The notes beneath the pieces were generated by a model, which did no database searches, had not been told where the DNA came from, and worked only from the letters and a program-made list of their open reading frames with translations. Both the position numbers and the translations under genes were made by a program. Below, in pieces: positions 1 to 64,000 of a stretch of 64,000 nucleotides of DNA (positions are counted from its first letter, which is position 1; each line of letters starts with the position of its first letter). The stretch is from Maylandia zebra (Eukaryota; Chordata; Actinopteri; Cichliformes; Cichlidae), in assembly GCF_041146795.1 (NCBI RefSeq), contig NC_135184.1:5655467-5719466 (forward strand). The letters are read 5' to 3'.

Positions 1-1340
1 AAGTCTGAGGTCACCGGACTTTTTCCTAACACAGACTATCGGTGACGAATAAGGCGACTTGGATTTTGTAACCCACCCCCTATTGATCAAGTCTTGCAGG
101 TAAGCTTTTACTTCCTGATGCAGAGGTTTAGGCACACTATTGTAAGTCTTTTGAACTGGTGTTTGGTCGTTGAGGGTGATGTGCATCCGAAGGCTAGGAA
201 TGCAGCCTACATCATTTTCGTCTTTTGCAAAAGCTTTGCATTCCTCCCTAAGCATCATCCTCACCGCCGACTGTTGGCCACTCGTTAGATGGTCTAGAAC
301 TACAGGGGGATCCCAAACACCACTTGTCTCACCTGTGGGGGCTAATGGGACTTCGACACCTGCATCGTCTGCTGTTTTAGTTGTTGGAGTTTCTACAGGT
401 TTTAGGGCAGCTGGGTATATTGCTTTTACGCCCTCAATGTGCCCCAGGACCACACGCGGATCTACAGTAATATTATGGCATGTGGTATTTGTGACAGATA
501 CTGGGACCATGGCTGAGTTGCCCCTTTTTACTTTAAACAATACTTCCTGCAAATGAAGCCCCTCAGGCAGGCTGGGGTTCAGAACAGGACAAAATAACAT
601 TACAGTGTCCTCGTCAGCCTGTATGCGTGTGCGACAGCGAATGGTAGTAGCTTCACTAGGGCCTAAAACAACTTTACTCCGCCCTGTCTTGACTTGGATC
701 TCTTCCGCAGCTGTTCGATGTGTCTCTATCAACTGGATAAAAGTCTTAGCAGATCCGACGTCAATACCAAAAGCACTACTCACAATATTTGCAGCACAGT
801 CACTGTTTTTAACACCCTGTTGTTTAAGTTGCTCGTTGATGATTTCTTCTATAACATTGTATCCAATAATGGGATCCTGAGCTACATTTGGGTCACTAGA
901 GACCAATACGGGCACTAGGAGACTCGAGCTGGTCGTCTCCACCCCCGTCAGTCTAAACTCTACAGGGACCCACCCCATAAATGGTATCTCTGTCTGATTA
1001 GCTGCGAGCCCATTTAATGGTTCTGAACCTAAGAGTTCATCTATCCCCCTGATAGTGGTGTGAGGTAAGTGCTCGACTCTCCAGTTCTCATTTATTACGG
1101 TAGCCTGTGCACCCGTGTCCCACAATGCGGTGACTGGTACATTGTCAAAGGTGCATCTCACCATTTTTCGTCTACCAATCAGCTTCACTAATTTTTGTCC
1201 TTGCTTATCTGATAGAAGGTCAGAATATCCCATGTATGACAACCACCCCTTTTTCTCTCTTTCCCTCAAATGTTGTTCAACTAGCCTCACCGCTTTACAT
1301 ACATGTTTGTGATGGTGCCAGTGTTGTCCCTGACAGGCTT
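1..1340 (-). other. pol region of the Ty3-type element: aspartic protease and start of RT
   Basis: The minus strand around 1100-1135 reads as a retropepsin active site (ALWDTGAQ). Further downstream (lower coordinates) a linker leads to the first RT motif near the window start. The order gag, protease, RT is that of Ty3/gypsy elements. It is treated here as part of the retroelement fossil and not as a host gene. RNase H, integrase and the 3' LTR would lie outside the window. Confidence 0.7.
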
Positions 1341-1451
1341 TAGAACAGTAACTGACAGATGAGCAGCCTGCACACCTCTGGAGTGGGGTGCTGACCGACT
1401 CTCTCTGGTGGCAGCAACCACAGCGGCGGGACTCCTGATGTGGCGGTGGGG

Positions 1452-2816
1452 TCACTGCTGGTCCCGTGGCAGTGGCCCTCTGGCGTTTCCCTGCAGCTTA
1501 AGTGGAGCTCGGCATCCTCTGGAGATGTGGCCAGGCTGGCCACACTTAAAGCAGTGGGTGCAGTTGTCTCCCTCTCCGTTGCTCTGGCAGGTCCTGCAGC
1601 CTTTCTTCCTCCAGGTACCCGCGGCAGCATCTGATGTCCTCTTTGTAGTCTGCGACTTGCCAGCGTTCAGGGAAGCAAGAACCATCTGCCTCACCTCTGC
1701 AACCTCGTTCCTCAGCTCTTTCACCAGGTCGTGCATTTCGGGTGGAGGATGATTTTTCTTGTCTTCCTTGGTGGCGGGGATCTGTGAGCTACTGCGTGGT
1801 TCATCCCTAGTATGTAGCTCATTGATTCTTGGTGGTTTTGTATTGTTCCTCTTTAACTTGTTCAGTCTTTCTGTCTCGAGATTGGCAGCTTCATTTAGTT
1901 TCTCAATCAGCATTTCATCAGTCACATCTGGGTTGTCAAGAAGGGCTTTAATCTGGAACTTTATGTTGTCATTTTGCAGCCCAGTACCCACTGATCTCAA
2001 AAACTTCCTTTTTACCAGGTCCCGACTGTAGTGTTCTGCTTCTTTGTCCTTGGATGCGTACAGGAGGCGATCTTTAAGCTCAATGGCTCTGAATAAAAAG
2101 TCTTGAGCTGACTCTTTTGGATCTTGGGAAATATTTATCAGTTTTTGGTACAAATCAGATGTGTCATCTTCTCGGTAATGTCCTTTTAATATTGTCTTTA
2201 ACTGTGTGAGTGTCAAATCAGTCTTTATTTCAAGCATATCACGCAGTTTGAGACCTGGATTGATGGCTCTTATCACTGCTTCAATAACTTCTGACTCACT
2301 GTGGCCTTTGCGGAGTCCATTTTCCATCTGATGCAGCAGGTTGGTATAGGACAGCCGATCGCGCTGCCCTCCCTCACCTATTTGGCCACAGATGCGAAAC
2401 TCCCTGCGAATTGTCACCTCTGGTACTTTAGAAGACAGCAGGTTCGGGGCAGCGTCCGCCATCTTGAGTTTCTGCCCTATCGCTCTAATTTCTTCCTGCA
2501 GCTCGTCATACTTGTCTCTTGCGTCTGAAGGGCGGGAAAAATCACTCTCGGCCGTATTGTCTTTAGCTTTATATTCGCCCAAAAACGACAAAAGTTCTTT
2601 CACAAACTGTACAGCATCGTCTGGTGTATAACTGTTTTCCACCTCGTCCAGTTTATGTTCTATAACTTTCATCAGTTGGCGTCTGGAAGTGTCTTTTGTA
2701 GGCTCATTTAGCGGTGTAGCAAAGCCTTTCACCTTATAACCCACTTCTATGAGCTGATCACGACTTAGCTGGCAGAGTGTGGCGGTGATCTTATCTCGTC
2801 GGGCTTCTATCTCCAT
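1452..2816 (-). CDS. gag polyprotein of Ty3-type element
   Basis: A 454-residue open frame. The N-terminal 120 residues are charged and helical, the middle resembles a gag capsid region (about residues 150-320), and a single CCHC zinc knuckle (CFKCGQPGHISRGC) lies at about residues 422-435, followed by a short basic tail. The knuckle binds the element's RNA during packaging in related elements. The start codon is the first ATG after the inferred LTR and leader and lies about 175 bases inside the LTR edge. The frame appears whole. Confidence 0.8.
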   Translation of the reverse strand: MEIEARRDKITATLCQLSRDQLIEVGYKVKGFATPLNEPTKDTSRRQLMKVIEHKLDEVENSYTPDDAVQFVKELLSFLGEYKAKDNTAESDFSRPSDARDKYDELQEEIRAIGQKLKMADAAPNLLSSKVPEVTIRREFRICGQIGEGGQRDRLSYTNLLHQMENGLRKGHSESEVIEAVIRAINPGLKLRDMLEIKTDLTLTQLKTILKGHYREDDTSDLYQKLINISQDPKESAQDFLFRAIELKDRLLYASKDKEAEHYSRDLVKRKFLRSVGTGLQNDNIKFQIKALLDNPDVTDEMLIEKLNEAANLETERLNKLKRNNTKPPRINELHTRDEPRSSSQIPATKEDKKNHPPPEMHDLVKELRNEVAEVRQMVLASLNAGKSQTTKRTSDAAAGTWRKKGCRTCQSNGEGDNCTHCFKCGQPGHISRGCRAPLKLQGNARGPLPRDQQ

Positions 2817-2991
2817 TGTGGGTACTCACAAGCTTGTCTTTAGTCCGTCAGATTTCAGGTCCGGTGCTTGGAGAAAGGTTTTTCTTCAGCCGTGCGGTAG
2901 CGCTAACGTTAGCCGCTAATGGCGCTAACCAGGCTTCTGCTTCACTCTCGTGCGGGAAGTTCTTCAAACCTTCCTCCTGGCTGGCTCGCCA

Positions 2992-3306
2992 TGATATGTT
3001 GCAGCTTTAAGGCAGGGATGACTCCTCGAGTTGCTTTCTCACTGTATATGTTTTATTTCACAATCCGATCAACACAAAAACATACAGCAGCTCCTCTCCG
3101 ACTCCTAGCCCTTTGCTGCGGTGGAAAAAGAACCACTCCAAAACCCCTTCAAGGAACATATGTACAAAAGAGTTTTTCTAACACACCAATGGGGCGTTCA
3201 ATGCCATCTTGTAAATATGAGTACCAGAACAAACAAGCAAACAAAAAAGAAGTGTGGGGTACCTTTGAACCAATGAACAAAGTATAACCATTTATACTTT
3301 TTAACA
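2992..3306 (-). repeat. 5' LTR of the Ty3-type element, with adjacent primer-binding site
   Basis: On the minus strand the segment begins TGTTA and ends ATATCA, the TG..CA form of LTRs, and is about 315 bp long. It holds a TATA-like box (TATAAATGG) near its start and an AATAAA-type signal about 60 bases before its end. The bases directly after it (TGGCGAGCC, 2983-2991 on the minus strand) begin with TGG and fit a tRNA primer-binding site. No second LTR is in the window, so the edges rest on these motifs only. Confidence 0.55.
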
Positions 3307-3347
3307 TAACCCGGCCCCGTCGATATGTGTATCTCTCACACCTGCAG

Positions 3348-3728
3348 TGTACACTTCAAGAACTCGAGAGAAGTCAGCAGCTACAAGACGCACACAACAA
3401 ATTACAACACAGTTATACAGAGATGCACGAGGCAAAGCTTATGCAGGAGGCCAAATGTAAAGAACTGAAAGAAAGGCTGGAAGAAAAACAAGCCAAATTA
3501 GAAGAAGTGGAGACAACATGCAGGAAACTTGAGAAGGAAAACACACAAACAATTGATGAGTTACGAACCCTCATCCTAGAGAAAAGAGTGCTCGTGGAAA
3601 AGATCACGGAAAAGAAGAAAAAACGCTTCCGCTTCTTCTGGAGAAAGAGCACTCCTGCTTTTTCTACTTTTTCTACTTTTCCTTCTGCTGATGTCACCCC
3701 GTCTTCCTCCTCCACCGTTGCATCGTAA
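3348..3728 (+). CDS. Terminal exon of an unrecognised coiled-coil host gene
   Basis: A pyrimidine-rich tract ending in CAG at 3345-3347 is a good splice acceptor. From there an open frame runs to the TAA at 3726-3728, giving 126 residues. The first 85 residues are strongly heptad-like and rich in Glu, Lys, Gln and Leu (for example LEEKQAKLEEVETTCRKLEK). They are followed by a basic aromatic patch (KKKKRFRFFWRKS) and a Ser/Thr/Pro-rich tail. No earlier exon is visible: the upstream intron is occupied by the antisense Ty3 element and then the window ends. The product cannot be named. A candidate poly(A) signal lies at 4013-4018. Confidence 0.6.
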   Translation, partial: CTLQELERSQQLQDAHNKLQHSYTEMHEAKLMQEAKCKELKERLEEKQAKLEEVETTCRKLEKENTQTIDELRTLILEKRVLVEKITEKKKKRFRFFWRKSTPAFSTFSTFPSADVTPSSSSTVAS

Positions 3729-3814
3729 TTTTCACCTTAACTCCTAACACCTGCCCCATCTCCCCCCCCCCCTCTCTCTTTCACCCTCACCCCCCAACCA
3801 GTCCCGACAGTTGA

Positions 3815-3940
3815 CTGGCCCCTCTAGAGCCTGGTTCTGTCATAGGTTTCTTCCTTTAAAGGGAGTTGTTCCTATCCACTGTCGCACCCAGTGCTTGCTC
3901 AGAGGGCATAGTTGGGGTTCTCTCTCCTCTCTTTCCTCCT
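3815..3940 (+). repeat. SINE-like fish dispersed repeat in the 3' UTR region
   Basis: It contains the wording GAGCCTGGTTCTG, then GGTTTCTTCCTTTAAAGGGAG, then CACTGTCGC and a GTGCTTGCTCA block. The same family occurs in reverse at 17574-17815 and in part at 43533-43650 and 60797-60890. The copy is diverged and sits between the coiled-coil stop codon and its poly(A) signal. Confidence 0.6.
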
Positions 3941-4012
3941 TTCTATCCCTTTCCTTTACCCTCTTCTTTAACCCCCACCCCTCCCCCTTTTCTATTTCCT
4001 TAATAATTTAAT

Positions 4013-4018
4013 AATAAA
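4013..4018 (+). terminator. Candidate poly(A) signal for the coiled-coil gene
   Basis: AATAAA about 285 bases downstream of the stop codon at 3728, at the end of a pyrimidine-rich stretch. It could instead belong to the repeat that fills this region. Confidence 0.4.
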
Positions 4019-4306
4019 CACAATTGGCTACATTTTAAATGTGTCTGATCAACGTCTTCATTCAAGAATGAATTGTCTTTCTCACGGAGTCATGTGTATT
4101 TTGTGTTTTCCTCGGGCTGGTGATCCCCGCGGTCGTTCAGCCCCGGAGTCCAGAGTTTTAGTGTTTTAATCACATTTAGTGTTACATTTTATATCACCAC
4201 AATAGGATATCCATAATTTAGGATTCAGGCATTTGTTTTAGTTCAATATCGTAATCATTCTATGACTGAGTAGTTTACAGAACCTTCAGTCTGCACCAAT
4301 AACTTC
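4019..4306. other. Unannotated AT-rich spacer
   Basis: No open frame, RNA gene or recognisable repeat is seen between the coiled-coil gene and the BEL/Pao element. Confidence 0.5.
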
Positions 4307-6268
4307 TGTTGGAGCTATTTGTTCTTATTTTTTATTATTTTGAAATTAGTTAAAGTTTGTTGTTAGTTTACTTATATTTTGGGGTTTATTTACAAGTTTA
4401 TTTGTAGGTTAATATTTGTTTCAATGTTTTGTTTGTTTGATGTTACCTTGTTAAATTAGTCAGTAAAAGCTGTAGGGCCATTTTGTTTCTATAAATAAAG
4501 AGACTGGTATAGGACCAGCATGCACTGGGGTGAGCCTATGGTTTTTTACTAGAGCAGGAGAAGCAGCAGGACGTAACTAAAAATGGATCTTGTTATTGCT
4601 TGCCAAACTGGATAAAATAAACCATAAGAACGCAACTTTAAAGTTTGGACAGTGGACTTCTTTTGCCTGCGTACGAAATATTATCTCAGTGCAGCAGTGG
4701 CTTGTGGACTTTTAATTGTGGGATGTTTGGTTTGTCAAACAAAAGGAATTGCCACTACAAAAAGTAAAAAACCTGCCCGTGGACAAAGGAATAATCCTTC
4801 ATTAATGGATATGTTGGATATATGGATTTCAAGGATCACCGTCGAACTCGAATAAAAGTTACTGGATCGTCTGTAAGTACTCCAGACGGATTTGATGTTG
4901 AAGCCTGGATCAACATGTCACTCGTTCATCAAAGCTGGTGAGTGACAATATTGTTTAAGCCGTAAAGGAAAACGGTGAAGCTATTGGAGTTTAAAGACAT
5001 TATTTCACTACAAAGACTGATGAACTGAGTTTTGATGTACTAAATTTGTGCATAATAGGATCACTAATTGAAACATGCCAACGCCCTCCGTGGAAATGTT
5101 TGTTCGGTGCAATCATGTTTGTGCTTTATGCTTTGGATTCTCAGTGTGCTGTGCATCTTTATAATGTTTGAAATAATCCAAGAGGACAATAAAAATGTCG
5201 GATATTAAGAGTAAACAAGAGAGTAAACAAGAGGATGACACTCAGATGCAAGCAGAGAAAAGAAGCATCAAATTTACGCCAAAAGGTTTGGATTTGTATA
5301 TAAAGACATGCCAAGAAAAGCGGAGTTCAATGTGTAAGCAAGCATCTAAGTACATGGGGAAAATTTCTGCTTTAATGACCTCACATGAGAGCGTTAAGGA
5401 AGTGTCTTCTGAATTTGGGAAGTTTATTAAATGCTATCAAGATGCAAACGCTTTGCAAGAATCCTTTTTAAGTTTGCCACTGCCAGAAGATGAAGTGAAA
5501 AGGCAAAGCGCACATTTTCAGTCTAAGGTGACAGCATTCTCTGTTTTTATGGACAAAGTAAAGGTTTGGTTGCAGGAAGCAGGCGAGCCGTATACTGAAC
5601 AAAGCAATACTGCTCTTAATGATCAAGCTGTTGAAAGTTTGGATGAAATAAATCCTGAAGACAGTGTCTCTAATATCTCAAGTGTAAAGCCACCTTCGAA
5701 AACATTGTCACAGCAAAGTCGAATTTCATCAACATCTTCCGCACGCATTAAAGCTGTGGCTGACAAGGCAGCGCTCATGGAGCGACTCGCTGCATTAAAG
5801 AAAAACATTCTATTGAAGCGCAAGAGGAAAAACTGAGAAAAGAAAAGGAGAAATTATCCTTGGAAACAGAGTTGGCAGCAACTAAGGCAAAGCTTCGTGT
5901 CTTAAAAATAAACTCAGTTTGTAGCTCTGAGCGTTCTGATGGAATGAACTCTTATTTTGAAAGAGGGCACGTACAAGAAGCGCCTTGTGCTGATACATTT
6001 GTTCCGGCAGAAAGAGATTACTCTGGTACAAATTCTACATCTGAATCACAAGTAATCGTACCTCAAAACTCAATCAACTGGAAGCAGAACAAATTCCACT
6101 GTTCTGCAGAGTTGTTTGTTTTGTTCACACAGCAATCATTTACTAGAGAATTGTAAGCAGTTTAAAGCTAAAATTCATCGGGATAAGCTGACTTTTATCA
6201 AGGAAAGGGGAATTTGTTTTGGTTGTTTAAAAGTTGGTCACATAAGCAAAGACTGTAGGAGTCGTTTG
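4307..6268 (+). mobile_element. BEL/Pao-type LTR retrotransposon, 5' part only
   Basis: A segment starting TGTTGGAGC at 4307 has LTR features: a TATA-like box near 4489 and AATAAA motifs near 4495 and 4617. A leader follows, then gag (5195-5836), a further gag-like stretch, and a CCHC zinc knuckle near 6215-6258. The gag style (a short acidic start, then KGLDLYIKTCQEKR) resembles fish BEL/Pao elements. There is no protease, RT, integrase or 3' LTR: the element stops at 6268, where the TRIM duplication unit starts. It is an old broken fossil. The inner LTR edge is not resolved. Confidence 0.6.
5195..5836 (+). CDS. gag-like frame of the BEL/Pao element (partial)
   Basis: An open frame of 213 residues, Lys/Glu/Ser-rich and predicted mostly helical, lying downstream of the element's leader. 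More gag-like coding and a zinc knuckle follow before the element is cut off. It is part of a broken retroelement and not a host gene. Confidence 0.6.
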   Translation: MSDIKSKQESKQEDDTQMQAEKRSIKFTPKGLDLYIKTCQEKRSSMCKQASKYMGKISALMTSHESVKEVSSEFGKFIKCYQDANALQESFLSLPLPEDEVKRQSAHFQSKVTAFSVFMDKVKVWLQEAGEPYTEQSNTALNDQAVESLDEINPEDSVSNISSVKPPSKTLSQQSRISSTSSARIKAVADKAALMERLAALKKNILLKRKRKN

Positions 6269-6269
6269 A

Positions 6270-7196
6270 GACACAGCAGCTGAGCAAATGATCATTTCAT
6301 GCTGAAGACATCCTCAGACAGAATTAAATACATACATAAACACAGCCTGGTGCCAATAACACAGCTAATGACACTGCTGTATCACTGGCTTTACTGATTA
6401 AAGACCATATCTGAAGGAAATCTTTGAACACAACAGAAAGTGACCTTTTAAACCTGCGACACTGATGCTGCATTCAAGGACCATTAAAAACATTTGAAAG
6501 GACTTAAGAACATGAAGAAAATGTGACTTGTTTCTCTGTAATGAAGCTGTTTTAGTGAAGAAAGTTGAAAGGTCACAGAGCGACTGCTGAATCTTCTGCT
6601 CTAAACATGAACTCTGAACTTTGTGATGCTTCAGGAGGAAAACTGCTTCAGTTATTCTCTCAGATTAGTTTCATATTTTCTGCATCAGATTTGAGTGAGA
6701 TCCTGGAATGAAGACAGAAGAAAAGACTTTGTTCAAAGTTTGATTTATAGTCAAACCTTCCAGTTTATTCACACAATAAAACATCAACACAATATATGAA
6801 TTCATTCATTAAAATCACAGTTTTTCCTCATTTGTTTGATGATTTTGACAAAAACAAACACAAACACACACACATGGTCTGCCATACTCATAAAGAGAAA
6901 TGTCGACATTTTTCAATACAAATATTCCAGAAACATTTAGAGGATAGAGAAGTTTACATTTTCATGTGGAGAAATATTTTAGTAAATCAAAATGATGATG
7001 AGCAGTGATAGCCTCCATAAACAGTCACAGGAAAGATCTCCTTTAAAAACTCAGAAACATCAAGAGAACAACTAGAAGATGTGGAGGTCCCACCCATAAT
7101 GTTTGACTGACAGCTGATCTCTGTGCAGAAATGATGGAGAGAAACTAAAATGAAACTAAAACACAGATTTAAACACACAATATGAAAGACTTCAGT
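6270..7196 (-). other. 3' flank and 3' UTR of TRIM copy 1
   Basis: This stretch is repeated almost unchanged downstream of copies 2, 3 and 4 (from about 17844, 27832 and 36839), and from about 48723 for copy 5. It begins TGAGACACAGCAGCTGAGC. The part nearest the gene (about 6740-7196) is the likely 3' UTR. It contains a 63-codon open frame (6987-7178, minus strand) present in all five copies, but the substitutions between copies change amino acids, so it is not called a gene. Confidence 0.6.
6764..6769 (-). terminator. Poly(A) signal, TRIM copy 1
   Basis: AATAAA on the minus strand about 430 bases downstream of the TRIM stop codon. It is conserved at the same place in all five copies. Confidence 0.6.
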
Positions 7197-8864
7197 CTAT
7201 TTCACTTTAATCAACTCAGCAGTGGTTCCATTTTGGCAGTTAAGTAACAGTCCAGCATAGAGCGGCTGAGTGAATGTGGTCTGGACTCTGTGGAGGAGAG
7301 TCATGGTTTCAGAGACGCTGTAGAAGGACAAAATACCTGCTCTGTGATCCAGGTACACTCCTACTCTGGAGGAACGAGGACCTGAGACAGGAGTTTGGAT
7401 GTTGTTGTATAAAAATGTATAACTGTTGTTGTAATAATCTAATGCCCAAGATTTGTCATCATATCCAAATCCACATTCAATCTCACTCCCTGCTCTGCTG
7501 ATATTCTTGTATGCGACTGCTACTCGAACTCCTCCCCCTCTCCACTCCACCTCCCAGTAACAACGTCCAGTCAGACTCTCTCTACTCAGGACCTGAAACC
7601 AGTCAGTGAATCTGTCTGGATGATCAGAATAAGACTGTTGTTGTTTCATTACTGTTGCTTTTCTGTTCCTCTCTGATAATAACAGCCGTTTGTTTGCTGT
7701 GTTTGGATCCAGTGTGATTTCACGTGAATATTTTAAGAATCCAGCTCTGGTCTTTGGCTCTGGTGGATCTGACAGTAAAACATCCACTTCAGTGACTGTC
7801 AGTGAGATGTTTGTCCATTCCTCTCTCAGAATGTCCTGTAGTTTATCTCTGACCTCTGACACAGCTGCTGTCACATCCTCAAAGTAGCTCAGAGGACGGA
7901 TATTGATGCTGGATGAGTCTGTAGACTCACTGAGTGCTGACAGTGAGGGGTAGTTGTGTAGAAACTGGATGTGATCCTCTGTGTGTGAGAGCTGCTTCAG
8001 CTCAGCATCTTTCCTCTTCAGCTCAGTGATCTCCTGCTCCAGCTTCTCCTGAAGCTCTTTGACTCGACTCACTTCAGTTTCCTGCTGGGATCTGATCTGC
8101 TGCTTCACATCAGAGCTTCTTTTCTGGATGAGATGGATCAGCTCAGTGAAGATCTTCTCACTGTGCTCCACTGTTTGATCAGCAGACTGATTGATGGCCT
8201 CCACCTCCTGTTGAAGCAGCTTCACATCTTTCTCTCTGTCCTGGATTCTCTGCTGGATGTTTTGTCGACTCACCTCCAGCTCTCTCTGCCTCTCAGTCCT
8301 TTCTGCTGCAGCTGAGACTGTGTCGTGGCCTTTATGTTCATCCACAGAGCAGAGATAACAGATACTCTGCTGATCAGTACGGCAGAACATCTTCATCACC
8401 TCATCATGACGAGAGCAGATTTTCTCCTGGAGCTTCTTGGAGGGCTCCACCAGCTTGTGTTTCTTTAATGGAGCCACATCATAATGAGGCTGAAGGTGTT
8501 TCTCACAGTAAGATGCCAGACAGAATAAACAGGACTTGAAGGCTTTCATTTTTCTTCCAGTGCAGACATCACAGGCCACATCTTCAGGTCCAGCATAGCA
8601 GTGATCAGCAGGAGCAGCTTGGAGTCCAGTCTTCTTCAGCTCCTCCACTAAATCTGCTAACATGGTGTTTTTCTCCAGGACAGGCCTCGCTGTGAAAGTC
8701 CTCCGGCACTGAGGGCAGCTGTAGATTTTCTTCTTTTCCTCTCCATCCCAGAAGCTTTTAATACAGTTCATGCAGTAGCTGTGTCCACAGGGAATAGTCA
8801 CCGGATCCTTCAGTAGATCCAAACAGACTGAACAGCAGAATTTTGTTTGGTCCATTTGATTCAT
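7197..8864 (-). CDS. TRIM copy 1: RING/B-box/coiled-coil/PRY-SPRY protein (TRIM16/25-like)
   Basis: A single-exon gene for 555 residues. RING finger: C11, C14, C26, H28, C31, C34, C50, C53. B-box1: about residues 98-127. B-box2: C150, H153, C161, D164, C169, C172, H177, H180. Coiled coil: about 184-300. PRY starts near ITLDPNTA (383-390) and SPRY fills 427-555, with the usual DKSW and YLDHRAG blocks. This order is that of TRIM E3 ubiquitin ligases: the RING recruits an E2, the coiled coil dimerises, and the SPRY domain binds the target. The intronless form fits the fish TRIM16-like expansion better than finTRIMs, whose coding region is split. The first ATG was chosen because it lies 10 codons before the RING, as in the other four copies. 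It is distinguished from them by SERNRKATVMKQQQ and DWFQVL in the PRY part, and by a DYYNNSYTFLYNN tract shared with copy 5. An antiviral role is inferred. Confidence 0.9.
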   Translation of the reverse strand: MNQMDQTKFCCSVCLDLLKDPVTIPCGHSYCMNCIKSFWDGEEKKKIYSCPQCRRTFTARPVLEKNTMLADLVEELKKTGLQAAPADHCYAGPEDVACDVCTGRKMKAFKSCLFCLASYCEKHLQPHYDVAPLKKHKLVEPSKKLQEKICSRHDEVMKMFCRTDQQSICYLCSVDEHKGHDTVSAAAERTERQRELEVSRQNIQQRIQDREKDVKLLQQEVEAINQSADQTVEHSEKIFTELIHLIQKRSSDVKQQIRSQQETEVSRVKELQEKLEQEITELKRKDAELKQLSHTEDHIQFLHNYPSLSALSESTDSSSINIRPLSYFEDVTAAVSEVRDKLQDILREEWTNISLTVTEVDVLLSDPPEPKTRAGFLKYSREITLDPNTANKRLLLSERNRKATVMKQQQSYSDHPDRFTDWFQVLSRESLTGRCYWEVEWRGGGVRVAVAYKNISRAGSEIECGFGYDDKSWALDYYNNSYTFLYNNIQTPVSGPRSSRVGVYLDHRAGILSFYSVSETMTLLHRVQTTFTQPLYAGLLLNCQNGTTAELIKVK

Positions 8865-9386
8865 GTGCTGTGCCGTTTCACCGTCTCTCAGTGACTGTCA
8901 GACAGTTTCACTTCCTCTGAACAGAAACAACCTCTGTGCTCTGAAGGGAAACAGATCTCTGCTCTTGTTCACCTCCTACAGGAAATGAGGCTCACCAGCA
9001 ACTGCATTTACACCATGTTGTTTAGACCCATCCTGATACAGACACATCTGTGAAGGGAGGCACTAAAGAAATATTCTTACAGAGCGACCAAGAGCCAATC
9101 ACATGATGCAGGGTGTGGTATGTTTGGTTACAACATGCAGTAACAAGTCTGACCCAGGCAAACTGGTTTAACTGGTTTAAACTGTTAAAATTAGTTTCAA
9201 CTGGGTCAGCCCAGTTTAACTTTTCTTGAGTTATGACAGTCAACACTCAGCGAGTTCATTTTATATTTCAAAAAGTTCAGCAAAGTTTAGGATGCTGTGA
9301 TGAATAAAAATAAATCAAACTTTATATTTTGACATTTTCTAATCTTAGTTCATTCTCACACTTACAGAATGATGCATGGGAACAAC
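8865..9386 (-). repeat. Upstream flank of TRIM copy 1, shared with copy 4
   Basis: The first roughly 290 bases upstream of the start are common to copies 1, 2, 4 and 5. From about 9157 onward the sequence matches only copy 4 (39429-39950), through the GATGCATGGGAACAAC block where the two part. It serves as 5' UTR and promoter in both places. Confidence 0.7.
8904..8917 (-). promoter_or_regulatory. ISRE/EICE-like element, TRIM copy 1
   Basis: The plus strand reads AGTTTCACTTCCTC; the reverse (GAGGAAGTGAAACT) contains GGAANNGAAA, the ETS/IRF composite site, and closely resembles an interferon-stimulated response element. It lies about 40-53 bases upstream of the start codon. This would fit interferon control; binding is not shown. 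Confidence 0.5.
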
Positions 9387-10045
9387 TGACTCCACTAAAT
9401 CAAACCTATGTTCAAATGAGATTATGATCATTAAATAGTAACAAATATTTAAATTTAGCAACAACAAATGCAGATCGCTCCACAGTGTTTACAAACACAA
9501 ACAAACAAACATTATTTTGTAGTTTTTCCTGTGTACACAGTCACAGTGGAATTTAAAAGAAAACATCAAGATGTGCTTGAAATGAAAACTTTGAAGTTTA
9601 ATTCAAAGGTTTTAGTAAAATTTTTGCATGAACTGTTTAGTAATTTTTGTTTTTTACAAAGTGTCCATGTCAGTAATTCATTTGAATGTATTTTGGTCTT
9701 AAACTGATCCAGTAACTGTAACTTTGCCTCACCTACTTAACCGAGTATTTTATTAAATATCAGTATTTTTTATTCAGGTTTGGGAAAAATACTTAAGAGT
9801 ACACACTCCAGGACCGTTAAAATGAAGGTGGTGAGGAGATGTGCTGGATTAATCCCTGGCCAAAGGTATCATTCTTAATTCAGACTACTGGACGAGCTCC
9901 ATCAGCCTTTTGTGAGGTCTGTTTAAAGTGGACTCAAAAAAATTGACAGCAGCTTCCTGCAGTGGAGTGTATGCACAGAAACACATGGTCATATATGCAG
10001 CTGTAGCAAGCTTGCAGTCATTTTAAACAGACTTGTTACTCTAAT
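9387..10045. other. AT-rich intergenic DNA
   Basis: No gene is seen. A short open frame at 9468-9707 has no recognisable domain and no splice context. A diverged relative of the first 90 bases occurs near 44395-44475. Confidence 0.4.
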
Positions 10046-10195
10046 GTCTGTCTCTGTTAGTGCTGCCACAGACTGGTGACCTGTCCAGGTGTACTCTACC
10101 TATAATTACTGGGACAGGCCCTAGTCCCCACCCACCCACCAACCCTCCCACTGTGACCCTGAATTAAATATAAAGAAGAAAATGGATCGATAGGC
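10046..10195 (+). repeat. SINE/LINE-tail fish repeat
   Basis: Carries the familiar wording CAGACTGGTGACCTGTCCAGG, then GGGACAGGCCCTAGTCCCC, and ends near GAAAATGGATCGAT, a decayed form of the ATGGATGG tail common in fish genomes. Non-coding. Confidence 0.55.
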
Positions 10196-10824
10196 TGACG
10201 TTTTTTTAAAATTGTTCAAGAAATCTGAGCTGTTGCTTTGTCCTTGGATTTTGTGGTATTAATATTAGAGCAACCTTTCTCACAGAATTCCTACAATAAG
10301 CCATGTTACCTGAGATTATTCTTGTATTTACCTGAAGGCCCTGACAAATGTGCTGTGTACATGAAGGATGGGAATCAAATCACTACAGTTAAGGAACCTG
10401 TTCATATTTATTTGATGAACCAATGATTTTCCAAAAATTCTGTAAAGACCATCTTTGATTACTGATTCCAAGATGGTCTTTACAGAAATCCTGTTTGGCT
10501 TTTTAAATTTTATTTCCCTTTTTCAGTTTGCCAGGGCAGCTCTCCACAGTCACTGTCCACATGGGTCAGTGGGAACTAGAAGCACTCTGCTAATGTGTGT
10601 GACCAGCAACCTCCAGCATCCACCCAGTCAGCGTTTACCCTGCTGGATATTTGTTTTTGTCTGTGACTGGAGAGTCAGATTTTTTTTGAGGTTGGAGGAA
10701 CAGCCTAACACTCGCAGAGGTGAGTCAGTTTTCAGAGGTCATCTAAAATCCTCCCACCCTGGTTTTTATGAAGTAGATCTTATTATGTGAAACAATAATA
10801 TTTCTCTTCCTCTTCCCCCTCTAC
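10196..10824. other. Intergenic DNA with an 18-bp perfect hairpin
   Basis: No gene is recognised. Arms TTCTGTAAAGACCATCTT (10438-10455) and their exact reverse complement (10470-10487) flank a 14-base loop. The short open frames here have no supporting features. Confidence 0.5.
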
Positions 10825-12275
10825 ACATCTGACTTCAGGTACAAGTCTCAGTCATGTCATCTGCAGAAATTCTGACTCTGCCATTGTGGGTTGTATCAGG
10901 GATGGACAGGAGGAGGAGTGCAGGAGTGTGGTGGACAGCTTTGTCGAGTGGTGTGAGCTAAACCACCTACAACTTAACATCACAAAGACAAAAGAACTGA
11001 TCATGGACTTTAGGAAGCATGCTCCTCCTCCTACCGCAGTCACCATCAGAGGGGGCTGATGTAGAGATCGTTGTAACAGTTGGTGAAATGTTATTATTTG
11101 ACCACAAGGCGGAGCTCTTGTAATGATAATGTAATTAACGCATTTTATTTTGTATGTTTTATTTTTGTGTTGAGCATGTTAACATTTTCCTTTTTTTGCC
11201 TACCGGATTGGTGTACAGTTAATTTGGTACATGGAAAATAACCGGTTAATTTTGTAAGTATAAGGTAAGGGCAGAGGTCACTTCCTGTTTTGGGAAGTAA
11301 GGTCCTAGAAGCTGCTCATGGTGACGGTCTAGCCGTGTGAATGTTAAAGAAGAAATAAGCCCTAAGTTCCAATTACACCGGTTTGCCTACTTGCAGGCCA
11401 AAGTGGTATGTTTGTTTATATTTTGTGAATTTTATATTGTAATATGTTTTAATGCTGAAATATAATTTTCTTGTACATTTGTATTCACCAGTTCTACGGT
11501 GTACCTGTGTACGTTAAGAGAAGCACAGTAAACATCAGTAAAGAAGAACTCTCGTGTCTCTCGTGTACGTGTACAAGCCGGCATAATCGTGGAGGACTAC
11601 CGGTACCTGGGGGTACACTTGGACTGTAAACTGGACTGGACCAAGAACACCAATGCTGTCTTTAAAAAAGGGCAGATTCGGCTTTTCCTACTGAGGCGGC
11701 TCAGGTCCTTTAATGCTTGCAGGAAAATGCTGACCATGTTCTATCACTCTGTGGTAGAGAGCACTGTGTTCTTTGCAGCTGTGTGCTGGGGCAGTGGGGT
11801 GAAGACAGCTGATGCCAACAGACTGAACAAAGTGATTAAAAAGGCTGGTTCTGTCCTGGGTGTCAGACTGGAGAAGTCTCCTGAGACTATTACCAATGTT
11901 ATTCTGTTCCCTTCCAGACCGTGCAATATTACCCAACAGTACCTTATTGAATATTTGTTTCATCCCTCCATCATATGCTGCTACTCCCTTTATTCAATTG
12001 CACAATAATATGTCACTTTATAGAATCGCCTGCACTGATAGTTAAGTTATTTATTCTCCAGGATATAGTTATATATATTACTTCGTTAGAGTTATTTGAT
12101 ACTATGTCTTGCACTATCCTACTGTATATTACTGTACACTACTATTCTTATTGTATATATTGTATATCTTATTCATCTGTTCCTCTGTCTCTCCTGCTGC
12201 TTTGAGCATGTACATGACAAAAGAATTTCCCTCGGGATAAATAAAGTTATTCTTATTCTTATTCTTATTTCAGTG
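10825..12275 (+). mobile_element. CR1/L2-clade LINE, 5'-truncated, split by a solo LTR
   Basis: The RT palm and thumb region is readable in two pieces. The first has SFVEWCELNHLQLNITKTKE and LIMDFRKH (to about 11050); the second has EDYRYLGVHLDCKLDW, then FYHSVVESTVFFAAVCWGSG, from 11586. The catalytic-Asp region near 10860 is damaged and there is at least one frame change, so it is dead. The 3' end is an ATTCTT tandem tail (about 12247-12270), typical of this clade. The two pieces belong to one copy, separated by an LTR at 11072-11585. Confidence 0.75.
11072..11585. mobile_element. Solo LTR inserted in the LINE
   Basis: About 514 bp beginning TGTAACAG and ending GGCATA, flanked on both sides by ATCGT (11067-11071 and 11586-11590). 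With one ATCGT, the LINE text on the two sides is continuous, which shows a real insertion with 5-bp target duplication. A TATA-like TATAAGG lies inside. No internal retroviral coding is present, so it is a solo LTR left by recombination. The family is uncertain (Ty3 or related). Confidence 0.7.
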
Positions 12276-13430
12276 ACTGCTGCTTATACCACAGGTGAAT
12301 ACACTGTACAGATCCCTGATGGGAGAATCAGCCCTACTTTAGGCATTACCTGTTCCAACAAAGAAGTCTGGTAGATGTTTGTTTATAGTCTGATGATTGG
12401 ACCACATCCTCAGCATCTCTGAGTTTGTTTCTTGGTTATTATTCATACACAGTAATGTGATGTATGATGATATCTAGTATAATTGGACCAACCTTGTGCT
12501 CTTCATTGATGAAAGCTGTTTGAGTCTGAATGTTTGACCTTGTGTATTTTGTGTTCTCTGGGCTTTGCTGACCTCAATCTTTTTAGAGGATCAGAAAACA
12601 AAACCAGGATTACTGTAAATGTTTCTTCTCCAGGTGGATGATGATACGACTGTGTGACACAGGATGCCATCTTTAGTCTAGAGGAAGCAAAGCTCAGAAA
12701 GAAGTGTGATATTATATGGTACCCACATGTGTGCTGCTGAGGAGGATGTTCAGGGACGCCTGCAACCAAATCCAAGCCTCCTCAGGTTAGTCGTAGTTGC
12801 AGAACGCTATAGAAGGACTGAGACAGCTGAGGTTTAAAATGTTTGGTTAAACGGATGAAAAAGAGATTTTCTTCACTATAATGATCACTTTTTGAAAATT
12901 TTGGCAATTTCAAGTTTGTCAAATTACTTTGACACCTGAATTGACATGATATGATATATGAAATCAGAAGATGCTCCACCATGCAACATCTCATTGGCTG
13001 TAATTTTGATATATAACACCAAACTGTCCTCTAATCTCCTGTCTGTTCACTGGATTGCTGAAATTAAGAGCTAGTTTGATCAATTTAGATCTAAACGATC
13101 CAAACTTGAGCTCTAATGTTTAATAGTAGTAATATTCTAGACCTCTTTAAGTCATTTTCACTATTCGACTGTCCAACCAGCCAACTCCAATAAAAGAACG
13201 CAGCAGCACTCAGTGATCACCACAGATGAGCGAGTTCCTGTAACATTCATCATCTGATCCCTGTTGGTCTGTGTGCTTCTGCTTTTGGTAACTATAGTTA
13301 CCTAACTGTAGTTATCATAACGCAGTCACTATAAACACATGCCAGCCACTTTCTAACTACTGGTTACTGGTTACTTCCTGCCACTTATTTTAGACCCAAC
13401 ACTGTTTCTTCTTGTTCGCCTCAGTGTTGA
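12276..13430. other. Intergenic DNA without recognised genes
   Basis: Both strands were read; only short frames without domains were seen. AT-rich and probably decayed repeats. Confidence 0.4.
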
Positions 13431-13559
13431 CGTGTCAAATATTAAACAGCTGGAAATGAAACTACACCAGTGTACTGTGATGTTTCAGCAACATGTGGCA
13501 AACGCTGTTCCTGCCATTCATGGTGACGTCACCAGAGACAGCCCCGCCCATCTCAGGAC

Positions 13560-13792
13560 CTCCCCCTGTCATATGTCTAGTCAGATGTCTATTCATATTA
13601 ATGTACAGAATTCACCTGCTTGCTACTACTACTGCACATTCACCCAATGTATATACTATATATATATATAATGTTCTTCCTCTACCCCCCCCCCCCCCCC
13701 CCATTTTTGCACATGTCAAGGAGCTGTGTGTGTGTTATACTTGTATAACTATGCATGTGACAAATAAAGAACCTTGAACCTTGAACCTTGAA
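13560..13792 (+). repeat. LINE 3' end with CTTGAA tail
   Basis: The stretch ends in AAATAAAGAACCTTGAACC and then further CTTGAA units, the style of a non-LTR retrotransposon 3' terminus. It contains a run of about 17 C (near 13686-13702) and a short (TA)n tract. Confidence 0.5.
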
Positions 13793-15901
13793 TGTTGATC
13801 ATGATGATTATGAAGATGACAGTGAGCACAACTAAGACTGTAAAAATCCACGACCAGGATGTTTAGATGTTTTCTAATTATTAATGAATATTAAGAACCT
13901 GTTTGTGTTGTTTATCTTTGTTTTTGTGTCAGTTGTTATTAACAAATCTCACAAACTCAGACAGTTTACATTCTGTATGTGTTTTCATCTTTACCAGCCA
14001 CACTTTAACTGCAATTACCGTAAGAAAGCAAACGTTAGAAACTCTTGACTCAGTGACTTTATAAAATATTTAAGTGGTTCAGGTAGAGCCAGCTGTTGAA
14101 TTCCCGTGAACACTTACCATATTGTACCTGTACAGCATGTTTTTGTATGAGACAGATTTGTAACAGAGGCCTTGCTCTCAGTAAGTTTGAAGTCATTTCC
14201 TGATTTGTTTTGTAATCTCTGCTCTTTCTGTATTCTGCTCAGTTTGAATGCTTTGTCAGCAAAACAGATAACAAGTGAACAATTTTGAATAACAAACTGT
14301 AGCATGCACTAATATTACACATCTCCAAACAACAATCCACTGAGACCACGAACTCCACTTCTTTGAAGCAATCTTCTTCTTTTTGGCATGAAAAAGAAAG
14401 AAGAAACAGCACGAGCTGCTTTGATCTACCAAAAGGAAAAAACAAGATATCTGATGTGAAATCAGTCAGGTGAAATAATTAAGATATAAACAGTAATTCA
14501 ATGCAATGTCTCAGGTAGCTTAGTCTGTTACAACTGTTGATAAAAACTAAACAAATTAACACAGTGTCGGGGAACTGTTGTGTTTATGTCTGAATTGATG
14601 TAATGAATAGATGGAAGTTAAGTCATTTAACTTCCATCTATTCATTTAACTTAGGGGGAAGAAATGTCAGGTTGGTGCAGGCTGGTTAGGTGCATTTGGT
14701 CCTCTGTTGTTGTAATTAGATGAGTTGGTTCACTTTGTGGCTCAGCTGTATGTGGGGTTATATCTTGGGCTGGGTATCGATTTTGATTTCTACAATCATT
14801 TTGATTCCAATTCACAAGGTCCCGATTCGATTCAATCACCATTTCGATCCAATTTTGACTCAGCATATGAAGATTACGTGATGCTGCTGAAGTGAAGCAG
14901 AGCAAAGGTACAGAGGTTTTACTAGAGACACAGCTAAGCGTTTTGCAATTTGGCATCATTTTAAAAAGTTTAGATTTCTTCAGTATTGAACAACCGAAAT
15001 GAGGCTTTTTTGTCAGAGGTTATTTCATAAAAACAGCACCTGACAGCGCTGTACACAACGGTAGACTGGTGCATAATAAGCAAGTGAATAATGCAGAGAA
15101 CAGATTTGAGATGGGAAACTGTTCTTGAAGTACACTGAGAGAGAGAGAGAGCTGTGCAGGAGGTGTGATTTTACCCTGGTGGAACCAAAACAGCAAAGGT
15201 AGGAGGGATTTTATGATGATGTTCATCAAATGTGAAGCAGTTTTGATCTTCTTTGCTGCTCGTTCAGTGAATTTTGGTCAGAGAGTGACAAAACCTGCAG
15301 CTTCAGAAAATGTGAGATGTCAGCATTCAGCCCCGACAATGTGTCTGTGTACGTGCCATCGGGTGAACGATCCACGCTTTGTGTTTACATCTTTGTGCTG
15401 AATCTGTTTAGCTGCTCTCACTTGCTGTAGGTTGCCTCCTCAAGTGGCCGGTCTCCACCATCACTGCAGTGAAGCCTGTTCATTTAATTAATGTTTGCTA
15501 ATAAAGTGTTTTCATTCACGGTTCTGTGTTGACAGCCCTGCTATCTAAGGAGTTTCTTTTCTGCAGCTCTACATTTGCAGTTATTTTGTCTAAACTTTGT
15601 TTTATGAAACTGACCTTCCTCACCTCTGACCTTTCACACATAGTGGGCACTACAGTGGACAGCTATTCAAAGGCTGTTTTCTTGTATTTGTGTCAGTGTT
15701 GATGATATACTTGCACATAACCACAACACACAGTGTCAAATTCACAAGTTGAAACATATGTTGTCCACCTAAGTGGACATGTAAAAAACTCTTTGAAAAC
15801 TACGTTTAAAAAACTCAAGTTCAAAAATCTTTTTTTCATGACTAAAGATGAATAAAAATACTCAAGAAAACAATCATGAGTGAGGTTGTCATAATTCATC
15901 C
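13793..15901. other. Intergenic DNA, decayed repeats
   Basis: No gene is recognised. A perfect 20-bp inverted repeat with a 5-base loop lies at 14602-14646. The GGGCTGGGTATCGATTTTGA wording near 14769 resembles the end of a degenerate DNA transposon. A short (GA)n tract lies near 15138. Confidence 0.4.
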
Positions 15902-16248
15902 ATGGTAAATGGCCTGTATTTGTATAGCGCTTTACTAGTTCCTAAGGACCCCAAAGCACTTTACACTACATTCAGTCATTCACCCATTCACACACACATT
16001 CACACACACATTCACACACTGGTGATGGCAGCTACATTGTAGCCACAGCCACCCTGGGGCGCACTGACAGAGGCGAGGCTGCCAGACACTGGCGCCACCG
16101 GGCCCTCTGACCACCACCCGTAGACAACGGGTGAAGTGTCTTGCCCAAGGACACAACGACCGAACAGAATCGGAAGGTTTGCTCGAACCGGCAACCTTCC
16201 GATTACAAGGCGAACTCCCAACTCTTGAGCCACGATCGCCCCCATCAT
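15902..16248 (-). repeat. Dispersed fish repeat (SINE-like or non-autonomous)
   Basis: Contains TTTGTATAGCGCTTTACTAG, then a CACACATTCA tandem stretch, then GAAGTGTCTTGCCCAAGGAC and an AACCGGCAACCTTCCGATTA block. These are hallmarks of an abundant fish repeat. The open frames on both strands are by-products of this repeat. Confidence 0.6.
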
Positions 16249-17573
16249 CCATGAAAGGATTAATAACGAGCCTGTGTGCCTTTTGTAACTGTTACGTTTG
16301 CACTGGCTATTGTAACCTCTCCTGGGGTGTAACTTCCTCCCCAGGTGGCGCTGTCAACACCATCTAGTTGCCTTTACCTGTTTTCCACCTTTGTGCCACC
16401 ACATTTGCATATGTCTCTATCAATTAAGTCTGATTTGAGGTCTGCCATATTTTAAATTCAGCTATTTCTCTCAGAAATTTGGGATCTAAATGACAAATCT
16501 GTTATACTGTCACTGTTTAGTGCAAATGACTCATTGGGACATATAAAATTACAAATTTTAAAATTTTTATTAAATCGCATCACCTGATATTGAGTGTCCA
16601 AGAATATCAAACCTTTAAAAATTGTTTACGGTCAGAATTTATAAAAACTAATTGTAAGTAAATTCAAACACGTGAGCTTTTCTTTGTGTTGAATATCAAC
16701 ACTTAAGACTGTGAACTTTACTTTAGAACAAACAACAACTGAGTTGAGTTTTCTTTATGTTACATTGTAAATATGTTAGGTTCTGGTGTTTAGTATTAGT
16801 TAGGGTTTAGTTGAGATTTCACCTAGTTTATGTTTCTCCTTCGTCTCCTTGTTTGAGTCTCTTTCTGTTTTTTTCCATGTGTTATCTCCTCGTCTGTAGG
16901 TTCCCTTTGTGTCTCGCTCCCTCTGTCTCGTGTCAAGCTTGCGTGTCCCAGTTCATGTCTCAATGTTTCCTGTTTTATTGTGGATTCTGTTCCATAATCA
17001 GTGTGTTTAGTTGTACTTTCCCTGTGGCGTTCAGGTACATTTGTGTCAGCTGTGTTTCCACTTCCCTCATTACCCTTCTGTGTATTCATGTCCTCTGCCT
17101 TCCCCTGTTCTTTTTCAGGTTGTGTGTTTTCTCCATGTCAAGTCACGTCTGGTCACAGCGTTTTATTTCTACTTCTCAGGTTCATGCTCATGTTTTTTTT
17201 CTTCATGTTCCGGTTCAGTTTCATGTTTCAGTCATCATAGTAATTTAGCTGCTCCCAGTTTAGTTTGTAGTTTAGTTTGTCCCAGGACGTTTTGCCCTAA
17301 TTGTTTTCCATTTTTGACTTCAGCCCAAAAGAAATGGTTCACCTTTTTTACATTTTTTTTTCTTTGATTTTCTCCTTTGTCTGCGTTTTCGGTCCACGTC
17401 ATAACACTGTCATTCCAAATGTCTATTGATAACAAGAAAAACTTTTTAGTACACAATCTAGATTTCTCCCCAACTTTAGAATCTGTCGGCTTTGTCTGCT
17501 GGTCTGAAGTCAATAAACCACAAGAAAGATGATTTTAGTCATTTTATTTGCATCGTGCAGTTTGACTGTGTCC
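16249..17573. other. Intergenic DNA, mostly pyrimidine-rich repeat
   Basis: From about 16775 to 17520 the strand is T/C-rich and produces long frames of low complexity (Phe, Ser, Cys, Val) that do not resemble proteins. It is probably one decayed transposable element; its ends were not found. Confidence 0.4.
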
Positions 17574-17815
17574 ATTCAATTAAACTTTATTTATATAGCG
17601 TCAAATCACAACAAAAGTCGCCTCAAGGTGCTTTATAAGGTGGTTTGTAAGGTAAACCCTACAATAATACATACAGCGAAAAACCCAACAATCATATGAC
17701 CTCCTATGAGCAAGCACTGAGGGAACAGTGGGAAGGAAAAACTCCCTTTTAATACGAAGAAACCTCCGGCAGACCAAGGCTTAGGGAGGGGCGGGGCCAT
17801 CTGCTATGACCAATG
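17574..17815 (-). repeat. SINE-like fish repeat, reverse copy
   Basis: Begins TTAAACTTTATTTATATAGC with GTCGCCTCAAGGTGCTTTAT and continues to GGGAAGGAAAAACTCCC and AGAAACCTCCGGCAGACC. It is the fullest copy of this family in the window. It ends just before the TRIM copy 2 flank begins. Confidence 0.65.
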
Positions 17816-18339
17816 ACATTCCAACAAATGTCTGATAAGAGATGAGACACAGCAGCTGAGCAAATGATCATTTCATGCTGAAGACATCCTCAGACAGAAT
17901 TAAATACATACATAAACACAGCCTGGTGCCAATAACACAGCTAATGACACTGCTGTATCACTGGCTTTACTGATTAAAGACCATATCTGAAGGAAATCTT
18001 TGAACACAACAGAAAGTGACCTTTTAAACCTGCGACACTGATGCTGCATTCAAGGACCATTAAAAACATTTGAAAGGACTTAAGAACATGAAGAAAATGT
18101 GACTTGTTTCTCTGTAATGAAGCTGTTTTAGTGAAGAAAGTTGAAAGGTCACAGAGCGACTGCTGAATCTTCTGCTCTAAACATGAACTCTGAACTTTGT
18201 GATGCTTCAGGAGGAAAACTGCTTCAGTTATTCTCTCAGATTAGTTTCATATTTTCTGCATCAGATTTGAGTGAGATCCTGGAATGAAGACAGAAGAAAA
18301 GACTTTGTTCAAAGTTTGATTTATAGTCAAACCTTCCAG

Positions 18340-18345
18340 TTTATT
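18340..18345 (-). terminator. Poly(A) signal, TRIM copy 2
   Basis: AATAAA on the minus strand at the position equivalent to the signal of copy 1. Confidence 0.6.
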
Positions 18346-18772
18346 CACACAATAAAACATCAACACAATATATGAATTCATTCATTAAAATCACAGTTTT
18401 TCCTCATTTGTTTGATGATTTTGACAAAAACAAACACAAACACACACACATGGTCTGCCATACTCATAAAGAGAAATGTCGACATTTTTCAATACAAATA
18501 TTCCAGAAACATTTAGAGGATAGAGAAGTTTACATTTTCATGTGGAGAAATATTTTAGTAAATCAAAATGATGATGAGCAGTGATAGCCTCCATAAACAG
18601 TCACAGGAAAGATCTCCTTTAAAAACTCAGAAACATCAAGAGAACAACTAGAAGATGTGGAGGTACCACCCATAATGTTTGACTGACAGCTGATCTCTGT
18701 GCAGAAATGATGGAGAGAAAATAAAATGAAACTAAAACACAGATTTAAACCCACAATATGAAAGACTTCAGT

Positions 18773-20434
18773 CTATTTCACTTTAATCAACTCAGATGTG
18801 GCTCCATAATAAAGCCAAAGTCCAGCATAGAGTGGCTGAGTGAATGTGGTCTGGACTCTGTGGAGGAGAGTCATGGTTTCAGAGACGCTGTAGAAGGACA
18901 AGATACCTGCTCTGTGATCCAGGTACACTCCTACTCTGGAGGAACGAGGACCTGAGACAGGAGTTTGGATGTTGTTGTACCAAAATGTAAAACTGTTGTT
19001 GTTACAATCTAATGACCAAGATTTGTCATTATGTCCAAATTTACATTCATTACTATTCCCTGCTCTGCTGATATTCTTGTATGCGACTGCTACATAAACT
19101 CCCCCTCTCCACTCCACCTCCCAGTAACAACGTCCAGTCAGACTCTCTCTACTCAGAACCTGAAACCACCAAGTGAATCTGTCTGGATGATCAGAATAAG
19201 ACTGTTGTTGATTCATTACTGTTGCTTTTCTGTTCCCCTCTGATAATAACAGCTGTTTGTGTGCTGTGTTTGGATCCAGTGTGATTTCACATGAATATTT
19301 TAAGAATCCAGCTCTGGTCTTTGGCTCTGCTGGTGGATCTGACAGTAAAACATCCACTTCAGTGACTGTCAGTGAGATGTTTGTCCATTGCTCTCTCAGA
19401 ATGTCCTGTAGTTTATCTCTGACCTCTGACACAGCTGCTGTCACATCCTCAAAGTAGCTCAGAGGACGGATATTGATGCTGGATGAGTCTGTAGACTCAC
19501 TGAGTGCTGACAGTGAGGGGTAGTTGTGTAGAAACTGGATGTGATCCTCTGTGTGTGAGAGCTGCTTCAGCTCAGCATCTTTCCTCTTCAGCTCAGTGAT
19601 CTCCTGCTCCAGCTTCTCCTGAAGCTCTTTGACTCGACTCACTTCAGTTTCCTGCTGGGATCTGATCTGCTGCTTCACATCAGAGCTTCTTTTCTGGATG
19701 AGATGGATCAGCTCAGTGAAGATCTTCTCACTGTGCTCCACTGTTTGATCAGCAGACTGATTGATGGCCTCCACCTCCTGTTGAAGCAGCTTCACATCTT
19801 TCTCTCTGTCCTGGATTCTCTGCTGGATGTTTTGTCGACTCACCTCCAGCTCTCTCTGCCTCTCAGTCCTTTCTGCTGCAGCTGAGACTGTGTCGTGGCC
19901 TTTATGTTCATCCACAGAGCAGAGATAACAGATACTCTGCTGATCAGTACGGCAGAACATCTTCATCACCTCATCATGACGAGAGCAGATGTTCTCCTGG
20001 AGCTTCTTGGAGGGCTCCACCAGCTTGTGTTTCTTTAATGGAACCACATCATAATGAGTCTGAAGGTGTTTCTCACAGTAAGATGCCAGACAGACTAAAC
20101 AGGACTTGAAGGCTTTCATTTTTCTCCCAGTGCAGACATCACAGGCCACATCTTCAGGTCCAGCATAGCAGTGATCAGCAGGAGCAGCTTGGAGTCCAGT
20201 CTTCTTCAGCTCCTCCACTAAATCTGCTAACATGGTGTTTTTCATCAGGACAGGCCTCGCTGTGAAAGTCCTCCGGCACTGAGGGCAGCTGTAGATTTTC
20301 TTCTTTTCCTCTTCATCCCAGAAGCTTTTAATACAGTTCATGCAGTAGCTGTGTCCACAGGGAATAGTCACCGGATCCTTCAGTAGATCCAAACAGACTG
20401 AACAGCAGAATTTTGTTTGATCCATTTGATTCAT
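18773..20434 (-). CDS. TRIM copy 2
   Basis: An intact 553-residue frame with all RING, B-box1 and B-box2 metal ligands kept. The N-terminal half differs from copy 1 at only a few positions; the RING ends CRRTF as in copies 1 and 3. The variable stretch after B-box1 reads LQTHYDVVPLKKHKL. The PRY-SPRY part carries HKQLLLSEGNRK, as in copy 5, its duplication partner, but SCEITLDPNTAH, MNQQQ and DCNNNSFTFWYNN, as in copy 3. The gene is therefore a patchwork. Its last residues read LWLYYGATSELIKVK. It has the same start context and promoter motif as the other copies and is probably functional. Confidence 0.9.
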   Translation of the reverse strand: MNQMDQTKFCCSVCLDLLKDPVTIPCGHSYCMNCIKSFWDEEEKKKIYSCPQCRRTFTARPVLMKNTMLADLVEELKKTGLQAAPADHCYAGPEDVACDVCTGRKMKAFKSCLVCLASYCEKHLQTHYDVVPLKKHKLVEPSKKLQENICSRHDEVMKMFCRTDQQSICYLCSVDEHKGHDTVSAAAERTERQRELEVSRQNIQQRIQDREKDVKLLQQEVEAINQSADQTVEHSEKIFTELIHLIQKRSSDVKQQIRSQQETEVSRVKELQEKLEQEITELKRKDAELKQLSHTEDHIQFLHNYPSLSALSESTDSSSINIRPLSYFEDVTAAVSEVRDKLQDILREQWTNISLTVTEVDVLLSDPPAEPKTRAGFLKYSCEITLDPNTAHKQLLLSEGNRKATVMNQQQSYSDHPDRFTWWFQVLSRESLTGRCYWEVEWRGGVYVAVAYKNISRAGNSNECKFGHNDKSWSLDCNNNSFTFWYNNIQTPVSGPRSSRVGVYLDHRAGILSFYSVSETMTLLHRVQTTFTQPLYAGLWLYYGATSELIKVK

Positions 20435-20473
20435 GTGCTGTGCCGTTTCACCGTCTCTCAGTGACTGTCAGAC

Positions 20474-20487
20474 AGTTTCACTTCCTC
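20474..20487 (-). promoter_or_regulatory. ISRE/EICE-like element, TRIM copy 2
   Basis: Identical to the motif of copy 1 (AGTTTCACTTCCTC on the plus strand), at the same distance from the start codon. Confidence 0.5.
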
Positions 20488-20726
20488 TGAACAGAAACAA
20501 CCTCTGTGCTCTGAAGGGAAACAGATCTCTGCTCTTGTTCACCTCCTACAGGAAATGAGGCTCACCAGCAACTGCATTTACACCATGTTGTTTAGACCCA
20601 TCCTGATACAGACACATCTGTGAAGGGAGGCGCTAAAGAAATATTCTTACTGAGCGACCAAGAGCCAATCACATGATGCAGGGTGTGGTATGTTTGGTTA
20701 CAGCATGCAGTAACAAGTCTGACCCA

Positions 20727-22550
20727 GTTAAATTTTAACAATTCATTTCTTCATGGTGCAAATATATAGTAGACTCAGGAGTTTAACTCAGTTTTCTTGG
20801 CCTTTGTTTATCGTTTCATTTAAAATCTTAATGTGTAAAGATCATCATAATTACATATGAAATTATATGTACAAATTATATCTTCCATTACACTTTTAAC
20901 AGCACAGATTATATAGCAAACATCAGATTCATGGATGGAGCCAGAGGCTAAATGACTGTTCAGTCCTCTTTAGGAAACGATCTTCATATGACGACAAACA
21001 CGACAACAATCAGCTGTCAAACTGTACAAGAAGTTCACAGTAATGTAAAAGAAGTTATATCACTTTATTTTTAAATGTACGCACTCAGGGTCAGGACTGA
21101 AGACACTGATCGAGAAAATACTCTAAATATAAATATTCACCTAAACATTCAAAATTATTCAATTGCATGAAAAGAAATATGAACTCTCTACAATACTGGC
21201 TTCTGATTGGTTGAAAAAGCAGGTGCTGAACTTCAGAAGAGCTAAAGCTGCAAAACTGTGTAAACCCAGAGTGGATGCTGCCCTCTGACCTTTCAGAAGT
21301 ACGATCTTTTTATGAAGACACAGAGGCAGAATTATTATTCATCACTTTAAAGATGATATTCGTTACATGTTCTTCACTCGTTGTCTAGTAAAGTCCAGAG
21401 AATGAGACACATGATTTCAAAACATACAGCTGCATGTTAGAGATCACAGAGTTCTTCAGTCTTATGAGAACTCATGGAGACTAAATGTCAGACACATCAA
21501 CAGTAAATGTCGTTCCTCCCCCCGTGAGTTTGTGTCCTCCACACTTGTTTACACAAACATCTGAGGTTTGAACAGTGTGCAAAACCACATGTTACAAAGC
21601 TGCTGAGCTACTGAATACTGGAATATTTCATTCAATATCACCATCTGACCAAAGGACAAACACAGAGAGGATTAGAGCGCCAAACTTTGTTTCAAACTGT
21701 TTCAGATTTTAGAGGCAAAAAGCAGAATTTCTACCTGGACAAAGAAATCAAAGCAGGAGAAAAACAAGCTTTTTACATTTATTCAAAGGCATTATGTGAA
21801 TGTACTCTGAGCCACAGCCTCCTAAAGTAAAGACATTTGATCATCTAAACCAGACAGAGTCATGTTTTCAGCAGTGTCTGTATCCTCCATATAGACCATG
21901 CCATGGTCCACCTAGGGTGAGCAGGTGTCTGACTTTATGTGGGACTACACAGCGCTCAGTCCTTGTTTGCCTGTGCCACACACACATTGAGCCAATGTCC
22001 AGTTTTTTTATTGACTCTAGTTTCTGTCGATCGCTAGGCCCACAAAAAAACCCTGTACAGGAAGTAGATTTCATCTCTCTGATAAAAGGAGTTCTAATCC
22101 CTGATCCTATGAGTCTGAGCCAGTAGATGATATTTATATGATCATATTTATGCCTTTGTTGTTTCACAAAGGGTTAAAAACATTCACAGGTTGGACTGTG
22201 GTTCTCCTTTTAGCGTCTCTGCTGGAATTTTAACTGTGAACCTCTTAGATCCAAACTTCTGAACTGCTCATCTCACAGAGGACAAAAGGGAAGAACTCAG
22301 AATCTCTTCTTCACCTCACTTTTATACCTGCTCACCCTTTCTCCCCCCTTCCCTCACTGGACGTCACATCTTCACACTTGGGCCAATCAGGTTGTTGACA
22401 TTTGATCATCTGATGTCCACCCACACCTCATCTCTCTCTCTCTCTCTGACTCACAAGATTTAACACAAAGTTTAAACTTTAAAATCACTTCATTACATTT
22501 TCTTTGTTATTCTTAACACAGAAAATTCACATTCAAAAACTTAACACAGA
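20727..22550. other. Upstream flank of TRIM copy 2, no gene found
   Basis: Anonymous DNA repeated at 51427-53250. A 108-codon open frame (21800-22126) is kept in both copies, but its few differences change amino acids and no domain is recognised. A short (TC)n tract lies near 22434. Confidence 0.5.
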
Positions 22551-22559
22551 ATAAAACAG

Positions 22560-22800
22560 AGTAGCCAGTAGTGGGACATGGTTCCAGCAACTCTGATGGT
22601 GACGGCCCGTTTGAAGCTGAAGCTCCGGCACGTGTGTCAAAAAATCAACACACTGCTTCAGAAACGCTGTGCTGAGGCTTGGTTTGACTGAACAGAGTCA
22701 CGTGATCAATGACGACTGAAGCTTCATTCAGCACGTCACTGCTTCAGTACCTGATTCAATGATTTATTGAAATCATTGGTGGGATTTTTGCCGTGTTTTG
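22560..22800. mobile_element. hAT-like DNA transposon relic
   Basis: The wording AGTAGTGGGACATGGTTCC, then CTGCTTCAGAAACGCTGTGC and GAAGCTTCATTCAGCACGTC, resembles ends of fish hAT elements. No transposase is visible. The same relic occurs at 53268-53510, so it predates the duplication. Confidence 0.4.
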
Positions 22801-23054
22801 GTGATTTTGTGAGAGCGAATCAGTGTGTCACATAATTATAGACATGGAGCCAGGAAGAGAGGACGCTCTGCCTGTTCCTGAATAAAAACCAGTTCATCAG
22901 CATTTCTGCTCCCAGGTCTAAAATGTACATAAGAAATATGATGTACACATAATTATAATGATATAACTTATAGTATATTATATATAAACGTACCAGTCTG
23001 CTGGTTAATTACATAATCAGGTGGAGGCAGTGACCTCACAACCTCCTATAAGCT

Positions 23055-25115
23055 TTAAGTTAAGGTTACTTTATTTATACCCACAGGTAAATTTGCTTTA
23101 CAGAACAATGATAGCATTTGGCCTCCCTTCACAAACACACACACCTAATGAAACCTGACAAAACACATATTTAGTAATTAAACAAAGTGAATCAAATCAA
23201 AAACAATTCTTCTTGAGTTCAGTGACAGCAGCAGGGACAAAGCTGTTTTTATAATGCTTTGTCCTGCATCTTGGAACTAGAAACCTCCGTCCTGAAGAAA
23301 GAAGCTAAATCCACCCCGTAGAGGATGGGAACCATTTTTAAGGATTGATTAAGCCATCTGTGGTACCTGTTTAGAGTACAGGGAGTCTAAACAGGCCTGT
23401 GACTCATCTATCAGACGACTGGACCATCTCACTAACTAATTCAGTCAATTTTTCTCTGTGACAGAGGTCTGACTGAACCATGGCACCAAACAAAAAGATA
23501 AAACAGACTCAATAAAAGAACAAGAAAACAAAGTTAAAATCTTTCGCTCAATGTGGAAATGAGCAAGTTTCCTGAGGCAGTAAAGGCACTGGTGACCCTT
23601 TTTACAGACCGATTTGCAATAAAAGTTCCGTTTTCATTGATTATGGTCCCAAGATATTTATATGATTGCACTTGCTCTATTTTCTGACCTTTAATTAAAG
23701 TGACTCTGTGCCCATTTAGTTGTTTCCTAAAATCAATAACCCTATCTTTTGTTTTAGATATGTTCAATTGGAGATAAGACTCCTCCCACCACTGAACAAA
23801 GTCATCTATGATTGGACCGTGGTGAGTTTCACCCTCTTTCAGTAAGCTGACAATAACAAAGTCATCTGTAAATTTAATGATGGCCCTGTTTTCATATCTG
23901 CTCTGACACGTGTTTGTAAAGAGAATGAATAATAAGGGCGATAAGAGACCCTGGAGGAGAAGCTGTGGAGGAGAACACTGGGTCAGACAGAACCCCATTT
24001 ATTCTCACGCTTTGTGACCTGTCAGTTAACTCATTCACTGCCAGCCATGAGTCAACGTATGCTTTCAATTGACGTCTATAGACGTCAATGGCAGTGAATG
24101 AGTTAAAAGATCTAAAATCCAGCAAACCAGGTTTTTCCTGATTTCAAACTCTTCTAAAAGTCTTTTCATTAAAATATGGGGCTGTATTGTATTAAAAGCT
24201 GAAGAAAAATCAATGAAAAGAAGTCTTGCAAAAGTCCCTTTACTCTCTACATGTTTAAGAATCAGATTTAGTCAAAAGCGCGTCCTGCACTCCTCTGTTG
24301 GGCCTGTGCGCAAATTGCATTGGATCCAGCTGATATTCAATCTCTTCCATAATCACATTTCTGATGATGTTTTCAAAGACTTTCATGACAACTCAGGTGA
24401 GGCAACAGGCCTGAAGTCATTCAGGACGTTTGGACGACTAGATTTAGGGACATGAACGACGACAGCTTCCTTCCAAAGCGAGGGCACATTTTGTATTTGA
24501 AAGGATTTATTGAAAATAAGCTGAAATTTAGGACTGAGCTCTTTAGCACAAGATTTAATTAGGCGGCACTAATGTTATCAGGGCCCTGGCTCTTGTTCAC
24601 ATTAACTGTATGAAAGGCCTTTTGGACATCGCTGAGTTCAGTGATGAAGTGTTGAGTATCTTTCAGTTTCTGTTTCAGTTCAGAAGAACTAAAACGAGCA
24701 TCAAGCATATTCAAATCTCTGTCTGGCTTAAAACCGTCTACAATGATCTGACTGCTGCTCTGGGGATTTTGAAACCCTGATATGGTTTTCATACAAGTCC
24801 AGGCAGACCCAAAACGTTTTGCAGCAAATTTGCTTTCAAGAAGGTTTTTGTAGATCTGTTTTGCTTTCAAGAGCTCGATTTTCAAGTCTTTGGTGACTGC
24901 CTGAAAGTCAGGAACAGCCCCCTCTTTAAAAGCCTGTCTCTTTTTCCTTAAACAGGATTTGATGCATTTGGTGACCCATGGCTTATTGTTAGGGTACACT
25001 TTAGCATGCTTAAGGGGTATAATCATGTCTTTACAAAAACTGCATATGAGCTAACATCCACCAAAGCATCAAGACTGAATAAAAACTTCCCAATCTGTAA
25101 ATTAAAAACATTCCT
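23055..25115 (-). mobile_element. CR1/L2-clade LINE relic in unit A1
   Basis: The minus strand carries the ORF2 linker (24559-25026: YPNNKPWVTKCIKSCLRKK, then LKAKQIYKNLLESKF), followed by damaged RT. The later RT part (23534-23998) has FTDDFVIVSLL (catalytic box, with TDD) and WWEESYLQLNISKTKD. The 3' end lies near 23055 with an AATAAAGTAACCTTAACTT-type tail. The endonuclease part is missing and several frame breaks are present, so the copy is dead. It is interrupted by a MITE at 24030-24102. Confidence 0.75.
24030..24102. mobile_element. piggyBac-type MITE with TTAA target duplication
   Basis: 73 bp with perfect 14-bp terminal inverted repeats (CTCATTCACTGCCA / TGGCAGTGAATGAG), flanked by TTAA on both sides (24026-24029 and 24103-24106). 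The middle holds a palindrome (TTGACGTCTATAGACGTCAA). The paralogous site at 54734-54737 has a single TTAA and no insert, which is a clean empty site. TTAA targeting is the hallmark of piggyBac elements. Confidence 0.85.
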
Positions 25116-26311
25116 GCAAGGTAAGCACAGATTCTTCTGACCACATGATTGATTGATGATAACATAATTTTTTCACCCCCCAAAAATTCATGTTCAAAGC
25201 AACATATCAGCCCGATATCACACAGAACTGTCACATGACATCAAACACAAGCTGTCAGCTCTGCAGAGTGGGCAATCATAATGAAGCAGTTCATTATAAG
25301 CTGCAGACTCAAGCTGCTCTTCATATATTTGTCCACCAGATGTCACCAAAGAGGACTGTGATGAAAGCTTCGAGTAATGAACCGTTTTTCATTACAAGCT
25401 TGGCCAACTGACTACAATCTACAATAAACTAATATGGCTTTTCAATCCTCTCTTCAATCACTTGGTACCACCAGGAACCTTTAAATGGGCACTCAAGCTG
25501 CCTGGAGACTGTTTTGTCGTGCACATCAGAGAAACCACAGGTAAGACAATCTTATCCAAAAGGTCAGTGTAACAGTATTGTTTTCCACCAGCTTAACCAA
25601 ACTTCCCACACTAACTGAAATTTCTTTTCCCAGGCAAACATTAAACAGCAGCAGCTGGAAAACTGGAAAACCTAAAGCCAAATAATCAATAAGACATAAC
25701 AAACTTTTGTATGAGTGAGTATTGATAAACTGAGCAGAATTAAACCTCAGTGAAACCACATAAGTTCTGGTAACTGGCACATATTTATGTTTAATATGTT
25801 GTTTTATATTTTGATCAGTTTCAGGTGTTTGTGCGACTGTGTTAACCATCAGTAAAACCACATATAAATCACACTTCTGTGTTTAACAATTACAACACTT
25901 GATGCTGTTTTTCTGATTCAGGATTATGTGTGTGATGAGTTGGCCACACAGTTCTTATCTTTCTGCTTCAGACACACACAAAACTGCCGAGGTTGAAGCT
26001 TCAGTCTCTTTCTACCCCAGGTCTCACCACATTTCCAAAATGTAAACTCTGAGTCTCATAAGAAATGTGGTTCAAAAAGATGTGCTGATCTATGAATGCA
26101 TCCTTACTGAAAGCTAAAGATGTCCAGCAGACAAAAACAGCAGCTGAATGAACAGTTATCATGAGCGAGTGTACAAACACTATCACAGGAAATAACAGAA
26201 ATAAACTGTAGTTTCCATTTATACCTGTAGTATTTTTTCAGCTCCATGTCATCTTCCAATATGTCAAAATATGATTTCATTGTATCTTAAACAAATACAA
26301 ACTTCTTTCTT
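25116..26311. other. Remaining flank of unit A1
   Basis: Anonymous DNA matching 55746-56948. Small open frames present in both units have no recognisable domains. The part near 25300-25390 may belong to a hAT-like relic. Confidence 0.4.
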
Positions 26312-27098
26312 CCCCCCAGAGAGCCAACAGTTTACTATCAGAACTGAGGCTGATCATTAACAGGGAGCAGCAGGTAACAAGGTCATCAGCAGTGGAGGAA
26401 AGTATGGAAGTAATACTCAGCTTCATATTTGAAGATACTCGAGTATCTTAGCTGCAGGTCTGGAACAATGGTTTTATTTCCTTTCCCATTAAACATCTCA
26501 CACAGCCCTCATCTGTGACCCTTAGCAAACCCACTGGATATCTACCTGCACATAAAGGAGATCAGATCAGTTCCATCTAGACCAGCTGTAACAGGAAAAT
26601 GCTGCTTACACTTTGATGCATCACTTTCAGTTTGTCATATAAGACAATATATCAGATTGAGGCATTATTTTCCTGCAGTGAGTAAATCTACTTTGAACTT
26701 TACTCTTTTCTTTTAGGTAAAGGCTCTAAACAGTACTTGTACACTGTGGAAATCCCATAAGAACGTCTCCTGAACTCTGAAAAATAACAAAACAAAGACT
26801 AAAAGGAGGTCATGGGTGCTGATGATGATGATGATGATGAGGAGGAGTAGCATGCATTTAAAAAGTGACTGATGTCCTAGAATACAACAGAACAGTGTCT
26901 CTACAAACTTATGAAAACATGACAGTCTTGCATTAGTTTGTATTCTTATGATTTCAAAAAACGAGGGAAAAATCTCCTTGAAATGCACAATTCCTTTTTG
27001 TTATTTCTTAGTGTGTGACGTATTTTATTGGCTTTATGATTGGTGCAAACAGTTTCCTGATTCATAATGGAAATAGATTTTAGACACAGGAGGAACAC

Positions 27099-27139
27099 GC
27101 AGTGATCAGCAGGAGCAGCTTGGAGTCCAGTCTTCTTCA
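27099..27139 (-). pseudogene. 41-bp TRIM scrap (RING to B-box1 linker)
   Basis: Matches the TRIM coding segment for KKTGLQAAPADHC. Flanking bases do not match the gene. It is repeated at 36106-36146 because it lies in the 4.3-kb duplication. Probably the last trace of an older TRIM copy. Confidence 0.65.
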
Positions 27140-28326
27140 CACTGAGGAGGGACATATATGCAGGAACAGTTGTCATAACTGTTACAACCACCAGATGGCG
27201 AAAGAGTCCCACTGCAACTTTAAGCCATGAAGGATGTGTCTTGATGTTTGCTTGTGATAAATCTGCTTTATGTGAGTCTTTTTCAGAAAGTAACAGTAAT
27301 ATGTCTGATTATATGTCTTTAATCAGTAAAGTCTCGCTTTGCTAGAGATCAATAAATAATAAAATTGTAAACATGCAGCTGTATGTTAGAAGTCAAAGGG
27401 TCCTTAAGTCTTCTGTAAATTGACGGGGATCAAATGAAGGACACAAGTATCTGTTCTTACTCTAATAAATGCTGCTTTAATATCCAACAGACTATTTTCC
27501 TTCCTCATCAGCAGCAAACAGCTCGACTGCGTCTGTGCATTTGTGTCCTCCATACTTGTTTCCACAGACATCTCAGGCTTGATGCCACGATGCAGTGTAG
27601 AAACCTGACAACCCTCTGACTCATGTTCAAATGTTCAAGGACATTTCTCAGGATCATGTATGACCCCTTTTTGACATTTGGACTTTCATTAATAATATTT
27701 GTGTTTCTGAGTCATTTTTGTGGAGACTTCTGTCCAACGTAGTGTCCAAATGAAGCCTGAAGCTTTTCTTCACCCTCTTGTCAGATGGTCAGCAACAAAA
27801 CTCTGTTCCAACCAATGTCTGATAAGAGATGAGACACAGCAGCTGAGCAAATGATCATTTCATGCTGAAGACATCCTCAGACAGAATTAAATACATACAT
27901 AAACACAGCCTGGTGCCAATAACACAGCTAATGACACTGCTGTATCACTGGCTTTACTGATTAAAGACCATATCTGAAGGAAATCTTTGAACACAACAGA
28001 AAGTGACCTTTTAAACCTGCGACACTGATGCTGCATTCAAGGACCGTTACAAACATCTGAAAGGACTTAAGAACATGAAGAAAATGTGACTTGTTTCTCT
28101 GTAATGAAGCTGCTTTAGTGAAGAAAGTTGAAAGGTCACAGAGTGACTGCTGAATCTTCTGCTCTAAACATGAACTCTGAACTTTGTGATGCTTCAGGAG
28201 GAAAACTGCTTCAGTTATTCTCTCAGATTAGTTTCATATTTTCTGCATCAGATTTGAGTGAGATCCTGCAATGAAGACAGAAGAAAAGACTTTGTTCAAA
28301 GTTTGATTTATAGTCAAACCTTCCAG

Positions 28327-28332
28327 TTTATT
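28327..28332 (-). terminator. Poly(A) signal, TRIM copy 3
   Basis: AATAAA on the minus strand at the conserved position downstream of the stop codon. Confidence 0.6.
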
Positions 28333-28759
28333 CACACAATAAAACATCAACACAATATATGAATTCATTCATTAAAATCACAGTTTTTCCTCATTTGTTT
28401 GATGATTTTGACCAAAACAAACACAAACACACACACATGGTCTGCCATACTCATAAAGAGAAATGTCGACATTTTTCAAGACAAATATTCCAGAAACATT
28501 TAGAGGATAGAGAAGTTTACATTTTCATGTGGAGAAATATTTTAGTAAATCAAAATGATGATGAGCAGTGATAGCCTCCATAAACAGTCACAGGAAAGAT
28601 CTCCTTTAAAAACTCAGAAACATCAAGAGAACAACTAGAAGATGTGGAGGTACCACCCATAATGTTTGACTGACAGCTGATCTCTGTGCAGAAATGATGG
28701 AGAGAAAATAAAATGAAACTAAAATACAGATTTAAACCCACAATATGAAAGACTTCAGT

Positions 28760-30418
28760 CTATTTGAGCTTAATCAACTCAGCAGTGGCTCCAACATAGT
28801 GAAGCCAAAGTGCAGCATAGAGCGGCTGAGTGAATGTGGTCTGGACTCTGTGGAGGAGAGTCATGGTTTCAGAGACGCTGTAGAAGGACAAAATACCTGC
28901 TCTGTGATCCAGGTACACTCCTACTCTGGAGGAACGAGGACCTGAGACAGGAGTTTTGATGTTGTTGTACCAAAATGTAAAACTGTTGTTGTTACAATCT
29001 AATGACCAAGATTTGTCATTATGTCCAAATTTACATTCATTACCTCCTGCTCTGCTGATATTCTTGTATGCGACTGCTACATAAACTCCTCCCCCTCTCC
29101 ACTCCACCTCCCAGTAACAACGTCCAGTCAGACTCTCTCTACTCAGGACCTGCCACCATCTAGTGAATCTGTCTGGATGATCAGAATAAGACTGTTGTTG
29201 ATTCATTAATGTTGCTTTTCTGTTCCCCTCTGATAATAACAGCCATGTGTGTGCTGTGTTTGGATCCAGTGTGATTTCACATGAATATTTTAAGAATCCA
29301 GCTCTGGTCTTTGGCTGTGGTTGTGACAGTAAAACATCCACTTCAGTGACTGTCAGTGAGATGTTTGTCCATTCCTCTCTCAGAATGTCCTGTAGTTTAT
29401 CTCTGACCTCTGACACAGCTGCTGTCACATCCTCAAAGTAGCTCAGAGGACGGATATTGATGCTGGATGAGTCTGTAGACTCACTGAGTGCTGACAGTGA
29501 GGGGTAGTTGTGTAGAAACTGGATGTGATCCTCTGTGTGTGAGAGCTGCTTCAGCTCAGCATCTTTCCTCTTCAGCTCAGTGATCTCCTGCTCCAGCTTC
29601 TCCTGAAGCTCTTTGACTCGACTCACTTCAGTTTCCTGCTGGGATCTGATCTGCTGCTTCACATCAGAGCTTCTTTTCTGGATGAGATGGATCAGCTCAG
29701 TGAAGATCTTCTCACTGTGCTCCACTGTTTGATCAGCAGACTGATTGATGGCCTCCACCTCCTGTTGAAGCAGCTTCACATCTTTCTCTCTGTCCTGGAT
29801 TCTCTGCTGGATGTTTTGTCGACTCACCTCCAGCTCTCTCTGCCTCTCAGTCCTTTCTGCTGCAGCTGAGACTGTGTCGTGGCCTTTATGTTCATCCACA
29901 GGGCAGAGATAACAGATACTCTGCTGATCAGTACGGCAGAACATCTTCATCACCTCATCATGACGAGAGCAGATGTTCTCCTGGAGCTTCTTGGAGGGCT
30001 CCACCAGCTTGTGTTTCTTTAACTGAGCTGCTACATAATGAGGCTTAAGGTGTTTCTCACAGTAAGATGTCAAACAGACTAAACAGGACTGTAAAGCTTT
30101 CATTTTTCTTCCAGTGCAGACATCACAGGCCACATCTTCAGGTCCAGCATAGCAGTGATCAGCAGGAGCAGCTTGGAGTCCAGTCTTCTTCAGCTCCTCC
30201 ACTAAATCTGCTAACATGGTGTTTTTCTCCAGGACAGGCCTCGCTGTGAAAGTCCTCCGGCACTGAGGGCAGCTGTAGATTTTCTTCTTTTCCTCTTCAT
30301 CCCAGAAGCTTTTAATACAGTTCATGCAGTAGCTGTGTCCACAGGGAATAGCCACCGGATCCTTCAGTAGATCCAAACAGACTGAACAGCAGAATTTTGT
30401 TTGGTCCATTTGATTCAT
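28760..30418 (-). CDS. TRIM copy 3
   Basis: An intact 552-residue frame with complete zinc-binding residues. It is marked by DPVAIPCGH in the RING (the other copies have DPVTI), ALQSCLVCLTSYC in B-box1, LKPHYVAAQLKKHKL in the variable stretch, and CPVDEHKGH in B-box2. The PRY start reads LSQPQPKTRAG, shared in part with copy 4, and RFTRWWQVL is unique. The end, AELIKLK, is shared with copy 4. Its B-box1 edge and SPRY domain differ strongly from copy 4, although the DNA downstream of the two genes is nearly identical. Confidence 0.9.
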   Translation of the reverse strand: MNQMDQTKFCCSVCLDLLKDPVAIPCGHSYCMNCIKSFWDEEEKKKIYSCPQCRRTFTARPVLEKNTMLADLVEELKKTGLQAAPADHCYAGPEDVACDVCTGRKMKALQSCLVCLTSYCEKHLKPHYVAAQLKKHKLVEPSKKLQENICSRHDEVMKMFCRTDQQSICYLCPVDEHKGHDTVSAAAERTERQRELEVSRQNIQQRIQDREKDVKLLQQEVEAINQSADQTVEHSEKIFTELIHLIQKRSSDVKQQIRSQQETEVSRVKELQEKLEQEITELKRKDAELKQLSHTEDHIQFLHNYPSLSALSESTDSSSINIRPLSYFEDVTAAVSEVRDKLQDILREEWTNISLTVTEVDVLLSQPQPKTRAGFLKYSCEITLDPNTAHTWLLLSEGNRKATLMNQQQSYSDHPDRFTRWWQVLSRESLTGRCYWEVEWRGGGVYVAVAYKNISRAGGNECKFGHNDKSWSLDCNNNSFTFWYNNIKTPVSGPRSSRVGVYLDHRAGILSFYSVSETMTLLHRVQTTFTQPLYAALWLHYVGATAELIKLK

Positions 30419-30457
30419 GTGCTGTGCCGTTTCACCGTCTCTCAGTGACTGTCAGAC

Positions 30458-30471
30458 AGTTTCACTTCCTC
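30458..30471 (-). promoter_or_regulatory. ISRE/EICE-like element, TRIM copy 3
   Basis: The same 14-base motif as copy 1, about 40 bases upstream of the start codon. The upstream flank shared with other copies ends soon after, at about 30628, so this gene has the shortest conserved promoter. Confidence 0.5.
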
Positions 30472-30628
30472 TGAACAGAAACAACCTCTGTGCTCTGAAG
30501 GGAAACAGATCTCTGCTCTTGTTCACCTCCTACAGGAAATGAGGCTCACCAGCAACTGCATTTACACCATGTTGTTTAGACCCATCCTGATACAGACACA
30601 TCTGTGAAGGGAGGCACTAAAGAAATAT

Positions 30629-31030
30629 CCTGGCAGTGACAAGAGCGAGGGTGTGGTCTGTTTATTACAAAGTATTAGAGCCTCCTTAAGATAAAACTAC
30701 TTATTTTCAGGTTAAAGTTCACATTTCTTTTTTCCAGGAAATCGTTGAAATATATGGAGATTACAGTTGTTGGTTCAAGATAAACTACCACAGCTTCTAT
30801 ACCCTCAACAAAATGCTTTGTATAGATGAGTTAATGAAAGCGTACTTCACGATCTATTTTAGTTATAAGAAAATCATTTTTCTTTCGCCAGATGAACATG
30901 TGAAGAGTTTAAAATAGCTTCTTTCAAAATATAATATTGAAAATAATCAGAGAAAAACAGTCACCTTCAAGAAAATTTTCATTATGTTTGTATTTGTTAA
31001 CCTGTCATTTAAACATTCTTGTTGAATTAT
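30629..31030. other. Intergenic DNA without recognised features
   Basis: AT-rich, with no open frame of note. Confidence 0.4.
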
Positions 31031-31039
31031 AGCAGTTTG

Positions 31040-31580
31040 AGGTAATGCTATTACACATGCGAACACTAGAGGGCGTACAGCGCACTGGTGGTATCGAGCA
31101 GTGTTTTGGGACACAGAGGAAGAATAAACCTTCCTGTTGTGAAGATAACAGCAGCTCTATCTGTGTGCCTTCTCTATTCTTTACCACAGCACCACACGTT
31201 GTTGGCACAGGAAACCAGTTGCATCTGGGCAAAAGGAAAAAAAACCAAACAATCTTGGCTGACAATGCACAGATTGAAGTATAACAATGGTTACACCCTT
31301 GTGGATTACAGAGGATGTATTTTGTATCACAAGACAGGATAAGACGGCTGATCAGTTTGTTTCACTAACTTATCTAAACCTGGCATTTTGTAGAGGGTCA
31401 CAGTGTCACGGTGCCTTCGCCCTGCAACTCCCTCGTTCCCCAAGTCTGTCTCATTGTTGATTACCTGTTTGCCACAGACCAAGTATTTCCTGTTTGCAAA
31501 TAAAGTTTGTGAAAATCAAGAGAGTGCTTCGCATTGTGTCTGCATCTGGGTTCACGTTCACGCAAAATGATCAATACTTT
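31040..31580 (+). repeat. Possible LTR fragments
   Basis: Two adjacent pieces look like LTR remains. One has AATAAA near 31126 and ends near CACACGTTGTTGGCACAGG. The other begins TGTCACGG at 31411 with AATAAAG near 31499. Neither has a recognisable partner or target duplication. Old fossils at best. Confidence 0.3.
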
Positions 31581-32203
31581 TTTTTGTCCTGTCTGGCACT
31601 GTAGCAATCAGAATTATTGTCTGAAGGCCAAGAAAAATGCCCAACAGATTTACTTTCCCAAGTGGGCCTTTTGCTATACTGGTCCACTTGATTGTCATAG
31701 TTTGTTTGATCTTTATTAGTTATTTTTATTCTAAATTATTTCAATCAGGCCAGACTGGACTCAGGGACGGGAAAGAAAACAGGAAGAAAAGTTAGAAAGA
31801 AAGTTAACAGAAGGAGAGGGAAAGAAAAACACCTGGAGCTAAGGGGTAAAACAATCACATGAGTGCTGCTGTTTGACTGAGGAAGAATAAAGTAGTTGTG
31901 GTAAGCCAATCACATGACCACTTTAAGACAAAGCAACAAGGTGATATATACCAGTTTTTAAATTGTGTTGATAGGCCGCGTAAAACCAGAATCATGATAA
32001 ACAATATATACGCCTGTTTTTTCCTGAATAGTTTTGTCACGTTTACTGTCTAAGGACAGCGCAGTGAGACCTCTCTGCTTATGAGCAAACAAAAAACAGC
32101 CTGGTCGTGTTGGTGTAAAAATGCACCATGTCGACCAATCAAAAATGATATGGCAACATGACGTTTGGTTGTTTAGGAAGACGGGGAAGATTTAAGAGTG
32201 ACG

Positions 32204-32204
<1 letters not shown>
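31581..32204. other. Intergenic DNA without recognised genes
   Basis: Only short frames without domains are seen on either strand. Confidence 0.4.

Positions 32205-32240
<36 letters not shown>
32205..32240. repeat. (GA)n microsatellite
   Basis: About 36 bases of uninterrupted GA dinucleotides. Confidence 0.9.
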
Positions 32241-32245
<5 letters not shown>

Positions 32246-32929
32246 AGATGTGAGAGATTTGTGACGTGTAGCGTGTTTGGATTGTGTAGTTAATGTGTTG
32301 TCTTGTGTAAGTGTGTAGTGTTGTGGATAGTTTTGTGTTGCGTGTCAGAACAATGAGGCGACTGCTGTCTCCAGGTAGAAACAGGAGTGATACACCTGCT
32401 GCTGTCAGACCTGCAGGTATCAGGCTGTGATGTTCTCCTTTATAGTGGACAGAAATTATTTTTTTGGAGTGGCACAAATAATTTGTGTGGCATCTTACTG
32501 AATGCAGAACAGCTGATTGTTCTGTAAAGAGTCTGAAATGGTTATTTTAAAAAAAGGTAAAATGTAAATGGCTGCAAATAACTTTGTTGTTTGCAAAACT
32601 TGTGCATAAGATTTTAAAATTGACAATTGTATTTAATGTCATGAAAGTTATGAAATATGAAATATGATTCAATAAACATGTTGTTACAGTAAAAAAATAA
32701 AACCTTTTCTACTCAGATTTTATGTTTTCTTTCTGATTTTAGATCAATTGTGCTCATACGGTTTGTCAAAATGAAAACATAACTGTAAATTCAGACATGT
32801 GAGGTTGTGCTGAAAAGAATGAAACCAAACAAGGCAAAGCAAATAGTTTTTAAAGGTAAAATGTGGAGGGAAAATCAAAAGTAGTAAAAAATGGCCAATT
32901 AAACCCTGGACCCCAGAGGGTTAAACGTT

Positions 32930-33072
32930 TTTTTAAAAGTAACACAATAGTTACTTTTCAAGTAATTAATTATTTTTAGAATATTGTAACTCCGTTACTA
33001 ACTCAGTTACTTTTTTGAAGAAGTAACTAGTAACTATAATTAATTACTTTTTCAAACTTGCCCAACACTGGG
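32930..33072 (-). mobile_element. hAT-like DNA transposon end
   Basis: The minus strand reads CAGTGTTGGGCAAGTT followed by repeated AAGTAACT/TAGTTACT wording, a common terminal sequence of non-autonomous hAT elements in fish. No other end or transposase was found. Confidence 0.5.
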
Positions 33073-34185
33073 TAAGAGTAAATAATAAATGCTGAATCTT
33101 TTTAAGCAGTACACAGAATCGATAATGCTTGATATGTTGAGGCAGCAGCCACCCAAGATAGTGTGAGTCAGTAAGTACCTGCGTGCACACGTGAGTGTGT
33201 GAGCGCTGGTATTCATAAGGTTTCTCCATGCAAGTGTCTCACTGGTATTTCTGAGGCATGTTTTTTATAAGTTTGTTAAATGACAGGTCAGAGTCGTTTG
33301 TTCTGTAAGTACTGGGATCAACGTTTCAATGAATGGGCCTATTCCTGATCTTCTAATGGCAAACCTGCCATCTACTGGGTTAACGGGGAAGCGCCAAGTG
33401 AGTTGAGTAGGTCAAAAGTTCATTGTAAATATTGTAAATTTAGTTGTTTTTAACATGAAACAAATCCATCCTGGCGCTGTTTGTGTTTCAACAACCATAG
33501 ATCCTTTGGTCTGTTTATTGTGTTACTTCTGACATGTCTCACACCTTCTTATCATATTCTTTATCTCTCTGTTCATTCCAGGCCAAAAGACTGTCTCTCT
33601 TGCCCTTCTTTTGCATTTCACACCAGGGCGGGTTATAAAATGGCGCTCTGTGAGAGCTGTACGGTCAGGCAGGGGGAGAACACATCTGCAAAAAGCTGCT
33701 GCAATGCAGCAACATCTGCTCTCTGGACCTGCGTGAGATGGTCATCACAATGGACAACGCAACTGAAAAATTACAACACACATTAAAAATGTATGTAGCA
33801 GTCTCATCTGCCATATGTTTGTTTATATACTGACCAAGAAACTCTCTCAGTGTTTCTGTTTATTTCCATCCTCACAGTCAGTCACAGCCATCACACAGCA
33901 TCAGGAAACATCTCTATGATTTAGAAAAGAAAACAGTCATTCTAAACACACTGACTGAGGACTGATGACTTCACAAATTGTACACATATGTACATGCACT
34001 GTGTTGCATAGCACAAAAAAGACTCAACTTGTAAAATGTATATTTCATTGGAATGAAACAATTTCTGACTTTCGGACTGAAATTGAAGGCTTTCACATCC
34101 ACGGTTGATTACAGAGTCAAAGTCCTTTATACGCAGTCTTTCAAGTACAGATAACACAGGAAGATAGAGATCCTAAAAACACAGT
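33073..34185. other. Intergenic DNA, no gene found
   Basis: A 101-codon frame (33481-33786) contains a splice-acceptor-like CAG near 33582, but neither frame gives a convincing protein. Left unannotated. Confidence 0.35.
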
Positions 34186-34189
34186 TAAA

Positions 34190-34960
34190 GTAGCCAATAA
34201 TGTGTTACATATAATTCATTTTAAGTTTATGTTGAGTTTTAAAATGTTCTCTGCAATAAAAGTTTTTACTCTCTGAAAAACCATCAGAGCTTCAACACCT
34301 GGTATATTACTCAGTAAACAAAACCAAAAAGTTAAAGGCAGACATCTGAAAACAAGACGTCACTGATCAACAACGTGACAGAACGAGAGTCAACAGTTTA
34401 CTGTCAGTCAGAGTTTGATCATTAACAGGGAGCAGCAGGGTACAAAAGTCACGCAGAGTAGCTGAAAGTATCCAAGTACATCTAAAACTGTCCTTTATAC
34501 TTTCAGGGACTTTAATCAATAATATTTTTTCTACTTATGTGCTGTTTTGCACTTCTTGCAGCTGAAATTGTGGCACAACCTTCAGGTTAAGTTTTAAATA
34601 AAAAAACAACAACAACTTCTTTTTCCCTCTCACAAAAAGCAGCTGTTGCTCAGCGTCACTTCAGATGTAAATGGATTTTTAGAAACTCAAACAAAGTCAA
34701 GTTTCCAGAAACTGTAACATTTTTTTTCACTCCCATTAAAAATCTCACAGCCGCTGATATTCATCTGTGAACATTTGCTAACCAGTAAAAATCTAACTAT
34801 ACATGCTGCTGGTGAGTTCAGCTCCATCTTCACCAGTTGTGACAGTTAAAATGATGCTTAGAGGTCAGATATGACACAATTTATCACATCCAGGCATGAT
34901 TTTTCCTGTGGTGAGCAAATCCACACTGTAATTGAATCTGTTCTTTTAGGGAAAAGGTAT
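34190..34960. repeat. Older diverged copy of the 35110-35740 segment
   Basis: Shares blocks with 35118-35740: AAGTTTATGTT, then CCATCAGAG, then AAAACAAGACGTCACTGA, AGTTTACT and CATTAACAGGGAGCAGCAGG, in the same order and orientation with many differences. This is an earlier tandem duplication than the 4.3-kb one. Confidence 0.65.
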
Positions 34961-36105
34961 AAATGAGGGGTGTCAAACATAAGGCTCGTGGGTCAGATTC
35001 GGCATGAAAAATTCTCCATCTGACCCGCTGGATGCTCTTTCAGTCAAGCATATTACATTAACTGATTAAAGATACACAACTATCACCTTTCAAAAGACAC
35101 GGACAAGTCAGCCAGTAATGGGAAACACATGATGCATTTAAAGTTTATGTTCAACTGTAAAATATTCTCTGTAATGTAAATTGTTCTGCTCTCTGACAAA
35201 CCATCAGAGGTGCAGCACGTGTATCATTTGGTGTTTGAAGCAGAAAAAAAAGCAAAGAGTTAAAGGAAGACACATTTGAAAAAGAAGGAAAATGAAAACA
35301 AGACGTCACTGAGCAACAACCTGACAGAACGAGAGCCAACAGTTTACTATCAGAACTGAGGCTGATCATTAACAGGGAGCAGCAGGTAACAAGGTCATCA
35401 GCAGTGGAGGAAAGTATGGAAGTAATACTCAGCTTCATATTTGAAGATACTCGAGTATCTTAGCTGCAGGTCTGGAACAATGGTTTTATTTCCTTTCCCA
35501 TTAAACATCTCACACAGCCCCTCATCTGTGACCCTTAGCAAACCCACTGGATATCTACCTGCACATAAAGGAGATCAGATCAGTTCCATCTAGACCAGCT
35601 GTAACAGGAAAATGCTGATTACACTTTGATGCATCACTTTCAGTTTGTCATATAAGACAATATATCAGATTGAGGCATTATTTTCCTGCAGTGAGTAAAT
35701 CTACTTTGTACTTTACTCTTTTCTTTTAGGTAAAGGCTCTAAACAGTACTTGTACACTGTGGAAATCCCATAAGAACGTCTCCTGAACTCTGAAAAATAA
35801 CAAAACAAAGACTAAAAGGAGGTCATGGGTGCTGATGATGATGATGAGGAGGAGTAGCATGCATTTAAAAAGTGACTGATGTCCTAGAATACAACAGAAC
35901 AGTGTCTCTACAAACTTATGAAAACATGACAGTCTTGCATTAGTTTGTATTCTTATGATTTCAAAAAACGAGGGAAAAATCTCCTTGAAATGCACAATTC
36001 CTTTTTGTTATTTCTTAGTGTGTGACGTATTTTATTGGCTTTATGATTGGTGCAAACAGTTTCCTGATTCATAATGGAAATAGATTTTAGACACAGGAGG
36101 AACAC

Positions 36106-36146
36106 GCAGTGATCAGCAGGAGCAGCTTGGAGTCCAGTCTTCTTCA
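36106..36146 (-). pseudogene. 41-bp TRIM scrap, second copy
   Basis: Duplicate of the scrap at 27099-27139, carried along by the 4.3-kb duplication. Confidence 0.65.
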
Positions 36147-37333
36147 CACTGAGGAGGGACATATATGCAGGAACAGTTGTCATAACTGTTACAACCACCA
36201 GATGGCGAAAGAGTCCCACTGCAACTTTAAGCCATGAAGGATGTGTCTTGATGTTTGCTTGTGATAAATCTGCTTTATGTGAGTCTTTTTCAGAAAGTAA
36301 CAGTAATATGTCTGATTATATGTCTTTAATCAGTAAAGTCTCGCTTTGCTAGAGATCAATAAATAATAAAATTGTAAACATGCAGCTGTATGTTAGAAGT
36401 CAAAGGGTCCTTAAGTCTTCTGTAAATTGACGGGGATCAAATGAAGGACACAAGTATCTGTTCTTACTCTAATAAATGCTGCTTTAATATCCAACAGACT
36501 ATTTTCCTTCCTCATCAGCAGCAAACAGCTCGACTGCGTCTGTGCATTTGTGTCCTCCATACTTGTTTCCACAGACATCTCAGGCTTGATGCCACGATGC
36601 AGTGTAGAAACCTGACAACCCTCTGACTCATGTTCAAATGTTCAAGGACATTTCTCAGGATCATGTATGACCCCTTTTTGACATTTGGACTTTCATTAAT
36701 AATATTTGTGTTTCTGAGTCATTTTTGTGGAGACTTCTGTCCAACGTAGTGTCCAAATGAAGCCTGAAGCTTTTCTTCACCCTCTCGTCAGATGGTCAGC
36801 AACAAAACTCTGTTCCAACCAATGTCTGATAAGAGATGAGACACAGCAGCTGAGCAAATGATCATTTCATGCTGAAGACATCCTCAGACAAAATTAAACA
36901 CATACATAAACACAGCCTGGTGCCAATAACACAGCTAATGACACTGCTGTATCACTGGCTTTACTGATTAAAGACCATATCTGAAGGAAATCTTTGAACA
37001 CAACAGAAAGTGACCTTTTAAACCTGCCACACTGATGCTGCATTCAAGGACCATTAAAAACATTTGAAAGGACTTAAGAACATCAAGAAAATGTGACTTG
37101 TTTCTCTGTAATGAGGCTGTTTTAGTGAAGAAAGTTGAAAGGTCACAGAGCGACTGCTGAATCTTCTGCTCTAAACATGAACTCTGAACTTTGTGATGCT
37201 TCAGGAGGAAAACTGCTTCAGTTATTCTCTCAGATTAGTTTCATATTTTCTGCATCAGATTTGAGTGAGATCCTGGAATGAAGACAGAGGAAAAGACTTT
37301 GTTCAAAGTTTGATTTATAGTCAAACCTTCCAG

Positions 37334-37339
37334 TTTATT
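37334..37339 (-). terminator. Poly(A) signal, TRIM copy 4
   Basis: AATAAA on the minus strand at the conserved position. Confidence 0.6.
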
Positions 37340-37766
37340 CACACAATAAAACATCAACACAATATATGAATTCATTCATTAAAATCACAGTTTTTCCTCA
37401 TTTGTTTGATGATTTTGACAAAAACAAACACAAACACACACACATGGTCTGCCATACTCATAAAGAGAAATGTCGACATTGTTCAATACAAATATTCCAG
37501 AAACATTTAGAGGATAGAGAAGTTTACATTTTCATGTGCAGAAATATTTTAGTAAATCAAAATGATGATGAGCAGTGATAGCCTCCATAAACAGTCACAG
37601 GAAAGATCTCCTTTAAAAACTCAGAAACATCAAGAGAACAACTAGAAGATGTGGAGGTACCACCCATAATGTTTGACTGACAGCTGATCTCTGTGCAGAA
37701 ATGATGGAGAGCAAATAAAATGAAACTAAAATACAGATTTAAACCCACAATATGAAAGACTTCAGT

Positions 37767-39428
37767 CTATTTGAGCTTAATCAACTCAGCTGTGTCTCCA
37801 TAATAGTGAAGCCAAAGTCCAGCATAGAGCGGCTGAGTGAATGTGGTCTGGACTCTGTGGAGGAGAGTCATGGTTTCAGAGACGCTGTAGAAGGACAAAA
37901 TACCTGCTCTGTGATCCAGGTACACTCCTACTCTGGAGGAACGAGGACCTGAGACAGGAGTTTTGATGTTGTTGTACCAACATGTAAAACTGTTGTTGTT
38001 ACAATATAATGACCAAGATTTGTAATTATGTCCAAATGTACATTCATCACTATTCCCTGCTTTGCTGATATTCTTGTATGCGACTGCAACAGAAACTCCC
38101 CCTCTCCACTCCACCTCCCAGTAACAACGTCCAGTCAGACTCTCTCTACTCAGGACCTGCTGCCATCCAGTGAATCTGTCTGGATGATCAGAATAAGACT
38201 GTTGTTGTTTCATTGCTGTTGCTTTTCTGTTCCCCTCTGATAATAACAGCCATTTGTTTGCTGTGTTTGGATCCAGTGTGATTTCACGTGAATATTTTAA
38301 GAATTCAGCTCTGGTCTTTGGCTGTGGTTGTGGCAGTAAAACATCCACTTCAGTGACTGTCAGTGAGATGTTTTTCCATTCCTCTCTCAGAATGTCCTGT
38401 AGTTTATCTCTGACCTCTGACACAGCTGCTGTCACATCCTCAAAGTAGCTCAGAGGACGGATATTGATGCTGGATGAGTCTGTAGACTCACTGAGTGCTG
38501 ACAGTGAGGGGTAGTTGTGTAGAAACTGGATGTGATCCTCTGTGTGTGAGAGCTGCTTCAGCTCAGCATCTTTCCTCTTCAGCTCAGTGATCTCCTGCTC
38601 CAGCTTCTCCTGAAGCTCTTTGACTCGACTCACTTCAGTTCCCTGCTGGGATCTGATCTGCTGCTTCACATCAGAGCTTCTTTTCTGGATGAGATGGATC
38701 AGCTCAGTGAAGATCTTCTCACTGTGCTCCACTGTTTGATCAGCAGACTGATTGATGGCCTCCACCTCCTGTTGAAGCAGCTTCACATCTTTCTCTCTGT
38801 CCTGGATTCTCTGCTGGATGTTTTGTCGACTCACCTCCAGCTCTCCCTGCCTCTCAGTCCTTTCTGCTGCAGCTGAGACTGTGTCGTGGCCTTTATGTTC
38901 ATCCACAGAGCAGAGATAACAGATACTCTGCTGATCAGTACGGCAGAACATCATCTTCACCTCATCATGACGAGAGCAGATGTTCTCCTGGAGCTTCTTG
39001 GAGGGCTCCACCAGCTTGTGTTTCTTGAATGAATCTGCAACAATATTATGACTCTGAAGGTGTTTCTCACAGTAAGATGCCAGACAGACTAAACAGGACT
39101 TGAATGCTTTCATTTTTCTTCCAGTGCAGACATCACAGGCCACATCTTCAGGTCCAGCATAGCAGTGATCAGCAGGAGCAGCTTGGAGTCCAGTCTTCTT
39201 CAGCTCCTCCACTAAATCTGCTAACATGGTGCTTTTCTCCAGGACAGGCCTCGCTGTGAAAGTCTGTCTGCACTGAGGGCAGCTGTAGATTTTCTTCTTT
39301 TCCTCTTCATCCCAGAAGCTTTTAATACAGTTCATGCAGTAGCTGTGTCCACAGGGAATAGTCACCGGATCCTTCAGTAGATCCAAACAGACTGAACAGC
39401 AGAATTTTGTTTGATCCATTTGATTCAT
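37767..39428 (-). CDS. TRIM copy 4
   Basis: An intact 553-residue frame with all ligands kept. This is the most distinctive N-terminal half: CRQTF at the RING end (shared only with copy 5), EKSTML, LQSHNIVADSFKKHKL (one residue longer than the others), EVKMMF in B-box2, and QGELEV and QQGTEV in the coiled coil. The PRY-SPRY part has LPQPQPKTRAEF, RFTGWQQVL (shared with copy 5), CTFGHNYKSWSLYC and IKTPVSGP (shared with copy 3). Its downstream flank matches copy 3 and its upstream flank matches copy 1, so the locus may be a recombinant. Its IRF-like promoter site is altered. Confidence 0.9.
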   Translation of the reverse strand: MNQMDQTKFCCSVCLDLLKDPVTIPCGHSYCMNCIKSFWDEEEKKKIYSCPQCRQTFTARPVLEKSTMLADLVEELKKTGLQAAPADHCYAGPEDVACDVCTGRKMKAFKSCLVCLASYCEKHLQSHNIVADSFKKHKLVEPSKKLQENICSRHDEVKMMFCRTDQQSICYLCSVDEHKGHDTVSAAAERTERQGELEVSRQNIQQRIQDREKDVKLLQQEVEAINQSADQTVEHSEKIFTELIHLIQKRSSDVKQQIRSQQGTEVSRVKELQEKLEQEITELKRKDAELKQLSHTEDHIQFLHNYPSLSALSESTDSSSINIRPLSYFEDVTAAVSEVRDKLQDILREEWKNISLTVTEVDVLLPQPQPKTRAEFLKYSREITLDPNTANKWLLLSEGNRKATAMKQQQSYSDHPDRFTGWQQVLSRESLTGRCYWEVEWRGGVSVAVAYKNISKAGNSDECTFGHNYKSWSLYCNNNSFTCWYNNIKTPVSGPRSSRVGVYLDHRAGILSFYSVSETMTLLHRVQTTFTQPLYAGLWLHYYGDTAELIKLK

Positions 39429-39950
39429 GTGCTGTGCCGTTTCACCGTCTCTCAGTGACTGTCAGACAGTTTGACTTCCTCTGAACAGAAACAACCTCTG
39501 TGCTCTGAAGGGAAACAGATCTCTGCTCTTGTTCACCTCCTACAGGAAATGAGGCTCACCAGCAACTGCATTTACACCATGTTGTTTAGACCCATCCTGA
39601 TACAGACACATCTGTGAAGGGAGGCACTAAAGAAATATTCTTACAGAGCAACCAAGAGCCAATCACATGATGCAGGGTGTGGTATGTTTGGTTACAGCAT
39701 GCAGTAACAAGTCTGACCCAGGCAAACTGGTTTAACTGGTTTAAACTGCTAAAATTAGTTTCAACTGGGTCAGCCCAGTTTAACTTTTCTTGAGTTATGA
39801 CAGTCAACACTCAGCGAGTTCATTTTATATTTCAAAAAGTTCAGCAAAGTTTAGGATGCTGTGATGAATAAAAATAAATCAAACTTTATATTTTGACATT
39901 TTCTAATCTTAGTTCATTCTCACACTTACAGAATGATGCATGGGAACAAC
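39429..39950 (-). repeat. Upstream flank of TRIM copy 4, shared with copy 1
   Basis: Follows the copy 1 flank to the GGGAACAAC block, where a LINE-like segment begins instead of the copy 1 sequence. Confidence 0.7.
39468..39481 (-). promoter_or_regulatory. Altered ISRE/EICE-like element, TRIM copy 4
   Basis: Reads AGTTTGACTTCCTC on the plus strand: the base at 39473 is G where the other four copies have C. On the gene strand GAAAC becomes CAAAC, removing the IRF half-site while keeping the ETS-type GGAAG. Confidence 0.5.
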
Positions 39951-40440
39951 AGAAAATCGCAGATTGCTGGATCGAAGATGGCGCCGATGTGTATTTCTTG
40001 CCGTCTGTTTCTCCAAATTTCTGTTTTAATGTTTTTATTCTGCTATGATGTAGACTCCCTGCTGGTCTATGATCGCCACGTTTTACTTGATCTTCGACTA
40101 TCTCATCTCCCAATACGCCGGTGTGTAGACTGGGAAATGCACACAAAATACCGCCTCCACTCCTGTCGTTGGTTCCTACTCACCTGCTTCGTGTACCTGT
40201 GCCGTCTTTGCGGAAGCGAGGTCGCCGTCGCGGCAAATGGAGTGGGAGATTAGTGAAATTGAAGGCCTGTCTCTCATTTGGTTTTGCTGTCCCTGGCGTT
40301 GCCTGTCGCCCCCCTTTTCCCTGACATCTTCGTAAGCCATCCTATTCGTATCTGGTGCCGCTCGCTGGCTCTGAGCTTTTCCCGCCCTTGCATTTATTTA
40401 CCAAAACAGTTATGTACAAAACGATGAAGAACTCGGCAGG
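39951..40440 (+). mobile_element. LINE 5'-region fragment (CR1-type), tentative
   Basis: GC-richer than its surroundings. A frame with RKRGRRRGKWSGRLVKLKAC near 40210-40270 resembles the Arg-rich opening of fish LINE ORF2. No endonuclease or RT follows. It starts abruptly at the end of the TRIM flank. Confidence 0.4.
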
Positions 40441-41530
40441 TCCGTACGAAGACAGACTTGACGAAAACCTACACCATCCTCCCTATTCTGGTATTCTAAA
40501 CAGTACTTAGCCGAAACCCAAAGACTGCTTGGTTGAGTTAACCTCCTGAACTATCTACAACATATGGTGGAAACCTGAAATTAAGACAGAGAAGACTAGA
40601 GGTGAGACATGACCATTACTGAATATTAAAAATAATAAATGACAGATTTAGTGATATTTTCATAAAGTATTTATTTGCCACATCAATAAACAGCATGGCA
40701 GGGCAAAATATTTTTTCTAACATGGCAACCTTTTAAAAGTGAAAGGAGACAGAAAGACAGGTGAGAAAGAATAAAACTTAACTGACTTTTTGATGGCATT
40801 TTACACAAAGTACTAGTACAGTATCTAGAAAATGTGGGAAAATACTGGCATCATGTACAGTACTTTCTTCTGAAGAAATTATGTTGGGACCCTGAAAAAA
40901 AACTTACTATGTACAATAACGGATTTCTATAAATTTGACAGATGAAAACTTTGATTGTAAGATTCGGATAATTATTTGTTAAAAGCTAGAAATTTTAAAT
41001 GAGAATAAGAAAGAAAAGTATTTCTTTGTGCCCCCCTTTCCCTGTTAATGCCGTACATGGACCCCTGGCAACACTTTGCCAAACCTGCCCCTGCACAGTT
41101 ACCAGCTGTCAGCTACATAGAAAAGGATCCTGGTGTAAGTTGTCTCTCAGAAACAGTTCATAGCTTTCCTTCAACCCATTCATGTCACCTAAAAGGTAAA
41201 CCTGTTTCTCCATCACCTGTTCAGCTCTGATGAGTCAGTAAGGACATCTCCTGGTTTCATCTTCATGTTTCCCTCTCACCAGATATACAAGCAGATATCA
41301 TGACCAGCAGCTTTTACGGCCGTGGCTCCAGCAAACATCAGCTGATACTAGAAAGTAATATTAAAAAAATTCTAACAACAGCTTATCAAGTTTAAAGGCG
41401 CTTCTGCTGTTTAACGTGACCTCCGCTAGTTTCCTCTTTCTGGCACAAAGCGGGAGATAAACAACCAAGAGAGACGGGACTTGCGGCAGAAACACCGATC
41501 AGCTGATCATTGATCAGCCTCAGATCAGCT
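40441..41530. other. Intergenic DNA without recognised genes
   Basis: AT-rich; short frames only. Confidence 0.4.
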
Positions 41531-41539
41531 GAAACACTC

Positions 41540-41836
41540 AGTTTTTTTAAATCCAGGTTGAAGACTCACCTATTCTCAGCTGCATTTGAATCCACACTTT
41601 TAAGCTTAAATTTCAAAACTTACATTTAACTACTGATTTTATCTATTGTTCTGATTTTATCTGTTTTGATTTTATATACTGTTTTTTTGTTTGTTAAATA
41701 GTTTGTTTGTTTGCTTGTTTTAATCAATTTTAAATCATGCTTTTTATTTGTTTTTGTTTCTAATGTCTCTGTAAAGCACTTTGAATCACCTTGTTGTTGA
41801 ATTGTGCTATACAAATAAACTTGCCTTGCCTTACCT
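41540..41836 (+). repeat. LINE 3' tail
   Basis: Ends with GTGCTATACAAATAAACTTG and CCTTGCCTT repeats, a common 3' terminus of fish non-LTR elements, preceded by an AT-rich 3' UTR. Confidence 0.5.
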
Positions 41837-41933
41837 GAAGCTCATTTCACCTGACAGTCGGACCGGCGGCCGCCTTCGGTCTCTCCACCTCCGCCTCCCC
41901 TTTCCCCCATCCACCTGCTGGCCTCCACCACAG

Positions 41934-42370
41934 GGGTCGGCGATATAAACGATATACGATAAAAACGATATAAATTTGGCCAACGATAGAAATTAGACTA
42001 TACCGCTCTATCGCGATAGCGCATGTTGATGATGTCATTAAGCTACGCCTGTTTTGGTCGAAAGCATCGCAGCGGTAGCCGCTGATAAACCATTATAAAC
42101 CGTTATCATCTGCAAATTATGCCGACAGTCATAGCAAAGAGATGAAGCACTTTTGAAATATGGGGAAAGCCAAAAACTGCGCTTCCTCCACTTCTGTAAC
42201 ATTGATTCATTAATGTTGAATTCTCTCGCAGCTGCTCTATTCCCATGTTGTTGCAGTATATTAATAACTAACCTTGTATTGTAGATGAATAATCTCAGTT
42301 GTTCTCCTGACTGAAGTTTGGCCCGTGTATAGCATCCTGCTATGCGATTGCATTTGTCCCTGACCACCAG
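41934..42370 (-). mobile_element. DNA transposon relic with helix-turn-helix segment
   Basis: The left edge reads CAGGGGTCGGCGATATAAAC with repeated CGATATA wording, similar to terminal repeats of fish DNA transposons (hAT-like start). The minus frame 42038-42367 contains AAAREFNINESMLQKWRKR, a psq/CENP-B type helix-turn-helix seen in pogo-like transposases. The catalytic part is absent. The terminal repeat and the domain point to different families, so the placement is open. Confidence 0.45.
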
Positions 42371-42524
42371 AATCCGTCACGTTAACTTTTATCGAGTGGA
42401 AAAAAAGTTGGCGTTCATCTTCCAGCTTCACTGTGCTATTGTTATGCTACGTGTACAATAATGTTGATGTGATATACAGAATGTCAGGAAAGAAATTCTG
42501 GTTTTAATGTGATTCTTGATTTAA

Positions 42525-42953
42525 GAATCAAAGGGTGGGATTGTATAGGAATTTCTTTCACTTATGTATTAATCACATTATTGTATGATGCCTTGGTGCC
42601 ACTGGATTTTAACATGTCTGACACTCATACGTTAAGAGGGGGTGTAGTAAGGATGTTGGGGGAAACAGGAACTCCACAGGAAGAGCCTTTTGTCTCTTCT
42701 AGGACTCTGGGAAGTAGCAAGGGAGTGTGAACCTTAAGGTGCGAAACAGCTGTGTACTGCCTTTTGTTCCTGGAGAAGGTATTTAACTAAGAGCCATGCT
42801 AGGCTCAGCGAGACTCTGCTGACCCTGCCCCGTGGTCATGTAGGCTCTCCATCAAGCCTGGTTGTCTGTTCTTTGTGTGTTTGGATTAAAGAATGTTAGC
42901 TACCGCTCACCTCTCGTCTGCAGGCTTTATTTAAATGGAAAACTTCCACAACA
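42525..42953 (+). repeat. Probable polypurine tract and 3' LTR of a retroelement
   Basis: A purine run (AAGAATCAAAGGGTGGGA, ending 42540) is directly followed by a segment starting TGTATAGG at 42542 and ending CCACAACA at 42953, about 412 bp. This fits the tract and LTR at the 3' end of a retrovirus-like element. No coding region of such an element is recognised next to it. Fossil; family uncertain. Confidence 0.4.
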
Positions 42954-43184
42954 ATGTGTTGATGAAAGGGTAAGCAAGCAAGCAGTTTTCTGACCGTTAC
43001 CGTTTGTAGTTGTTTTAGATATAGTATCATAAAGAAGTAAATTCAGTGTTTTCTCATCATAAACCTGTGCATGAGTTTAAAAATCGCGCTCCACCCAGGC
43101 GCTACCGTATGTTACTAGTCAAAATGGAAACACTTGAAGTGTATAATTATTTTTTCTGTGGTGTTAATCACTCTGAACGACTTA

Positions 43185-43345
43185 CCTAGAGTTGTCTTTC
43201 ATTTGTATGTCTATTTGACCCATCTGTATAGTTTTAGGACTAAAGGAATCTGACTGTTTAGTTCCTTGTTATGCAGCGATGCACATGCAGATGACCCTGA
43301 TTATCGTGTGTCTCAGTTTCCTTCTCTTGGTAGAGTTTCTCTTAC
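43185..43345 (+). repeat. Diverged local duplicate, first copy
   Basis: Matches 43672-43835 in order and orientation (for example TATGTCTATTTGA, CTGTATAGTTTTAG, GACTGTTTAGTTCCTTGTTA). The spacing of about 490 bp includes a SINE-like fragment that lies between the copies. Confidence 0.6.
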
Positions 43346-43532
43346 AAAGAAGTTTTTTTTTTTACTTTCTCAAAATAATGATGATCAATACCTTATTTTT
43401 TTAAGAATTCATGCTATGGTTCCATTCCTGTAATATGTGTTCATCGATCTCTCCACTATGAACAGAGATTTATGAAACACTTGACTGTCATCCCATTGAT
43501 TACAAACACCCAGCTGCCATTTCAGTTTTAAA

Positions 43533-43650
43533 TTCAACTCAATTCAATTTTATTTATATAGCGCCAAATCACAACAACAGTCGCCTCAAGATGCTTTATA
43601 TTGTACAGTAGATCGTACAATAATATAATAATACAATAAATGAACAGGTA
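43533..43650 (-). repeat. SINE-like fish repeat fragment
   Basis: Reads AATTCAATTTTATTTATATA and then GCGCCAAATCACAACAACAG, the reverse 3' end of the family seen at 17574-17815. Confidence 0.65.
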
Positions 43651-43671
43651 ATCCTAAACATGATCTAAGTG

Positions 43672-43835
43672 ATCTGAAGTTGCCTTTCATTTATATGTCT
43701 ATTTGATTTGTCTGTATAGTTTTAGCCGAGGAAACTGACTGTTTAGTTCCTTGTTATGTAGCAATAGAAAAGCACATACCAATAATCCTGCTTATCAGGT
43801 GTCTCAGTCGCTTTCTTTCTCTCGAGTTTCTGTTA
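43672..43835 (+). repeat. Diverged local duplicate, second copy
   Basis: Partner of 43185-43345, with many substitutions. Non-coding. Confidence 0.6.
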
Positions 43836-44653
43836 GACAGAGACTGAAGTCACTGCAAGAGCATACTTTCGCTGTGGAGCAATTACACAGGTGTTTTTAT
43901 TTTGTCTGACAGGTTAGACAGGAATGTGTAGATGTAAACAGAATGAGCATGCATAGCATGTTTATGACACTGGTTAGTTTTGCTTTTGGTTAGCCTTCTT
44001 CTTAACACCATTAATTCAGTCTATTTTCATGGTACACACTTTCTCTGAAAGTAAAAAAAAAAGTATGACATTAAACTGGGATAGAGCATTCATTAAAGAG
44101 AAGGTTCAAATTCTTAAAGTCCATCTTAAATAGTCTTTCTCAATCAGAAACAGCTATGGGCAGATGTTATGGTTCAAAAAGCAGCAAGATAGCAGGTTGA
44201 AATGTGAGGCCAGTACGTTCTCTCTAATTACTGGCGGGAGTTCAATTTGCTCTCTAAAAAAGAAAATCTGACTGTATAAAATACACACACTACTGCTCTA
44301 AAGTTTTAGACTGCTGGCTACTCCATGTTTTCAAGCTTACTATCAAAATATATGGAGTTATAATGAATAAACTTTGTACTTAATATCACAATATTTTATA
44401 ATCTTACTTCCTTCTGACACTTTTGGAATAAGACATGGGAACAACTGTCTCCAATAAATCAGACTAATTACCAAGTAACTTATTCATAATGGAAACTCCA
44501 ATTTAAGAATTTAAAAGATGACATCATCAAAACCAAACAAACAGTCCATTTAAATTACTAACGTTTTTGTAAGTGTGTAAGAAATCTTCTAAAAAATCTT
44601 TTTCATTTCATCATTTCGAGCTCACAGAAGTTTACAGTTTCATGTAAACGTCA
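43836..44653. other. Intergenic DNA with a trace of TRIM flank
   Basis: Near 44395-44475 the bases resemble the far upstream flank of copy 1 (the CATGGGAACAACTG block), much diverged. No genes. Confidence 0.4.
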
Positions 44654-44760
44654 GTCGTGGCCTTTATGTTCATCCACAGAGCAGAGATAACAGATACTCT
44701 GCTGATCAGTACAGCAGAACATCTTCATCACCTCATCATAACAGGACTTGAAAGCTTCAG
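44654..44760 (-). pseudogene. TRIM relic (B-box2 and B-box1 pieces)
   Basis: The first about 87 bases match the B-box2 coding part of the TRIM copies (from GTCGTGGCCTTTATGTTC onward). The sequence then jumps to the ACAGGACTTGAAAGCTT block of B-box1, the intervening stretch being lost. The rest of the gene is gone. It marks a sixth, dead TRIM copy between copies 4 and 5. Confidence 0.85.
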
Positions 44761-46385
44761 TTTTTGTTAAGTGAAATTATTACACGTGTTGAAGCCCTTA
44801 CTCTTAATGTCACAGGGGGAACTTTGGTTGAGACTTTACGGTACAACTTGTTGTGACATCATTACTATGTTTGTTACGGGCTCTCACCATGATGGTGGGG
44901 TGCTGTATGTTGATGAAGATGGACTCTGCTATTTATGTTAAATAAATATGCCCAAAGGCTAAAGAGTAGTGATGGGCAAAGCCAGGCTTCAAAACAATCT
45001 GACACCATCTCCACAGCGACACCTGCTGGACAATTTGGTTATCGCCACATCTTGATGATGCTGTTCTGTGAAACAGTGACACAGACGAGCCGTGCACAAT
45101 TAAAACAAAGCTACTTATTATATCAGACAGTCAATAACTGCGATCAACACGTTATTTTGGAGAAATTCTCACAGAACGAAGGAAAGAAAAATGATGAGAC
45201 TGTTAAAGACAGCAATCTGTGAATGTAGTGATCAGTGTGCTTCAGCAAACATCTCCATCTGTTAACATTCGTGTTGCTCACAATAAATCGATTTATAAAG
45301 TAACACATACAGAGAAAAGACTGCAGTGTTTACTATAATAGCCACACAGGTTTACGGCTGCTTTTGGCCTCAAAGTTTGGATGTGTTTGGTTGACTTTTC
45401 AGTTTTCTGGGAGTTCGTGTCTGTCATCAGGTTTTTTCTACACCTGTCAAGCAAAGCTAGAAGCTGGCATAGTGTTAGCTTTGATTTTTAATCAACTTAA
45501 TATTTATATATTGAAATGAAAAGACTAAATGTGTTGTCTTTCTTTATAAAAAGTTAACATTCATCACATTTTCTGACCAATCGTAACTCTCCATTTCACA
45601 CACATCTTTAAATCATCCTCTGCTGAGCAGCCTGTGAAGCATGAAGAAACCTTCCTGAACCTTCCACTGCTGTGGATTTTCCATTTTCTAACATGTTTTG
45701 CTGTCAGTCTGGAGTTTTGGTTATAATGAACCTGCATTACTTCAGTTGTTTTTGAGTTATTCACAAAGAAGCATCAGTGAGAAAAAAACAGGAAAAAACT
45801 CTGTCGTGAAAAGAAGAAACAGATCACGTGTAATTAATGAAAGTGTTTTTCTAGCTTTTCTTTTTTACAGTATAAATATATTCTTCATGGTGACACAGTG
45901 AGTAACAGATTATAGTGAGGATGACGTCACTTAATACTGAAAATAACATTTTCTGTTGAAAGTAGAAAAAAGATCAGAGCTGAAATTCCCGCCTGTTTTA
46001 TTTTCTCACTGTATTACCCTTCAAGGACCTGCAGCTCAGTAAAGCGTCCCTCTGACAGCCACACCCATCTGTTCTCTGATTGGATATTTAAATTTGTGAT
46101 TGACATGACATTGACCAATCAGCTGAAAGGAAGAAAAATCGGGTCAAAATTCGTACTTGTAAGTTGAAACTTGAGTGCAGTTTCACTCGTGTTTTTCTGC
46201 TTTGTATCTGTAACCAGAGCTTAACAAAAATAATTTGTAACTTGTGTAAATATTTTTACACACAAATCTTTTTTACATACACACAAATTCTTATCTACAA
46301 ATGCAAAAATATATGCATTCTGATTTACAAGTACAAAATATTTATGACCACAATTTGAGCCCATACAGGAGGAGGCTCCACCTCT
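44761..46385. other. Intergenic DNA, no gene found
   Basis: Near 44968 the AGTGATGGGCAAAGCCAGGC wording looks like a hAT-type end. Other short frames have no support. Confidence 0.35.
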
Positions 46386-47640
<1,255 letters not shown>

Positions 47641-47644
47641 AGAA

Positions 47645-48130
47645 GATTCACACTGATGGATGAAGCCCATCAGTGTGAATCCCTTCATAGACGCCTTTGT
47701 GCAAAGCACCTCCTGCCCAGTTCCACCTCTCATCACTCAAGCTTCATTCAAGTCACCTTCATCTCCATCACCAGCATCTAGGCTCTGGGGGGTCCTGCTC
47801 TAATCTGTTTCACAGCTGGAGCTCCGTTCTGCAGAGAGACAGACCACCAAACACCTTTGTACATTCTGTTCATCAATAAATCATCTTCATTCTTTCTGAC
47901 GATCTCTCCTTATTTAAATGAATGAATGAATGAATGAATGAATGAATGAATGAATGCTTTATTGGCCATATGCAGGTTGCCCCACAGAGGAATAGGACCC
48001 CCCCCCCCCCCCGACTTACACACACAACAAAGACATCACATGGGAATACAGTCGGAGATCGGCAGCGTTGCAGAGAATAACATTGAAAAAAAATTACACA
48101 ACAATGGGATGAAGCCCATCAGTGTGAATC
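47645..48130. repeat. Hairpin and 24-bp direct repeats around a 425-bp insert
   Basis: Arms GATTCACACTGATGG (47645-47659) and its exact reverse complement (47667-47681) form a hairpin. A 24-bp string starting GGATGAAGCCCATCAGTG occurs at 47658-47681 and again at 48107-48130. The DNA between contains an AATG tandem tract (about 47918-47956) followed by TTTATTGGCC, a reverse LINE-type 3' tail, and a run of about 15 C. The interval looks inserted or duplicated. Confidence 0.6.
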
Positions 48131-48722
48131 TTCTCTTCTGCTACAACGTCACCTGCTGTCTTCAATCCTCCATACCCGACAGTAACAGCTGACTGTTGTG
48201 TTGAGCGTCTTTGTGAGATCTGTTAAATGTAAAGTTCATAAATCCACTACACTTTTTGTCAATGTTTGTTTTTCTGGTCTCATTCCTGGAGCTGCCAAAA
48301 AGCAGAGGTGGCAAAAGTGCAGACGTTCTGTATTTAAATAGAAGTACAGATACTCGTGTTACTCAACTAAGAGTAAAAAAGTTCAGGCTCTGAAATAAAG
48401 CTTCTGTGTGAGTTCAATAAGAAATATCTATGGTCTCACATCTGTCCAGGTGCTGCCGGCTGAATCTAAGCTTTATCACTTCCACTGTCAAGCTGTTTGT
48501 GTCATCACTGGCCTGGTCCAATCACATTCTCCCGGTCTTCTCCAGGCCAATCACCATTCATGCTGCGTGCTTTAAATCTCACTGTGCATCTGTCATTCTT
48601 TCACTTGTTAACCTGCAGGAAGACAAAACTTCACTGAGCCTTCAGCAGCTTGAACATCATCAGTAAAGACAGATTTAAATATGTGTAATATCACACTGTG
48701 TCAGTTTGTTCACAGGAGTCAC
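48131..48722. other. Intergenic DNA, no gene found
   Basis: Only a 78-codon frame (48430-48666) without domain support. Confidence 0.4.
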
Positions 48723-49035
48723 AACCTGTAACACTGATGCTGCATTCAAGGACCATTAAAAACATTTGAAAGGACTTAAGAACATGAAGAAAATGTGACT
48801 TGTTTCTCTGTAATGAAGCTGTTTTAGTGAAGAAAGTTGAAAGGTCACAGAGCGACTGCTGAATCTTCTGCTCTAAACATGAACTCTGAACTTTGTGATG
48901 CTTCAGGAGGAAAACTGCTTCAGTTATTCTCTCAGATTAGTTTCATATTTTCTGCATCAGATTTGAGTGAGATCCTGGAATGAAGACAGAAGAAAAGACT
49001 TTGTTCAAAGTTTGATTTATAGTCAAACCTTCCAG

Positions 49036-49041
49036 TTTATT
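49036..49041 (-). terminator. Poly(A) signal, TRIM copy 5
   Basis: AATAAA on the minus strand at the conserved position. Confidence 0.6.
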
Positions 49042-49468
49042 CACACAATAAAACATCAACACAATATATGAATTCATTCATTAAAATCACAGTTTTTCCT
49101 CATTTGTTTGATGATTTTGACCAAAACAAACACAAACACACACACATGGTCTGCCATACTCATAAAGAGAAATGTCGACATTGTTCAAGACAAGTATTCC
49201 AGAAACATTTAGAGGATAGAGAAGTTTACATTTTCATGTGGAGAAATATTTTAGTAAATCAAAATGATGATGAGCAGTGATAGCCTCCATAAACAGTCAC
49301 AGGAAAGATCTCCTTTAAAAACTCAGAAACATCAAGAGAACAACTAGAAGATGTGGAGGTACCACCCATAATGTTTGACTGACAGCTGATCTCTGTGCAG
49401 AAATGATGGAGAGAAAATAAAATGAAACTAAAATACAGATTTAAACCCACAATATGAAAGACTTCAGT

Positions 49469-51136
49469 CTATTTCACTTTAATCAACTCAGCAGTGGCTC
49501 CATAATTATAGTAAACCAACAGTCCAGCATAGAGCGGCTGAGTGAATGTGGTCTGGACTCTGTGGAGGAGAGTCATGGTTTCAGAGACGCTGTAGAAGGA
49601 CAAAATACCTGCTCTGTGATCCAGGTACACTCCTACTCTGGAGGACTGAGGACCTGAGACAGGAGTTTGGATGTTGTTGTACAAAAATGTATAACTGTTG
49701 TTGTAATAATCTAATGACCAAGATTTGTCATTACGTCCAAAAACACACTCATTACCCTCTCCTTTTCTGCTGATATTCTTGTATGTGACTGCCACATAAA
49801 CTTGTTCTCCACTCCACTCCACCTCCCAGTAACAACGTCCAGTCAGACTCTCTCTACTCAGGACCTGCTGCCATCCAGTGAATCTGTCTGGATGATCAGA
49901 ATAAGACTGTTGTTGATACACTACTGTTACTTTTCTGTTCCCCTCTGATAATAACAGCTGTTTGTGTGCTGTGTTTGGATCCAGTGTGATTTCACGTGAA
50001 TATTTTAAGAATCCAGCTCTGGTCTTTGGCTCTGGTGGATCTGACAGTAAAACATCCACTTCAGTGACTGTCAGTGAGATGTTTGTCCATTGCTCTCTCA
50101 GAATGTCCTGTAGTTTATCTCTGACCTCTGACACAGCTGCTGTCACATCCTCAAAGTAGCTCAGAGGACGGATATTGATGCTGGATGAGTCTGTAGACTC
50201 ACTGAGTGCTGACAGTGAGGGGTAGTTGTGTAGAAACTGGATGTGATCCTCTGTGTGTGAGAGCTGCTTCAGCTCAGCATCTTTCCTCTTCAGCTCAGTG
50301 ATCTCCTGCTCCAGCTTCTCCTGAAGCTCTTTGACTCGACTCACTTCAGTTTCCTGCTGGGATCTGATCTGCTGCTTCACATCAGAGCTTCTTTTCTGGA
50401 TGAGATGGATCAGCTCAGTGAAGATCTTCTCACTGTGCTCCACTGTTTGATCAGCAGACTGATTGATGGCCTCCACCTCCTGTTGAAGCAGCTTCACATC
50501 TTTCTCTCTGTCCTGGATTCTCTGCTGGATGTTTTGTCGACTCACCTCCAGCTCTCTCTGCCTCTCAGTCCTTTCTGCTGCAGCTGAGACTGTGTCGTGG
50601 CCTTTATGTTCATCCACAGAGCAGAGATAACAGATACTCTGCTGATCAGTACGGCAGAACATCTTCATCACCTCATCATGACGAGAGCAGATGTTCTCCT
50701 GGAGCTTCTTGGAGGGCTCCACCAGCTTGTGTGTTTCAAATGCGGAGGATATAAAATGAGGCTGAAGGTGTTTCTCACAGTAAGAGACCAAACACACCAA
50801 ACAGGACTTGAAGGCTTTCATTTTTCTTCCAGTGCAGACATCACAGGCCACATCTTCATGTCCAGCATAGCAGTGATCAGCAGGAGCAGCTTGGAGTCCA
50901 GTCTTCTTCAGCTCCTCCACTAAATCTGCTAACATGGTGTTTTTCACCAGGACAGGCCTCGCTGTGAAAGTCTGTCTGCACTGAGGGCAGCTGTAGATTT
51001 TCTTCTTTTCCTCTTCATCCCAGAAGCTTTTAATACAGTTCATGCAGTAGCTGTGTCCACAGGGAATAGTCACCGGATCCTTCAGTAGATCCAAACAGAC
51101 CGAACAGCAGAATTTTGTTTGATCCATTTGATTCAT
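49469..51136 (-). CDS. TRIM copy 5
   Basis: An intact 555-residue frame with the full zinc-binding set. The RING ends CRQTF, as in copy 4. It has YAGHEDVAC where the others have YAGPEDVAC. The stretch after B-box1 is the most unlike the rest (LQPHFISSAFETHKL). The coiled coil matches the consensus. The SPRY has its own loops: KVTVVYQQQ, RFTGWQQVL (as copy 4), SGEQVYVAVTYKN, RKGEGNECVFGRND, and DYYNNSYTFLYNN (as copy 1). It ends LLVYYNYGATAELIKVK. Its duplication partner by flank is copy 2, with which it shares REQWTN and HKQLLLSEGNRK but not the tracts named above. Confidence 0.9.
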   Translation of the reverse strand: MNQMDQTKFCCSVCLDLLKDPVTIPCGHSYCMNCIKSFWDEEEKKKIYSCPQCRQTFTARPVLVKNTMLADLVEELKKTGLQAAPADHCYAGHEDVACDVCTGRKMKAFKSCLVCLVSYCEKHLQPHFISSAFETHKLVEPSKKLQENICSRHDEVMKMFCRTDQQSICYLCSVDEHKGHDTVSAAAERTERQRELEVSRQNIQQRIQDREKDVKLLQQEVEAINQSADQTVEHSEKIFTELIHLIQKRSSDVKQQIRSQQETEVSRVKELQEKLEQEITELKRKDAELKQLSHTEDHIQFLHNYPSLSALSESTDSSSINIRPLSYFEDVTAAVSEVRDKLQDILREQWTNISLTVTEVDVLLSDPPEPKTRAGFLKYSREITLDPNTAHKQLLLSEGNRKVTVVYQQQSYSDHPDRFTGWQQVLSRESLTGRCYWEVEWSGEQVYVAVTYKNISRKGEGNECVFGRNDKSWSLDYYNNSYTFLYNNIQTPVSGPQSSRVGVYLDHRAGILSFYSVSETMTLLHRVQTTFTQPLYAGLLVYYNYGATAELIKVK

Positions 51137-51175
51137 GTGCTGTGCCGTTTCACCGTCTCTCAGTGACTTTCAGAC

Positions 51176-51189
51176 AGTTTCACTTCCTC
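51176..51189 (-). promoter_or_regulatory. ISRE/EICE-like element, TRIM copy 5
   Basis: The same 14-base motif as copies 1, 2 and 3, at the same distance from the start codon. Confidence 0.5.
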
Positions 51190-51426
51190 TGAACAGAAAC
51201 AACCTCTGTGCTCTGAAGGGAAACAGATCTCTGCTCTTGTTCACCTCCTACAGGAAATGAGGCTCACCAGCAACTGCATTTACACCATGTTGTTTAGACC
51301 CATCCTGATACAGACACATCTGTGAAGGGAGGCACTAAAGAAATATTCTTACAGTCCGACCAAGAGCCAATCACATGATGCAGGGTGTGGTATGTTTGGT
51401 TACAGCATGCAGTAACAAGTCTGACC

Positions 51427-53250
51427 CAGTTAAACTTTAACAATTCATTTCTTCATGGTGCAAATATATAGTAGACTCAGGAGTTTAACTCAGTTTTCTT
51501 GGCCTTTGTTTATCGTTCATTTAAAATCTTAATGGGTAAAGATCATCATAATTACATATGAAATTATATGAACAAATTATATGTTCCATTACACTATTAA
51601 CAGCACAGATTATACAGCAAACATCAGATTCATGGATGGAGCCAGAGGCTAAATGACTGTTCAGTCCTCTTTAGGAAACGATCTTCATATGACGACAAAC
51701 ACGACAACAATCAGCTGTCAAACTGTACAAGAAGTTCACAGTAATGTAAAAGAAGTTATATCACTTTATTTTTAAACGTACGCACTCAGGGTCAGGACTG
51801 AAGACACTGATCGAGAAAATACTCTAAATATAAATATTCACCTAAACATTCAAAATTATTCAATTGCATGAAAAGAAATATGAACTCTCTACAATACTGG
51901 CTTCTGATTGGTTGAAAAAGCAGGTGCTGAACTTCAGAAGAGCTAAAGCTGCAAAACTGTGTAAACCCAGAGTGGATGCTGCCCTCTGACCTTTCAGAAG
52001 TACGATCTTTTTATGAAGACACAGAGGCAGAGTTATTATTCATCACTTTAAAGATGATATTCGTTACATGTTCTTCACTCGTTGTCTAGTAAAGTCCAGA
52101 GAATGAGACACATGATTTCAAAACATACAGCTGCATGTTAGAGATCACAGAGTTCTTCAGTCTTATGAGAACTCATGGAGACTAAATGTCAGACACATCA
52201 ACAGTAAATGTCGTTCCTCCCCCCGTGAGTTTGTGTCCTCCACACTTGTTTACACAAACATCTGAGGTTTGAACAGTGTGCAAAACCACATGTTACAAAG
52301 CTGCTGAGCTACTGAATACTGGAATATTTCATTCAATATCACCATCTGACCAAAGGACAAACACAGAGAGGATTAGAGCGCCAAACTTTGTTTCAAACTG
52401 TTTCAGATTTTAGAGGCAAAAAGCAGAATTTCTACCTGGACAAAGAAATCAAAGCAGGAGCAAAACAAGCTTTTTACATTTATTCAAAGGCATTATGTGA
52501 ATGTACTCTGAGCCACAGCCTCCTAAAGTAAAGACATTTGATCATCTAAACCAGACAGAGTCATGTTTTCAGCAGTGTCTGTATCCTCCATATAGACCAT
52601 GCCATGGTCCACCTAGGGTGAGCAGGTGTCTGACTTTATGTGGGACTACACAGCGCTCAGTCCTTGTTTCCCTGTGCCACACACACATTGAACCAATGTC
52701 CAGTTTTTTTATTGACTCTAGTTTCTGTCGATCGGTAGGCCCACAAAAAAACCCTGTACAGGAAGTAGATTTCATCTCTCTGATAAAAGGAGTTCTAATC
52801 CCTGATCCTATGAGTCTGACCCAGTAGATGATATTGATATGATCATATTTATGCCTTTGTTGTTTCACAAAGGGTTAAAAACATTCACAGGTTGGACTGT
52901 GGTTCTCCTTTTAGCGTCTCTGCTGGAATTTTAACTGTGAACCTCTTAGATCCAAACTTCTGAACTGCTCATCTCACAGAGGACAAAAGGGAAGAACCCC
53001 GAATCTCTTCTTCACCTCACTTTTATACCTGCTCACCCTTTCTCCCCCCTTCCCTCACTGGACGCCACATCTTCATACTTGGGCCAATCAGGTTGTTGAC
53101 ATTTGATCATCTGATGTGCACCCACACCTCATCTCTCTCTCTCTCTCTGACTCACAAGATTTAACACAAAGTTTAAACTTTAAAATCACTTCATTACATT
53201 TTCTTTGTTATTCTTAACACAGAAAATTCACATTCAAAAACTTAACACAG
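51427..53250. other. Upstream flank of TRIM copy 5, no gene found
   Basis: Counterpart of 20727-22550 with scattered substitutions; nothing coding is supported. Confidence 0.5.
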
Positions 53251-53267
53251 AATAAAACAGAGTAGCC

Positions 53268-53510
53268 AGTAGTGGGACATGGTTCCAGCAACTCTGATGG
53301 TGACGGCCCGTTTGAAGCTGAAGCTCCGGCACGTGTGTCAAAAAATCAACACACTGCTTCAGAAACGCTGTGCTGAGGCTTGGTTTGACTGAACAGAGTC
53401 ACGTGATCAATGACGTCTGAAGCTTCATTCAGCACGTCACTGCTTCAGTACCTGATTCAATGATTTATAAGGAATTGAACCATTGGTGGGATTTGTGCCG
53501 TGTTTTGGTG
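53268..53510. mobile_element. hAT-like relic, second copy
   Basis: Counterpart of 22560-22800. The two differ near 53467-53480, where a short block has been replaced. Confidence 0.4.
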
Positions 53511-53762
53511 ATTTTGTGAGAGCGAATCAGTGTGTGACATAATTATAGACATGGAGCCAGGAAGAGAGGACGCTCTGCCTGTTCCTCAATAAAAACCAGT
53601 TCATCAGCATTTCTGCTCCCAGGTCTAAAATGTACATAAGAAATATGATGTACACATAATTATAATGATATAACTTATAGTATATTATATATAAACGTAC
53701 CAGTCTGCTGGTTAATTACATAATCAGGTGGAGGCAGTGACCTCACAACCTCCTATAAGCTT

Positions 53763-55745
53763 TAAGTTAAGGTTACTTTATTTATACCCACAGGTAAATT
53801 TGCTTTACAGAACAATGATAGCATTTGGCCTCCCTTCACAAACACACACACCTAATGAAACCTGACAAAACACATATTTAGTAATTAAACAAAGTGAATC
53901 AAATCAAAAACAATTCTTCTTGAGTTCAGTGACAGCAGCAGGGACAAAGCTGTTTTTATAATGCTTTGTCCTGCATCTTGGAACTAGAAACCTCCGTCCT
54001 GAAGAAAGAAGCTAAATCCACCCCGTAGAGGATGGCAACCATTTTTAAGGATTGATTAAGCCATCTGTGGTACCTGTTTAGAGTACAGGGAGTCTAAACA
54101 GGCCTGTGACTCATCTATCAGACGACTGGACCATCTCACTAACTAATTCAGTCAATTTTTCCCTGTGACAGAGGTCTGACTGAACCATGGCACCAAACAA
54201 AAAGATAAAACAGACTCAATAAAAGAACAAGAAAACAAAGTTAAAATCTTTCGCTTAATGTGGAAATGAGCAAGTTTCCTGAGGCAGTAAAGGCACTGGT
54301 GACCCTTTTTACAGACCGATTTGCAATAAAAGTTCAGTTTTTCATTGATTATGGTCCCAAGATATTTATATGATTGCACTTGCTCTATTTTCTGACCTTT
54401 AATTAAAGTGACTCTGTGCCCATTTAGTTGTTTCCTAAAATCAATAACCATATCTTTTGTTTTAGATATGTTCAATTGGAGATAAGACTCCTCCCACCAC
54501 TGAACAAACTAATCAATGATTGGACTATGGTGAGTTTCACCCTCTTTCAGTAAGCTGACAATAACAAAGTCATCTGTAAATTTAATGATGGCCCTGTTTT
54601 CATATCTGCTCTGACACGTGTTTGTAAAGAGAATGAATAATAAGGGCGATAAGAGACCCTGGAGGAGAAGCTGTGGAGGAGAACACTGGGTCAGACAGAA
54701 CCCCATTTATTCTCACTCTTTGTGACCTGTCAGTTAAAAGATCTAAAATCCAGCAAACCAGGTTTTTCCTGATTTCAAACTCTTCTAAAAGTCTTTTCAT
54801 TAAAATATGGGGCTGTATTGTATTAAAAGCAGAAGAAAAATCAATGAAAAGAAGTCTTGCAAAAGTCCCTTTACTCTCTACATGTTTAAGAATCAGATTT
54901 AGTCCAAAGCGCGTCCTGCACTCCTCTGTTGGGCCTGCACGCAAACTGCATTGGATCCAGCTGATATTCAATCTCTTCCATAATCACATTTCTGAGGATT
55001 TTTTCAAAGACTTTCATGACAACTCAGGTGAGGCAACAGGCCTGAAGTCATTCAGGACGTTTGGACGACTAGATTTAGGGACATGAACGACGACAGCTTC
55101 CTTCCAAAGCGAGGGCACATTTTGTATTTGAAAGGGTTTATTGAAAATAAGCTGAAATTTAGGACTGAGCTCTTTAGCACAAGATTTAATTAGGCGGCAC
55201 TAATGTTATCAGGGCCCTGGCTCTTGTTCACATTAACTGTATGAAAGGCCTTTTGGACATCGCTGAGTTCAGTGATGAAGTGTTGAGTATCTTTCAGTTT
55301 CTGTTTCAGTTCAGAAGAACTAAAACGAGCATCAAGCATATTCAAATCTCTGTCTGACTTAAAACCGTCTACAATGATCTGACTGCTGCTCTGGGGATTT
55401 TGAAACCCTGATATGGTTTTCATACAAGTCCAGGCAGACCCAAAACGTTTTGCAGCAAATTTTCTTTCAAGAAGGTTTTTGTAGATCTGTTTTGCTTTCA
55501 AGAGCTCGATTTTCAAGTCTTTGGTGACTGCCTGAAAGTCAGTAACAGCCCCCTCTTTAAAAGCCTGTCTCTTTTTCCTTAAACAGGATTTGATGCATTT
55601 GGTGACCCATGGCTTATTGTTAGGGTACACTTTAGCACGCTTAAGGGGTATAATCATGTCTTTACAAAACCTGCATATGAGCTAACATCCACCAAAGCAT
55701 CAAGACTGAATAAAAACTTCCCAATCTGTCAATTTAAAACATTCC
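53763..55745 (-). mobile_element. CR1/L2-clade LINE relic in unit A2
   Basis: Same insertion as 23055-25115. Without the MITE, the RT motif A stretch is readable (LLFIDFSSAFNTIQPHIL, in 54600-54971). The later part (54152-54475) has MNISKTKDMVIDFRKQ and YKYLGTIINE. Frame breaks remain, so the copy is inactive. Confidence 0.75.
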
Positions 55746-57153
55746 TGCAAGGTAAGCACAGATTCTTCTGACCACATGATTGATTGATGATAACATAATT
55801 TTTTCACCCCCCAAAAATTCATGTTCAAAGCAACATATCAGCCCGATATCACACAGAACTGTCACATGACATCAAACACAAGCTGTCAGCTCTGCAGAGT
55901 GGGCAATCATAATGAAGCAGTTCATTATAAGCTGCAGAGTCAAGCTGCTCTTCATATATTTGTCCACCAGATGTCACCAAAGAGGACTGTGATGAAAGCT
56001 TCGAGTAATGAACCGTTTTTCATTACAAGCTTGGCCAACTGACTACAATCTACAATAAACTAATATGGCTTTTCAATCCTCTCTTCAATCACTTGGTACC
56101 ACCAGGAACCTTTAAATGGGCACTCAAGCTGCCTGGAGACTGTTTTGCCGTGCACATCAGAGAAACCACAGGTAAGACAATCTTATCCAAAAGGTCAGTG
56201 TAACAGTATTGTTTTCCACCAGCTTAACCAAACTTCCCACACTAACTGAAATTTATTTTCACAGGCAAACATTAAACAGCAGCAGCTGGAAAACTGGAAA
56301 ACCTAAAGCCAAATAATCAATAAAACATAACAAACTTTTGTATGAGTGAGTATTGATAAACTGAGCATAATTAAACCTCAGTGAAACCACATATAAGTTC
56401 TGGTAACTGGCACATATTTATGTTTAATATGTTGTTTTATATTTTGATCAGTTTCAGGTGTTTGTGCGACTGTGTTAACCATCAGTAAAACCACATATAA
56501 ATCACACTTCTGTGTTTAACAATTACAACACTTGATGCTGTTTTTCTGATTCAGGATTATGTGTGTGATGAGTTGGCCACACAGTTCTTATCTTTCTGCT
56601 TCAGACACACACAAAACTGCCGAGGTTGAAGCTGGCTTCAGTCTCTTTCTACCCCAGGTCTCACCACATTTCCAAAATGTAAACTCTGAGTATCATAAGA
56701 AATGTGGTTCAAAAAGATGTGCTGATCTATGAATGCATCCTTACTGAAAGCTAAAGATGTCCAGCAGACAAAAACAGCAGCTGAATGAACAGTTATCATG
56801 AGCGAGTGTACAAACACTATCACAGGAAATAACAGAAATAAACTGGAGTTTCCATTTATACCTGTAGTATTTTTTCAGCTCCATGTCATCTTCCAATATG
56901 TCAAAATATGATTTCATTGTATCTTAAACAAATACAAACTTCTTTCTTTTCCCAGAATTTAGACAAATGAACAAAAGATAAATGATTATTTATTTAGGTA
57001 TTAAAATAGGAAAAATCAGTTTAAATTAGAGCACCATTAAAACAAGAAATTAGCACAGAAATGCCAAAAGACAAAAACAGAACAATAAAGTGTCTTTAAA
57101 ACTGATTCAAAAACAGTTGTAGGAGCAGTTTTATGAACCATGTTCTGTTAATA
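55746..57153. other. Remaining flank of unit A2 and AT-rich DNA
   Basis: The duplication ends near 56948. From there to 57153 there is AT-rich single-copy DNA with no gene. Confidence 0.4.
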
Positions 57154-57569
57154 CAGGGAGTGCAGAATTATTAGGCAAATGAGTATTTTGTCCACATCAT
57201 CCTCTTCATGCATGTTGTCTTACTCCAAGCTGTATAGGCTCGAAAGCCTACTACCAATTAAGCATATTAGGTGATGTGCATCTCTGTAATGAGAAGGGGT
57301 GTGGTCTAATGACATCAACACCCTATATCAGGTGTGCATAATTATTAGGCAATGTCCTTTCCTTTGGCAAAATGGGTCAAAAGAAGGACTTGACAGGCTC
57401 AGAAAAGTCAAAAATAGTGAGATATCTTGCAGAGGGATACAGCAGTCTCAAAATTGCAAAGCTTCTGAAGCGTGATCATCGAACAATCAAGCGTTTCATT
57501 CAAAATAGTCAACAGGGTCGCAAGAAGCGTGTGGAAAAACCAAGGCGCAAAATAACTGCCCAAGAAGAA
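57154..57569 (+). mobile_element. Tc1-like DNA transposon, 5' end
   Basis: Starts CAGGGAGTGCAGAATTATTA directly after a TA dinucleotide (57152-57153), as Tc1 elements do. A second, subterminal GTGCATAATTATTAGGC lies near 57333. The transposase begins at 57372. The element breaks off after about 415 bp. Confidence 0.85.
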
Positions 57570-57620
57570 GATTCAAAATTCAAGAAGCTTCTTCAGTTCT
57601 CTGAAGAAATTCTGAACTGA
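57372..57620 (+). pseudogene. Truncated Tc1 transposase
   Basis: The first 64 residues or so (MGQKKDLTGSEKSKIVRYLA, then KIAKLLKRDHRTIKRFI) form the N-terminal helix-turn-helix of a Tc1 transposase, normally about 340 residues. The frame then runs into unrelated repeat sequence and stops. The DDE catalytic part is missing, so it is inactive. Confidence 0.85.
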
Positions 57621-57712
57621 AGAAGCTTCTCAGATGAGAGGTGAAACATCTTCAAGAAACTTAAAGAAGTCCAGATGCTTTTCTTTCCAAGCTCCTTAGA
57701 CTGTAGTTAAAC
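57583..57712 (+). repeat. Dispersed fish repeat with 17-bp hairpin
   Basis: AGAAGCTTCTTCAGTTC (57583-57599) and its exact reverse complement (57614-57630) form a hairpin. Then GATGAGAGGTGAAACATCTT and CAAGAAACTTAAAGAAGTCC follow, a widespread fish repeat phrase. It directly abuts the broken Tc1 element. Confidence 0.6.
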
Positions 57713-58047
57713 TTCACACACTGGACTTGTCAGTCACACATCCTTCGCCAGTAGGCATTCCCAGAATGATCTTTCCCCTTCTGACGCTTAGAATGACCAA
57801 ATATGTGCAAAATGGACAATTCAACATGCCACCATGTCAGTCTTTTATTAAATATGACATGAAACAAATGACTGAGCCATTAAATTTGTCACAAAGGTGT
57901 TCACCTAATTCCAGGCAAATGGAATAGACTTCTATGGGACCATAACTCTTTTTGCACTTTGACATTTGTTTTACTTCTCAGACCTGTAACCTATAACTTT
58001 TATACTGTATGTGTTTTGATCATAGGAGTCTACAGGGACTTACTTAC

Positions 58048-58118
58048 TTTTAGCACGTTTAGCAGTTGATGTTGGCTTCTTTTTCAGTACTGGCGCTTCC
58101 TGCTCATTGAAGACTTTT
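58048..58118 (-). other. Candidate orphan exon (Lys/Thr-rich)
   Basis: The minus strand has a TTTCCTTTTAG acceptor, 71 bases open in one frame (KVFNEQEAPVLKKKPTSTAK), and a GTAAGTAAG donor. The composition resembles the N-terminal exons of the PIM-like gene at 61433-63806. No neighbouring exons were found, and the splice match may be chance. Confidence 0.3.
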
Positions 58119-58291
58119 CTAAAAGGAAATGCTTAATCCAAAATGGCGTTTTAAGGGCTTGGATTAATGTCAATTTCAGCAAATATTCTTTCTTATGTTA
58201 AAAGAACATGGATCTCTGTCAGTGATAACTTCTGACTTTATAACTCAAATTTTAAGAGAGAGCTTCACTGCTAAGCTCTCATCTGTGTGGG

Positions 58292-58801
58292 TGTCACGGT
58301 TCGCTTGAGGACTCACACGCAGGACTCAGAGGCACAGTCAGTATTTATTACAGTTCCACCAGGTGTATATACAAACAGTGCAGGGGATAGTGCTATATAC
58401 AAAGCGGTGACAGGGAAAAGGCTCCGGGGAAATCCAGGTAGGGAAAAGACACTTGCTCCTCTCCAAACACTCACACAAAAAGGGAATCCGCTCGGGGAAT
58501 GCAGAGTCGGGTCCAGGGGATCTATGTACAGAAGGAAACACACGTTAGAGGTTTTGCACAGGGAAGCAAAAGAGAACTTGCTCAGAGCCGGGCTGCACTG
58601 ATGCGAGTCACACACAACGATCCAGCGATGAGTAGAAGCCACTCCCTGGCTTAAATGCTGGCTGCACTGATGAGGCCCAGGTGTTTCCTCTTCAGAGGGG
58701 CGTGGGCCGAGGGCGTGAACCCACCATGAGTTCCGCCCTGGCGAGAGAGCGAGAGAGAGAACACTACTAGTCAGCGGCCTGCTGATCCCCTGGCCGTGAC
58801 A
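58292..58801 (-). mobile_element. Solo LTR with 5-bp target duplication
   Basis: 510 bp starting TGTCACGG and ending CCGTGACA, flanked by GTGGG on both sides (58287-58291 and 58802-58806). On the minus strand AATAAA lies about 60 bases before the end, as in an LTR. No internal region is present. The 8-bp inverted ends would also allow a non-autonomous DNA element, but the 5-bp duplication and the position of the signal favour a solo LTR. Confidence 0.6.
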
Positions 58802-58806
58802 GTGGG

Positions 58807-59203
58807 GTTCAAATCCCTTATTCAGATTAAGATTTTATGTGACATTACATTGGCAAAAATTAAATTTACTTGAATAATGTGAGTATTGGAGTAAGTACTT
58901 GAGTAATTTTTGAATAACTTTAATTTTGTAATGTGCATATTTTATGAATAATGATGTTTCAATACTTTAATCTACTGAATAAGTAAGAATTAGACTTAAT
59001 AATCTTTTTACTTTAAAAAGGGAAATTGTGTACAATCTTTTATTCTCCAGAATGCACATAATAAAAATGTTTTGGGGAATGTATATGCTTTTTAAAAACC
59101 AATTGCTTCTTACCTGATGCATGCTATAACTTTCAGCAAAACTGAACTAAAATTTGTTAACAAGCTTACCAAATAAGAAATGTTTTGTGAATTTTCTTTG
59201 CAG
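58807..59203. other. AT-rich intron or intergenic DNA
   Basis: No coding features; the stretch leads into a splice acceptor at 59202-59203. Confidence 0.4.
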
Positions 59204-59406
59204 AGCGACTGGAAAGCCGGCTGTTATCAAAGCCCACGTGCCCTAAAAAGGAGGGCGCGCTGGCCAGTAATGAGTTCATCACTAAGTTTAAGATAAGAGT
59301 TGATCAGAATAGAGGCGATGATGAAAGTCTGGAGCATCAGTTGGAGGCTGCCAACCAGTCTGATGAATCGTTCGAGGCCCAGACAGAAGTCAACGGACAA
59401 ATATGA
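59204..59406 (+). CDS. Orphan terminal exon of an unrecognised host gene
   Basis: A clear acceptor (GAATTTTCTTTGCAG) opens a frame of 66 residues to the TGA at 59404-59406, entered with two bases of a split codon. The peptide is hydrophilic and acidic at its end (KPTCPKKEGALASNEFITKF, then NRGDDESLEHQLEAANQSDE) and looks like a C-terminal cytoplasmic or nuclear tail. GC content is higher than its surroundings. Poly(A) signals follow at 59563-59568 and 59583-59588. No earlier exon could be found in the 2 kb upstream, so the gene may have been disrupted by the Tc1 and LTR insertions or may have distant exons. Not recognised. Confidence 0.5.
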
Positions 59407-59562
59407 TCACAGACATTTTAAACACGCGAGTTGAGAGTTAAGGGGGAAAAATATTGTAATAATTGCACACTAAGATATAAAGTGATGGCAGCGAGCACAG
59501 TGTTGCAGGATTTAATTAAAAACACATCTGACTAAGACCAACTGAAATTTAGAGTTGTGTAT

Positions 59563-59588
59563 AATAAAGTTTATTCATGATTAATAAA
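59563..59588 (+). terminator. Poly(A) signals for the orphan exon
   Basis: Two AATAAA motifs 157-182 bases after the stop codon. Confidence 0.45.
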
Positions 59589-60796
59589 ACAAATCTGTAA
59601 TATTTTTCTTTCTCTTTTGTCCATTTGAATCTCGCTACAGCTTAAATAAAAGAAAAGAATGTGTTTTGAATAAATTAAACTCTATTCTCTCTTTTTCTTT
59701 CTTTCTTTTTTTCTTGGTGGGTTTTCATTTGCAATCAAACGCAACATTATACAATTATATAGTATAGTAAGAAATATCCTTTAACTTCATTTAGTATTTG
59801 TTTTTTCATTTTTGTTTTTATTGTTTCCCCTTCAGTTTTGTGCTTATAACATGTTCTAATCTGACATATTATGCAGTAAATTATTTTTGCAATAACTTAA
59901 CAGGCCATTGTGGGAGCCAACATTCACTTATCAAAGACATATTTGTATATTCTGTGGGCTGCTTTATGGTTGTGTCATTTAGAAACATAAGCCACAACAG
60001 ACTTCCACCGGAGAGTACTTAAAAATGTATTTTTATGTAAAGATATTTTAATTAACTACTATATTAAGAGAGAACCTGTTGTTACATGGATGAATTGTAC
60101 AAACTGTAGAGAAATAAGTTTAAGCGTGCAACTTTTTATTCATTTTTAACTGTATTAATTTTTTTATGTTGATACAGCCGCCTCATATCTGTTTCCTCAG
60201 TGTTTTTTAAACCATGTACTCCATCTATGAGTAAGAACATGAATAAATTCCTTTCCAAATTTGTAGTTCTTTTTTCCAACTGCTTTGAGTATATATGTAA
60301 CACTTCTTTACACACAAATGCAGGTATTCTTTTGCACCAAGACGTTAAAGAAATGCTAAGAAAAAATGAAAATACTACGTTGCAACCTGTGTCTATCTAT
60401 CTATCTATATATATATATATTCGTACCCTTTTTCATCATCTAGTTTCCTGTGACAGATCTTCTACTGATCCACTGAGGCAGACATGTAAAAAACATGAAC
60501 TAAAGCATATTTCTGTATATAAACAGGACTTTAAATCTTTATCAACAGCTACTTTAGAGGAAATTCTTCAATAAACTGCAACCAAAGGCTCAACTCAGAG
60601 GACAAAATCCAACCTGTTATAAATAGTGTGACAGCAAACTTTCTCTTGTGTAAAGTTACAAATAGGAGTAATTATCCACAGGAGCTTTTATACATAATGA
60701 AGTTATAATTCGTCCTGTAGAAATTGTACATTTAAGCTATATAGTTCCCGCTGTGATAACTCTGCTATGAATGCCTCTTATTAACTTTTATGCTTT
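59589..60796. other. AT-rich intergenic DNA
   Basis: A short (TATC)n/(TA)n tract lies near 60393-60420. A 124-codon frame (60200-60574) has low complexity and no domain. Confidence 0.4.
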
Positions 60797-60890
60797 TACA
60801 ACCCACTATGAGCAAACACTCAGCAACAGTGGGAAGGAAGAACTCCCTTGTTGAAGGAAAAAACCTCTGGTAGAACCAGGAAATCTGTCT
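60797..60890 (-). repeat. SINE-like fish repeat fragment
   Basis: CCCACTATGAGCAAACACTC, then GTGGGAAGGAAGAACTCCC and AAAAAACCTCTGGTAGAACC: the same family as 17574-17815. A related phrase continues at about 61150-61285 (GAAGAAACCTCGGGAAAGCC). Confidence 0.55.
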
Positions 60891-61309
60891 AAACTAGTTG
60901 GGGGTTAGAGCAACAGATGCAAGTCTTCAGATCATTTGCAGTGTGACTGTCTTTGTGCACACTTTAACCTGATTCAGTTTTCTTATTTGTCAAAATGCAC
61001 CATGGGTAAAAACAAAACAAAACAAAATAGTAATGAAGGAGAATCCTCAGCAAAGATGAATTAAACAAGTTTTATTTTGATCAAATTTTACTTTAAGTAA
61101 AACACATCTTTATTTGATGACTTTAATGTCATCAAATAAAGACAGTTTTGATGGAGCTCCTGACCCAGCCCAAGCTCTCTATGAAGACGAGGAAAAACTC
61201 CTCAGGGGGTCAGATCGATGGGAAGAAACCTCGGGAAAGCCCATTCAAAGAGAGATCCCCTTTCCTGGGATGGCTGGGGGGGTTAAAGGAACTCCAAAAA
61301 AGCTAAATT

Positions 61310-61323
61310 TTTATTTTTTTATT
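61310..61323 (-). terminator. Poly(A) signals of the PIM-like kinase gene
   Basis: Two AATAAA motifs on the minus strand about 110-120 bases downstream of the stop codon. Confidence 0.5.
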
Positions 61324-61432
61324 TTTTAAGATTGACCCATTCTATCTATTCCTGTCCAACAGAAAAAAGGAAGGAAGTTACTACAGCGTATCATACTTAT
61401 ATGATGAGGTGTGAATTGTGTGTTTGTGTGTG

Positions 61433-63806
61433 TTATCTTAGCCAGGGGTGAAGCTGGAGCTCCTCCAGTGTTGGGCGCTTCTCCGGGACTAAAGCTAAAC
61501 ATGCGTCCAAGAAATCCCGGCATTCTTGAAAGAAAGAAAAGATCAAAAAGATGAAGATGATAGTTCTAGTGATCCAAGGCATCAGTGAATCTGGAAGTGT
61601 GAAGTTTTCTTACCTGTGGACAGACGCTTTTTGATGCTCAGTTGCTTTGTGAGGAACCTCGCGGTACTAAAGTATCGTGCATGAAGCGCTTCATACAACA
61701 CCACTCCCATTTGCCACACCGTGGTGGGTCCACACCTGTAGCAGCTCCTAATGTACCACTCGGGAGGGATGTGAAGAGGAGTGCCTAACAAACAGACACA
61801 ATTGCAATTTCTTCTAAAACAAAAGACACAAATTGTTACATCTGTGAAAAGCAGGAGCAGAATATGTTACCATAGAAGATGCGATACAGAGATCGCTGCT
61901 TAACAAAGCAGCTCAGTCCAAAGTCAATGATGCGAACTCGAGGCACATCTGAGCCGGTCTCAATCAGAATGTTTGGTCCCTTGATGTCCCGATGAAAGAT
62001 GTGTTTATCCTCAAGTTCCTTTACAGCATCAACTAGTTGCTTCAGAATGACCTGGAAAAGATGAAAAACACAATAATGAGTTAATGCTTTTCTGCCTTGA
62101 TTGAATGCTGTACAGTCTAAGGTTCTTCCAGTCAACCTACCTTGGCCTTGTCCTCTGTTAAAGTTCTTCCATGTTCTGCTTTGTATTTTTGCAGGTCCAC
62201 AGCGGGGACAGGTCTCTCCAGCACCAGGATCAGCTCTTTGCCAAGGTCGAACCACTCCAGCAAGGACACAGGTGCAGATATTCCCACTGACCCTTCTGCT
62301 TCACCTGCAAGTTTAACCATAATGGCCACTTCCACTGAGAGCTTCTTCCCGCTTTCATCCTGAAATGTTACAACAAAGTGGATGATGAGGAACGCCGCAT
62401 TCAATCCAGTAATGTAAAACTGATTCAAGTGTTGGACGCTTACCGCCACTTTGCAGTAGACTTTATTTTTGGGAATGTGTTTGATGGCAACCTAGAAGAC
62501 ACAGAGCATTGGTGAGCATTTCCTCAGTATGACGTAATGAAAGGTGGAAACACAGCAGACGTCTCAGTTTACGATATTATCCATTATCTGCGTTACTGCC
62601 TGTCTTACTACCATCATCTGAACACTTACTGGAAAACGATCTTCTATCCGGTAGCCAGCAAACACTGCTCCGCAGCCTCCTTCTCCAAGCTGGTGCTCCT
62701 CCACATATCTGGCTTGGAATTCACCTGAACAGACAAAACAGCAAATCTTGTTTTATTACAGCTGTGACACAAATTACTCTCCTCTGTAGCCTAAATGTTC
62801 CTTTTGCCCTTCCCCTGAATATAAAACCCAAGCTGCTTGCTACTTACGTTTTTGGTCTGCCACTGATTTTTTGTCCTGGTCCACATTCCTTTTTTTTTTC
62901 TTGGGTGGCTCTCTGTTGTCTCCCGTGGCCTTTCTTTTGCCATTTTTTGCGCACACCTGTTTGTTGTTCAAGTCTGGAGATGTGGAAAACACCAAAAGCA
63001 CATCAGCTCACTGGATGATAGACACAAACACTAAACACTAATATCTTAAACCTAGCAACCACACTTAATCTACCCCCTTATTCAACTAATTAGCCTACCT
63101 TTACCAGAGTCCAACAAGGAGGATGCTTGCTCCTTGTCACCGCTCATATGGTCGAGAAGTTTAGCCTTCTTTGCTTTCTTTGTTGTGCCCTCTTCATCTT
63201 GCACAACCTTGCGCTTCACTCCTCTGACCACATCTGAGCTGGTGGAAGGACCAGCCTGCTCAGCGACCCTCCTCCTTTTTATTGGGGTCTTCTTTTCAGG
63301 ACTGGCCTTTCTTTTAGCAGTCCTGCTCTTACAATCTATAAACGACAACAACACAGTGGTGAAAAAGAGTCCACGACATCAGGACTGGAAGCAGTTTGGC
63401 AAAGAATTTGAAATTGCTTTTGCTTAAATTATCACAAGTTTATTCTTGGGATAAAAAAACTGACCAGTGCGAATTGATACTAGGTTTACTAAGTCTTACA
63501 TCTTGATGACACTTGTTGCTCTGTTTTCACTGCTCAGTCCAAGAATAAACCTGTCACATTATTTTACCAAAAGACAAAGTGCCCCAGTAACCTTTCTTTG
63601 ATTAGACATGTTGCACTTACGTTAGTTTCAATCAAAACCAGGATTTAAATCCTCTAAAAATGAATCATTTTATACACAGAGCCTCAACATTGTTAGAAAT
63701 GTAGATTCTGTTATTTGGGGGATTTTTTTTTTTTTTTTTACTTACCTTGATCTCCTGGATCTTTCTTATCTGCCTCAGTCGTAACTTTTCTTGTTTCCTT
63801 TTTCAT
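61433..63806 (-). CDS. PIM-like serine/threonine protein kinase, nine exons, complete
   Basis: Coding exons on the minus strand: 63746-63806, 63099-63335, 62848-62973, 62630-62724, 62444-62491, 62141-62359, 61871-62051, 61614-61784 and 61433-61524. All introns are GT-AG and the phases agree, giving 409 residues. Residues 1-141 are Lys/Arg-rich with nuclear-signal-like runs (KRRR, PPKKKKR). The kinase follows: glycine loop LGEGGCGAVFAGY, VAIKH with the catalytic Lys, hinge LILVLERPVPAVDL, catalytic loop HRDIKGPN, IIDFGLS, and PPEW in place of APE, as in PIM kinases. It closes with CRDFLDACLALVPEKRPTLE and a HPWLR end. PIM kinases act without activation-loop phosphorylation. The ERPxPxxD hinge and PPEW support the PIM family, and the long basic N-terminus fits the fish-specific PIM-like expansion. 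The start is the only ATG in the first exon before the basic stretch. The exact orthologue is not assigned. Confidence 0.88.
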
Positions 63807-64000
63807 TTTAATTTTTTGAGAACTTTTAAAATAGAAAATGTCACCTTAATGAGTGAATAGTCCTTCAAATGTCTGGATGCTTGACTTTTCTAACTAAGCT
63901 GTATAAGTCAGTTCTGTAAGTGAGCTTTAAAAGTCAACTCCGGAGACTATGGCAACACAACATAAGAAGCTTGCCTTTTAGTGACATCACTGACTGCCAG
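63807..64000 (-). promoter_or_regulatory. 5' UTR and upstream region of the PIM-like kinase gene
   Basis: AT-rich DNA before the start codon at 63806. No clear TATA box or binding motif can be singled out; the region runs off the window. Confidence 0.3.

Follow-up and report, generated by a model that had tools for sequence, protein, structure and literature searches.

Mosaic single-exon TRIM genes in Maylandia zebra: a uniform core and variable tracts probably reassorted by interlocus gene conversion

Introduction

The copies of a single-exon TRIM family in the cichlid fish Maylandia zebra are mosaics, in which a core with almost no silent diversity lies between tracts that are far more divergent than the flanks of the same genes, and in which tract variants are common to clades with diverged flanks. 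The best explanation, and very probably the correct one, is that the copies form a single pool, whose core is homogenised and whose variable islands are reassorted by non-crossover interlocus gene conversion. An earlier note, made from the letters of the sequence alone, had proposed that gene conversion shuffles short tracts among the paralogues; this is still the best reading, and it is strengthened by the other copies of the genome.

Results

Five intact single-exon genes of the RING/B-box/coiled-coil/PRY-SPRY type are encoded by the minus strand of the window, a stretch of 64,000 nucleotides of contig NC_135184.1; their open reading frames have 552–555 aa (Table 1). Copies 1 and 5 score above the Pfam cut-offs for RING, B-box, TRIM_CC, PRY and SPRY, in the order of TRIM (RBCC-B30.2) proteins; the domains of copies 2–4 are assigned through alignment with copy 1, to which copies 2–5 are 91–95% identical. 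The earlier note had placed the set between 18773 and 51136, a range that includes copies 2–5 and leaves out copy 1, though two of its pairings need that copy. The best PDB relatives of copy 5 are TRIM25 and TRIM16; an AlphaFold model from the five sequences has a mean pLDDT of 39, too low to be used. The interferon-response motif GAAANNGAAA is absent, on either strand, from the 1.5 kb upstream of each of the five genes, and the prokaryote genome contigs scanned gave 33 pattern matches and no relatives.

Table 1: TRIM genes, variable and uniform tracts, and private flanks in the window.
Feature	Position	Strand	Basis
TRIM copy 1, 555 aa, single-exon	7197..8864	-	ORF; Pfam PF15227, PF00643, PF25600, PF13765, PF00622
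TRIM copy 2, 553 aa	18773..20434	-	ORF; alignment with copies 1 and 5
TRIM copy 3, 552 aa	28760..30418	-	ORF; alignment
TRIM copy 4, 553 aa	37767..39428	-	ORF; alignment
TRIM copy 5, 555 aa	49469..51136	-	ORF; Pfam
Island A, copy 5, aa 103-137, high silent and amino-acid diversity	50726..50830	-	4-fold divergence, 14/62 pair-sites, columns 108-137
Island A equivalents, other copies	~8454-8558, 20024-20128, 30008-30112, 39015-39122
Homogenised core, copy 5, aa 161-345, last part of B-box2 plus coiled coil	50102..50656	-
PRY/SPRY variable tracts, copy 5, aa 386-500	49637..49981	-	4-fold divergence 19/154, columns 434-492
C-terminal variable tract, copy 5, aa 539-555	49472..49522	-	4-fold divergence 12/65
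Private flank in the window, copies 2 and 5	20731..26311, partner ~51437-56948		60/5503 differences = 1.09% clock
Private flank in the window, copies 3 and 4	26319..27805, partner 35331-36812		3/1481 differences = 0.20% clock
Private flank in the window, copies 1 and 4	9158..9386, partner ~39722-39950		1/229 differences

The conflicting pairings that suggested mosaicism are borne out. By self-BLAST, flanks join copies 2 and 5 (18027–26311 with 48723–56948, in two pieces), 3 and 4 (26319–30628 with 35331–39638), and 1 and 4 (6267–9386 with 36837–39950); in the alignment, DYYNNSYTFLYNN is common to copies 1 and 5, SCEITLDPNTAH and DCNNNSFTFWYNN to copies 2 and 3, and CRQTF and RFTGWQQVL to copies 4 and 5. 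The flank pairings are mainly a record of duplication history that could alone fit a tree; the evidence for exchange lies in how much more the islands diverge than the flanks do.

A single tree for all segments, fixed beforehand as the outcome refuting the proposal, is rejected for the shared unit of ~2.7 kb. The conflict there amounts to 17 excess steps, or 13 with clustered sites collapsed, with a maximum of 12 in 1000 simulations; at each of two rate settings, none of 1000 single-tree simulations reaches the observed conflict, raw or collapsed. Among the five copies, 41 two-state informative sites present all 10 possible splits, the best single tree explaining 14, and the PHI test gives p=0.0002 (p=0.011 with clustered sites collapsed). 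Tests on individual pairs and triplets say less: in a GENECONV-like test, the kind of check that the earlier note had suggested, one of ten copy pairs is individually significant (2–3, corrected p=0.033; collapsed 0.077), and a 3SEQ-like test reaches p=2.5e-4 in 3/30 triplets (1/30 with clusters collapsed). The AU test on the concatenated unit rejects 5 of the 15 topologies and no more; in the per-segment AU table, two uninformative segments have less than the full 15 topologies. The nine silent and noncoding sites still conflict, their Rm of 4 implying at least four exchanges if no site mutated twice; segment trees of the PRY/SPRY region also conflict, as do sites within ~450 bp of dense variation. 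Columns 1–90 of the unit alignment were dropped from the PHI, 3SEQ-like, AU, simulation, GENECONV-like and silent-site analyses, and gapped columns were left out of the counts.

Within the gene, variable codons cluster in PRY/SPRY, at the C terminus and in B-box1, the last represented by island A, which we take to be the B-box1 region. Silent differences number 0 in 900 pair-sites of columns 138–385, against 14/62, 19/154 and 12/65 in the islands, and the core of the five copies has none in 510 4-fold pair-sites (columns 207–347); since the island limits were chosen after the variation had been seen, tests of islands against the rest are descriptive. Core variants are mostly singletons (31/41, 76%), against 25–31% in the islands. 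Linkage between variable codons of the PRY/SPRY tracts decays within ~10 codons, and the diversity of the C-terminal tract across the family is 15–19%. In the C18 clades, pN/pS, obtained by a counting method that carries no significance test, is 2–3 at aa 476–500 and 0.8–1.4 in the other PRY/SPRY tracts, while the 0.40–0.65 of island A gives no sign of positive selection. An HKA-like comparison of silent polymorphism and divergence gives no significant result (p=1.0 and 0.30), so that faster substitution at these places could account for part of the island diversity. Shared alleles have the same codon in 56/62 cases, with 28.5 expected; for alleles needing at least two steps the figures are 12/14 and 11.0, which do not discriminate, and codon identity was therefore dropped as proof of descent over convergence.

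The islands are far more divergent than the private flanks. Between copies 2 and 5 divergence is 1.09% over 5.5 kb of private flank and 0.13% in the core, as opposed to 23.3% in island A (21/90) and 10.4% in SPRY; copies 3 and 4 differ by 0.20% in the private flank and by 16.7% and 5.8% in the islands. In the latter pair divergence climbs from 0.20% to 1.55% about where multi-copy homology starts (3/1481 against 18/1164 in the adjacent noncoding sequence common to other copies; Fisher p=1.8e-4). The private flank of copies 1 and 4 is not significantly lower (1/229 against 16/1223, p=0.50), and in copies 2 and 5 the noncoding sequence common to other copies shows no extra divergence over the private flank (12/1042 against 60/5503), which counts against conversion. 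Of the 50 copies compared, none comes nearer than 13% to the island A of copy 5 as a candidate donor.

The genome contains 78 scored relatives, 77 of them with an open frame and no stop, and 49 lie on the same contig as the window. The five copies are mostly not one another's donors; the pool on which they draw takes in at least 49 genes of that contig, with a second, distant clade among them. The two clades, ~1 Mb apart, are opposite in orientation (24/26 minus, 13/14 plus), so that a crossover between members of the two would cause a chromosomal rearrangement. Between clades (n=14) the 5' flank has no match in 8 and a match of 41 bp in 6, and the 3' flank is ~77% identical in 12/14. Fst between them is 0.847 at aa 1–35, against 0.012 for island A and 0.014 for the core (4-fold sites: 0.695, 0.061 and -0.004), and 0.03–0.09 in PRY/SPRY (silent 0.060, p=0.026). 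Mixing is incomplete, clade structure being kept at aa 138–160 (0.183), at aa 346–385 (0.195), at the C terminus (0.133; silent sites 0.21) and weakly in PRY/SPRY. The partial copy L046 was left out of the haplotype counts, and L038 and L040–L047 (C18, outside the two clades) out of the clade tests.

Tracts themselves are found in both clades: identical 105-bp island A tracts link L008 and L018 with L022 and L023, and L009 and L010 with L025, and exact tracts across clades reach 995 bp. CRQTF is the majority form (11/14) in the distant, oppositely oriented clade, and L021 has exactly the codons that encode RFTGWQQV in copies 4 and 5. Runs of variable codons common to both clades exceed shuffling (p=0.001), as does sharing in SPRY block 403–411 (p=0.02); in blocks 421–423, 444–447, 458–468, 476–490 and 540–547 cross-clade sharing is not above independent shuffling, so that recurrent mutation may contribute there. 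The cores of L038, L041, L042, L043, L044 and L045 are 0–1/555 off the consensus, yet their RING is 12–20% divergent; L041 and L043, with cores at 0/555, differ at 41/216 and 26/216 positions in RING and at 36/336 and 52/339 in SPRY. The cores of L040 and L047 have 10 and 11 differences to the consensus. Segment distance matrices of 26 copies show no significant correlation in 10/10 comparisons.

Discussion

These observations indicate that a young family of RING-B-box-coiled-coil-PRY/SPRY genes acts as one sequence pool. Non-crossover interlocus conversion, rather than another copying process, very probably moves tracts, which seem to range from tens of bases up to about 1 kb, both inside tandem clusters and from one cluster to another on one contig. 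Conversion would have erased almost all differences across the B-box2/coiled-coil core; in B-box1, PRY/SPRY and the C-terminal tract differing variants would be kept, most likely through diversifying selection on ligand contacts, which is probably why the islands stay diverse. Reassortment of island variants would make nearly every copy a unique combination, and the uniform coiled coil would allow all copies to co-assemble. The island tracts may face ligands, and their exchange may yield new binding surfaces, as the earlier note proposed.

It is very improbable that no conversion took place, tandem duplication having followed one tree and convergent diversifying selection in the SPRY and B-box loops mimicking mosaics. 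The clustering of variable codons, the pN/pS at aa 476–500, the several SPRY-loop blocks shared no more than under shuffling and the indecisive multi-step codon test all suit such convergence, but silent sites follow the same pattern, with islands 12–23% diverged in the five copies over a silent-free core and silent Fst dropping from 0.695 to ~0.06; long identical tracts join clades whose flanks are ~77% identical or unmatched, and the nine silent and noncoding sites need their exchanges unless a site changed twice. Islands arising as local mutation hot spots, by germline hypermutation in SPRY and B-box1, with conversion only spreading the variants and homogenising the core, are unlikely, even if silent and replacement diversity are both high there, some islands are also highly diverged from the C3 cluster at silent sites, the HKA-like test is not significant, and certain variable codons have changed in all three bases next to nearly unchanged ones; the singleton excess of the core is not expected from unequal rates alone, the low pN/pS of island A gives the variants a function-filtered look, and stops are nearly absent.

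Hardly credible is that the mosaics are assembly chimeras, reads of different copies having been joined at the core: most copies have (nearly) the same core for upwards of 500 bp and short reads could switch there, but conflicts also occur within the ~450 bp of dense variable sites, frames stay open, and a 38.7 Mb contig in a 63-contig, 962 Mb assembly, with no N in the window, suggests long reads. Improbable, too, is a dedicated diversification system, in which the coiled coil would be kept identical for co-assembly while short templated replacements of ~30 bp or less, germline or even somatic, were aimed at the B-box1 and SPRY loops and drawn from other genes and relic fragments.

A conserved framework with variable contact tracts reassorted by conversion is known from MHC and immunoglobulin V genes; the logic is the same here, in different proteins. 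By its published description, the closest precedent is the zebrafish NLR-B30.2 family (Open Biol. 2016, PMC4852459), in which the N-terminal part is group-specific, the B30.2 domain is exchanged between groups, dS within groups is about that between groups, and gene conversion with positive selection was proposed as a source of recognition diversity. Compared with that account, the genes here are single-exon TRIMs in which the exchanged part begins near codon 76; new are the core with nearly no silent diversity on one chromosome, the B-box1 tract, variable and exchanged although outside B30.2, and the flank clocks.

The finTRIM (ftr) genes (BMC Biol. 2009, PMC2657112) are described as a large, clustered teleost TRIM family with diversified B30.2 loops, closest in mammals to TRIM16 and TRIM25, for which GARD places breakpoints both within B30.2 and within the RING/B-box part. 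The nearest solved relatives here, TRIM25 and TRIM16, are in line with that description; the single exon differs from the six of zebrafish ftr, which is not decisive, since 47/55 medaka hits in the same paper also have a one-exon ORF. As far as that account extends, it gives breakpoints, without the tract-level exchange, flank clocks and homogenised core found here. For the bloodthirsty (btr) and hltr TRIM families (PLoS One 2011, PMC3137616) the published account reports B30.2 under positive selection, with seven GARD breakpoints in btr and none in hltr, and in the parts of it drawn on here it has no per-tract or flank analysis.

Conclusions

The finding would extend to TRIM genes a process known from another fish immune family. 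The genes are a natural setting for telling conversion from selection, with two duplications dated by private flanks; silent sites suggest that the variable tracts predate the duplications carrying them, and one pool of tracts is common to two clades with diverged flanks. It is suggested that tree-based selection tests are unreliable on such families, that fish TRIM repertoires be read as combinations of tracts and not as gene lineages, and that B-box1 merits the attention hitherto paid to the B30.2 loops.

Mosaic Structure of the Five Genes

ORF calling gave five intact single-exon genes in the window (C18:5655467-5719466, within a 962-Mb genome of 63 contigs), all on the minus strand; the proteins of the remaining copies are 91-95% identical to that of copy 1, and RING, B-box, TRIM coiled coil, PRY and SPRY domains were found in both scanned copies (two of the five). 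In the RING-to-coiled-coil part the closest solved relative is TRIM25, in the PRY-SPRY part TRIM16/TRIM16-like; a predicted structure model of the five sequences was of too low quality for use. Positions of these genes and of other elements in the window are collected in the table.

Features of the window
Position	Strand	Feature	Basis or remark
7197-8864	minus	TRIM copy 1	
18773-20434	minus	TRIM copy 2	
28760-30418	minus	TRIM copy 3	
37767-39428	minus	TRIM copy 4	
49469-51136	minus	TRIM copy 5	
~49868-49876		codons 421-423 in copy 5	very many forms across 40 copies; flanking codons vary little, silent positions included
27099-27139, 36106-36146		lone 41-bp stretch with a 100% match to the coding sequence (~aa 75-89) of all five TRIM genes	inside flank restricted to copies 3 and 4; longest match in 50 control resamples, 18 bp
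44654-44742		lone 89-bp TRIM fragment, 97.8% identical to ~aa 151-181 of copies 1, 2 and 5	
44612-44742		the 89-bp fragment and, adjoining it, 34 bp that match sequence 3' of the genes at 82%	either relic or templated insertion
23534-25026, 55190-55657		ORFs, LINE-type reverse transcriptase-like pieces	in flank common to copies 2 and 5; by eye
1452-2816		454-aa ORF, gag-like	by eye, and a zinc-knuckle match of 20.1 bits, below the cut-off of 20.8

The earlier note had read conflicting pairings of flanks and coding tracts as mosaics made by gene conversion; all its motif pairings were recovered in the alignment of the five copies, and its flank pairings in self-comparison, while the range it assigned to them omitted copy 1. 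In the unit of about 2.7 kb common to all five copies, the 41 two-state informative sites display all 10 possible splits, the best single tree explaining 14 of them (9 of 31 when sites of the same pattern within 6 bp are collapsed). PHI gives p=0.0002 (0.011 collapsed), and a 3SEQ-like test reaches p=2.5e-4, its permutation floor, in 3 of 30 triplets (collapsing leaves 1 of 30). Over nine segments, one tree costs 17 extra parsimony steps relative to the segments' own trees (13 collapsed); simulations on the best single tree with segment-specific branch lengths (1000 for each of two rate settings) yielded at most 11 and 12. If no site mutated twice, at least 16 exchanges are required, and at least 4 by nine silent or noncoding sites alone. 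The best topology is 13|2|45 in the RING segment, 25|1|34 ahead of and within PRY, 15|2|34 in late SPRY, and 12|4|35 in the 3' flank. Two results favour it less: the AU test on the concatenated unit rejects just 5 of 15 topologies, and a GENECONV-like check gives an individually significant pairwise tract in one pair only.

Silent Sites and Flank Clocks

Selection along one tree as the source of the mosaics was rejected, because silent sites carry the same pattern. Among the five copies, 4-fold differences amount to 14/62 pair-sites at columns 108-137 and 19/154 at columns 434-492; the C terminus has 12/65, and columns 138-385 have 0/900. Among codons whose residue is conserved in all five, silent polymorphism affects 9/57 in these islands versus 7/407 elsewhere (Fisher p=2e-5, with island limits set post hoc).

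Private flanks serve as clocks for copy pairs. For copies 2 and 5, the flank private to them within the window differs at 60/5503 positions (1.09%), the B-box1 island at 21/90, the SPRY island at 29/279 and the core columns at just 1/741; the noncoding part common to other copies is not elevated (12/1042). Copies 3 and 4 differ at 3/1481 positions in private flank and at 18/1164 in adjacent noncoding sequence common to other copies (p=1.8e-4 versus private flank), at 9/744 in the core and at 15/90 and 16/276 in the islands, divergence climbing from about where multi-copy homology starts; for copies 1 and 4 the private flank is too short as a clock.

Relatives in the Genome and Exchange between Clades

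A genome search with copy 5 gave 78 scored matches from 2052 first-look candidates, 77 of them stop-free; as lower bounds, at least 49 relatives lie on the window's contig, C18 (4.10-5.82 Mb), and at least 29 in a second cluster (G000:C3:19.6-22.0 Mb), which has its own near-uniform core, judged on 8 copies. All 49 scored matches of C18 and 8 of the 29 of C3 were analysed. Two C18 clades, delimited by first codons, comprise 26 window-type copies (24 on the minus strand) and 14 copies at 4.2-4.6 Mb (13 on the plus strand); between them the 5' flank is unmatched in 8 of the 14, with a 41-bp match in 6, and the 3' flank aligns at about 77% identity in 12 and is unmatched in 2.

Between-clade Fst is 0.847 at aa 1-35 and 0.37 at aa 36-75, falling to 0.012 in island A (the B-box1 tract), 0.014 in the core (aa 161-345), 0.03-0.09 in PRY/SPRY and, at the C terminus, 0.13; higher values persist in a pair of short segments (0.18 at aa 138-160, 0.20 at aa 346-385). 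4-fold sites alone give 0.695 at aa 1-35, 0.061 in island A, -0.004 in the core, 0.060 in PRY-SPRY and 0.21 at the C terminus. Identical versions of island A tracts are present in both clades, and exact tracts across clades, largely core, reach 995 bp; the RING form pairing copies 4 and 5 is carried by 6 of the 26 copies in the window's clade and by 11 of the 14 in the other, and L021, one of the relatives, matches codons 418-425 of copies 4 and 5 exactly.

Uniform Core and Diverse Islands

Over aa 161-320 there are no 4-fold differences among the 26 window-clade copies, and the clades are barely distinct there. Six relatives on C18 outside both clades (L038, L041-L045) diverge from consensus in RING (12-20%) and in SPRY (7-19%), but their cores show 0-1 differences in 555 bases; larger core departures occur in L040 (10), L047 (11) and L036 (6), the last belonging to the window's clade. 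The C3 core is distinct, two measured copies having 35 and 39 differences from the C18 consensus in 555 bases, with about 1% core divergence within C3 (8 copies). Since singletons make up most core variants (31 of 41, versus 25-31% in islands) and most variable core codons among the 26 copies (20 of 23) alter the amino acid, core uniformity looks recent rather than imposed by protein constraint.

Segment distances (RING, island A, PRY, SPRY, C terminus) are significantly correlated in none of 10 comparisons (26 copies), rho being 0.02-0.30 across all 40. Variable B30.2 codons are strongly linked when 1-3 codons apart, less so at 4-10 and little further out, and 39 of 40 copies carry a distinct tract combination.

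Mechanism and Known Systems

That tracts swap between loci of diverged flanks and mostly opposite orientation, the flanks being unexchanged, points to non-crossover gene conversion. As to why the islands stay diverse, we prefer, with less certainty than for the mechanism, variants kept by selection, since core and islands have different frequency spectra; locally faster substitution may contribute, given that an HKA-like test is not significant, island A has a pN/pS below 1 and, in several SPRY loops, cross-clade block sharing is no greater than under shuffling.

The exchange of B30.2 in these TRIM genes follows the same logic as in zebrafish NLR-B30.2 genes, where B30.2 is swapped between groups and the NACHT domain is group-specific (PMC4852459); GARD breakpoints are described in the B30.2 and RING/B-box regions of ftr genes (PMC2657112) and in btr genes (PMC3137616). 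Among the papers listed on fish TRIM genes and gene conversion, few of them from subscription journals, titles and abstract openings described neither homogenisation of the coiled coil nor exchange of a B-box1 tract; relative to that literature, B30.2 exchange being already known, these two features would be new.
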